This document shows positions 1 to 41,943 of a DNA stretch of 41,943 bases, piece by piece. Source of the stretch: a virus. Every line of letters starts with the position of its first letter. The first letter of the stretch is position 1. The notes beneath the pieces were generated by a model. It did no database searches, was not told where the DNA came from, and saw only the letters and a program-made list of their open reading frames with translations. Location: positions 1 to 41,943 of the IMG/VR virus record IMGVR_UViG_3300033143_004823; one strand, written 5' to 3'. A program made the translations under genes and the position numbers.

Positions 1-154
1 CAAAAACATCCACTCCGAAGAACTTGGCAATATCAACGCTGCCATCTGTCCCATCAATAATAGCAATGACGTTTTGGTCTTGTAATTGGTCGAGGAGTTT
101 ACCTAAGCTCTTCTCCTCATTATAGACGAGCAGTGCTACGTTGTGCCTATCCAC
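1..154 (-). CDS. Glycosyltransferase family 2-like protein (N-terminal part, cut by window edge)
   Basis: The frame opens at a GTG whose 8 bases overlap the end of the upstream coiled-coil gene and runs off the left edge, so only about 51 residues are visible. They read as the first strands of a GT-A fold: a hydrophobic strand ending in YNEE, a helix, then a strand ending in IIDGTDGS followed by VDIAKFFG. That is the nucleotide-sugar binding start of family 2 transferases (normally DDGSTDGT followed by ..IA...G). The sugar and acceptor cannot be deduced. It shows that glycan-modifying genes also lie downstream of the head-tail joining genes, not only in the 4-18 kb block. There is no ATG nearby, so the GTG start is the most likely one. 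Confidence 0.7.
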   Translation of the reverse strand, partial: MDRHNVALLVYNEEKSLGKLLDQLQDQNVIAIIDGTDGSVDIAKFFGVDVF

Positions 155-767
155 GAACTAGCCTGATTTTATCGCCGATCTTCTCCACCACTACCATCGC
201 CGCCAGCAGCGGAGACTGTAGCGCGGCAATAGCAATGTCTACTGCGTCTGTTGGTAATGAGGTAAAGAGCTTCTCGGCATGCCCAATATTACCTTCCTCA
301 AGCTCGGACTGGATGAGCCGGATCGCGCTGATGCAATCAAGCTCAATGTGTGTATTCTCTCCATCGACGATGTCGCCGGTGTTCACGTCCCTGTCTGCAT
401 GGATATCAATCTGCATGCTCTGTCTCCCTATGTCGCGAAGTATGTCGTCAAGGCGATCGACTTCCTTGTATCCTTGAGTGGACAACCAACCAACGATAAT
501 GCGCATAAACTCAAAGATAATATCAATCTGTCTACTCTGAGATGCTAGTGTTGGTTCAATGCTGTCCATTAATATTGCTAGAGATTCTACTGCGGCGGCA
601 ATACTATGCAGTAGTTCAGAGTTAGCGCTAATCTTTTCCAGGCGCTCGCCCTCTAATTCTATGCGCTCTTCTTCGGCACGCTTGCGCTCAAGCTCGGCCT
701 CTTTTCGTGCTTCGATTGCCTCTGTGAGCTTGCCCAAATCTGTTTGTATTTCATTATTAGATAGCAT
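147..767 (-). CDS. Coiled-coil protein of unknown function (206 aa)
   Basis: I do not recognise this family. Residues about 8-50 are a highly charged helix (E/R/K-rich, RKEAELERKRAEEERIE type) expected to form a coiled coil. A mixed alpha region follows with a hydrophobic stretch near residues 84-96 (IIFEFMRIIVGWL) and an acidic middle. The C-terminal 60 residues are helical. There is no signal peptide. The ATG overlaps the last 11 bases of the PAS-domain gene, so the two are probably translationally coupled. The position after the head-tail joining genes fits a minor structural or accessory role, but nothing in the sequence fixes the function. Confidence 0.7.
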   Translation of the reverse strand: MLSNNEIQTDLGKLTEAIEARKEAELERKRAEEERIELEGERLEKISANSELLHSIAAAVESLAILMDSIEPTLASQSRQIDIIFEFMRIIVGWLSTQGYKEVDRLDDILRDIGRQSMQIDIHADRDVNTGDIVDGENTHIELDCISAIRLIQSELEEGNIGHAEKLFTSLPTDAVDIAIAALQSPLLAAMVVVEKIGDKIRLVRG

Positions 768-1242
768 CTGTCGTTAAGTGTATCACTCTCTGGAGTGTGT
801 ATATCCAAGATTCTTGCTGTTCTTGGGCGAGTTTGATTTCTGTGATATCTATGGCGAGTTCTAATCTTACGATTCTTCCGTCGGGCCATCTGATTGCGCG
901 GTCAACACAGCGATACCAGCGATGCGTTTTGAGGTTCTTGAATTCCCATACGTATTCATCGCCGACATTCTCAAGGTGTTTATTGGAGCAGAAGTCGCAC
1001 GGCTCGCCTCTGCACTGAAGCGCCTCATGGCAAATATCACCCACCTTTGCGCCGAGTAAATTAGTCAGGGCTTTATTCGCATATAGGATTTCGTACGTGT
1101 CCATCGTGGCTACGTACACCGGCTCTGATATGCCATCAAATACAGATAGAAGCTTCATGCGCTCTTCGTCAATCGCGTGCGTTGTTTCCTCTCGCCACTG
1201 CTTGATGAGTTCTATTTGCTGAATGATAATATCGTTACTCAT
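757..1242 (-). CDS. Stand-alone PAS-domain protein
   Basis: Residues about 28-140 form a complete PAS fold: an N-terminal helix, a strand pair (PVYVATMDTYEILYANKAL), the conserved NKAL/LLG helix, a Cys cluster (C-x6-C-x4-C-x2-C around CRGEPCDFC), then the strand-rich half ending in LELAIDITEIK, the usual PAS exit into a helix. The Cys-containing variant (C-E-AL-x-G/R-x-EPC-x-FC) is familiar from bacterial sensor kinases. No kinase, cyclase, GGDEF or DNA-binding domain follows; only short helices flank the PAS. It overlaps its upstream neighbour by 8 bases and its downstream one by 11, so it is part of the structural operon. The ligand is unknown. A sensory domain here is unexpected; it could act as a protein-interaction module. 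Confidence 0.8.
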   Translation of the reverse strand: MSNDIIIQQIELIKQWREETTHAIDEERMKLLSVFDGISEPVYVATMDTYEILYANKALTNLLGAKVGDICHEALQCRGEPCDFCSNKHLENVGDEYVWEFKNLKTHRWYRCVDRAIRWPDGRIVRLELAIDITEIKLAQEQQESWIYTLQRVIHLTTDAI

Positions 1243-1687
1243 TTAAGATCATTGCCTCAAGCTTTATAACACTGACGCGAATAACCCTGCGCACGTAGTA
1301 TGGGCCAGACCCGTCGATAGCTCCCATATATTCTACGTTACCTGCATTAATACACTTGCATATCACGGCTGTCCCGTTCAATGTTGGATGACTCGTGATG
1401 CGTGTCATTACTTTCTCTGTGGCTAGGCGTAGATTCTCGCGAGCCTCGGCGTCAAATGAGTAGCGGTAGTAAACCTCTACGAGCGGCAGATACTCTACAG
1501 AGCTCATAAAGTATGCTTGCTCATCGCCGTCAAGGACGTTCATCTGCCCGATGTTGATAATCACGCAGGTATTATGCCCTCCATCCAATACCGATGGATC
1601 TCCGAGGGATACATTACTGGTAGAGTAATCCTCCTCTTCTTTGATCACAGTTGCTAATGCGTCTATTACTGCGTCTTCATTGAACAT
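1235..1687 (-). CDS. Putative tail-completion / tail-terminator-like protein
   Basis: A 150-residue protein of alternating helix and strand, with an N-terminal helix (DAVIDALATVIKEEE) and a C-terminal RRVIRVSVIKLEAMI strand set. Size, composition and position directly after an HK97 gp10-like protein match the tail-completion or tail-terminator proteins of siphoviruses and myoviruses, which cap the tail tube at the neck. The call is by context and general pattern; I see no diagnostic motif. No good Shine-Dalgarno precedes the ATG, and only 15 bases separate it from the gene before, so translation may be coupled. Confidence 0.5.
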   Translation of the reverse strand: MFNEDAVIDALATVIKEEEDYSTSNVSLGDPSVLDGGHNTCVIINIGQMNVLDGDEQAYFMSSVEYLPLVEVYYRYSFDAEARENLRLATEKVMTRITSHPTLNGTAVICKCINAGNVEYMGAIDGSGPYYVRRVIRVSVIKLEAMILNE

Positions 1688-1702
1688 TTATAATGCACCC
1701 AA

Positions 1703-2248
1703 CTAGATATAAGCGAAACTCACTATTGATTGGCCTATCTTGTCTGCCGCTACTTGCCCAGCAATGTCGATAAGCGATGACTTTAATGTTATTTCGTCGA
1801 ATGGATACCCAGGGTCTCCGCGTTGTATGCGCTGCCATTCACTCGTGCCTTCCGTCCTCCCTGGAATGTATCCCGCGATTGCCATTTGCAAGTAAGAGCC
1901 CAAGTTTTCGTTCTGCAGCTTGTCCGCAGCCCATCTCTTTAGTATGCCTAACGATATCCATCTCGGAGCCGGTGCTCCAGAGTAAATGGCCCAGATCTTG
2001 TTCTCATTAGCTAGCCTTGGGCCTACGGCGGCCTCAAGGAGCGCCTTGTTAACGTCTGCCGTAACTGAGTTTTCCAGCTCCCCAGTATAGGAGATGTCTC
2101 TTTTAATGGCTGCCTTCTCTGCCACAACAACTTCGTTCGCAAGCCATTGCAGCTCTTTCTCAGAAGCTTCCTGTGCAGCTCTCTCCAGACTGTTAGCCAT
2201 AGACGTAAGCCTCTGAATATCGCTAGCGTCTATATCAATGGTAAACAT
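1703..2248 (-). CDS. HK97 gp10-like head-tail joining protein
   Basis: A 181-residue protein with the build of the HK97 gp10 family: an N-terminal strand (FTIDIDASDIQRL), a long helix rich in A/E/K, the TGEL..SV turn after a K-containing helix (here YTGELENSV near residue 64), and a following strand set. The family joins head and tail at the neck. The ATG shares one base with the stop of the preceding gene (TAATG), a classic coupled start. A GTG 15 bases upstream is possible but would lie inside that gene. The C-terminal half (about 100-181) is longer than in the shortest family members and has no recognised role. Confidence 0.6.
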   Translation of the reverse strand: MFTIDIDASDIQRLTSMANSLERAAQEASEKELQWLANEVVVAEKAAIKRDISYTGELENSVTADVNKALLEAAVGPRLANENKIWAIYSGAPAPRWISLGILKRWAADKLQNENLGSYLQMAIAGYIPGRTEGTSEWQRIQRGDPGYPFDEITLKSSLIDIAGQVAADKIGQSIVSFAYI

Positions 2249-3252
2249 TATGTGTTGTCCCACTGTCCAGGCGTGAACGTCGGCTGGATAATATCGTCAT
2301 CAGCAGCCCTGTCGTCGCGCTCGCCTGCATCTATCTGGCCCGCTGTAAGCGCATCAGAACCACTTATCGGCGAGCTGTCCTGCTCGTTCTTCAGCGCATT
2401 GTAGAGTACGCCGTTGTTTTTGAGATCTTCACGTAGACCGTTGCACATATTGCGCAACGCAGCCGCCCTGGTATTTCCCTCTTTAGTCCAGAACCCAGCC
2501 GTACGATGCATTAACTCGCACTCCAGGGCTACGCAATAGTTTGCGCTACTGCTTATAACGTCAATGTCGGAGCTAGAGGTTAGAGGGGCAGTAAGCCCAG
2601 CGCCTGTAAGCCACGAATCTATCTTCCTGGCTACTGATTCCTCATGGTCAAGGACTGCCTCGATGGACGGCGTGGAGTCGAAGTTGAACCGCTTGCTATC
2701 AGTGCTTTGTGTCATCGGGGCAGATAGATGCTCAATGTCTCTGAGGTTAGAGTACACATATTGCTGACGTCCTGAATATACCTTGAATGCGAAGTCGGTG
2801 GCTGTGCCAAGCGCAGACCAAGAGGCGTCGTATGTATACCCAGCCCCGTCTACGTAATGCGGAACGGTCTGATCTCCGTATAGAGCTATGTAATTCGACC
2901 CGTCAGCTGAATACCCACCTGCGCCCGTCAGCACAATGTACATCTGCTGTGCGTCATTGACCTCTGGGCGCGCATCCATATTGAAGTCGAAGGATACCCA
3001 CCCTGTAGTAATGCCAGAGCACAAAACTGGATCTGATGCACCGTTCTTTATCTGAGAAGACGGAGCCGAGTCGTCGTCATAGATCTTCGCCTGTAAATAT
3101 CCGCCGGGGGCACCTGTAATAGCCAGATAAAGATATACCCTTCCAATAGGGACATCTCTATGCGTTTTGAACCCCTGTGCTAACTGGTTATTCGCGCCAG
3201 AGGAGGAGAGCGTTACGCTCTCGCTGGTTGTTTCATATTGAGTGAGTAACAT
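2248..3252 (-). CDS. Two-part virion protein: beta-sandwich (lectin-like) N-terminus plus helical C-terminus
   Basis: The start is placed at the ATG at 3252, which has AAGGGA six bases upstream; a longer frame from 3291 has no such site. Residues about 1-160 are strand-rich with repeated G/S/T turns (IGRVYLYLAITGAPGGYLQAKIYDDD, then WVSFDFN), the look of a choice-of-anchor or carbohydrate-binding beta-sandwich. Residues about 165-290 are helical and contain SIEAVLDHEESVARKIDSWL and a Cys-containing helix, like the helical connector proteins coded beside gp10-like genes. The C-terminus is acidic and probably disordered. I infer a neck or connector protein carrying a surface domain. The domain assignment is by pattern only. 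Confidence 0.5.
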   Translation of the reverse strand: MLLTQYETTSESVTLSSSGANNQLAQGFKTHRDVPIGRVYLYLAITGAPGGYLQAKIYDDDSAPSSQIKNGASDPVLCSGITTGWVSFDFNMDARPEVNDAQQMYIVLTGAGGYSADGSNYIALYGDQTVPHYVDGAGYTYDASWSALGTATDFAFKVYSGRQQYVYSNLRDIEHLSAPMTQSTDSKRFNFDSTPSIEAVLDHEESVARKIDSWLTGAGLTAPLTSSSDIDVISSSANYCVALECELMHRTAGFWTKEGNTRAAALRNMCNGLREDLKNNGVLYNALKNEQDSSPISGSDALTAGQIDAGERDDRAADDDIIQPTFTPGQWDNT

Positions 3253-3337
3253 AATTATTCCCTTTTCACTTGGCTGTATTGCTGACGCCAATTATCAGTC
3301 GTGTTTGGCCTAATCAATACATACCGCCAGCGCCAGC

Positions 3338-3448
3338 TTATTTCTTCCGTCCACGCCCAGTCTTGCGCGTTGACTTACATCCGCCGCGACCGCGATTAAC
3401 TCGTGTGCCACGCCCTGATCCATTCTTCTTCGGAGTTCCCTTAGCCAT
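3338..3448 (-). CDS. Very small, highly basic Arg/Gly/Lys-rich protein (36 aa)
   Basis: An ATG at 3448 opens 36 codons to TAA. Almost half the residues are R or K and many of the rest are G, S or T (starts MAKGTPKKNGSGRG, ends RKTGRGRKK), with a single Cys. A GAGG site lies about 13 bases upstream. It fills what would otherwise be an empty 228-base gap between two structural genes, in the same direction. Such composition suits binding to nucleic acid or to an acidic protein surface, and so possibly to packaged DNA or the acidic Ser/Glu-rich proteins of this phage. That role is inference. It is too short to rule out chance, but composition and placement argue for a gene. Confidence 0.6.
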   Translation of the reverse strand: MAKGTPKKNGSGRGTRVNRGRGGCKSTRKTGRGRKK

Positions 3449-3480
3449 TATGTAATTGCCTCACTGTGTTTGATTGATTA

Positions 3481-4230
3481 TTATACTGCCGTTGCCCTGC
3501 TGATATCGTTCTTGACGGTAATCGTCCCAATTTCTATTGTGCTGACGGCTGCCGTTCTCCATACCTGTATGTCGTAGCTGTACTCGCCAGCTTTGAGATT
3601 CGACATTGTTGTTGCATTGACTGCAAGGACTCCGCTAGTATTGAATGTACCTGTGCAGCCAGACTTCGGAGATCCGCCGTTGAGATATACAAGATCGCTT
3701 GTGCTATCTATCATTAGGATAGCTACCAAGTCTTGGTCGTCGTCTGGATGAGTCTTCACCGTAAGCTGCACTTTTGTAATAGTGCCGTCAGCAGCGATCG
3801 TGCTGAATGTGCGGTCGAGCGTGTCGCCACGATAGACGGTCCACACGGAAGCAGATAGCCCAGTCCCAGGAGCCGTGCTGGATGAAGTCAATACGCGAGT
3901 CGTTGTGCTCCATACTGCAGTCATTGCCTCAAAGCCAAACGAGATCCCGCCAGTATCGCTGCTTACAGTTGCGGAGATGTAGATGGTGTAAGTCTTACCG
4001 TCCTCAAAACCGTTGGCCGCCGTGCATGCAATCTGACCAGTGTAGAATCCCGTCGTCCCAGCATCGTCTAGCTTGGACATTGTGCCAGTCAGAATTGCAG
4101 TGCCTGTCTCGTCCTCGTAAACACGATATGCAGGCGCGCCGTCCGCGTCTGTTAATATGCTTCCTGTGGTATGCGTAGTGACACTGAATGTTAGGTTATT
4201 ACCGATAATTACTTTACTCTGACAACCCAT
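3481..4230 (-). CDS. Two-domain beta-rich virion protein (BppU/Ig-like)
   Basis: The 249 residues split into two similar beta domains, about 1-105 and 125-249. The second starts with VYRGDTLDRTFSTI and continues with TKVQLTVKTHPDDDQD, a pattern seen in N-terminal domains of BppU-like baseplate or fibre-anchoring proteins; the first contains the matching NNLTFSVTTHTTG and GKTYTIYISATV strands. There is no signal peptide or enzyme motif. AGGAG lies seven bases before the ATG, and the start overlaps the end of the preceding transferase gene by 17 bases. It may anchor or decorate, but exact location in the virion is unknown. Confidence 0.5.
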   Translation of the reverse strand: MGCQSKVIIGNNLTFSVTTHTTGSILTDADGAPAYRVYEDETGTAILTGTMSKLDDAGTTGFYTGQIACTAANGFEDGKTYTIYISATVSSDTGGISFGFEAMTAVWSTTTRVLTSSSTAPGTGLSASVWTVYRGDTLDRTFSTIAADGTITKVQLTVKTHPDDDQDLVAILMIDSTSDLVYLNGGSPKSGCTGTFNTSGVLAVNATTMSNLKAGEYSYDIQVWRTAAVSTIEIGTITVKNDISRATAV

Positions 4231-5917
4231 CTAGTATCTCCTGGAATCTCCCTTCCGTAATCCCCCAGCCAGGGACTTCACTACTCTCTTGCCATCCTCT
4301 GGTATACTTCTGGTTACGGAATTGGTCTTTGCGCCATCTGCTGCGCGTTAAGTTTTTGTCATGCCTGATGTCTATGTTAGGAATCTCAGACATCCAGACT
4401 TCTGATCTTAGATCGTCCACGCGCTCTTTGCGCTTGTTAGTGCCGGGCTCAAAACCCATGCGCCTGCTAAACCCATTCTCTTCTACCATCTGGACACGTT
4501 TGCGATAATGTTCTAGCAACAGCTCTCTCGATGCGCATAGGCCAGATGTTGAACTAGCATAGTGGAATAGCGCATGCCCAGTTTCTGCATTCACCTTCCA
4601 CGAATTCTGATTATAGTAAACCACATCATTGGAAGGTGTGTCAAAGTTAAAGTGCTCAGTTGCATATAAAACGTCGTGTTCGGCTAGGAATACAACGTCA
4701 GTGTCTATCGCCTCAAGCCCAGCTAGTATCTGCTTGAACATAGTTAGGTTGCCGCGCTCTAAATCTAACACGATGTTCTCGCCAAAGTCAATCGGCTTGA
4801 GTGACACGCTTACTATCGGCAGTCCAGACTTCTCAAGCTGCCTCTGACACGCCTTAGCGATCGCTGGGTCGAGGCGGTTGTCAGTATAGTAGACAATACC
4901 CTTTGTGGCCCCTGCGGCAACCACGGGCTCCACAGCAACCTCTCGTTGGACGGTAGCGGCCTCGACAGGGCCGAATTTAACTTCTGTCTCTTTTAGTTTT
5001 GCAAGATCTTCATCTGTCCAGTCGCGCACGGGCCAAAATCTTTCGACGAGCCAAGACAGCGGTTTTATTTGTCCTGGAAACTCACCCTCAAAGAATATCT
5101 TCCGCGCCCGTTTCTTGGCGCGGCCTACCTGCTTCTTTGACATAGGATATGGGAAACCGAAACTCCCGCCCTGAGTTCTGAACATATGAGCATACCAAGT
5201 TTTGTGGTTAACCATGACGCTTCCGCCAGACAGCCATGTTTTAACTGCTACCTCAATTCCTTGCGAGCCCCAGCTCCCAAACTCCTCATTACAAATGCCA
5301 AGCTCCCAGTATTTCTCCAGCGTCATCATAAAGCAGGAGCCCTGCAAGCTCATCGTGGGAGTGATGTCCCCCTTGCCTTCTGGTCTCTTGCTGAAATCTC
5401 TGAAGTATTGGAAGTGGGGCTCTGGATCAAAGCAGTAAGACCTACTCTGAGGATTAGTCTTGCCAATCCATACTACGTCTCTCTCGAATTCAGTGGTATT
5501 GTCGCACTCGGGGCACTCTGTAGGAGTCCTCCCCTGATAGCGTCTATGTCCACACTCTTTACACACCCAGTCAAAGGCATGCAGATTTCTCATAATGGGG
5601 ACCATAGTCCAGTCATCCTGCATGTCGTCAATCATTATGCGATCAAAGCCAGGAGCAACTGCACAATGGGCATCCAGCTTCATTACGTACCTTCCACGAG
5701 CAAGGCGTGCGGCGTCGTTTGTTGCGGCGCGCTGCCCTACGCTTTTGGGATGGTAGAGTAATGTGACTCTGGGATGGTCAGGTATGGGTGGCTTTGCCCA
5801 AACGCCGTCTAGCACAGCAACAACTTCAGTGTCAGCCTCGATGTTCTCTAAGATATTCTCAATAGTTTTCGCAAGAAACATCTCGTTACGTGAGGGAATT
5901 AATATGCTCAGCTCCAT
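4214..5917 (-). CDS. Bidomain glycosyltransferase, GT27 (polypeptide GalNAc-transferase)-like N-terminus
   Basis: Residues about 1-290 are a GT-A transferase: LSILIPSRNE opening, LDGVW, then D-A-H (MKLDAHC, about residue 79) in place of the usual D-x-D. Further on come PTMSLQGSCFMM, WGSQGIEVAVKTWLSGG (about 214-230) and AHMFR (about 242). The same order (D-S-H, PTMAGG, WGGEN.E.SF..W.CGG, GHVFR) defines polypeptide GalNAc-transferases, where the Asp, its partner His and the last His bind Mn. A four-Cys zinc-ribbon-like insert sits near 117-137. Residues about 335-565 are a second transferase-like domain with LAEHDV as a possible metal site. The start is the ATG sharing one base with the upstream stop. 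The true acceptor is unknown; the Ser-rich proteins of this operon are the obvious candidates. Confidence 0.8.
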   Translation of the reverse strand: MELSILIPSRNEMFLAKTIENILENIEADTEVVAVLDGVWAKPPIPDHPRVTLLYHPKSVGQRAATNDAARLARGRYVMKLDAHCAVAPGFDRIMIDDMQDDWTMVPIMRNLHAFDWVCKECGHRRYQGRTPTECPECDNTTEFERDVVWIGKTNPQSRSYCFDPEPHFQYFRDFSKRPEGKGDITPTMSLQGSCFMMTLEKYWELGICNEEFGSWGSQGIEVAVKTWLSGGSVMVNHKTWYAHMFRTQGGSFGFPYPMSKKQVGRAKKRARKIFFEGEFPGQIKPLSWLVERFWPVRDWTDEDLAKLKETEVKFGPVEAATVQREVAVEPVVAAGATKGIVYYTDNRLDPAIAKACQRQLEKSGLPIVSVSLKPIDFGENIVLDLERGNLTMFKQILAGLEAIDTDVVFLAEHDVLYATEHFNFDTPSNDVVYYNQNSWKVNAETGHALFHYASSTSGLCASRELLLEHYRKRVQMVEENGFSRRMGFEPGTNKRKERVDDLRSEVWMSEIPNIDIRHDKNLTRSRWRKDQFRNQKYTRGWQESSEVPGWGITEGRFQEILDGLSE

Positions 5918-6513
5918 CACACCCCCCTGTGCTTCTTGACTTGCATATACCTACTACGCCAGTCGTTCGTTCTATTGGGCTGGATGAATTTTGCCGCCTC
6001 GTCTATCTTCGCTCCAGTCACAGCAATCCCAGTCATGCTAGCGAGCCTCTCTACAAAAGTACGCGGCCTTGCCAGCGCTTGGGAATAGGATAGCATACGA
6101 ACATTTAGCCCAGAGTCATTAATATGCTCCATCGCCCGATCCATTTTCAAGCACGTCTCCCGCATATTGGGGACGAATGGCTCTTTGACATATCCCTTAC
6201 GCCTCTGCGTAACCGACATTGGATCTTTCCATATTGATAGGTATATTGGATTACGCAGGCTATAATCAAGTTGGTCGAGGAAGTTGTGTGCTCCAGGGTG
6301 CTTGAATCCCCAGGTGCTATGCTGTCTATTACGCCTCTCGACTAGCTTGGCGAATTTCCCGTCGCGTCCCTTGAGAGACTTGATAATGTCTTGGTCTTCC
6401 CAGTTCATGCCAAGATAGTTATTCCCCACCATCGGGACTCCGAAGATCTCTAGGATACCAGCCAGCATGGTTGTCCCGCTGTGCGCGAAGGCTATGACGG
6501 CAATGGTTTTCAT
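5917..6513 (-). CDS. Sulfotransferase-like P-loop protein (second of a tandem pair)
   Basis: Residues 1-20 hold a strand followed by AHSGTTML, which matches the PAPS 5'-phosphosulfate loop of sulfotransferases (PKSGTTW type). WGFKHPG and IYLSIWKDPMSVTQRR follow; the latter stands where the family has the 3'-phosphate loop R-x-P-x-x-V..S, with Lys replacing the Arg. The family transfers sulfate from PAPS to hydroxyls of glycans or proteins. The ATG at 6513 makes a 4-base ATGA overlap with the upstream paralogue and aligns exactly with that paralogue's N-terminus. At 198 residues it is short for the family. It could also be another P-loop transferase or kinase. Confidence 0.65.
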   Translation of the reverse strand: MKTIAVIAFAHSGTTMLAGILEIFGVPMVGNNYLGMNWEDQDIIKSLKGRDGKFAKLVERRNRQHSTWGFKHPGAHNFLDQLDYSLRNPIYLSIWKDPMSVTQRRKGYVKEPFVPNMRETCLKMDRAMEHINDSGLNVRMLSYSQALARPRTFVERLASMTGIAVTGAKIDEAAKFIQPNRTNDWRSRYMQVKKHRGV

Positions 6514-7118
6514 TCTTGAACCCACGGACCAACCTCTGGATACCATTTCCGTGGCCCTTCTAGGTTTGGCTGTATGTATTCTACGGCTTTGTCTAGCAAG
6601 TCATCATCCCCATTAAACCCAATCGCAGTTGCTATCTTACGCACAAATAGCTTCGGAAGAATAACTGCCCTATGATACGACAATATAAGCAGCGGGTTTA
6701 ATTTGGCCTTATAGATACCGTCTGTTGATGCTTTTTGCTGGCGCGCTGTATTTCTAATCTTCCGCAGCCAGCGCGATCGACTTTTTCCGAATCGTCGCCG
6801 CGTGACGGACACCAGATCCTTGTAAATGACTATATATAACGGGTCTCGTAGATATTTCTTCAGCCAAGCTGCTTGCTTCCAGGCGCCGGGGAGCTTGAAT
6901 CCCCAGCTATCGTATTTGGCATTGCGCTCTTCAACAAGCGCTGCAAATGCCGTCTCGTCAGGTTGTGTGTAGAGGACTTCAATAATATCACTGTCCTCCT
7001 GCTTCATTGGGTGATAATGGAGCGGCCCAATCACCATTGGGACTCCCAGTATTTCACAGATGCCAGCCACCATCGTTGTGCCGCTGTGGGCAAAGTCAAT
7101 AATCACTACCGTAGTCAC
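6510..7118 (-). CDS. Sulfotransferase-like P-loop protein (first of a tandem pair)
   Basis: A paralogue of the next gene: both begin with a ten-residue strand and AHSGTTM, then ILGVPMV / IFGVPMV, a WGFK..GA segment, a LYIVIYKDLVSVTRRR segment, and a C-terminal YIQPN. These fit a PAPS-dependent sulfotransferase fold, with Lys where the Arg of the 3'-phosphate loop is usual. I place the start at the GTG at 7118, because it gives a 4-base GTGA overlap with the methyltransferase gene and matches the paralogue's length; a GTG two codons upstream is possible. The basic stretch RRRFGKSRSRWLRKIR near the middle is not shared by its partner, so acceptors may differ. Confidence 0.65.
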   Translation of the reverse strand: MTTVVIIDFAHSGTTMVAGICEILGVPMVIGPLHYHPMKQEDSDIIEVLYTQPDETAFAALVEERNAKYDSWGFKLPGAWKQAAWLKKYLRDPLYIVIYKDLVSVTRRRFGKSRSRWLRKIRNTARQQKASTDGIYKAKLNPLLILSYHRAVILPKLFVRKIATAIGFNGDDDLLDKAVEYIQPNLEGPRKWYPEVGPWVQE

Positions 7119-7603
7119 GCCCACGCTCCAACATCCACGAAGTTACTCAGCACTAATGTCTGCGGCAAAGCTTTTCCATATCCGTATAGATACTTGAACA
7201 ATGGTATAATCTCCTCATAATGATAGTGTTTTCTTGACCTACCCTGACTATCATGTAGTATAAGGCATTGTGCGTAATTTGCAAGTCTGCGCACATCTTC
7301 TTTGCGTCTGATTGCTGGGGCATGATCGACAAGTACAATTCCCCATGGGCGCTCAATATCAATCTCGCTCCATTGGTCAACTAGAAATACCTTGTGCGAA
7401 TCTGATTCGCATTTCTTGGCTATTTCATAGAAGACAGGATCGTTATCATATGAGAACAGCTTCCGCCCCTGGTCAAGACACATCCAATGTAGAAAGAATG
7501 TGCTGCTTAGCCCGGCCCCAAGCTCTAATACGTCTCCGTCTACTTCCTGTAAAGCTTTGACCAACGGCGCAAAATATGAGCAATATTTAGGATGGAATTT
7601 CAT
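7115..7603 (-). CDS. Class I SAM-dependent methyltransferase-like protein
   Basis: VLELGAGLSSTFFLHW (about residues 24-40) is the glycine-rich SAM-binding motif I, followed by an acidic residue at the end of strand 2 (LFSYDNDP) and a motif near IVLVDHAP, as in Rossmann-fold methyltransferases. At 162 residues it is a minimal catalytic domain without an added substrate domain. I choose the ATG at 7603 because it forms a 4-base ATGA overlap with the transferase gene before it; two earlier in-frame ATGs (7612 region and 7618) remain possible. The substrate is probably a sugar or the protein made by its neighbours, by context only. Confidence 0.65.
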   Translation of the reverse strand: MKFHPKYCSYFAPLVKALQEVDGDVLELGAGLSSTFFLHWMCLDQGRKLFSYDNDPVFYEIAKKCESDSHKVFLVDQWSEIDIERPWGIVLVDHAPAIRRKEDVRRLANYAQCLILHDSQGRSRKHYHYEEIIPLFKYLYGYGKALPQTLVLSNFVDVGAWA

Positions 7604-8289
7604 TCCCATAGCCCCCATCCCTTGTCTTGGTTAACTACTAATACGCCGCTGTCTATATTGCTCTGATAGATTGCCTTTGAATATTTGCTCACTTGGCTCC
7701 TCGATGGATTGCCGCGATAGTTAATGAGCTTGTCTGCCCACGGTGTAGGGATTAGTGAAAGCAGATCTGGCATTTGTGTGTGGCTGGCGCCGCGTCGCAA
7801 TAGACGGGCGATTAGGTCTTTGTCTTCCTTGCCGTAGAATTCAAATCTCTCGTCGAATCCGCCAGCGCTAATGAATTCCTGACGCTCTATACAGACGACA
7901 CCCACAAATCTATCACTGTGATGCAGCCAGGTATACCCCTCTGATATTTTCTTTCTCATTATACTCAAGTAATCAGGGAGCATATAAACATCTGCACTAG
8001 AAATTAGTATGTAATCTCCACTACTCGCCAGCGCTGATAGATTTCTGGCATGCGCCATATGATAGTAGTCACGGCCTGTGTATTTTCTGTAGGTCAGCTC
8101 GTTACTGTCTGTCAATAATTCAGCCAGCGCGGTTTCTTGCATGAACTCAGCGAGACGGTCTTGAGAGTTGTAATCTAATATCACGATCTCAATTGGAGGA
8201 CTGTTATTAGCAGCCTGAATTAGCGACGGCATTATCTGTTCCAGGTCATGGGTGCGATTCATACACGGTATGCAGACGCTTATCCTCAC
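7600..8289 (-). CDS. Glycosyltransferase family 2/GT7-like
   Basis: A GT-A transferase of 229 residues. The N-terminus is a typical family 2 opening (ISVCIPCMNRTHDLEQ, then IVILDYNS), with a G-Y/D-x-ILISSADVY strand where the metal motif D-x-D normally sits; here it reads S-A-D. The C-terminal half has GGFDERFEFYGKEDKDLIARLLRRG, which matches the GGFDE.F..WG.ED.DL..R segment of galactosyl/GalNAc transferases of the GT7 and chondroitin-polymerase type. GTG start, with a 4-base GTGA overlap with the upstream fusion gene. Likely extends a glycan; donor unknown. Confidence 0.75.
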   Translation of the reverse strand: MRISVCIPCMNRTHDLEQIMPSLIQAANNSPPIEIVILDYNSQDRLAEFMQETALAELLTDSNELTYRKYTGRDYYHMAHARNLSALASSGDYILISSADVYMLPDYLSIMRKKISEGYTWLHHSDRFVGVVCIERQEFISAGGFDERFEFYGKEDKDLIARLLRRGASHTQMPDLLSLIPTPWADKLINYRGNPSRSQVSKYSKAIYQSNIDSGVLVVNQDKGWGLWE

Positions 8290-10118
8290 ACCGGCCTCAC
8301 GATCACGCTCTTATGTCCCAGAGCTCTGAGCATTGCCAGCCTGTGCCCGCCGTCAATTAATCTATTAGTTCCCCTCTCCACAATTAGGGCGTCCTTCAGC
8401 CCATCAGACACCACGCTTTGCATGCCAGATACCTTGAGTTGCACGAAACTGCGCATGGTTCTGTCTGACCATTTCCCAGATTTCCTTTCTTTCCATCTCT
8501 GATAATAATCAGTTGCAAAGATGTCAAAGGGTTTTCCAGAGGCTACTCTCTGAGCAAGGTTCGCCATGGCAATGTTCATTGGATCATTGGGAGATTCTCT
8601 AATATCAATATCGTCTATCAGTATTCGTTGTATAGTCGGGCTCTTGAAAACTACGCTGTATAAGTCACGCGGTTTAGAATCTCCTTCCTTGGGCACACCC
8701 TCAATCTTTCCCTCCTCTGTCCAATCAGAGAAATACTCAGATACGGCTGCGTAACTAGCACCAGCTCTCCAGTGCACATCCTTCAAACTGGGCCTGGAAA
8801 TAATGATCACGCGGCAACTCTTGGCCGCTAGCCGATCAAGGTATTTGAGCCAGGCGTTGATATCTACATAGTAATGGAATGTGGACATCAAGGTTACGTC
8901 AGCAACTGGGAGTTCGTCGATATCAAACGTCCCTTTCTCGTGGAACTGACTGCCTAATTTGCGCTTGAGTAGCTGATAATCATAGCCGATAGTGTCCCTG
9001 AACAGCAACCCTTCCTTAACAGGAGTTTTATTCTTCTCGATACCAGCCACTCGCTCGAATCCTACGTCTTTGGCAATCTTCAGGAATAGACCTGCGTTAC
9101 TCCCCATTTCGACAAATGTCAGTCCTTGGCAAACATCTGGGAGCAACGGGGCTACGAATGATTCCCATTTTCCCTCGTTCCAGAATCTACTACTGGCCTT
9201 GTCTGGGCGCGGCTTACTGAATGGCTTGCCAGCAACTTCTAGGTGTTGATACAAGTCTGGTAAATTCTTATCAGTAGTCTCTGGTTCTTTAGCTTCCCAT
9301 CCTGGCATATCACTAAACTTCTGCATAACCTGAGCGAACTGGATTTTCTGCTTATCCCAAGCAGAGTCGTCTAGCCATTTCTTGACGTACTCATCTCCCT
9401 TGTCCCAGTCTGGGCGGCTAGTTGAATACCCACGCCTGTATTTCTTCCCTTTGTGTAGGTGCGCATACCAGCAGTCTTTTACCCTCACTACTCGCCCGCC
9501 GTATGTCCAAGCCTTGAAGCTGACTTCTTGAGGATCTTTTCTAAAAGACCCGTAATGTTCTTCGTCAAGCAGCTCAAGCTCGTCCCAGAACTTACGATGC
9601 ATAAAATACATCGAGCCCTGGCAACTCAGAATGTCATCAATTCTGATAGCGTCAAGCTCTCTGTTTTTGTTCTTCTGTCGCCATTCCTTGAAGTTGATAC
9701 CGTCATTGCTGGCGTCCATATATAGGTAGTTGATCGGCGGACGCCCGCCATCATTAATCTCCCATTTCACCGGCTCTAATCTATGCCTAGTGGGAACACA
9801 TACCCAATTAGGTCGGCATACTTTCGTTAGCACTGTATCAAAGCCCTCAGATAGCATGCAGTGCGCATCTAGTTTCATCACGAATTCGCCGCGTGAGATT
9901 GCTACGCCTGCATTTAGTGCCCCGCGCATGCCGCGAGGTTGTGCAAAGTGCAGATAATGCACGCGTGGATCATTTACTATCTCGTCATCGCTAGGCCAAT
10001 AGCCCTCTAAGACAGCGATAACCTCAATGTCCCCGCGCGCTTTTTCCAGCAAGTCCCTAATAGTGGGTGTGAGAAAACGTTCATTTCTAGCTGGTATAAT
10101 TGCCGATAATTTCGTCAT
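8286..10118 (-). CDS. Three-domain fusion: GT27-like glycosyltransferase, methyltransferase, ParB/SerK-like domain
   Basis: Residues about 1-260 are a GT-A transferase ([26 protein letters not shown] near 81, [20 protein letters not shown] near 198, CWYAHLHKG near 216), with the same GT27-like order as the other large transferase in this operon. Residues about 310-480 are a class I methyltransferase ([17 protein letters not shown], then VAGIEKN). Residues about 490-610 resemble the ParB/sulfiredoxin fold: [13 protein letters not shown] at the start and [16 protein letters not shown] near the end, the G-x-HR segment of ParB-like and SerK-type enzymes. The last domain could bind or phosphorylate a small ligand; that is speculation. 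ATGA overlap with the Ser-rich gene upstream, GTGA overlap downstream. Confidence 0.75.
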
Positions 10119-13100
10119 TGCACTACAACTCCTCCAAAGATCACGGAATGAATTCCGTCTAATTGAATAATAGGCGAGCCACCAACAGCCGCGCTTGGTG
10201 ATGGGCTAGCTGATTCCGACGCTGATTCCGAGGCGCTCTCGCTTGGGCTCTCGCTTGCACTGGCCGACACAGACGCCGAAGCGCTCTGTGACAGGCTTGC
10301 GCTTTCAGAAGCTGATTCTGATGCACTCGCTGATACCGAAGGCGAAAGCGACGCGCTCGCAGACACTGATTCAGATGCAGATTCAGATGCGCTTGCGCTA
10401 GGACTCTCTGATGCTGACGGCGATAACGACGCGCTTGCAGACGACGACTCTGAGGCCGACGTGCTTGCGCTAGGTGATAATGACGCGCTCTCGCTTGCCG
10501 ATTCAGAAGCGCTTTCGCTAGGGCTCGCCGACGCAGATGGCGATAGGCTTGGCGACGAGCTAGCCGATGGCGATAATGATGCACTAGCACTGGCTGATTC
10601 TGACGCGCTTGCGCTCGCGCTCTCTGATGCTGACGGCGATATGCTTGCAGACTCAGAAGGACTTTCCGACACGCTCTCTGATGCCGACGGCGAGATTGAA
10701 GGAGACTCACTTGGAGACGCGCTCTCGCTGGCAGAGGCGCTCTCAGAAGGGCTTTCACTGGCTGACGGGCTTAGAGAGGCACTTTCACTTGGCGACTCCG
10801 AGGCCGACGCCGAAGCGCTCTCACTTGCAGATTCTGACGCAGACGGCGAAATACTTGCGCTTGCTGAGAAGCCAGCGCTCGGGCTAGGAGAAGCTGAATC
10901 TGAGGCCGATTCGCTAGCCGATTCAGATGCCGACTCAGAGGCAGAGGGTGATATGCTCGCTGATTCTGACGCGCTCTCACTAGAAGATGCGCTTGCCGAC
11001 TCAGATGCGGATGGCGACAAGCTAGCTGATTCTGACGCGCTAGCAGATACTGACTCTGAGGACGATGGCGAAAGACTTGAGCTCTCGGAGGCACTAGCAG
11101 AGCTTGATGGTGACGCCGACTGAGAAAGACTTGGCGACTCTGAGGCGCTCTCTGACGCACTCTCGCTGGCCGAGGCCGATCTTGATTCTGACGCAGACGG
11201 CGATAGTGACGGGCTTTCGCTCGCAGACTCCGAAGCTGACTCTGACGCAGAAGGTGAAATAGACGGTGATTCACTAGCACTTGCCGACGCAGATTCACTA
11301 GCTGATTCACTAGCTGATTCTGAGGACGATGGCGATAGGCTCGGAGATTCAGAAGGACTTTCTGAGGCGCTCTCTGACGCACTCTCGGAAGCACTCGCGC
11401 TCGCAGAAGGGCTTAGTGACGCTGACGGTGAAATACTGGCAGACGCAGAGAACCCAGCGCTTGGGCTTGGCGACGCGCTCTCACTAGCTGACTCACTAGC
11501 AGACTCAGACGCTGACTCTGAAGCTGACGGGCTAATACTTGGGCTCTCGGAAGCACTGGCACTTGCACTTTCACTGGCCGATGCCGATGCCGATGGTGAT
11601 ATACTAGGACTCTCACTTGCAGATTCTGACGGCGATTCTGATGCGGATGGACTTAAAGACGGACTCTCGCTTGCGCTTGGTGAAAGTGACGAGCTCTCGC
11701 TAGCAGACGCGCTCGCTGATTCAGATGCAGATTCTGACGGGCTTTCGCTTGCCGACGCAGATGCGGAAGGTGACAACGAGGCCGAGGCACTGGCCGATTC
11801 TGAAGCCGATTCACTGGCTGACTCACTGGCGCTCTCGCTCGGTGACTCTGACGCAGAGGGCGATAGAGAAGCTGATTCACTGGCGCTGGAGCTAGCTGAG
11901 GGCGAAAGGCTTGCCGACTCAGATGCCGACGGCGATAGACTTGCCGACTCTGAAGCAGACTCGGATGGACTCTCGCTGGCTGACGCTGATGCTGATGGAG
12001 ATATGCTTGGGCTTTCAGATGCAGACGGGCTTAGAGACGCGCTCTCACTTGCAGATTCCGAAGCACTTCCGCTTGCTGATCCAGATGCAGATTCTGAAGT
12101 ACTTTCGCTTGCGCTTGGTGAAAGTGACGAGCTCTCGCTAGCAGACGCGCTCGCTGATTCGGACGCGCTTTCTGACGCGCTTGCGCTAGCCGATGGCGAC
12201 GTAAGAAATCGCAATACAACATCTTCAACTTCTTCGTATGCTGGCGCAGACGGACTCGCAGAAGCCGATGGTGATAATGAAGCTGACTCGCTGGCGCTAG
12301 GCGACGAAGAAGCTGACGAGCTCTCGCTTACTGACTCCGACGCGCTCTCGCTCGCACTCTCGCTTGCGCTCTCACTAGGAGATTCAGATGCAGATGGTGA
12401 AATACTTGGCGACTCCGAGGCACTTTCGCTGGCTGACTCCGATGCAGAGGGCGACAGGCTCGCTGATTCAGAGGGGCTTTCAGATACGCTCTCGCTTGCC
12501 GATTCCGAAGCACTCTCTGAAGCAGAAGGCGACAAGCTCGCTGATTCTGAAGCGGACGGCGAAATACTAGGAGACTCCGAAGGAGACTCTGATACACTCT
12601 CGCTAGCAGATGGTGAGAGGCTTGGTGATTCCGACGCGGACTCGGACGCGCTCTCGCTGGCGCTCTCGCTGGCTGACTCCGATGCAGACGGTGATAGGCT
12701 CGCCGATTCTGACGCACTGGCACTCGCGCTCTCGCTAGCGCTTTCACTAGGAGATTCAGAAGCACTCTCGCTGGCTGACGGTGAAATGCTGGCGGACTCT
12801 GAAGCGCTCTCGCTAGCACTTTCGCTGGCTGATTCAGATGCTGATTCAGATGCTGATTCGGAAGGCGATACCGATGAGGACTCGACGCCCTCTAATACTG
12901 TTGCTCTTGGCCTTGTCCCGTAGGCGTTGAGCTGAGAGCCGTCAGATTCACGGACCTCATAGTCAAGCGTGTTCCCATTTTCCACGTCTGCATTTGGAAT
13001 CGTTAGGCAAAACTCGACCTCGTACTCCTCGCCGTTGTTGTCATCCAGGTAGCCGGTGTGGTTGTCGGTTGTGCCGTCATCCCACCCCTCACAATCGCCG

Positions 13101-13420
13101 CCGGTGAGGTACGTGCCGTCGCCGATGACCTGCGTGGTCGTGGCGTGGTCCGCAATGCCGTTGGCGTCGTTGGCTAATTGAGTATAGCTAGAGGTTGTCG
13201 TAACTGGAATGTATGCGCCGCCCTCATAGCTGGCATACAACGTGAGGATCGTGTCCTGTGAATCCTTGCCACTCTGCTGAATGACGAAGCGGAGCCGGAA
13301 TGTCGAATCTACAGCCTGCGCGGTACGATTGGTATTGTTGGAGTCAAACGTGTTGGCGTTGATACCGCCATCATCGTCGCCAAATGCCCAATCTTCCTGA
13401 GTCCAGGCAGCGTTCGTCAT
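10115..13420 (-). CDS. Giant Ser-rich mucin-like virion protein (1101 aa)
   Basis: Residues 1 to about 180 form a folded, strand-rich head (starts [18 protein letters not shown]; includes [12 protein letters not shown] and [11 protein letters not shown]). From about 183 to 1077 the protein is almost wholly S with A, E, P, L and I in a four-residue rhythm ([17 protein letters not shown]). It ends in a short hydrophobic strand region ([20 protein letters not shown]). One non-repeat island ([18 protein letters not shown]) lies near residue 400, and [13 protein letters not shown] islands recur twice. Serine uses both AGY and TCN codons. It has no signal peptide or LPXTG, so I see it as a virion fibre or coat rather than a wall-anchored protein. 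Transferase genes follow at once. Confidence 0.8.
10195..12870 (-). repeat. Low-complexity coding repeat of the large Ser-rich protein
   Basis: About 2.7 kb of 12-base-rhythm sequence coding S-x-S-x units. On the plus strand it appears as strings such as GCTGATTCAGATGC and GCGCTCTCGCTTG. Copies differ at synonymous sites throughout, with S coded by AGC, AGT, TCA, TCT, TCC and TCG, so the repeat is old at the protein level, not a fresh slippage product. It is interrupted near 12195-12245 by a non-repeat coding island. Antisense reading frames here are open only because of this base composition. Confidence 0.9.
11667..12160 (-). repeat. Exact 56-base direct repeat inside the Ser-rich gene
   Basis: Bases 11667-11722 and 12105-12160 are identical over 56 bases (starts TCGCTTGCGCTTGG, ends GCTCGCTGATTC), 438 bases apart and in frame. 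Other copies of the Ser repeat have diverged synonymously, so this pair marks a recent duplication or gene-conversion event. Unequal exchange between the two copies would remove or add 146 codons without a frameshift. Confidence 0.85.
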
Positions 13421-13743
13421 TTCTTACGCTCCATAGCAGTACGGCCCTTTGGCCGCTCAAGATTGACTATGGCCATGACCTTGCTATATTCCTCACCGCT
13501 GATCATGCGCCCAAACGCAACATCTGGATGATCCATGAAAAAATCAAATAACCCATTGATATCTACAGCGATCCACCGATCGCCCTTACGGATAAAGTAA
13601 TCGCCGCCAGTAATAATTTCACGCCCAACTTGTGGGTGGTCTTGGACAATAGCCTGCACTCCGCGAGAGGGTTCTCCTACTAACCCTTCTTCGGCGCTAA
13701 GTTTAATTCCATCCTGGTAGTATGCTACAGCATGATTGTTCAT
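13417..13743 (-). CDS. Conserved-looking small protein of unknown function (108 aa)
   Basis: I do not recognise this protein. It is mixed alpha/beta, with [38 protein letters not shown] in its middle and a basic C-terminus ([12 protein letters not shown]). There is no signal peptide or membrane segment. It lies between the two big Ser-rich protein genes and overlaps each by exactly 4 bases (ATGA at both ends), which suggests that its amount is tied to theirs. A chaperone or adaptor for those proteins is conceivable, but nothing in the sequence shows it. Confidence 0.75.
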
Positions 13744-16439
13744 AGTGTGCTCGTTATTCTTATCTGAACATAACCGAGGCTACTAAATGAGCTCGTATAG
13801 TTGTTCCATCCTGCTAGGATACAGCTATTCTCTGAATCGCCGTGTCGATAATCAATGTCAACATCATCGCCTGCTGAGTAGACGTTTTGTTCAATCTGAA
13901 CATCTGCCGTTCCAGTATTAACAACCTCAGAAACCATAGACTGGCCTGCCTCAAGGCGAATCTTCTCAATATCTACCTCGCCGGGATTTATGATAGTTCC
14001 AGTGCCAGCCCAATTCCCTTGGAAGTCTCTCACTGTGCCCTCGGTAACGCCAGTATCATGACCCCATACAACTTCCATTTCTATTGGAGGCTCAGATGGA
14101 GATACGCTAGCAGACTCAGAGGCGCTCTCGCTGGCTGACGCGCTAGCTGAAGCGCTGCTACTTTCCGAGGGGCTAACTGATGCGCTGGGGCTGAGGCTCG
14201 CGCTGGAGCTAGCTGATTCGGACGCGGACTCACTTGCTGACTCGGATGCTGACACAGAAGCCGATGGAGATAGTGACGCACTCTCACTAGCACTTTCAGA
14301 CGCTGACTCGGATGCTGACGGTGATAGGCTGGCCGACTCGCTTGCACTTGCTGACATCGACTCAGAAGCACTAGGACTTAGGCTTGCTGACTCTGATGCC
14401 GACTCAGACGCTGAGGCTGATGCCGATTCAGACGCTGACTCGCTGGCGCTAGGTGATAATGAAGCAGAGGCTGAAGCACTTTCGCTGGCTGATTCAGATG
14501 CTGACGGCGACAGCGAGGCTGATTCCGAAGCGCTTTCTGATGCGCTGACAGACGCACTCTCTGATGCAGACGGCGATAATGACGCGCTAGCCGAGGCACT
14601 TTGGGACAATGATGCCGACTCAGACGCCGATTCACTTGCAGATACTGACGCACTCTCTGATGCTGACGGTGATAAGCTAGCTGATTCACTAGCGCTTTCG
14701 GAAGCACTTTCGGAAGCGGACTCAGAGGCACTTGGACTAAGACTAGCCGACTCGGATGCTGAAGCTGAGGCAGATTCTGATGCTGAGGGTGATACTGAAG
14801 CCGACTCACTTGCAGAAGCTGAAGCAGATTCGGAAGACGATGGGCTTACACTCGCGCTTTCACTCGCGCTCTCACTTGCTGATTCAGAGGCACTCTCACT
14901 AGCACTTTCACTCGCGCTTTCAGATGCTGACTCGGACGCTGAGGGAGACAGGCTTGCACTGGGAGATACAGAAGATGACTCAGTGGCGCTAGTGATTTTG
15001 AAAGTCGCAATGGCTGAGGCCCAATCATTACTGCCGGTGGCTGTTTGCTCAACGTATAGAGGAGTGGTTGCTGATACTTGCTCTACAGTTGCATATACTG
15101 TACTTGACTTTGTGCCGCCATCGTCATGTGTGGCCTCACCATAACCCCCTTCAATATAGGCGGCGCCAGTAGTCCAAGTTCCTTTTTCGTCTATCTCCTC
15201 TTCCATTGCAATAACGCCGACTGCTATTTCATCAGCCTGGCTAAGAGTGTCGGTCGGGCCTGATCCTGCTGTTGTTCCAGACCCGGTTGCGGTAGCAGTC
15301 TTGTCAAGCGGAGAAGAGTCTAATCCACTAATTACATAAAATACAACGGCATGCGCTTCAGCGGTTAAATCATTTACCCTCGCCGTAGAAATTGTCCCGG
15401 CAGTAGTCACGGGAGCAGTTAGAATAGCCGTAGCCACTCCGCCGGAGTTTACTACTGAGGCCGCTGTAGTTGTGGCTCCTATAACAAGCGTGTCCCCAGT
15501 AACAACTACCAGCGTCCCAATGGCATCGGTATTAGCTGTTACAGCGGCAACTATGAGATCGTCTACGACTACTGATACATCAAGACCTTCGCTGAGCAGA
15601 TATGTGAGGGTTTTGTTGTCGTCGGTGCCTAAGAAATATGTGCTGGATGGCAAGGCAGTATACCATTCGGTGGTTGCGGAATAGTTGTCTGTATATCCAC
15701 CGAAGCTTAGCCCTGCGCCCTGTGTGCCGCAACCGGCAAGGTAAATTCGTGCTGTATTGAGATTGTTACTGTTTGTCCAAGAGGTGCCATCGTATTCTTC
15801 GGTGGCAGCAGAATTGGAGCTGCCTTCCCCACCGAAGCTTAGCCCTGCGCCCTGTGTGCCACAACCGGCGAGGCCAGTTCGTGCTGTATTGAGATTGTTA
15901 CTGTTTGTCCAAGAAGCACCATCGTACTCTTCGGTGACTGCGGAAGGGCCAGCCCCACCAAAACTTAGCCCGGCCCCTTGCGTGCCACAGCCAGAAAGAC
16001 CATATTGTGCTGTATTGAGGTCATTACTAGCTGTCCAAGAAGCACCGTCATACTCTTCGGTGGTTGCGAGAGGGCCATTCCCACCAAAGCTCAGGCCAGC
16101 ATCTTGCGTACCGCAACCGGCAAGATGATATCGTGCCGTGTTGAGGTCGTTACTGTTTGTCCAAGAAACGCCATCATATTCTTCGGTAGTTGCAAGGTTC
16201 CCGGTAACATATCCACCAAAGCTCAGCCCTGCGCCTTGCGTACCGCAACCAGCAAGACGAGATCGTGTTGCATTGAGGTCATTACTAGCTGTCCAAGAAA
16301 TGCCATTGTACTCTTCGGTAGTTGCAGAAGCAGCCCCATCATCTCCGCCAAAGCTCAGGCCAGCATCTTGCGTACCGCAACCGGCAAGACCGAACCGTGC
16401 CACATTGAGGCCACTAGCAGAGGTCCAGGTGCCAGACAT
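13740..16439 (-). CDS. Kelch-like propeller plus Ser-rich stalk: probable adhesin/fibre (899 aa)
   Basis: Residues about 1-275 hold six near-identical blades of 42-46 residues: W-T-x-S-x-x-L-N-x-A-R, LAGCGTQ-x-AGLSFGG, then TEEYDG-x-SW. This kelch-type pattern predicts a six-bladed beta-propeller closed by the first and last strands. Residues about 280-485 are a strand-rich domain of unknown type. Residues about 488-780 are a Ser/Ala/Glu/Pro mucin-like stalk, and about 785-899 form a C-terminal beta domain ([24 protein letters not shown]). There is no signal peptide. The layout fits a receptor-binding fibre whose propeller contacts the host. The ATG follows the previous stop by one base. Confidence 0.8.
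14100..14975 (-). repeat. Ser-rich coding repeat of the propeller protein
   Basis: About 0.9 kb coding S-A-S-E, S-L-S-P-S-A units like those of the larger Ser-rich gene, again with mixed AGY and TCN serine codons. It separates the propeller and middle domain from the C-terminal beta domain, so it acts as a stalk. Confidence 0.85.
15650..16437 (-). repeat. Six tandem DNA repeats of about 126-141 bases coding the propeller blades
   Basis: The plus strand repeats blocks such as CCACCGAAGCTTAGCCCTGC, CAACCGGCAAG, GTGCTGTATTGAGATTGTTA and CCAAGA.GC.CCATCGTA with few changes. Identity is high at the DNA level, including at silent sites, unlike the Ser-rich tracts. Variable residues are concentrated in the loop after GLSFGG and just before LAGCGTQ. 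This suggests recent blade duplication or homogenisation. Confidence 0.85.
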
Positions 16440-16440
16440 A

Positions 16441-17043
16441 TTATTTCATTGCCTTCTTTGCAGCTTGTGCAAGACCGATGATGTTCCGCGCGTCGGCAGG
16501 CGGGGTGCTTTCGTTGACCAACTGTGCTGCGTTGTTCCAGCGGATGTTCATCGCCTCAAGCTGGTGTCGGTTCACGTCTTCGGTGCCAAACTTCAGTTGC
16601 GGAGCTAGTTCTTGTTTAATTCCAGACCACATAGTGATTTCACGTACACGATGATGCGCCGTGCGCGACATCATAGTCAGTATCCAGCCCTGGCGCTCAA
16701 TTTCCAATCTAAGACTGTCCTGCTCAATGTCATCCTCTTCGTTCTCAAGATCGCGGCTGAGCCGCCGTATCTCTATCAGCGTCTTGCGATACTCATAGCT
16801 TAGGTTGATGAGCTCGGTCACAAACACGTCCTGTTCACGAACAGCCTGCCAGTATTTGGCATCCGGCGTTGGGTGCTTCATGTCATTGAGGACCGAGACG
16901 CGCATCTCAGTGTTGGTGCGGAATCGCTGCGCGGTCATGAATGCGTGTTCCATATCCCCAGCCAGTGCAAGAAGCTGCTGGCTATCATCCTTGGCTAAAA
17001 GGCCGGATTCACTAATAAGGGCTAAGGTGTTTGGTGTTGTCAT
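16441..17043 (-). CDS. Helical phage protein of unknown function (200 aa)
   Basis: Almost entirely helical, with a central charged segment ([35 protein letters not shown], about residues 82-120) likely to form a coiled coil. The C-terminus is also helical and basic (AQAAKKAMK). TGGAG lies about six bases before the ATG, and the gene starts directly after the stop of its upstream neighbour. No enzyme motif, signal or membrane segment is visible. The position before the propeller protein gene suggests an assembly or linker role, as an inference. Confidence 0.75.
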
Positions 17044-17337
17044 TTATGCTCCACTCGGCCATTGAACTTGTATTATATAATCACCCATTTCAAGATTTTC
17101 ATCTATAGGGTTCCATACAAGCTGTACGCCTGATGTATTCCAACTGGTAGTTTGCCCTGCTGGGGCATTGGCCGTATAGAGTAACTCTTCTAACTCAAAG
17201 ATGGTAGCTTTGGCAGTATAAGAGCTATTGTTGATACAGCGAATTTGAGACATGCGCCAATTAGCAGTGCTCACATCGAATTCGATGGTAACAATGCCAT
17301 TAAGAAATGAGGAATGTTGATGTGTTATAGTGGCCAT
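17044..17337 (-). CDS. Small beta-rich protein of unknown function (97 aa)
   Basis: Strand-rich, beginning MATITHQHSSFLNGIVTIEFDV, with IRCINNSS, LVWNPIDENLEMGDYIIQVQW at the end. The composition resembles small capsid-decoration or fibre-adaptor proteins, though I recognise no family. A purine-rich stretch (AGAGGTAGGGTGGG) precedes the ATG. The next gene starts immediately after its stop, and it lies in the same transcription unit as the Ser-rich proteins. Confidence 0.7.
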   Translation of the reverse strand: MATITHQHSSFLNGIVTIEFDVSTANWRMSQIRCINNSSYTAKATIFELEELLYTANAPAGQTTSWNTSGVQLVWNPIDENLEMGDYIIQVQWPSGA

Positions 17338-17368
17338 CCCACCCTACCTCTTTTTTAATAGTCTTTAC

Positions 17369-17554
17369 TTATCCTGCTTCGCTTGGAGACGCGCTGGCAG
17401 ATTCGCTTGAGCTAGGGCTCATGCTTGCTGACGGAGAAGGTGATACGCTGGCGCTGGGGCTCAGGCTCGCCGACGGGCTTATAGATGGCGAGACATGCGC
17501 GTTTGGCATAAGCGTCGCGATAAGACGCGCCCTCATCCACGGTCTTATTTTCAT
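17369..17554 (-). CDS. Third, short Ser/Pro-rich mucin-like protein (61 aa)
   Basis: Residues 1-20 are basic (MKIRPWMRARLIATLMPNAH), and residues 21-61 are a S/P/A tract ([14 protein letters not shown] and similar). AGAGGG stands just before the ATG. It looks like a miniature of the Ser-rich tracts of the two giant proteins in the operon, without a large folded head. It may be a small fibre, a decoy substrate for the transferases, or the remnant of a larger gene. The basic start is too short and too polar to be a convincing membrane anchor. Confidence 0.65.
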   Translation of the reverse strand: MKIRPWMRARLIATLMPNAHVSPSISPSASLSPSASVSPSPSASMSPSSSESASASPSEAG

Positions 17555-17563
17555 GTGGCCCTC

Positions 17564-17896
17564 TTACAGCAGATCAAAATAGATGCTGCATGCACCAGTT
17601 TGACTTGTCCCGGCAACTGCCTTGTAGTATCTAGCGCCTATAACGTCTGTCGGTAGACGATATGCCCTGCTGGCCGCTACCGTCATTGCTACTTGTACGT
17701 TGTCGTGATCGTATAGAACGTAGTATGTTGAGTCGTCATGAGATACTTTGAATGATATCCCAGTACCCTCGAACTCTGCTGGTATGTACATCACCCACGG
17801 AGTTAGAGTCTTGCAGTCAAGGGCTCCGCTGTCTGTCTCGCCATCTGCGATGATGACATATTGTGAATCCCTAGTGCCATTTACATTCGTCGCCAT
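17564..17896 (-). CDS. Beta-rich putative capsid-decoration protein (110 aa)
   Basis: Strand-rich with FKVSHDDSTYYVLYD and VAASRAYRLPTDVIGARYYKAVAG. This layout is common in small proteins coded beside phage structural genes that describe a compact beta-sandwich. GGAGG lies seven bases before the ATG, a strong site that implies high expression. No enzyme motif. It is one base from the stop of the upstream transferase gene. A decoration or fibre-base role is inferred only. Confidence 0.55.
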   Translation of the reverse strand: MATNVNGTRDSQYVIIADGETDSGALDCKTLTPWVMYIPAEFEGTGISFKVSHDDSTYYVLYDHDNVQVAMTVAASRAYRLPTDVIGARYYKAVAGTSQTGACSIYFDLL

Positions 17897-18592
17897 TTAA
17901 TCTTCCTCCCAATCTGAGATAGCCATAAAATGAGCCATCGTTACTTGCCTAGTTACCAAATGCCCCAACTGCACCGATAAGTCCAGATGCACTTTGAAGC
18001 CTGAATCTTGTGCCCTCTTGCAGAAAATACAGTCCTCTCCGAGAGGTTCTCCATGTCCGCCGAATACTTCTTCGTAAGCTTCACTCATTGTCTCGATAAC
18101 ATGCCTTTTGATCATCATGCAACCGAATCCAACTACGTCTACTTCCAATAAATGCTGGGCGTCAATGTCTATGCATTTTGGTTTAGCAAAGGATGGAACA
18201 TTATTGTCTTGATAGAACCCCATCACTTCTTTGCTGATACCCCTGTGCAGTGTGTGTTCCTCATTGGTCCATCTGTATGCCACAACTCCTGGAGCAGCCC
18301 TGCGCCCAAAGTATGTTGCCCCGACAATATCAACATCGTTTTGTATTAGGTTCCAAAAGCTCTCTGGGGGGAGCGTGTTGTCTGAGTCTACATAACAGAG
18401 ATAATCTGCGTCTGTCTGCTCAAGAAACCCATTCATTAGCCGCTCTCGCCCACGATGGATGTATGTTGGTGAGTCAACGATGTATATCGAGTCTACTCCC
18501 TGTTGACCAAGGTGGCTCTGAGCCATTCTCAGAGAATCTGTATGTTCCCAATAAGCTATGCGTTCCCTGCACGTTGCAACTGCTATTTTCAT
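17897..18592 (-). CDS. Family 2-like glycosyltransferase
   Basis: A 231-residue GT-A protein. It opens MKIAVATCRERIAYW, has HRGRERLMNGFLEQTDADYLCYVDSDNTLPP (the D-S-D metal and nucleotide-sugar motif near residue 70), then VDIVGATYFGRR, and VVGFGCMMIKRHV later, where family members bind the acceptor. GEDCIFCKRAQDSGF near residue 190 matches the catalytic ED..F..RA..G segment. AAGGAG lies six bases before the ATG. It is the first gene after the terminator and promoter at about 18630-18700, so it leads the block D transcript. Donor and acceptor unknown. Confidence 0.8.
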   Translation of the reverse strand: MKIAVATCRERIAYWEHTDSLRMAQSHLGQQGVDSIYIVDSPTYIHRGRERLMNGFLEQTDADYLCYVDSDNTLPPESFWNLIQNDVDIVGATYFGRRAAPGVVAYRWTNEEHTLHRGISKEVMGFYQDNNVPSFAKPKCIDIDAQHLLEVDVVGFGCMMIKRHVIETMSEAYEEVFGGHGEPLGEDCIFCKRAQDSGFKVHLDLSVQLGHLVTRQVTMAHFMAISDWEED

Positions 18593-18633
18593 TTCAGTCT
18601 CCTTAAAGCGAAAGGTCTTGAAGGTCTGTGCTT

Positions 18634-18668
18634 ACTATACATAGCAATGGAACTACTGGGAACCTTAA
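18634..18668 (-). promoter_or_regulatory. Minus-strand promoter with TTAAGGTT element
   Basis: On the minus strand, TTAAGGTT (18661-18668) is followed after 21 bases by TATAGT (18634-18639), a 5/6 match to the sigma-70 -10 box; TTCCCA sits at the -35 distance. The same element and spacing recur at four other intergenic sites. It lies just downstream of a terminator and 40 bases before the first transferase start, as expected for a fresh promoter for the surface-protein block. Confidence 0.55.
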
Positions 18669-18670
18669 AC

Positions 18671-18701
18671 AAGAAAAGCCCCCACGATTAAGTGAGGGCT
18701 C
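18671..18701 (-). terminator. Rho-independent terminator after the head genes
   Basis: On the minus strand AGCCCTCAC, a short loop, and GTGGGGGCT pair (one mismatch) and run into TTTTCTTGTTT. It follows the 53-codon gene and ends the packaging/head transcript before the surface-protein block. Confidence 0.8.
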
Positions 18702-18716
18702 TTGTCATATTACTAA

Positions 18717-18878
18717 CTACTTTTCTGGTTCCGGCTCTGCTTCTTCCTGTTCGAGCTGTGCTAGGAGCTGCGTGAGAGCTATGTGACCACCCTCAGCTCT
18801 AAGCATCCCGCGCTCGTGTTCTTGGATCGCAGCTTCTGCCCCGCTAATGTATTGTCGGATCAGCTCAAGCGTATCCAT
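18717..18878 (-). CDS. Small acidic helical protein (53 aa)
   Basis: An ATG at 18878, two bases after the previous stop, opens 53 codons to TAG. The protein is helical, with LELIRQYISGAEAAIQEHE and a Q/L/E-rich C-terminus ending in EPEPEK; no motif is recognised. Small helical proteins with Q-rich repeats are frequent beside phage head genes. It is the last gene before the terminator. Confidence 0.65.
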   Translation of the reverse strand: MDTLELIRQYISGAEAAIQEHERGMLRAEGGHIALTQLLAQLEQEEAEPEPEK

Positions 18879-18880
18879 TA

Positions 18881-19582
18881 TTAGGTAATTGCAGTCGCTA
18901 GCGGAATGTAGTATGTCGTGGTGCCCACTAGAATCTTAAAGGATGCGGTCATGTTTCCAACGACCGTGGATCCAGTTAGACCTGTCGTGAACGTCTTGGC
19001 TCCTCCAGCTGTCAGGCCTTGCACATCGAAGAAGACCGCGTCGTCATCGACGTCCGATTGACCGTTAGCATTTCCGCCGTTCACCGCGCGGAAATACGAC
19101 AAGATCGTGCTGCCGCCAGGGTCTGAGTCGTCACCGTCACTATAGATCTCAGCCTGGACAGCGCTCATGGTCACATTGCTTGATAGCGCAACGTCCGGCA
19201 AATGCAGAGTATTACGACTCGCAATGCCCTGCCCAGTGATAGTGCCAGTAGCACCAAAGTTAAGTGAAATATGCGCGCCGTGCGCAGTCGCGCCAGCTAC
19301 ATTTTCCACGGTTGTGAAAACTCGTAGAGCCTCACCGCCACCGCCAGCGCCAGAGACGTACAATCGCAGATACATACCGCGAGCGTCGCCGCTGGTTGCG
19401 CCGTCGTCGAAGTACATAGACATGAACTTCATGTCCGCTGTATCTTCAGTCACGCGCGCTGAGCTGGTTCCGAACTTCATCACGCCACCGTCAGTATTGC
19501 TATCATTGACGTTGACTTTAGAGAAGTCTAGGCGGCTGGCCATGTTGGGAAGATATACCCTCCCCCTCTTCTTGAATGGCAT
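18881..19582 (-). CDS. Beta-rich structural protein (233 aa), probable head-associated
   Basis: Starts MPFKKRGRVYLPNMASRLDF and continues as strands rich in G, S, T and D. MKFMSMYFDDGATSGDARGMYLRLYVSGAGGGGEALRVFTTVENV is followed by a Gly-rich beta core, and the C-terminus has ASFKILVGTTTYYIPLATAIT. There is no signal or enzyme motif. Directly after the zinc-finger gene and the capsid gene, it may be a capsid-associated or fibre protein. The start overlaps the preceding stop by one base (TAATG), with GGAGG eight bases before, so expression is likely high. Confidence 0.6.
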   Translation of the reverse strand: MPFKKRGRVYLPNMASRLDFSKVNVNDSNTDGGVMKFGTSSARVTEDTADMKFMSMYFDDGATSGDARGMYLRLYVSGAGGGGEALRVFTTVENVAGATAHGAHISLNFGATGTITGQGIASRNTLHLPDVALSSNVTMSAVQAEIYSDGDDSDPGGSTILSYFRAVNGGNANGQSDVDDDAVFFDVQGLTAGGAKTFTTGLTGSTVVGNMTASFKILVGTTTYYIPLATAIT

Positions 19583-19857
19583 TATTTGCCTCCGTGTATC
19601 TTGTGCCCGTGAGTCTCTAATGTAGAGTGGTCACGGAATGTTTTACCGCATTCAGCGCATCTAGGAAGCGATCCAGGGGTTCCTTTGAAGGGCTCAGTGT
19701 ATCGTCCGAGTTTCGGATGTCCATCCACCGTGAGCCCCCAAATCGCATCGTCGTTGCGCATTCCTTTTAGCTGGAAAACTTCACCGATATACCGTTGTGA
19801 ACCGGCGTATCCGAAAGACTTCCTGGCTACTACCCATTTACCAGTATAGTTTCCCAT
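19582..19857 (-). CDS. Small protein with a C-terminal C2H2 zinc finger (91 aa)
   Basis: Residues 1-60 are a beta-rich, SH3-like segment (KWVVARKSFGYAGSQRYIGEVFQLKG). Residues about 66-88 read CAECGKTFRDHSTLETHGHKIH, which fits C-x2-C-x12-H-x4-H, a nearly classical C2H2 finger with the F and L core positions in place. Such a finger could bind DNA, RNA or a protein. It lies between the major capsid gene and the next structural gene, with a one-base TAATG overlap downstream. A role in DNA-capsid contact or regulation is possible but not shown. Confidence 0.75.
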   Translation of the reverse strand: MGNYTGKWVVARKSFGYAGSQRYIGEVFQLKGMRNDDAIWGLTVDGHPKLGRYTEPFKGTPGSLPRCAECGKTFRDHSTLETHGHKIHGGK

Positions 19858-19870
19858 TCGTCAAAATCTC

Positions 19871-20848
19871 TTAGCTTACGTCGTCTACAGCATCGGACAT
19901 GAAGAGCCCAGCATTTTTTACAACTGCGACTTGATCGTAGTACGACTTGACTTCGATCCACTCGCCGCCACGCACGTCGTCACGATACTTGCGCACATAC
20001 TGCAGTCCGTTGCCCATTCCGGTGTTCCACGTGAAGGTGTATCCGGCGGAGGGGTTGAAGATGCTCGCTCGGGGCGGAAGGTAAAGCATAAGCGCGTCGT
20101 CGTCCCAGCTAGCAGTATAAGTCACACTAGCCTCAGCAGTACCCTCGGCGTCAGCAGTATAGATGCTCTCGCCAACCAGCACGCGGTCCATATCAAACAA
20201 GGACGCCAGAAGGTCAACGGTCGCAATGCCGCGCTCGGTGTACTTGATGCGTTCGAGAACGTCAGGATGGTCGATCAGCACGTCGCGCGTGAGGTCGCCC
20301 AAAACCAAGGTGTTGGGGTTCCGCCCGATCATGCGGCGGATAGTGCGCTTGAATTCGCGCATGACCTCAACGGGCTCACTCGAACCGTAGTCCGAGAACT
20401 TATCGAAGTCCGTCCCGCCAGTTTTGTCCGTGGTCCAGACGCTGGTCTTCCAGAAATCTGACACAAACGCGCGCTCTCGCTGCAACGCCAATGCATTCGT
20501 CACCAGCAAGGTGGCGTCGCGATCGGAGTTGAAGGGGGCATCTTCGTTCGCCCGACGGTCGTCGGAGATGAAGTGCCGCAGGGCATGCTTGTTGCAGCGA
20601 TAGGTGTTACTCGTGGTTACCGAGTAGCCGATCGCGGCAGGGATATCAGCCTCGCCCAAGGGAACGTCGCCTTGGTTGCGGAAGAATGCGGACTGATCAA
20701 CTTCAGGGATAATGTCTGTCTGCTTTGAGACAGGAACGATGGGAAAGATTTGGTCTGCGATGTACTCAAGATTCTCGTAACCAACGAGGATCTCGGTCAA
20801 CATCTTATTGACGTGTACGTCAGACGCTGAAGGGTTATAAACTGGCAT
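19871..20848 (-). CDS. Major capsid protein
   Basis: A 325-residue protein of the type and length of HK97-fold shells: an N-terminal helical arm (LTEILVGYENLEYIADQIFPIVPV), the E-loop and spine region near VTTSNTYRCNKHALRHFISDD, and a C-terminal strand-rich core ending in YYDQVAVVKNAGLFMSDAV. Downstream and upstream genes are protease/scaffold, decoration and portal, which supports the call. AGGAG lies about 8 bases before the ATG. No gene product here shows an obvious cleaved N-terminus, though a prohead protease is present. Confidence 0.85.
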   Translation of the reverse strand: MPVYNPSASDVHVNKMLTEILVGYENLEYIADQIFPIVPVSKQTDIIPEVDQSAFFRNQGDVPLGEADIPAAIGYSVTTSNTYRCNKHALRHFISDDRRANEDAPFNSDRDATLLVTNALALQRERAFVSDFWKTSVWTTDKTGGTDFDKFSDYGSSEPVEVMREFKRTIRRMIGRNPNTLVLGDLTRDVLIDHPDVLERIKYTERGIATVDLLASLFDMDRVLVGESIYTADAEGTAEASVTYTASWDDDALMLYLPPRASIFNPSAGYTFTWNTGMGNGLQYVRKYRDDVRGGEWIEVKSYYDQVAVVKNAGLFMSDAVDDVS

Positions 20849-20862
20849 TTTCTATTCTCCTA

Positions 20863-21243
20863 TTACTGTGCCCGACCGCGCGGCAGCAAAATCATTTCGC
20901 CAATTTCGCCGGAGCTTCCGCCAACAGTGCAGATGCCAGCAACATAGACGGTAGTATCTGTACCGGCCACAACGGTGTCCGCCGTGCCCGTGGTGCTCGT
21001 GCCAACCAACTGCCCAGCAGTGATGGTCTCGCCAAGCTCAATTTTCGTGTGTCCAGTGATACGGACAGAACAGCCCTGGCCCGTGGTCCCGCCATGCTGC
21101 AACACGCCAACGACTACATCTGTGGCCCCGGAGCACACGTCGGCAGTATCGTCACCATTCATTACAACGAAATGGTAGATACCGGACGACATGTCATCGT
21201 AAGCCTTGAGTGGGATATCAACCCCAGTGTATTGCTTCGCCAT
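20863..21243 (-). CDS. Capsid decoration/stabilising protein (DUF2190-like)
   Basis: A 126-residue strand-rich protein: GIYHFVVMNGDDTADVCSGATDVVVGVLQHGGTTGQGCSVRITGHTKIELGETI. This Gly/Thr/Val-rich pattern is that of the decoration proteins coded just before the major capsid gene in many HK97-type phages. The ATG has AGGAG about 8 bases upstream and shares one base with the stop of the protease/scaffold gene, so the two are coupled. Confidence 0.7.
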   Translation of the reverse strand: MAKQYTGVDIPLKAYDDMSSGIYHFVVMNGDDTADVCSGATDVVVGVLQHGGTTGQGCSVRITGHTKIELGETITAGQLVGTSTTGTADTVVAGTDTTVYVAGICTVGGSSGEIGEMILLPRGRAQ

Positions 21244-22409
21244 TAAACTTCTCCTACAATATCAATACTAGAAATGTTCTTCACGTGTTCCGTGTCGTAT
21301 TCGGCGTACAGATCGGGGTGTTCACTAAATACAGCAACCACCGCGTCGCCACGCGACATTCCATTTGCCTCTTTCTCTTTCACGAGCTTCTCGATCTTGG
21401 AGTCGCCAGACTCGGCTTCGTGGCCCTCATGGCCAATTTCTCCGAATAGCGAAGCCATCTTCTCGCGGTTCCCCAATGTCTCTAGGACACTAACGATGCG
21501 ATTGAAGTATACCTTCTCTTCACTCTCGTCATTGTCCTCAAGCCACAAAAGAACTTCTGCGAAGTCGGTCGCCTCTTCAGGTAAGCCTTCAATCTTGCTG
21601 GCTTTCTCAGAGAACTGCAGCATTCGCAACTCACGCTCGGCCTTCGCCTGAGCTTCGTTGTATACTGTTAGCTCGCCGTCTTTTTCCGACAGCGCTTCTT
21701 GGAGCGCGGTGATCTCAGCATCCTTCGTCTGCAGCTGATCAGCAAATTCTTGTGCATTATCAGTGTCTTCGCTGCTATCGCCGGGCTCGTCTTCATCTTC
21801 CTCGCTTGCGGGTTCGCGCTTGAACAGATCCATAAACCAGCTGCCTAGATTCAGCTTCACAGCGTCCTCTGCAATCTGCTTCATCTGCTCAACGTTGTCC
21901 TCGCTCAAGGCGTTGTTTACTTCAGACATAGATTCCTCCGAATTGTCTTGTTCTACCCAATTTCCGTCCTCAAATACAAGCGTCGCGGCTCCGAGCCTCG
22001 GACGCGGTGTAATTGCCATGCCCAGTGCAACATTATTGTAGTATTTCCCGCTTACGTCTTCATACCCATTGAACCACACTTCTGGAGAGGCATATAGATA
22101 GCCCTTGTCCCTTAGTGTGTCAACGGCACCCTCCCTAAACTCAGGGAGCCATTCGACGCCGCGCTCAGAGATTCGTAAATCACTAACGAATCCGTAAATA
22201 CCGACACTGTCATCATGGCGTTCGTTTACCGGCAGCTTGTAGTCTGGGACTGGCCGCCTGAAGTTCATTACCATCTCCTCACCATCTTCTGCGGTGAAGT
22301 CCTTGGTAATGCCCATGTGATGTACTTCCCTGAATGGGAAGAATAATCGCCATCCATCATCAAGCTCGTCGCTGTCAAATGGAATTAGAAAACGTAGATC
22401 GTTTTTCAT
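21243..22409 (-). CDS. Prohead protease-scaffold fusion (Mu I-like)
   Basis: Residues about 1-165 resemble phage Mu I-type prohead proteases: FTAEDGEEMVMNF, then PVNERHDDSVGIYGFV, with the His of NERHDD and the Ser of YASPE (about residue 112) as the likely catalytic pair; LGMAITPRPRL follows, as in the family's AlT..P. Residues about 175-290 are an acidic, helical scaffold with coiled-coil heptads (LQTKDAEITALQEALSEKDGELTVYNEAQAKAERE). The C-terminal part is helical. The start is the ATG at 22409; a TTG ten codons upstream lacks a binding site. At 388 residues it is the usual size for a protease plus built-in scaffold. Confidence 0.7.
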   Translation of the reverse strand: MKNDLRFLIPFDSDELDDGWRLFFPFREVHHMGITKDFTAEDGEEMVMNFRRPVPDYKLPVNERHDDSVGIYGFVSDLRISERGVEWLPEFREGAVDTLRDKGYLYASPEVWFNGYEDVSGKYYNNVALGMAITPRPRLGAATLVFEDGNWVEQDNSEESMSEVNNALSEDNVEQMKQIAEDAVKLNLGSWFMDLFKREPASEEDEDEPGDSSEDTDNAQEFADQLQTKDAEITALQEALSEKDGELTVYNEAQAKAERELRMLQFSEKASKIEGLPEEATDFAEVLLWLEDNDESEEKVYFNRIVSVLETLGNREKMASLFGEIGHEGHEAESGDSKIEKLVKEKEANGMSRGDAVVAVFSEHPDLYAEYDTEHVKNISSIDIVGEV

Positions 22410-22429
22410 TATTTTGTTACCATATGTAT

Positions 22430-22465
22430 ATTCTAACAATAGTAGTAAACTACGCGCAACCTTAA
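22430..22465 (-). promoter_or_regulatory. Minus-strand promoter with TTAAGGTT element
   Basis: On the minus strand TTAAGGTT (22458-22465) is followed after 22 bases by TAGAAT (22430-22435), and the protease/scaffold start lies about 20 bases further. The 8-base element overlaps the stop codon of the preceding small gene. It matches the other four sites in this window. Confidence 0.5.
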
Positions 22466-22635
22466 AGCAGTTCTGTGTAGTTTTCTAACACAAATTGCTT
22501 CTGAACCTTGGCTATTTTAACGGGCCTCTTGCCATGCATTGTAATTACATAGTTCCCGTACCCGCTATTGTCTTCAAGGTATCTGATAAGCGATAGGTAT
22601 CTCATTATTGTGCTCGCCGATATTTCTTGTTTCAT
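22462..22635 (-). CDS. Small basic protein of unknown function (57 aa)
   Basis: ATG at 22635 with GAGG five bases upstream; 57 codons to TAA. The protein has an N-terminal helix (TIMRYLSLIRYLEDNSGYGNYVITMHGKRPVK) and a basic strand/helix C-terminus. The look is winged-helix-like, without a decisive motif. It lies right after the HAD-like gene with a 2-base gap and before the promoter of the capsid genes. A regulator of those genes is one possibility. Confidence 0.6.
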   Translation of the reverse strand: MKQEISASTIMRYLSLIRYLEDNSGYGNYVITMHGKRPVKIAKVQKQFVLENYTELL

Positions 22636-22637
22636 AA

Positions 22638-23159
22638 CTACCTCAAGTGTCCGAAAATGTGATGCAGCTCAGGTATCCTTATTGCATCTCTGGCGCCAAA
22701 TCTGTTGTATGGCCTGTCAACAATGAATGTCTTGCATATCTCTGATAATACTCGCGCGTCGTCTGCATTTGATTCTACAAAGAAGTCCAGCTCTAGATTG
22801 CGCGCTTCTACAATCTTCCTAGTTGTGCATATTACAGGCAGATCTCTGAGGCCGTTAGAGTCCAGCCACGCGCATGTTGCTTTCAGTAGCTCTGGCACTC
22901 TGCTAGTGATAATGTATACGTCGTAATCTAGTAATAGCTCTTCTATGCTGTTAATCGAATAAGGGATAGCTGCGATCTTTGAGTATGTGTTTTGACTATC
23001 AAGCCACCAGCGAATGTCTTTGTCAGATACTGTTGGGTACATTTCCTGCAGGCTGTATGCCTCAGACTGACGAGGCTCTCCAAACATCTTACGCGCCGAC
23101 GCCAACAGGTCACATGCGACCCCGTTGATTTCTATGCCGATACGACTTACAATAGGCAT
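22638..23159 (-). CDS. HAD-superfamily, 5'-nucleotidase-like protein with altered catalytic motif
   Basis: Resembles the 5'(3')-deoxyribonucleotidase-type branch of the HAD fold: a central DYDVYIITSR (motif II, Ser/Thr), a helix, then LPVICTTRKIVEARNLELDFFVESNADDARVLS and FIVDRPYNR (motifs III and IV with a paired Asp). Motif I, normally D-x-D-G-V, reads IGIEINGVACDLL at about residues 7-19: both Asp are replaced, by Glu and Asn. The nucleophile may be missing, so phosphatase activity is uncertain and a binding role is possible. It lies between portal and capsid genes, an unusual place. Confidence 0.6.
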   Translation of the reverse strand: MPIVSRIGIEINGVACDLLASARKMFGEPRQSEAYSLQEMYPTVSDKDIRWWLDSQNTYSKIAAIPYSINSIEELLLDYDVYIITSRVPELLKATCAWLDSNGLRDLPVICTTRKIVEARNLELDFFVESNADDARVLSEICKTFIVDRPYNRFGARDAIRIPELHHIFGHLR

Positions 23160-23254
23160 ATTACCATTACCGCCCCGAGGAGGGTAAGGAATACTAACCC
23201 TATAATCTGAGCAAGATCTTCATTCTCTATGATGTAGCTAGAAATTTCGTCCAT
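23147..23254 (-). CDS. Small single-span membrane protein (35 aa)
   Basis: ATG at 23254 opens 35 codons: an acidic head (MDEISSYIIENEDLAQ) and one hydrophobic segment (IIGLVFLTLLGAVMVICLL). It overlaps the end of the portal gene by 17 bases and the start of the next gene by 13 bases, in a different frame. Longer openings upstream would run deep into the portal gene and are unlikely. No binding site is obvious, which keeps confidence moderate. If real, it would sit in the inner membrane and could be a lysis or exclusion factor. Confidence 0.45.
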   Translation of the reverse strand: MDEISSYIIENEDLAQIIGLVFLTLLGAVMVICLL

Positions 23255-25259
23255 GGTATTTGTACGTGATATAGCAACGATCGTTCCCGCCGCACAACCT
23301 CTGCCCAATAGGCGTGATATTCGGCGGGTCTGTCCATCCAAGATCTTCTAGAGCTTCGCACTCAGAGCATACGCGCTCGTCATTCTCTGTGATGTTCTTT
23401 GCAAGCACGCCATCGCTGTGAATCCGCCCGTTCTTCCAGTCCATCTGCACTTTGTTGCGCGGGAAGACATTGTTGATGCGAAGCTTTGCTCTCCACGCTG
23501 TAGCATGGTTGCCAAAGATTTTATACGTTGAGCCCGCATACATCCGTAGCCTGTATGTGAACGACGCCAACACACCACGTATCGCGTCCGCGATAATGTC
23601 AGTTGCGTATCCGCCCAACTCTCTTAGTTTGTCTATCAGCGCCGACGATATAGATTTTCTCAGACTGGAGTCTAGGTAATCAGCTTGGAATATCAGCTCG
23701 CCAACAATTGCTTTGTAGCCTTCGAGCGGTGGGCTGTCGCCAACGAATTTGATCCACGCAGCAATCATTCCCTCTGCGAGACTTCCCTTAACTTCATCTA
23801 AGAACCTGTCCATATAGACGTCGATGATGTCCGCCCACTCGTCTTCGTCTTTCCCGGCGAGATCCTCTGGCAGCGCTCCCAACTCGCGCTCGTAGATGTT
23901 TAGTACTTCCTGCGCGACTGACGCCGTGAATGCGGCAGCCGAAGTAGCTGTAATTGAATCTGCGAACTCAGACATTTTAGTGTCTTGCTCTGCAGGTAAC
24001 TTGACATCCTGTACGTCTTCGCCCTCTGGCGGCTCTCCTGGAGATTGATCCGCAGGTAAGTTCGGCTTGAGTAGTAGTCCGGGCTCGTCTATTTGTTCGA
24101 TGCCGATCATCCGCCTAACTTGGTTCTCAGTCTCCATGTTGTAGGTGATTGCGCCTGCATTGAATAGAGAGCTGATGATGGTTGCGAAGTCGCCAACATC
24201 AATCTTTGAGATCTTGTCGAAGTATACCTCTGGCAACTTGTCTGTTTCAGGCATGCTGTTGAGCTCAAATAAGCGCGGAACTGCATGGCGGTTGATAATG
24301 GCAGCTATTTTGTCTAGGTATGTGTTCAGAGCGATTACATACAGGGACGACTTGTCCTTAACCATCGCGTAAGAGCCACCGCCGCTGCCAATCATGATGA
24401 AGTCCATCATCATCGTCCTGGCCTCGTCTTCTTGATGGCGCCTGATAACTTCGCCTATACTAATAGCAGGCCCGTTGGCAGGCATCTTGTACTCGAAACC
24501 CCAGCCATACGGAAGCGTTAACCCCATATCGTCACCAAGCTTAATGTTTCTTGCTACTGACTTGGCTCGTATAACGTCTTCACTGCCTTCTGATGTGTCA
24601 GCGTTCTCTGGCAGCGTAACTGTTGGCGTGCCCGATAGGCGCTCGCAAACTACTGCCTCTAGGATAGATAGGTTCTTGACGAAAAACCACGAAGTGTACG
24701 CTGCCTCGAAACAGCTGATCCCCTCTACGTTGTTCTTCCCTGCGCCGGTGGTTGTGAAGTGCAACAGCTTCTCAATAGGGATAAAGACTTCCGTCTTCTG
24801 CCACGACTGCCACATTCCACTAAGCCCGCCGGACTCATCAAATTCCCATTTGTCCAAAGTAACTGGGTGCCGAGGCGCCCACTTGCGCCACTCAACACCG
24901 CCATCGTCGCCCTTTTTGTATACAATCTCCATGTCCATCCACCCGTAGACAAGGAAATATACTATGTCGCCAATCACGTCCTCGAATGACTTGGACATAT
25001 TGTGGAGGTTGTATTCTAAGAACTCTGCTTTGTCTTTATCAGCTGAGGTATCACCGCCGTCTTCAACATGCAGGCGTGCGCCTTGTAGAAACATTTTGGT
25101 GGTATTAAGCATGGCGCTACCGATAGGGTCTAGCCTGCTGATCTCATCGAAGACTTTGACTTTGCGCGAGCTTGAGCGCAAGTCCCTAATCCACGACTCG
25201 CTGACTACTCCGTTGAACTGGAGGGTGCCAGGCGTGCCAAGTTCATTGAAATTCGCCAT
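23238..25259 (-). CDS. Portal protein fused to a minor head (Mu F/SPP1 gp7-like) C-terminus
   Basis: Residues about 20-430 look like a DUF935/Mu gp29-type portal: FDEISRLDPIGSAMLNTTKMFLQG, a WMDMEIVYKKGDDGGVEWRKWAPRHP strand set, LLHFTTTGAGKNNVEG, and SFVMIGS-like AMVKDKSS later. Residues about 440-560 are a helical linker. The last about 90 residues carry the Mu F/SPP1 gp7-like head morphogenesis pattern (NDERVCSECEALEDLGW, PPNITPIGQRLCGGNDRCYITYKY), rich in Cys. In Mu the portal and F are separate genes. At 673 residues the protein is longer than a usual portal, consistent with fusion. Confidence 0.75.
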   Translation of the reverse strand: MANFNELGTPGTLQFNGVVSESWIRDLRSSSRKVKVFDEISRLDPIGSAMLNTTKMFLQGARLHVEDGGDTSADKDKAEFLEYNLHNMSKSFEDVIGDIVYFLVYGWMDMEIVYKKGDDGGVEWRKWAPRHPVTLDKWEFDESGGLSGMWQSWQKTEVFIPIEKLLHFTTTGAGKNNVEGISCFEAAYTSWFFVKNLSILEAVVCERLSGTPTVTLPENADTSEGSEDVIRAKSVARNIKLGDDMGLTLPYGWGFEYKMPANGPAISIGEVIRRHQEDEARTMMMDFIMIGSGGGSYAMVKDKSSLYVIALNTYLDKIAAIINRHAVPRLFELNSMPETDKLPEVYFDKISKIDVGDFATIISSLFNAGAITYNMETENQVRRMIGIEQIDEPGLLLKPNLPADQSPGEPPEGEDVQDVKLPAEQDTKMSEFADSITATSAAAFTASVAQEVLNIYERELGALPEDLAGKDEDEWADIIDVYMDRFLDEVKGSLAEGMIAAWIKFVGDSPPLEGYKAIVGELIFQADYLDSSLRKSISSALIDKLRELGGYATDIIADAIRGVLASFTYRLRMYAGSTYKIFGNHATAWRAKLRINNVFPRNKVQMDWKNGRIHSDGVLAKNITENDERVCSECEALEDLGWTDPPNITPIGQRLCGGNDRCYITYKYHGRNF

Positions 25260-25262
25260 TGA

Positions 25263-25631
25263 TTACTCTTCGGCGCCAATGCCTAGCTTTTTGATAATAG
25301 CGTCCGGGATTGGCACTCCAAGAATCTTTAGGTTCTCCATTAGATCAGCGGCCAGCCTGGTTTCAATAAGCACCATAACCGCAGGCGTTAGCGCAGCTAG
25401 TCCGATTGCTCCACCAAACGCCTCGGCGACTGCAAGCAGGCCGATGTATGGCAGGAGCTTGCGATAGAGAAATTCCCCAACCTTTGCTAGCTTGAATTCA
25501 GCATTCACGATCGCAGTTAGCAATGCTACGGAAACATTGAATAGTACGTGGTAAGAAATGAATTGCACGTACCACAAAGACCACAGGTAAATAGCAGCCT
25601 GACTAAGCCACGTAAGAATAACAATTTCCAT
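25263..25631 (-). CDS. Membrane protein, phage holin-like (122 aa)
   Basis: Four hydrophobic stretches: EIVILTWLSQAAIYLWSLWYVQFISY, HVLFNVSVALLTAIV, LLPYIGLLAVAEAFGGAIGLAAL and PAVMVLIETRLAADLM, with the EFKLAKVGEFL helix that many phage holin-family proteins have between spans. GGAG stands about 8 bases before the ATG at 25631; a TTG five codons upstream is less likely. It lies between the terminase and portal genes and has its own upstream promoter element. A second, smaller holin candidate is coded beside the lysin, so the roles of the two are unsettled. Confidence 0.55.
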   Translation of the reverse strand: MEIVILTWLSQAAIYLWSLWYVQFISYHVLFNVSVALLTAIVNAEFKLAKVGEFLYRKLLPYIGLLAVAEAFGGAIGLAALTPAVMVLIETRLAADLMENLKILGVPIPDAIIKKLGIGAEE

Positions 25632-25668
25632 AAGTTTCTCCTGCAAGTATATTTCTAGTCACAACAAT

Positions 25669-25703
25669 ATTCTATTACGTTACCGAACCAAGGTAAACCT
25701 TAA
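25669..25703 (-). promoter_or_regulatory. Minus-strand promoter with TTAAGGTT element
   Basis: On the minus strand TTAAGGTT (25696-25703) is followed after 21 bases by TAGAAT (25669-25674), then about 38 bases to the holin-like start. The -35 position reads TTTACC. It sits in the 74-base gap after the terminase large subunit stop. Confidence 0.5.
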
Positions 25704-25705
25704 CG

Positions 25706-27379
25706 CTAGTACGGACTCCATCTCCCGCCACTTATCTCTCTAGGCATGTTAGCTATTGACCTGCTCATTGATTCCATGCGCTCTTCAGTTCTCATGACTT
25801 CTTGCTCTGGCAAGTGCGTGACGGCTTTAACTCCACCGACTATGGCGTATCTAAGAGCGTCGCAGAAGTCAGAGTTGCTTGTCTCAAATGCGTTCCTGTC
25901 AAATCCACCATTTCTCAGACTCTTGTGTTTGTAGTTTTGCATTGCGTCGTCAAGTTGTGGGCAACGGTCGGTGTCAATAAGTAAGCTGATTTCTCCAGAG
26001 TTGTCCAGCAAATAATCTCTTACGATGGCTACTCCGTATATCACTCCGCCTACTTCCTTTGGCACTGTCTGCGCACTAAGGCTTTTCGGAAAGCCTCTGA
26101 TAAGGTCTCCAGCAGGTCTCTCTGCCCAGAATGTGCTTATCACTAAGCCGTATTCGTCCAGGATCTCTGACTTTATCCTGGCGCATGCGTAAATGAGCTT
26201 GCTAGGCGTGTTGCTCTCGTCTGCCCATTCTCTGACAACCCACCTTTTGTGCTTTCCGTTAGGGAGCGTCTGCGGTGACTCAAGTATTACTACGATTCTA
26301 CCGCGCCCGCGCATATCTATACCAGCGAATGCGCGCCACGCAGAGATGTCGTGCTCAGTATCCTTAAATGCTTTCTTGTTACGCTTAGAGTATTGTGAGT
26401 ATACTAATCCCTGAGAAGCTCCTGTCATAAGCAGAGATTGCAGCGCGAATGATTCGGCGTTGATGTTTGCAAACTTGGAAACGGCATCTCTGAATGTGTA
26501 ATGCCCGTCAGACTGAGCTATTCTCCCATTGCATAGCTCTTCCTCTGCCCCTGTATATGGGTTCTTCCACATATAGAACGGGCAGTCCTCGCATTGGTCT
26601 GGGTACTGTTTTCCGCACGACTCCATTACATCGAATAGATCATAGCGATATGTCTTGATCCCTCTGTCCTCAGACGAGTCGAGCATATCCTGCAATGTGC
26701 CAGTTGTGTGGTATTGTGACGACGCAAGCAACGCAACTGATTTGTATTGCTTGTTGCTCTGAGGCATCTGCAGAGCAGTATTCAATGGGCCTGGATCAAT
26801 GTGATCGAGCTCGTCCACAATTAGGACTTGTGGGTGCGGACCAGAAACTGCTTTCTCAGAACCGCCAGTACGGATCTCTATCCTAGACCCATTTGAGAGC
26901 ACGGTCTTAGTGACCCTCGGCTCTCTGTCTAGCAAGTGCGTGAGATGCTTGTTGTAGACAAGCCCTGTAACGCCATCCACAGCAGAGTTGCCGCTCAAGT
27001 ATGCGTAACCAGAAATAGCCTGCTCTTGAGATCCAGCAACAGCGACGATGTAGATATTGGGCTTGAAGACCATTAGAGCATATTCAAGGATAGCGAACCC
27101 AAGCGTCTTGCCGCCACCGCGCGGGCCTTGCGCCAGCATGGTTGGGTATCTCTCAAAGTATGCGTCCGCAATGAACTGGAATGGAGCTTGGTGTTCTGGG
27201 TCTGTAGTAGTCCTGGCTATCTTGTAACCAAGTACATCTCTAATCCATTCGTAGAGTTCGTCGTCAGTCTCTGGAGCCTTGAGTGCTTTTTCAGATATCC
27301 TGCGAGCCCTCTCCTTCAATGCGTCCATCAGCATCTGCTGTGTCAGGGCTTCTTGAGATAACTGTGACTGTTTCTGCAT
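25706..27379 (-). CDS. terL: Terminase large subunit
   Basis: An ATPase-nuclease of 557 residues. Residues about 80-95 hold the Walker A loop (AQGPRGGGKT), and about 185-195 the Walker B (VLIVDELDH). A four-Cys cluster (C-x7-C-x2-C near residues 253-265 and a further C near 281) looks like a small zinc-binding insert. AGIDMRGRG (about residue 345) and a terminal D-x-CDALRYAI give the acidic residues of the RNase H-like nuclease. The start is the ATG at 27379, with GAAGAGG upstream; it overlaps the small-subunit frame by 89 bases. Function: packaging the genome into the prohead. Confidence 0.9.
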   Translation of the reverse strand: MQKQSQLSQEALTQQMLMDALKERARRISEKALKAPETDDELYEWIRDVLGYKIARTTTDPEHQAPFQFIADAYFERYPTMLAQGPRGGGKTLGFAILEYALMVFKPNIYIVAVAGSQEQAISGYAYLSGNSAVDGVTGLVYNKHLTHLLDREPRVTKTVLSNGSRIEIRTGGSEKAVSGPHPQVLIVDELDHIDPGPLNTALQMPQSNKQYKSVALLASSQYHTTGTLQDMLDSSEDRGIKTYRYDLFDVMESCGKQYPDQCEDCPFYMWKNPYTGAEEELCNGRIAQSDGHYTFRDAVSKFANINAESFALQSLLMTGASQGLVYSQYSKRNKKAFKDTEHDISAWRAFAGIDMRGRGRIVVILESPQTLPNGKHKRWVVREWADESNTPSKLIYACARIKSEILDEYGLVISTFWAERPAGDLIRGFPKSLSAQTVPKEVGGVIYGVAIVRDYLLDNSGEISLLIDTDRCPQLDDAMQNYKHKSLRNGGFDRNAFETSNSDFCDALRYAIVGGVKAVTHLPEQEVMRTEERMESMSRSIANMPREISGGRWSPY

Positions 27380-27893
27380 CTACAACCTCTTCAATAGCAA
27401 TCTCTGTAACGTCTTCTCCGCTGTCGATGGCGCCTTGTAATTTAGCAATGAGCGAGTTTAGCTTGTCATCATCATACTTGCCAAAATCGAATACGTTTAT
27501 CGTTTGCGTGCGCTGATCAATTGTCCCATGCGCTTGAGAGCCCTCTTCTTTGCGAATGTAATCCAGGATGTCTAACGGGTCCATGTCAGTAAGCGGCTCG
27601 TCATTGCGGATGCGTCTGTCGAGCTGATCCTGAAGCATGGTATGTGCGTACCCTATACGGCGTTCCTTATCAGCGATAGGAAGATACTTTAGCCTGCGGT
27701 TAATCTCTTCGTTGACGCGCTTGCCGGTGTTAGACGTGGCGTTTAGAATGGAAATTATGTAAGTGATACTAGCCCCAGAGGCAGCACTGATAGCAGGGTA
27801 GTCGTGTGGCGTAACTACGCCAAGCCTTGCTAGAATACAGTCCATTATGATTTGCTGCTTCTCTGTGAATGCTCGGCGAGCCATGGGTTTCAT
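27291..27893 (-). CDS. terS: Terminase small subunit
   Basis: An N-terminal helix-turn-helix (FTEKQQIIMDC, then YPAISAASGASITYIISIL, about residues 8-55) is followed by a long helical region with coiled-coil character and an acidic C-terminus. That layout, and the position immediately before the large subunit, fit a pac/cos-recognising small terminase. It overlaps the large subunit by 89 bases. The ATG at 27893 could be the first base of its transcript (see the promoter entry); a second ATG three codons later is equally possible. Confidence 0.7.
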   Translation of the reverse strand: MKPMARRAFTEKQQIIMDCILARLGVVTPHDYPAISAASGASITYIISILNATSNTGKRVNEEINRRLKYLPIADKERRIGYAHTMLQDQLDRRIRNDEPLTDMDPLDILDYIRKEEGSQAHGTIDQRTQTINVFDFGKYDDDKLNSLIAKLQGAIDSGEDVTEIAIEEVVDAETVTVISRSPDTADADGRIEGEGSQDI

Positions 27894-27906
27894 GAGACCA
27901 TTGTCT
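27893..27906. repeat. Short perfect palindrome next to the terminase start
   Basis: GAGAC-CATT-GTCTC on the plus strand, a 5-base perfect inverted repeat with a four-base spacer. It covers the -10 and the terminase start and may be a regulator site; chance is possible because it is short. Confidence 0.35.
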
Positions 27907-27934
27907 CATTAATTTCAAGGTATGCGAACCTTGG
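27900..27934 (-). promoter_or_regulatory. Possible minus-strand promoter for the terminase genes
   Basis: CCAAGGTT (27927-27934) is followed after 21 bases by GACAAT (27900-27905) on the minus strand, the same layout as the other promoters but with a weaker -10. Transcription would begin near 27893, the A of the small-terminase ATG. The first two bases of the element and of the -10 deviate, so it is tentative. Confidence 0.35.
27916..27933. promoter_or_regulatory. Operator-like dyad in the divergent promoter region
   Basis: CAAGGT (27916-27921), six bases, and ACCTTG (27928-27933) form a perfect 6+6 inverted repeat. Each half equals the AAGGT core of the recurrent promoter element. It lies between the two divergent promoters, so a symmetric protein could act on both. 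Confidence 0.5.
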
Positions 27935-27943
27935 ACGAAGTGG

Positions 27944-27971
27944 TTGAATTAAATGCAGAATATGTTATAAT
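27944..27971 (+). promoter_or_regulatory. Plus-strand sigma-70-like promoter
   Basis: TTGAAT (27944-27949), 16 bases, TATAAT (27966-27971), with TGT before the -10 giving an extended -10. Start is expected near 27978, exactly the A of the HNH gene ATG, and no ribosome-binding site precedes that ATG. Confidence 0.75.
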
Positions 27972-27977
27972 AGTCAT

Positions 27978-28325
27978 ATGGGAAACAGAGGAAATATTGT
28001 TAGAGAGCTGAAAACAAAGTACGATCCTATTATCATAGAGCGAGAGCATGGGAGATGCTTCGTCTGCGGCGCCGTAGGGCGCGATGTGCATGAGATTCTA
28101 TCGAAGTCTCATTTTGCCACTGGCGGTTTAGAGCAATGTATCAGCCCAATGAATATGGTATTGCTGTGCCGTAAGCACCACGATATCGTTCAGGGGATCG
28201 CAGGGTGGATTGGGTATCTGTTCAGGGGAATGCACTCCAGATACGGATACGATTACACACACACTGAATTCTACTGGTATTACACCAGCGAATTTCCAGA
28301 ACGGCCATTGGAGCTTTATGACTAA
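27978..28325 (+). CDS. HNH nuclease-like protein
   Basis: Residues about 26-75: CFVCG, then VHEIL, then NMVLLCRKHHD. That is the C-x2-C, H, N, C-x2-H pattern of HNH endonucleases with a structural zinc. HNH genes are often coded beside terminase, where they help cos cleavage and packaging; here it lies divergently, across a shared promoter region. The C-terminus is aromatic-rich (WIGYLFRGMHSRYGYDYTHTEFYWYY). It overlaps the next gene by 8 bases. The start is at the expected transcription start and has no Shine-Dalgarno. Confidence 0.8.
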   Translation: MGNRGNIVRELKTKYDPIIIEREHGRCFVCGAVGRDVHEILSKSHFATGGLEQCISPMNMVLLCRKHHDIVQGIAGWIGYLFRGMHSRYGYDYTHTEFYWYYTSEFPERPLELYD

Positions 28326-29562
28326 CAAATATAGTTGGGACAACGTTTATACGAAGGCAAAGAAGGTAGCGCATACTTGTGAAGGATGGGGTAGTTTGTC
28401 TCGGGCAATGGAGATGCCCAGAAGGACTCTGAGGGATGGCCTCAAGAGGGAGTTTGGAGTAATGGAGTTTGCGGATCTCTTAGAGGGAGCCGTTAATGAC
28501 GATACATTCAATTCGTTTATGGATAACTACGACGAGAAGGAGCATAGGCGAGTAACGAAAGCCTTGCTAAATAAGCAACAACGCATGCTGGCGAATAGAA
28601 ATTGGATTACCGACGCGATTAAAGACGCTGTTACTTCAATGCCAGAGCCGCATATTATCACGGAGTTTCAAGATTCGCAGAGTTGCGTTTCTCTGCTGGC
28701 CCTGTTCGGGGATTGGCACTGGGGGCAGCACACCACAAAGCAGATGATGGGCGAGTATCAGGAATACTCCACTCGTATTGCAGAGACGCGTCTCGCAGAA
28801 TACATCCACGAGATCGACTTATCAATTGAGGCTGCGATTTCTAGGTATGGCAATATTGATATATACCTTGCTATGCTTGGAGATATGGTTGAGGGTAGCG
28901 AGATCCGTGATACGCAAGCGCGAGTTATTTCGTCTGGGATTGTAACTCAGATGCTGCAACTGTTCTCTATTCTGGCTTCATATATCGGAGACTTGGTAGA
29001 TAAGTACTCAGATTGTAAGTTCACTATTATCGCCGTGCCTGGTAATCACTCAAGGCTATCAAAGACTAAGACTGACGTGATACCCACTGAGACAATGGAT
29101 TACGCTGGCTATAATTATATGATGGCTCTCCTCCGAGGGGTAAGTAACATCCGCTTTTCTATCTCAGAGTCGTGGCATTGGTACGATAAGATACAAGGAT
29201 ACGGGTTCTACTTTATGCACGGCGATGGTATCCGCTCGTATCAGGGACTGCCTGCGTATGGGCTTACGAAGGCTGGGCATTACATCCAGTCGTCTTTGCT
29301 CGTAGAGGACAAGGCGCTCGCGCGAGATAATCCAGATATGCCAGCGAGTGATATCCGCTTTGTTGATTACATTATCGTGGCGCATTTCCACACAGATAAT
29401 ATGCTTGAGGATGTTGATATTGAGATTGTCACGAACGGTGCGCCTGTAGAGACAAGCCCATTCATAGCTAAGGATCTACGTAAGACTGGAAGACCTTCAC
29501 AGAGCATTCTATTAATCAATAAGGATGGTGTATTCTGCAAACTGAAGAAAGTGCTCTTATAG
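28318..29562 (+). CDS. Calcineurin-like metallophosphoesterase with N-terminal HTH
   Basis: Five metal-binding motifs appear in order: GDWHWG (about residue 132), LGDMVEG (188), PGNH (242), MHGD (300) and AHFHT (354), the canonical D-x-H, GD, GNH, H-GD, H-x-H set. Residues about 1-60 contain a helix-turn-helix (SLSRAMEMPRRTLRDGLKREFG) that may bind DNA. Phage and bacterial relatives include SbcD/Mre11 nucleases. It overlaps the HNH gene by 8 bases and has GGAG four bases before its ATG at 28318. A DNA-processing role beside recombinase and nuclease genes is a fair inference. Confidence 0.8.
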   Translation: MTNKYSWDNVYTKAKKVAHTCEGWGSLSRAMEMPRRTLRDGLKREFGVMEFADLLEGAVNDDTFNSFMDNYDEKEHRRVTKALLNKQQRMLANRNWITDAIKDAVTSMPEPHIITEFQDSQSCVSLLALFGDWHWGQHTTKQMMGEYQEYSTRIAETRLAEYIHEIDLSIEAAISRYGNIDIYLAMLGDMVEGSEIRDTQARVISSGIVTQMLQLFSILASYIGDLVDKYSDCKFTIIAVPGNHSRLSKTKTDVIPTETMDYAGYNYMMALLRGVSNIRFSISESWHWYDKIQGYGFYFMHGDGIRSYQGLPAYGLTKAGHYIQSSLLVEDKALARDNPDMPASDIRFVDYIIVAHFHTDNMLEDVDIEIVTNGAPVETSPFIAKDLRKTGRPSQSILLINKDGVFCKLKKVLL

Positions 29563-29774
29563 AGCCGCATGATTTCAAGGTTGGCGATCTTATTATGCAT
29601 CCAGGAGATAATGAGATATTGCAGATTCTCTGGGCTGGAGTTGTCGGCGGCGGCCCAGGGTTTGGTATACAGGGATTTAATGGTGGGTCAGTGAGATTTA
29701 TTGATCTCAGGGATATGAAGTTGTTTAATGCTGTCCATAAGATTGAAGTTAGACCTGCGGGGTTCGTCCCGTAG
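29535..29774 (+). CDS. Small beta-rich protein; start uncertain (CTG 29535 or ATG 29595)
   Basis: The frame is open from 29535, where a CTG nine bases after AAGGA could start it, to TAG at 29774, which shares a base with the next gene's GTG. The product would include DFKVGDLIMHPGDNEILQIL, where VGDLI is a typical beta-barrel entry, followed by Gly-rich strands. The first ATG, at 29595, would cut into that domain. The tidy junction with the next gene favours a real gene; I recognise no family. Confidence 0.55.
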   Translation: MQTEESALIEPHDFKVGDLIMHPGDNEILQILWAGVVGGGPGFGIQGFNGGSVRFIDLRDMKLFNAVHKIEVRPAGFVP

Positions 29775-30280
29775 TGGCGCGCGAAAGAGGGCAGGCTGAT
29801 AAAGAGGCAGGCGTGTCAATGCGCCTGCTTGGATTCAATGCTGTGAAGTCCAGGGACGCGCTGCGTTGTATGCATTGCGGTAAGCTTATGTTCCCTCAGA
29901 GCAAGGCTGGCGTCTTCGATTTTCCGAATGTGTACATTCCGCCAGATGGAGTCGTTGGTCGCTATGTTGACGTTGAGGTCAAAGCTGGCAATTCTAGCTT
30001 TGCATTCTCTGAATTCAAAGAAGACCAGAGGGCTTGGGCTGTAGATGACAACGGTCACGAGAAGTGGTTGTGGATATGCGTTGGAGATACAATACGCAGT
30101 AAGAAACGCCCGCGCAAGACTTGGCTAATGCCATTGCAGGTTTTCTATGACCTAGAAACATCTCTTGGAAGAAAATCTATCCCGTACGAATGCCATGGCC
30201 TAGATATGTATGAATTAACATGGCTTGGTAATGGCGTCTGGGATATCCCTGGGTATCATCCGTTCTGGAGGGAAGTATAA
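29774..30280 (+). CDS. PD-(D/E)XK-like nuclease, Holliday-junction-resolvase type
   Basis: VGRYVDVEVKAGNSSFAFSEFKEDQRAWA (about residues 60-88) holds the E-V-K of the nuclease core, and a D precedes it (DFPNVYIPP, near 47) at about the expected distance; an R/Q after the strand is also usual. A CxxC (CMHCGK) at about 32 may bind zinc. GTG start sharing one base with the preceding stop. It sits between a phosphoesterase and a RecA-like gene, which supports a recombination or branch-cutting function. The PD is not exact, so VRR-NUC or other relatives are possible. Confidence 0.65.
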   Translation: MARERGQADKEAGVSMRLLGFNAVKSRDALRCMHCGKLMFPQSKAGVFDFPNVYIPPDGVVGRYVDVEVKAGNSSFAFSEFKEDQRAWAVDDNGHEKWLWICVGDTIRSKKRPRKTWLMPLQVFYDLETSLGRKSIPYECHGLDMYELTWLGNGVWDIPGYHPFWREV

Positions 30281-31353
30281 TGTCAGACAAAACTGCTAGG
30301 GCTAAAGCGAGAGAAGAAATCACTAAGCTTAACGCAAGGTATAAGGGCTATATCAAGCTGCCTGGGGAAGAATACAAACACACTGGCGGATACATCTCTA
30401 CTGGCAGCATCGGCCTGGACTTACTTCTAGGCGAAAGAGGCAAGCTGTGCGGGATACCAAAGGGGCTCATTAGCTCATTCTGGGGCAAGGAGGGTGGCGG
30501 TAAGAGTACGCTGGTCGCATCGTGCATGGCGCAAGCGCAAAAGCACGGCTTAGTCGCCTTTGCTAATACAGAGTTGCGCTTTGACCCAGAATACTTTGCG
30601 CGGATCGGGGTTGATATAGATCAGCTCACAGTAATAGATCTGAATTATTATAACGAAGTGTATGGCGAGCAGGTAGGGCAGGCGATTATTAACCTTGCTA
30701 AAACTGGCGATTACTCTATGATCGTCTGCGACAGTATGGCAGCCCTCACTCCGAAAAGGATCGCGGAGAGCGAGGTCGGCGAATCTAACCCAGGTCTCAG
30801 GGCAAGGCTAATCAAAGAGATTCTCGAAAAGGTTATCAGCCCAGTTAAGCGCAACAATGTCTCTTTGATCTTCACGTCCCATAGATCCGCAAACTTTGGC
30901 GCAAAAGGGTTCGGCGCCCCGAAGACTGTTATGGTTGGTGGTAATGCAATTAAGTTCTACAGCTCAGTCCTCGGCAGGATCGACTATATTGGGAAAGTTT
31001 TTCCTTCTAAGAAAAAGCCGCCAGAGCCCCCAATAGGAATCGAGACTAGGGTCACTCTTCAGAAGAATGTGGGCATCTCATGGGGATCTGCTACGTTTAA
31101 GATCACTGATGGATTTGGTATTGATGTAGCAAGGGAATTGTTTAACTACGGAGACGTTGCGTACAAACGCGGCTCATACTATTATTATGGAGATGTGGAT
31201 ACTGGAGAAGAAAAGACGCTGGCGCAGGGTGAGAACAAGGCCGTGAGTGCATTGAGAGAAGACCGAGATTTACTTGATCGTTTGATTGATAAGCAGAGGC
31301 GGCTACTAAACCCGCCAGAGGAGAGCGATGACGAACTTGTTGTTGAACCCTGA
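30280..31353 (+). CDS. RecA-like recombinase
   Basis: 357 residues with the RecA core: GGYISTGSIGLDLLLG, Walker A GKEGGGKST (about residue 70), FANTELRFDPEYFARIGVD with the catalytic Glu in place, MIVCDSMAALTPK (Walker B, about 147), and later GGNAIKFYSS, a RecA hallmark. It lacks the usual long C-terminal domain and has an acidic tail (EESDDELVVEP). It forms filaments on ssDNA and aligns homologous DNA. It shares one base with the preceding gene and overlaps the lysin gene by 26 bases. Confidence 0.85.
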   Translation: MSDKTARAKAREEITKLNARYKGYIKLPGEEYKHTGGYISTGSIGLDLLLGERGKLCGIPKGLISSFWGKEGGGKSTLVASCMAQAQKHGLVAFANTELRFDPEYFARIGVDIDQLTVIDLNYYNEVYGEQVGQAIINLAKTGDYSMIVCDSMAALTPKRIAESEVGESNPGLRARLIKEILEKVISPVKRNNVSLIFTSHRSANFGAKGFGAPKTVMVGGNAIKFYSSVLGRIDYIGKVFPSKKKPPEPPIGIETRVTLQKNVGISWGSATFKITDGFGIDVARELFNYGDVAYKRGSYYYYGDVDTGEEKTLAQGENKAVSALREDRDLLDRLIDKQRRLLNPPEESDDELVVEP

Positions 31354-34300
31354 TCTAGTCTATGTTGCTGAAGATGATCCACATCGTACTTGGTGCTGGA
31401 CGACCAGCGATCCAAATCAAGAATTCTATACAACTAACCTACGCCACCAACTTACTCGCCCAGAGCATTGGGAGATATGGTTTGAGCACGCCGAGGAATT
31501 TAGGCCGCCGTGGGATCTTGCGAATGAGGCTGGATGGATTGTCCCAGAAGTCAAGTTAACAGAGGGAAGTGTCGATAATAAGATATACCCAGAGCGCTGG
31601 TGCGGAGACGCGCGCGGTATTGCATTCTTCAATACGAATGCTACCAGTCGCGGCGGCATTTACCAACAGGCAGCGACTACCCCTGGCAATAAGTACACTC
31701 TCGGCGGATGGTCGCACGCTTGGAGCAGCGACGATCATGACCCGTTGTATTCTGACGGGGTTGGATACGGCCCGTTTGCAATGTCTTGGGCTGATATCGA
31801 CGCTGAGTTTGCGGACGATCAGAAACATCGAGACATGTTGCAATCAGTGTCTTTCAAGATTGGCATTGACCCTACTGGCGGGGTGAGTCCATTTAGCCCT
31901 AATGTAGTATGGTCTGAGCCATACGCCGTCTATAACGAATACTCTGAGCTGCCAGGCGTTACTGTTACAGCAGAATCGGATAAGATCACAGTGTTCTCCT
32001 GGTGCGATAATCGCTGGCGTAATCATCATAATGACCGCTATATGACTAAGTTCTCCCTTGAAGAAATTGGGGAAGCTTCGCCGCCAGGGCCACCAGAAGA
32101 CGTCGATTATGATTACCCTGTAATCAAGACTGGCTCTAAGTGGCATCCCCATGGTGTAGGAGAAGCTGGGTCGTATGATATTCTCATGCGCATGTCTGAA
32201 GAGGGTAGCCCGCTGCCGTACTGCAAGATCGTGGCTCCTTATGCAAAAGATATGCTGGCAGTTCGCAACCTCAAAGCTCTCTCCCCAACTACTAAGTTCA
32301 TCGTGCGCCTAATGCACGGGACTGACCCCAATATCAACATCGAGGGTCCAGACTTCAACTCCAGCGCTTCGGCTTATATGGAAAGCCTCAAGCCTATCAT
32401 TGATGAATATAAGGATGTTGTAGAGTACTGGGAGCTCTGGAATGAACAAGACCCGCCCAGCCATATACCAATGGCTGAGTTTGCAGTTGAATGTATGTAT
32501 ATCGCCAATAGCTGGGGCATTAAGCTCGCGCTTATGTCTTACTCCACCGGCGTTCCAGAGATCGAGGACTGGCGCGAGATCTGGGAGCAGACTGAGTTCT
32601 TCCAGTTAGCCGAGTATAGCGGGCACATTCTCAGCCTGCATGCGTACTGCAGAAGTATGTATCCAGCAGAATGGGAATCTCATCTACTGCGCCCGATACA
32701 ACTGTACGACGAAATCCTTATCCCAAACAACTGCGTTCTCCCATTCATATTCACAGAGTACTCGGTTACAGAGATTGGCAATAGTGGTATTTGGGGTCAC
32801 CCAGAGTATCCGACAGTCGAGAGTCTGACTACTGAATTTGCGAAAGCGGACGACGCGATGTCTGAGTTGTACTACTGCCTCGGCCTATCTGGGTTCTCAA
32901 TGGGCGAGGGCTGGTCGCGATATGATATGCGCTCTATGTGGTCAGAGCTGTGCGATATGATGCTTGCAGTACATGGCAGGGAAAACGCACTTCCTCCAGA
33001 AACTGAACCGCTGCCTCCAGAGTGCGAGCTGCCAGTAGCGCCGTATGATAAGCGCTATAATGTAGTCGAGGCAGATATCTCACTTGAGCGGCGCTTCGAG
33101 ATCTATGCTATCTGCGCAGAGACTCAGCAAACAGTTGGCCCGGCTGCCACAGACGCTGTGTCTTGGGCAACTGAGCTACTTGACGCTGGCATGGAAGTGG
33201 TAATGGCTGTATGGGATCGTGCGTATAAAGACCATCCCGCTTGGATAGCCTGGGCTGCTGATATTGATCCGCGTATTGAGGTGGAGTTCATGGGAGCTCC
33301 GCCTCCTGACGTGATTTGGGATCGTGATGTCACAAGCGAGCTGCCATATAGGACTGATATCCCTGAGTTCCCAGGCGGATGGATACAGCGTAGCGTTAGT
33401 GAAATTGACGCACTCACATTCCACCATACATATGGAACCGTAGATCCCGCCGATATGGATTGGTATATATACGAGAAGGATGGCGTTGGCCGACCTTCGC
33501 AGCCATATACTTTGTGGATTATGGAAGACGGCGAGATCGTTAAGGCCAATGAGCTGGAGTGGGCTTGCTACCATGACCATACAGATTATCCTAATTATCA
33601 TTTGTCAGTTGGTGTCGTTGGCAGGCTAGACTTAACAGCCCCCACACTAGCACAGTTGCAGTCTATGGTCGAGGTTGCTAATTGGGCTGTCGATCATTCT
33701 GAGATGCAGATCTCAGATAATGATATCACTGGGCATATGGACTGGACCGTTACTGAGTGCCCCGGCTGGGCATCTTCGGTTAGCGGTAACTGGAAAAATA
33801 CTTTCGTGAATATGTGGCGCCCGTCTGCCTCATATGTCACTGGCGTACACGCTGCCCCAATTCTATCAGCGCCGGTTAACGGAATGGATAATGAGGTCGC
33901 GAGGCTGCGTTCTCTTAGAGAAACTCCTCATTGGTATAAGCTCTTGTATAATGGTAATCACGGCGTGCTAACATGGGTTCGTGTTCTAAAGGATTCAGGC
34001 ATTGAGCCTGTCGTTAGGCTTTATGAGCCCGGCTCTCACCTTCCTGGAAGGAACCCAAGAGTCGTTCTGCATGCAGCTGAGGTTGTTGCGGCTGGTGGAG
34101 AATACATTGAGGGGATGAATGAGCCCAACATTGAGATGGCTAATGCTGACTGGCATAATTCTAGTCAGGTTAATACACTAGCGCAATCTTGGTGGGATGA
34201 TGCAATGCACATTATCAGAGTCGGCGGCAGGGCCGCATTCCCGGCAATGGCGCCTACAGACCGAGGGGCTGTCAATCAAACTGTGTCTGGCGTGATGTGG

Positions 34301-34795
34301 TTTAACAAGATTTTGGATTGGACTGTTGACCATTATTATGAAGAATTCAAATCGTATGCGGAGCAAGGAAAGATCTGGCTTGCCGTACACGTCAGCCCGT
34401 TCAATAAACCTTTCGATTTCAACCCAGAACAGAATGGATACGTAGACGACTTCTGCATTATGTACTATGAGCATATGCAGGAACGCTTTTACGAAGAGCT
34501 TGGCGTCGTCCCTATCACCATTTCTACAGAGGGTGGTGTGTATAGTCCGTCTCATATGCGAGACCTTACATTCCCTGTAATCAATGGCTTCGTTGTCGGC
34601 GACGACGGGTGGCATCTGTATGACGCGGATAGCTGGGGTGATTATGTGTGGTATCTAGATGATTTCCTGCGTGAGCGTAATACACTCGACGGAATGTGCT
34701 CATGGACCTTCTCAGATCAGGGAGTTGCAGACCAAAGGTGGATTGGTAGTGGATGGTACAATCAAGACGGCGCGCCTATGTCGCCAGCACTGTGA
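31328..34795 (+). CDS. Giant lysin: two GH-like barrels flanking a PGRP/amidase_2 domain
   Basis: Residues 1-250 are strand-rich and galactose-binding-like. About 270-560 are a TIM-barrel glycosidase-like domain with acid/base Glu in ELWNEQDPP (about 373) and a second Glu in FTEYS (about 477). About 680-830 are a peptidoglycan amidase (amidase_2/PGRP): FHHTYG (about 699), then HMDWTVTECPGW (about 802-812), the Zn H/H/C set. About 865-1155 are a second TIM-barrel domain with GMNEPN (about 931) and STEGG (about 1067). The first ATG follows AGGAG by five bases. A holin candidate follows. Each barrel keeps both candidate catalytic Glu. The wall targets are not known, and it could be a virion lysin. 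Confidence 0.8.
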   Translation: MTNLLLNPDLVYVAEDDPHRTWCWTTSDPNQEFYTTNLRHQLTRPEHWEIWFEHAEEFRPPWDLANEAGWIVPEVKLTEGSVDNKIYPERWCGDARGIAFFNTNATSRGGIYQQAATTPGNKYTLGGWSHAWSSDDHDPLYSDGVGYGPFAMSWADIDAEFADDQKHRDMLQSVSFKIGIDPTGGVSPFSPNVVWSEPYAVYNEYSELPGVTVTAESDKITVFSWCDNRWRNHHNDRYMTKFSLEEIGEASPPGPPEDVDYDYPVIKTGSKWHPHGVGEAGSYDILMRMSEEGSPLPYCKIVAPYAKDMLAVRNLKALSPTTKFIVRLMHGTDPNINIEGPDFNSSASAYMESLKPIIDEYKDVVEYWELWNEQDPPSHIPMAEFAVECMYIANSWGIKLALMSYSTGVPEIEDWREIWEQTEFFQLAEYSGHILSLHAYCRSMYPAEWESHLLRPIQLYDEILIPNNCVLPFIFTEYSVTEIGNSGIWGHPEYPTVESLTTEFAKADDAMSELYYCLGLSGFSMGEGWSRYDMRSMWSELCDMMLAVHGRENALPPETEPLPPECELPVAPYDKRYNVVEADISLERRFEIYAICAETQQTVGPAATDAVSWATELLDAGMEVVMAVWDRAYKDHPAWIAWAADIDPRIEVEFMGAPPPDVIWDRDVTSELPYRTDIPEFPGGWIQRSVSEIDALTFHHTYGTVDPADMDWYIYEKDGVGRPSQPYTLWIMEDGEIVKANELEWACYHDHTDYPNYHLSVGVVGRLDLTAPTLAQLQSMVEVANWAVDHSEMQISDNDITGHMDWTVTECPGWASSVSGNWKNTFVNMWRPSASYVTGVHAAPILSAPVNGMDNEVARLRSLRETPHWYKLLYNGNHGVLTWVRVLKDSGIEPVVRLYEPGSHLPGRNPRVVLHAAEVVAAGGEYIEGMNEPNIEMANADWHNSSQVNTLAQSWWDDAMHIIRVGGRAAFPAMAPTDRGAVNQTVSGVMWFNKILDWTVDHYYEEFKSYAEQGKIWLAVHVSPFNKPFDFNPEQNGYVDDFCIMYYEHMQERFYEELGVVPITISTEGGVYSPSHMRDLTFPVINGFVVGDDGWHLYDADSWGDYVWYLDDFLRERNTLDGMCSWTFSDQGVADQRWIGSGWYNQDGAPMSPAL

Positions 34796-34804
34796 GGAGA
34801 TAAA

Positions 34805-34993
34805 ATGTTCGGTGGTATAATTGCAGTAATGTTCGCTGCGGCGACAATCTTTTATTGGTATCTGGGTATCATGGGGCTCGCTGGTGGATGGGCGATGTCT
34901 GTGTGTGGGTTGCTGCATTTGGTGATCTGTGTTTTGTTTTCGATTCTAACGTGGGGGAATAATGTCAAAAAGTTTAACAAAAACGTGGACTAA
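34805..34993 (+). CDS. Small two-span membrane protein, holin candidate (62 aa)
   Basis: Two hydrophobic segments (IIAVMFAAATIFYWYLGIMGL and MSVCGLLHLVICVLFSILTW) separated by a short Gly-rich turn, with a basic C-terminus (KKFNKNVD). GAGGAG lies five bases before the ATG. Its place directly after the lysin, its size and topology are those of class II holins, which release the lysin at the set time. It overlaps the next gene by 32 bases. A second holin-like gene lies near the terminase. Confidence 0.65.
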   Translation: MFGGIIAVMFAAATIFYWYLGIMGLAGGWAMSVCGLLHLVICVLFSILTWGNNVKKFNKNVD

Positions 34994-35447
34994 ACGCATC
35001 ATTGAGTTCCAGACATATTGCACAGAGCATGAGATGGAGTGGTTGACATATAATGATATGTCCGCCATTGCTAATATCAGCAAGTCTAATATCTACGTGA
35101 AGATGGCTGAGATCATTGAGGAAATGCCACATGCATACATCGAGGAGTCTGACGGGTCAGCGAAGCGGTTTAAGTTTGACTTCGACGCGATGCTTGCAGA
35201 CAGCGAGAAAAAGCCAGAGAACCCAGACATCATACCCGACTGGCTGAATAATAACTCGTATGATAATCTCAGGGAAAGACTCTCTGAGGACGTTGGCGAG
35301 AACTGCTATCTGAAATTCAGCAAGAGCGGAGCCTTCAACGCTAGGTTCCAAAGGGGCGGTATAGCAATTGAGTGCTATGAGACTGGGCATAGGCATCCAG
35401 AGTGGGAGAAGATACTCAGGATTGACAATTGCATTGTGCTAAACTAA
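34962..35447 (+). CDS. Putative DNA-binding regulator (161 aa)
   Basis: The N-terminal about 70 residues are helical with LTYNDMSAIANISKSNIYVKMAEIIEEMP, where an HTH-like turn is plausible, followed by ESDGSAKRFKFDFD. The C-terminal half is mixed, with basic YLKFSKSGAFNARFQRGGIAIECYE. No metal or enzyme motif. It is the last gene of the plus-strand unit and ends just before a terminator. A regulator role is a guess from the helix pattern. Confidence 0.5.
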   Translation: MSKSLTKTWTKRIIEFQTYCTEHEMEWLTYNDMSAIANISKSNIYVKMAEIIEEMPHAYIEESDGSAKRFKFDFDAMLADSEKKPENPDIIPDWLNNNSYDNLRERLSEDVGENCYLKFSKSGAFNARFQRGGIAIECYETGHRHPEWEKILRIDNCIVLN

Positions 35448-35485
35448 AAAAGGGGAGTCCTTAATCGGGCTCCCCTGATTTTTTG
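35445..35485. terminator. Bidirectional Rho-independent terminator
   Basis: AGGGGAGTCC, loop TTAATC, GGGCTCCCCT (35451-35476) forms a 10-base stem with one G-U pair. It is preceded by AAAAAA and followed by GATTTTTT, so it has a T-run in both directions. It lies between the converging plus-strand unit and the nuclease gene on the minus strand. Confidence 0.9.
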
Positions 35486-35487
35486 TG

Positions 35488-36603
35488 TTATTGGCTATAT
35501 GCTGGGAGTCTCTCGCGGATAAAGCTATCGAACTTTGTCACGTCTAATCTGTAATCTGGATATAGCATTTTAATACCGCGCTCCTGAAGTGCGATCTTTT
35601 TGTCATAGTCGTTCTGCTGTTGCCGAGCAAGTTTACCACTGCCTTTTTTGCCATGAAATCTTGGGATGTATTCAAAATGTTGCTGGCCCTGATATTCAAA
35701 TCCAAGCATCAGTTCTTCATTGAATCCATCTATCTCTAATACATAGCCATGACGATTTCTTAGCCATGCTGGCCTAATAGAATGGAACGGGCGCCCTGTT
35801 ATATTTTCAATTGCGTTACGGAAAACGCCCTCTCTATATCCTATTTTGCAGCATATCGGGCACCATTGGTCGCGATATAAAATATTCTGCGCCGCAGTTC
35901 GCCATTCATGTCCCTTAGAGCATCTCCAGCGCAGCTTTGTGAGCGTATTCACATATTTGTTAGATAGGCATTCTCCCCCGCGCTCTGCGGCGAGCCCGCG
36001 CATTTCTTCTATTGTATGCTTCCTGTGTATCTTGGCATTAGCAACTCCCGCGCATTTCTTACACCATCTGCCACTTCTGACGCTGGCGCTATGGGCATAG
36101 AATTCGTGCCCGTGCTTGCATCGCCATAATAACTTTGTTGTGCTATTGATATATTCACTAGATAGGCATTCCCCGCCGCGCTGCGCAGCCATAGAGCGCA
36201 TATCCTCTATCGCGTATTTAATAAGGCTTCTCCCATATCGTTCCGCATAGCATTGCGGGCACCATTTGCCTTGTTTAATTAAGCTAGGAGTAGTGAGCCA
36301 TTCATGGCCCCTGGAGCATCGCCATAACAATTTTATCTGGTGGCCCTCATACTCATTTGACAGACATTCTCCGCCTCTTTCTGCGGCAATCTTTTGCAAG
36401 TCCTCCAGCGTGACTACGTGCCCGGCGCATACTCGGCACCATGTGTCGGTGTATAAAATACCCTGCGGTATTGCTTCCCATATATGCCCCTTAGAGCACT
36501 TAAAAGTTAATTTTGTTCTCGTACTAATATATTTATCTGATAAACATTCGCCACCTTTTGCGCGAGCTAATTCTTTGATTTCTTCTATCGTGTGTTTAAC
36601 CAT
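35488..36603 (-). CDS. Four zinc-ribbon repeats plus Vsr/EDxHD-like nuclease
   Basis: Four units of about 60-65 residues each: GGECLS..Y, TKL.W.CS.GHEW, then W-C-x2-C. The ligands C, H, C, C suggest treble-clef or zinc-ribbon fingers, as in DNA-binding arms. Residues about 265-371 match Vsr-like/EDxHD nucleases: EIDGFN, then GFEYQGQQHFEY and a DYDKKIALQERGIKMLY segment. Such proteins often act as free-standing homing or mobility nucleases. It lies directly downstream of the intein-bearing reductase gene and has its own promoter and strong GGAGG site, so it is not just read-through. Confidence 0.7.
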   Translation of the reverse strand: MVKHTIEEIKELARAKGGECLSDKYISTRTKLTFKCSKGHIWEAIPQGILYTDTWCRVCAGHVVTLEDLQKIAAERGGECLSNEYEGHQIKLLWRCSRGHEWLTTPSLIKQGKWCPQCYAERYGRSLIKYAIEDMRSMAAQRGGECLSSEYINSTTKLLWRCKHGHEFYAHSASVRSGRWCKKCAGVANAKIHRKHTIEEMRGLAAERGGECLSNKYVNTLTKLRWRCSKGHEWRTAAQNILYRDQWCPICCKIGYREGVFRNAIENITGRPFHSIRPAWLRNRHGYVLEIDGFNEELMLGFEYQGQQHFEYIPRFHGKKGSGKLARQQQNDYDKKIALQERGIKMLYPDYRLDVTKFDSFIRERLPAYSQ

Positions 36604-36608
36604 ATGAT

Positions 36609-36649
36609 TTCAGCCTCCAATTTATGTATAGTATAAACTAGAGGCTGAA
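36609..36649. repeat. Inverted repeat flanking the nuclease-gene promoter
   Basis: TTCAGCCTC (36609-36617) and GAGGCTGAA (36641-36649) are perfect complements 23 bases apart. One arm overlaps the ribosome-binding site of the nuclease gene (GGAGGCTGAA on the minus strand), the other lies in the promoter spacer; the -10 is between them. A DNA-binding repressor could bind both arms. Confidence 0.55.
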
Positions 36650-36665
36650 GGTAGTGCAACGTTAA
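36630..36665 (-). promoter_or_regulatory. Minus-strand promoter with TTAACGTT element
   Basis: TTAACGTT (36658-36665), 22 bases, TATACT (36630-36635) on the minus strand; TTGCAC lies 18 bases before the -10 as a good -35. It drives the zinc-ribbon nuclease gene and fits the pattern of the other four sites. Confidence 0.6.
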
Positions 36666-36687
36666 ATGTTATATGTACACAGTCGCT

Positions 36688-39600
36688 TTATGCATTACAG
36701 AGCGAATATCCACAGCTGCTGCATAAGACGCAGGATTCAGTCATATGAATTGTATTAATCCCGCCACACGACGGGCACTTAATATCACCCCTGCTATTGA
36801 CTGAGAATCCATATGACGTCTTTTCCCACTCATACTCTATCAGTGGCCTGTCTTCATATGCATTCACCATCATTTTATAGAGTATCTCTCCTATCTCTGC
36901 TGCATACCCGCCAGTTTTGATGAGCTGGTTAACGACCTTTTCTGGCGTTACACCATGTCGCAATGCCATAGAGACCATCCTGCCTATAAGCTCGCTTACC
37001 CTGCTGTCTCCATTGATGAATACCTCTACTGGCTCAACGTCGTCATTGAAGTTCACGGTAACGTATGTCTTGCGCCCGCCGTCGTTATGGACTCTGGTAT
37101 ATCCAGATAGTTCTTTGTCGCGCTCTGGCATTAGTGTAAATGCGATTTCTTTCTTCTCTGGCTTCGCGAGCGGTTGCCACATCAAACTTTGGTCACGGTA
37201 CACAGTTAAGCCTTTCACTCCACCGCGCATTGCTAGTTTATAGATCCGCTCTATATCCTCCACCGTAGCGCTATTTGGCAAATTGATCGTTTTACTAATT
37301 GAGTTAGTTACATATGCCTGCGCATACGCCTGCATCATTAGATGGTCTTCGGGGGCGATCTCCTGTGCGGAGCGGTATTTGCCATCTCCAGTAAGATCAT
37401 ATAGACTTTCGCCATCAAGCACTCGATCAATGTATTGCTCTGGGATAGAAAGATGTGCCATATTCAACACTGCGTCTTCCCCAGATTTCGAGACCATTGT
37501 CCTACGATGTGCAAAAAGGAAAACCGGCTCGATCCCAGAACTGCACTCAGAAATCAAGGAGGTAGATCCCGTCGGCGCTATCGTTGTGACTGACATATTC
37601 CGCAAGCCGTTGCGCCTGACGATATCAAAGGTCATTCTTAGCTTGCTGTTAATATCCGCCATGCTATTATGATCAAGCATTCGAATTGGGCTGAACAAAT
37701 TCTCTGTAATGAATCTACTCCCAGAGAACACTGGTGCAGCCCCGTACTTCTGAGCCATCCCAGAGCTGATAAGGTAAGCAGTGTTTGTTATATTAGCCAT
37801 CACACGAGCAATCTCTAACCTGCCAGTCTCAGAGCCGTATTGCAAGTCCTTGTCAATGAGATAGTCATGCACGCCCATAACGCCGAGACCGATATCGCGA
37901 TATCGCAAATTCGTATCTGCGATTTGCTTCAGAGGGAATGAGTTGATATCAATGATGTGATCTAGGAAACGCGTGGCAATACGTGCGTAGCGATTGATCT
38001 CTGGTATACTACCGCATTTGGCTATGTCGATTGCCATTAGGTTGCATGAGCCATTACTCATCAGGAACTGCTCTCCGCAGTTTGACACGATTAGCCCGCC
38101 AGTCCAGTATGTGTGCTCTGGAGAATCTACGGTAATGTCATAAACATCAAACTTACCAAGTAATTCGCGTGATACGATAGTTGCATACTTGTCGCCGTTA
38201 AGTACACCGCCAAGTTCTCCATATTTATACGGCTGTATAAATCCAACTTTAGCAAAGAAAATTCCGCGATCCGTGCTAATATTCAGATCGTAGCTTTGTC
38301 TCCCTGTGTATGTGCCATTATGATGTTTCACAGTTGTTGATTTGTTAGTTGTATAATACGAACGGATACCAATGGACGATAGCATGTCTTGCGCCATCTC
38401 TATAATGCTCAAGCTAGACGCCTTTAGTGATACTCTAGCAATGCGATCCCCTCTGTATATTGAACACCCGTTCGCAGAATATAATCCACGCAGGAAACCC
38501 CTTACCTTCTTTTCATCTCCCTGATAGAATCTCTCTGGGATAGTTCTGTTGTATGTCCTCGGTAACTCGTCTGCCCGCACAGTTGTTGTAATAGTCCACG
38601 CGCCAGTGCCTTTTTCTCTATCGTATACGTGGATTCCTGGGAAATTATTGAGAAGATCAGATATCTCTGAATCAAAGTACGAAAGATCATTTTCTCCAAT
38701 GTATAGAACGACCTTGTTATTGCTGGCCGCATGGACAGACCCGTCACCGATAACTAATCCATCCATCACGTCTTGCGGGTCAAGCTCGCTAGCTAATGAG
38801 CACACGCCACCGCCGACAAGAATCTCATGTGCCTCAGATACGTTTAGTTTTCCATGTTTAGTTACAACGCGATGGTTTTCTGTGCCTACAAATCTCCCTG
38901 ACGTTGTGCCGTAGACATACACGTCTTTTGTGCCCGTGCGCAATTTACGCGCCACTGTTGTCCACGCATTACCAGACCATATAACACTACCAGTATCTAT
39001 ATCTTTGAATTGTCTAATACCAGAAGGCGTTAATACTGTAGCGAATGCTGGCTGGCAAGGGTTAGTAGCATCACACGGCATTGTATTCGAATACGCGCTG
39101 TACTCATTGTGCCTGCTCGTGAACACTATCCCAGGATCGCCAGTCTTCCATGCATTCTCTGCAATCATATGCAGGTATTCACGAGCGTTGATTGTCCCTA
39201 TGTCCCCAGATTTCTCATGAGTAAATACTACGTCGCCGTCCTCGTCTAGCAATCTAATGAACTCGTCTGGGTTTATGTCTAATGAGATGTTGAAGTAACT
39301 TAGTACGCTCTTGCCATCATTGTCCTTTTTGGCGCTGATAAAGTCCATTGCGTCTGGATGGTCGTAGTCCAGTATGCCCATTAAGGCAGCTCTGCGCTTT
39401 CCGCCCTGTTTGATTGCGTCGGCAGATACGTCAAAGACTTTCATGAAAGAAAGTGGCCCTGAGCTGACTCCCCCTGCTCCATTAACAGCACACCCTTTAG
39501 GGCGGAGCTTTGAGAAGTCAAACCCGACTCCTCCGCCGCTCTGGGTTACTAGCGCCATTTCTCTGAGAGCTGTATAGATTGATTCCATACTATCTTCTAT

Positions 39601-39951
39601 GCCGAGGACAAAGCAAGCGCTCAATGACCCATTACTACGCCGTGAGTCGTATATCTCTTGGTAATCGCTAAGCGACATCTCGCTAATGTCTTTGTATAAA
39701 AGCGACACGGAAGTGTTGAATCCAGCCGAGAACAAGGTCGGGCTGTTAGGGATAATGTATCTACGCATAATAGCATCGTAGAAGATTGCTTCGTTAGTCT
39801 TAATATCTGTCAGGGTATCTTCTCCACGTACTACCCCAGCAGACGCAACGTACCTAGATACACGCTGCGCTATTTGCTCCCACGATGACTCATGCTCTGT
39901 GTAATATCTATCACGTAACAACTTCTCTACGACGGAACTATTCTTGAACAT
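36688..39951 (-). CDS. nrdJ: Class II (B12-dependent) ribonucleotide reductase with in-frame intein
   Basis: The host protein has the class II features: NSPTLFSAG, SACFVLGIEDS with the first redox Cys, TQSGGGVGFDFSKLRP, then NP-C-GEQ (after splicing) holding the thiyl-radical Cys, SCNLMAID with the partner Cys, and TIAPTGSTS. The C-terminus has a CPSCGG...CVLCSSC cluster. It turns ribonucleoside (di/tri)phosphates into deoxyribonucleotides using adenosylcobalamin. A 326-residue intein interrupts it at residues 299-624; the spliced enzyme would be about 761 residues, the usual monomer size. ThyX and Nudix genes nearby complete a dNTP-supply unit. Confidence 0.9.
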   Translation of the reverse strand: MFKNSSVVEKLLRDRYYTEHESSWEQIAQRVSRYVASAGVVRGEDTLTDIKTNEAIFYDAIMRRYIIPNSPTLFSAGFNTSVSLLYKDISEMSLSDYQEIYDSRRSNGSLSACFVLGIEDSMESIYTALREMALVTQSGGGVGFDFSKLRPKGCAVNGAGGVSSGPLSFMKVFDVSADAIKQGGKRRAALMGILDYDHPDAMDFISAKKDNDGKSVLSYFNISLDINPDEFIRLLDEDGDVVFTHEKSGDIGTINAREYLHMIAENAWKTGDPGIVFTSRHNEYSAYSNTMPCDATNPCQPAFATVLTPSGIRQFKDIDTGSVIWSGNAWTTVARKLRTGTKDVYVYGTTSGRFVGTENHRVVTKHGKLNVSEAHEILVGGGVCSLASELDPQDVMDGLVIGDGSVHAASNNKVVLYIGENDLSYFDSEISDLLNNFPGIHVYDREKGTGAWTITTTVRADELPRTYNRTIPERFYQGDEKKVRGFLRGLYSANGCSIYRGDRIARVSLKASSLSIIEMAQDMLSSIGIRSYYTTNKSTTVKHHNGTYTGRQSYDLNISTDRGIFFAKVGFIQPYKYGELGGVLNGDKYATIVSRELLGKFDVYDITVDSPEHTYWTGGLIVSNCGEQFLMSNGSCNLMAIDIAKCGSIPEINRYARIATRFLDHIIDINSFPLKQIADTNLRYRDIGLGVMGVHDYLIDKDLQYGSETGRLEIARVMANITNTAYLISSGMAQKYGAAPVFSGSRFITENLFSPIRMLDHNSMADINSKLRMTFDIVRRNGLRNMSVTTIAPTGSTSLISECSSGIEPVFLFAHRRTMVSKSGEDAVLNMAHLSIPEQYIDRVLDGESLYDLTGDGKYRSAQEIAPEDHLMMQAYAQAYVTNSISKTINLPNSATVEDIERIYKLAMRGGVKGLTVYRDQSLMWQPLAKPEKKEIAFTLMPERDKELSGYTRVHNDGGRKTYVTVNFNDDVEPVEVFINGDSRVSELIGRMVSMALRHGVTPEKVVNQLIKTGGYAAEIGEILYKMMVNAYEDRPLIEYEWEKTSYGFSVNSRGDIKCPSCGGINTIHMTESCVLCSSCGYSLCNA
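38080..39057 (-). other. Intein with LAGLIDADG homing endonuclease inside the reductase gene
   Basis: The host sequence splits between TNP and CGEQF. The insert begins with Cys (CQPAFATVLTPSG, block A), has GTENHRVVT (block B, with its T..H), ends with YDITVDSPEHTYWTGGLIVSN (blocks F and G) and is followed by Cys. The penultimate residue is Ser, not the common His. The middle carries two LAGLIDADG-type motifs (DGLVIGDGSV and FLRGLYSANG, about 87 residues apart). It would splice itself out, and the endonuclease would copy it to intein-free reductase genes. Confidence 0.9.
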
Positions 39952-39956
39952 TCAAC

Positions 39957-40592
39957 CTACCTTGTTATCTCATTAACCAAAAGCCGTGACCAGCTCTCGT
40001 ATTCTAAATTACCCAGATCCTCTATCGACACAAACCCACAGTGCTCTTCGATAAATGCGTCAGGCTCATTTAGCCTATACGCCTCACCAGCTACCATTGT
40101 CTTCATTACAATGCCAACATGGTCTTTGCCTACTGAATTTGAGTTGTCATTGATGATGTATGTGTATTGTAGTGTGCCAGCCGAGCCGAATTCCACTTCC
40201 TCATCAAGCTCTCTGTTCGCGGCGCGATATATGGCATCATAGAAGTCGCCCCCCACCATTATATCATTGAGATTCACATGCCCGCCAACGCCAATAGAAT
40301 ACAGCCTGCTCAGGCGCGCGTCGCCTCTGTTGCGTCTATATGTGAATATCGAATGAGTCGATGGGCACATCACATATACGTAGACAACAGCCTGCTTCCA
40401 TAGCGGATTTCCTTCAAGGTCGCATTTGTTCGCTACGATGGACGCATCTATTAGATCGTCAAATTTCCACACACCGCGCATATCGCACGGTTGTATTTGT
40501 TGCTTAAATAGTGCGTTAACTCCGCTTGCTGATAATGCGAGAATTTGCTCGTCTGTGCCAAGGTGCTTGGCTAGCCTGTTCTTGAAAAACAT
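39957..40592 (-). CDS. Nudix-like hydrolase (211 aa)
   Basis: GVGGHVN and, about 20 residues on, AANRELDEEVEF match the Nudix box end R-E-x2-E-E; the part between them is longer than in the consensus, so it is a divergent member. Nudix enzymes split nucleoside diphosphates linked to another moiety. The first 80 residues are an unrecognised extension. AAAGGA lies about 7 bases before the ATG at 40592; a longer GTG-start form exists but has no such site. It sits between thyX and nrdJ and could clean or tune the nucleotide pool. Confidence 0.65.
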   Translation of the reverse strand: MFFKNRLAKHLGTDEQILALSASGVNALFKQQIQPCDMRGVWKFDDLIDASIVANKCDLEGNPLWKQAVVYVYVMCPSTHSIFTYRRNRGDARLSRLYSIGVGGHVNLNDIMVGGDFYDAIYRAANRELDEEVEFGSAGTLQYTYIINDNSNSVGKDHVGIVMKTMVAGEAYRLNEPDAFIEEHCGFVSIEDLGNLEYESWSRLLVNEITR

Positions 40593-40619
40593 TTGTCTGT
40601 CCTTTGAGGGGTAAAATAT

Positions 40620-40646
40620 GGGCGGCATCGTTGAATGATACCGCCC
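40620..40646 (-). other. Stem-loop in the 5' leader of the Nudix gene
   Basis: On the minus strand GGGCGG-T-ATC, loop ATTCAAC, GAT-G-CCGCCC: a 6-base GC stem, one mismatch, and 3 more pairs. It lies between the predicted start (about 40653) and the ribosome site, so it could act as an RNA control element. Only a weak T-run (ATATTTTA) follows, so it may also end upstream transcription. Confidence 0.5.
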
Positions 40647-40659
40647 TGATAACACTACT

Positions 40660-40694
40660 ATTGTAACAAATCTATCAAGCTTTGTGAACGTTAA
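40660..40694 (-). promoter_or_regulatory. Minus-strand promoter with TTAACGTT element
   Basis: TTAACGTT (40687-40694), 21 bases, TACAAT (40660-40665) on the minus strand, with TTCACA at the -35 position. It drives the Nudix and reductase genes, with a start near 40653. Confidence 0.6.
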
Positions 40695-40727
40695 TTCGAT
40701 TAAATCTAATCAGTGTTCCTACTCCGT

Positions 40728-41630
40728 TCAAATCTTTCCAGTAAGTACGGTGCCCTCCCACGTATGAATATCTGAAGTGGATCTGTCGGGAGTGATCGGT
40801 AAGTCAACGAGTGCATTATACAGCTCTCTAAGATCTTTATCTTTTGCTCTAGCAGTTTCACTTTCAATAAACATATCTCTTCTTCTGGGAACGAATAGCC
40901 TTGGGTGCAACCCGTCGTACAAGACATGGTAAGCCCTCTCGATATCGTCAGTGTGCTCAAACGAGCTGTAGAAAATGCCCGTGTTCCAATAGAACATCTC
41001 TGTGTCTGGAAACGCCATTGGGTTTAGCTTTGTAAGAATTCTGTTAGATACTGCAGAGAATCCTCTCCTTTCCCACCACCCGCGCACGAAGTCTGCGTGT
41101 AGTTCGTCTGGTAATTTTGGCAACGCAATGTATGCATGTGATCCGTATTGTAGCCCGAGCTCCATTAGCCTACGTCTCAAGTCCGCGCTAGTAACTACTG
41201 AGTTCCACATCGGCGTTTGCTTTGTGGAGTCTATGTAATATGGGAGAGGGTCCATCCCAAGGAGCTCTTTTAGCTTAGAGCATACGTCAACGCTGGAATC
41301 TCCGCACATTATGTTTAGCCCGTTCTCTGCTATGTACCCTCCCGCCCAGATTATACCCATTGCATATGCTTGCTCATGGCCAATCTCGTCGAAGAATGTT
41401 TTGTCGAAGTGGTGCTTGCGCGGGTATACGATTCTTCCAGTGTCTATGGCTAGCAACCTTGCTGAGCTTTTGTCCCTGAGCTCAAATCCATACTCACGCA
41501 CCTTGTTCATTATGGTTGTCTGAGTGGTATTGAGCTTTGCGGCAACTTCTCTCAGAGGGAGTCGCTCGTTGACGTACAGCTCTTGTATGTCCTGTCTAGT
41601 TACTCTTGCCTTATGTCTACGCTTGCCCAT
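40728..41630 (-). CDS. LAGLIDADG-like protein with N-terminal HTH, catalytic acids missing
   Basis: Residues about 10-50 are an HTH (VTRQDIQELYVNERLPLREVAAKLNTTQTTIMNKVREYG). Residues about 85-300 look like a single-chain LAGLIDADG fold. Its motif helices read YAMGIIWAGGYI (near 89) and ADFVRGWWERRGFS (near 180); the acidic residue that ends each motif (usually A-D-G / D-G-D-G) is Gly in the first and Arg in the second. That argues against cleavage and for DNA binding only. It lies between thyX and the Nudix gene, overlapping thyX by 14 bases. It could be a worn-out homing enzyme or a recruited regulator. Confidence 0.6.
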   Translation of the reverse strand: MGKRRHKARVTRQDIQELYVNERLPLREVAAKLNTTQTTIMNKVREYGFELRDKSSARLLAIDTGRIVYPRKHHFDKTFFDEIGHEQAYAMGIIWAGGYIAENGLNIMCGDSSVDVCSKLKELLGMDPLPYYIDSTKQTPMWNSVVTSADLRRRLMELGLQYGSHAYIALPKLPDELHADFVRGWWERRGFSAVSNRILTKLNPMAFPDTEMFYWNTGIFYSSFEHTDDIERAYHVLYDGLHPRLFVPRRRDMFIESETARAKDKDLRELYNALVDLPITPDRSTSDIHTWEGTVLTGKI

Positions 41631-41943
41631 TCGCGAACCCCCAATCGAAGAAGCTGTTTGCCTCCCTAGCTAGACGCGCCATCTCAAATGCCAAGTTCCT
41701 GATCTCTTCTTGAGCATGTTTTGTGGTACGCATTTCTAGGAAGTGCTTGAAGTATTGAACTTTCATTGTGACTACGATATTTGTCTTTGTTGATATTGGT
41801 AGTACTGCTCTAGCATCTTCTTTGTTAATACCTAAAAGCAAGAGCTCTGAATAAACAGTAAATGCGTCACTGGTCGCCCCATCAAAGAGAATTTGTTGCT
41901 GGCTATCTAGCCCTTGAGGGCACACTGCTCCAGATTCGCTTGT
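41617..41943 (-). CDS. thyX: Flavin-dependent thymidylate synthase ThyX (C-terminal part, cut by window edge)
   Basis: The frame is open to the right edge, and about 108 C-terminal residues are visible. They show the family pattern: YSELLLLGINKEDARAVLP, TKTNIVVTMK, then HFLEMRTTKHAQEEIRNLA, corresponding to G...E.AR..LP and hFl..R....AQ.EIr. It makes dTMP from dUMP using FAD and methylene-tetrahydrofolate, without relying on host ThyA. Where relatives have N-x-R before the ..HFL helix, this one has K-x-Q. It overlaps the next gene by 14 bases. Confidence 0.85.
   Translation of the reverse strand, partial: TSESGAVCPQGLDSQQQILFDGATSDAFTVYSELLLLGINKEDARAVLPISTKTNIVVTMKVQYFKHFLEMRTTKHAQEEIRNLAFEMARLAREANSFFDWGFANGQA

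Follow-up and report, generated by a model that had tools for sequence, protein, structure and literature searches.

The stretch of DNA analysed here (the window) is a linear fragment of 41,943 bases from an IMG/VR virus record (G000), which by its gene content belongs to an uncultured tailed phage. Comparison with relatives suggests a full genome of about 60 kb. Portal, scaffold, major capsid, terminase and ribonucleotide reductase genes lie on the minus strand (Table 1), together with the end of a thymidylate synthase gene, and the plus strand encodes an exonuclease, RecA and an amidase-domain protein. No tRNAs were found. The phage collection gave zero matches to the window at the DNA level, and its one match in the genome collection, a Chloroflexi MAG contig, did not give a host. 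For comparison we used contig G001, which is 99.9% identical to the window over the stretch compared and runs 12.4 kb past the window end; these 12.4 kb (locus L039), upstream of the window, are referred to below as the early region. The true relatives were G002, at 76-80% nucleotide identity, and G005/G006, whose portal is 71% identical.

Table 1. Positions of promoters and genes discussed in the text (L039, early region; all other positions, window).
Feature	Position	Strand	Sequence or remark
W1	18634..18668	(-)	TTAAGGTT CCCA GTAGTT N11 TATAGT
W2	22430..22465	(-)	TTAAGGTT GCGC GTAGTT N12 TAGAAT, with TGN
W3	25669..25703	(-)	TTAAGGTT TACC TTGGTT N11 TAGAAT
W4	36630..36665	(-)	TTAACGTT GCAC TACCTT N12 TATACT
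W5	40660..40694	(-)	TTAACGTT CACA AAGCTT N11 TACAAT, with TGN
W6	27900..27934	(-)	CCAAGGTT (27927-27934) CGCA TACCTT N11 GACAAT, with TGN
Conventional promoter	27944..27971	(+)	TTGAAT-16-TATAAT (TGN); divergent from W6; without the element
Early promoters	L039:243-282, 1009-1048, 2693-2732		TCTCATTAAT-N22-TATAAT, extended -10 (TGN); three copies, contig G001
Major capsid gene	19871-20848	(-)
Scaffold gene	20863-21243	(-)
Portal gene	23238-25259	(-)
Terminase gene	25706-27379	(-)	Weak match
Ribonucleotide reductase gene	36688-39951	(-)

Six sites with a common element

A preliminary description of this DNA had listed five minus-strand sites, at which the 8-mer TTAASGTT stands at a fixed distance from a -10 sequence, and a sixth with a variant 8-mer. 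The coordinates, strand and spacings of the five proved exact: a pattern search returned five matches on the reverse strand and none on the forward strand, and the reversed-pattern control returned none. The window contains exactly five copies of TTAASGTT, and each is followed by TANANT, at 21 nt (three sites) or 22 nt (two sites). The sixth site, in which the 8-mer is followed at 21 nt by GACAAT, is also real; it had been placed before the terminase gene, but the first gene behind it is the small ORF 27291-27893, and the large terminase gene comes after that. A second copy of the variant 8-mer (22504-22511) has no -10 at the W6-like distance. None of the six -10 sequences is TATAAT, and three of the six are extended by TGN (Table 1).

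The sites precede genes of several functions. W1 lies 41 nt upstream of the ATG of 17897-18592, where the Shine-Dalgarno sequence is AAGGAG, and a terminator-like hairpin (18703-18674) finishes just upstream of it. W2 is upstream of the ATG at about 22409 of the 21243 gene, after which come the scaffold and major capsid genes, and W3 is 37 nt from an ATG at about 25631, in the gene that precedes portal. W4 lies 26 nt from the ATG of 35488-36603, whose product is HNH/zinc-finger endonuclease-like, and W5 stands ahead of the gene at 39957, with the ribonucleotide reductase gene after it. The ORF behind W6 had no match in PHROGs; judged by its position ahead of the large terminase gene, it is probably the terminase small subunit. 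According to the preliminary description, a gene start follows each site by 14-100 bases, which fails for W6, with only 6 nt between its -10 and the ATG.

Two further features were seen behind W5. The product of 39957-40655 (-) has, by eye, a Nudix-box-like stretch (GGDFYDAIYRAANRELDEEVEF), for which Pfam gave no match. A 10-bp hairpin at 40600-40650 (-) spans the likely ATG of the gene and is kept in G002 (L041:780-830 (-)), with a compensatory change of a G-C to an A-U pair (GGGCGG/CCGCCC to GGGCAG/CTGCCC); masking of the start codon is a possible function.

Chance does not account for these sites. The 8-mer alone occurred on average 1.27 times per shuffle, with a maximum of 5, in 200 dinucleotide shuffles, and not one of the 200 contained a single site with the 8-mer, spacing and -10 combined. 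The full unit, AASSTT-N4-NNSSTT-N11/12-TANANT, had 6 matches in the window versus a shuffle mean of 0.07. Nor is the 8-mer equally common inside genes, since all five copies are intergenic by the gene model, in which intergenic DNA makes up 3.3% of the window. A motif-blind search for hexamers that recur at a constant distance before intergenic -10 sequences of the window and early region recovered AAGGTT and its overlapping neighbours TTAAGG and TAAGGT, and no others; a hexamer with three occurrences turned up in 7 of 300 shufflings of the intergenic DNA.

A two-part box and its conservation

The block that the preliminary description had put just ahead of the -35 position and partly within it is a real motif, but it is the upstream half only of a longer box; a second half-site, SSTT, whose end lies 11-12 nt from the -10, had been missed. 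Across the five spacers as originally defined, TT stands at an identical offset in 5/5 (chance about 5e-4 with random spacers). All six window sites read AASSTT-N4-NNNSTT, with a 10-bp period and an end 11-12 nt before the -10. The first half-site is written AASSTT because the G002 ortholog of W5 has AACCTT there, and the second is NNSSTT or near it in nearly all sites, orthologs included, with one GTGGAT. As the consensus AASSTT is its own reverse complement, a direct and an inverted repeat cannot be told apart. A looser pattern, AASSTT-N8-TT-N10..13-(-10), found the six promoters and nothing else in the window, no site in the early 12.4 kb, and four orthologs plus one extra site in G002.

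With the -10 counted as -12..-7, the first half-site occupies about -39..-34 and the second about -29..-24, flanking the position of the -35 hexamer that sigma region 4 would contact. Within this hexamer, TT alone is conserved across the sites, and the class as a whole has no TTGACA-like -35 at 16-18 nt. Single sites reach up to 5/6 of TTGACA, and W5, W1, W3 and W6 keep 4-5 of 6 at 17 nt; therefore, weak factor-independent activity of these four is possible.

Every comparable site is kept in relatives down to 71% identity (portal protein). When W1, W2, W3 and W6 are aligned with their orthologs, conservation is seen in AAGGTT, the downstream half-site and the -10, and the flanks diverge. W1 has AAGGTT, AGTT and TA.A.T invariant in L012, W2 is retained in L007, L009 and L012, W3 in L007, L011 and L012, and W6 in L007 and L013 with both AAGGTT and TACCTT. 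W4 has the same sequence in the 99.9% identical contig, the one ortholog compared, and the W5 ortholog in G002 is TTAACCTT TCAC AAGCTT N11 TACAAT, with unchanged spacing. Weightier than its outcome in the window, the motif-blind search returned AAGGTT at 20-21 nt as the sole recurrent hexamer in G002, G005 and G006.

Outside these relatives the element is at background level: its AASGTT form had 12 matches across 2.88 Mb from phage loci that are distantly related or unrelated, a rate of 0.17 per 42 kb, and no recurrent AASGTT-type -35 hexamer was found in distant relatives identified through their major capsid protein (L018-L033, 31-51% identity). Matches in L027 lie inside ORFs and were discarded. 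Rfam gave no match, and the element is not described in the open-access literature searched. Among the genomes compared, the element is confined to one phage clade.

Mobile DNA was seen in two of the relatives. A 0.7-kb insertion in G002 (L007:12119-12834) has repeated CTCCCTG...CAGGGAG hairpins, is IS200/IS605 remnant-like with no match in Rfam, and bears an additional promoter of the motif class that points the other way (G002:C1:6771+). In G006, the W6 ortholog is separated from the terminase genes by an IS605-type TnpB gene and a ribbon-helix-helix ORF (L042:9176-10527), so that the phage promoter appears to serve the mobile element.

Promoters without the element

The plus-strand promoter divergent from W6 is conventional and lies 6 nt from the ATG of the HNH-like ORF 27978-28325. 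Its orthologs are TTGAAT-16-TATAAT in G002 and TTGAAC-16-TATAAT in G006, that is, three lineages with the window. Both divergent promoters (27893-27905 (-) and 27966-27980 (+)) have the -10 six nt before the ATG, in G002 likewise, and their transcripts are possibly leaderless.

The early region contains zero motif-class sites and has TGNTATAAT promoters. The three early promoters of Table 1 form a second promoter class: two stand directly before a ribosome-binding site and a gene or ORF, whereas the third is followed by an ORF of 12 codons. One TTTACA-16-TATAAT, with TGN, is also present. The early promoters were found via a TATAAT search, and the contrast between TATAAT in early promoters and its absence from the motif class, which partly rests on that choice, is suggestive only. 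A fourth TCTCATTAAT lies in the window on the plus strand (27904-27913), antisense across the W6 -10. A search of all viral contigs with TCTCATTAAT-N20-24-TATAAT yielded numerous matches, each single and scattered among the contigs, and this promoter type was dropped as an identifier beyond its own phage. Ser-Pro/Ser-Ala repeats were noticed in the products of small ORFs of both the early region (L039:4685-4924) and the window (17369-17554).

Proposed activation of the class and its possible activator

Degraded -35 sequences, imperfect -10 sequences, a fixed two-part box over the -35 and the middle or late operons served argue for dependence on an activator. We give a probability of about 0.7 to the reading that the six sites form one phage-specific, factor-dependent promoter class, at which host RNA polymerase would start transcription with its primary, sigma70-type sigma. 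We infer that a protein made early, most likely phage-encoded, would bind both half-sites across the -35 and recruit or reposition polymerase via sigma region 4 and/or the alpha-CTD, in a CII-like manner; an alternative route would be a remodelled sigma, as with T4 MotA/AsiA. Once the TGNTATAAT-driven early genes have been expressed, such activation would switch on the operons for nucleotide metabolism, packaging and capsid. The sequence itself shows the element, its spacing and intergenic position, its conservation and restriction to a clade, and the conventional promoter that contrasts with it; transcription from the sites, its timing, and the activator with its contacts are predicted.

The λ CII site is TTGC-N6-TTGC. 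Its repeats straddle the -35, according to a passage of PMC3335776 that cites Jain et al. 2005, and in 6/6 window sites a pair of short half-sites, offset by about one helical turn, likewise flanks the -35 of a promoter with a sigma70 -10. This geometry is closest to that of CII, although the half-sites here are AASSTT/NNSSTT rather than TTGC, and several operons, capsid and packaging included, would be served rather than lysogeny. In T4, early promoters are strong sigma70 types, and at middle promoters the MotA box replaces the -35 at 12±1 from the -10, with TGN at about half of them (PMC2988021). The class described here is similar in having a box in place of the -35, which ends 11-12 nt from a sigma70 -10, and TGN at 3/6 sites. 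However, T4 has a single 10-bp box (wwwTGCTTtA) bound by a MotA monomer, as opposed to two half-sites of another sequence, and its middle promoters need an excellent -10, whereas those here are imperfect. In E. coli, the end of the Pho box and the -10 are separated by 10 bp (PMC1906773); class II promoters of PhoB/PhoP (OmpR family) also have a direct repeat in place of the -35, which stops about 10 bp short of a sigma70 -10 (PMC1906773, PMC3335776), but with a period of 11 bp, compared with 10 bp here, and a different sequence. Taken together, this is a known kind of promoter class with a new sequence, real and specific to a phage clade.

The preliminary description had left a choice between a phage-specific -35 or activator motif and a preference of the host sigma. 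The former is supported by a bipartite element that is confined to the clade and kept at orthologs. That the sites are ordinary host sigma70 promoters, in which the block is the host's own -35 or upstream preference and no phage activator takes part, we consider unlikely: the last TT of the 8-mer does fall at the TT of TTGACA, W5 can be read as TTCACA-17-TACAAT (5/6 and 5/6), and a promoter scan detected W1, W3 and W5, but the conserved bases flank the -35 hexamer, with AAGG on one side and SSTT on the other, and leave out its ACA half, and both the neighbouring plus-strand TTGAAY-16-TATAAT of three lineages and the early-region promoters do without the element.

A constant distance to the -10 and limitation to one phage clade would also fit a phage-encoded sigma, or an alternative sigma of the host, for which the element would be the -35. 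This is improbable, as the -10 is sigma70-like, with TGN at half of the sites, a bipartite 16-bp box is unusual for a -35, and no sigma factor was present among the scanned proteins; the only Sigma70_r4 match, a weak one in G002, corresponds to the HTH in an endonuclease-like protein whose window ortholog is 40728-41630. The half-sites might instead be operators, holding a repressor over the -35 until late, when conventional sigma70 initiation would follow. They overlie the -35 and are near self-complementary (AASSTT), as in many operators, and W6 is an inverted repeat, AAGGT-N6-ACCTT. A repressor, however, requires neither strict spacing to the -10 nor a degraded -35 and imperfect -10, and should rather be paired with a good basal promoter; we regard this explanation as very improbable.

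Candidates for the activator were sought. CII (PF05269) was found in 0/5 contigs, all of them fragments, and its control matched in E. coli and Caulobacter. The Trans_reg_C domain of OmpR/PhoB was absent from the phage contigs, likewise fragments; a host regulator could conceivably act instead. The MotA profile PF09114 had no match, but its control was silent too, and MotA may yet be encoded; among the early ORFs scanned against PHROGs, none was MotA. The best candidate, as yet unproven, is a 153-residue protein of the early region (L039:8405-8866) with a C-terminal winged-HTH match. AlphaFold folds of this and a second HTH-like protein (window 34962-35447) were too poor to use (pLDDT 35 and 34), and neither product had a tblastn match in phages. 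The ribbon-helix-helix protein behind the W6 ortholog of G006 was rejected, being beside a TnpB gene that is missing at the same place in the window and having no window homolog itself. Tentatively, the activator could be of no known family and restricted to the clade, binding near-self-complementary AASSTT half-sites across the -35 and with its own route to polymerase.

For most uncultured phages, regulation is not known. Here, sequence comparison alone gives a promoter class, a binding geometry and the operons served, and the class offers both a handle for the activator search and a pattern to predict late operons in related viruses.
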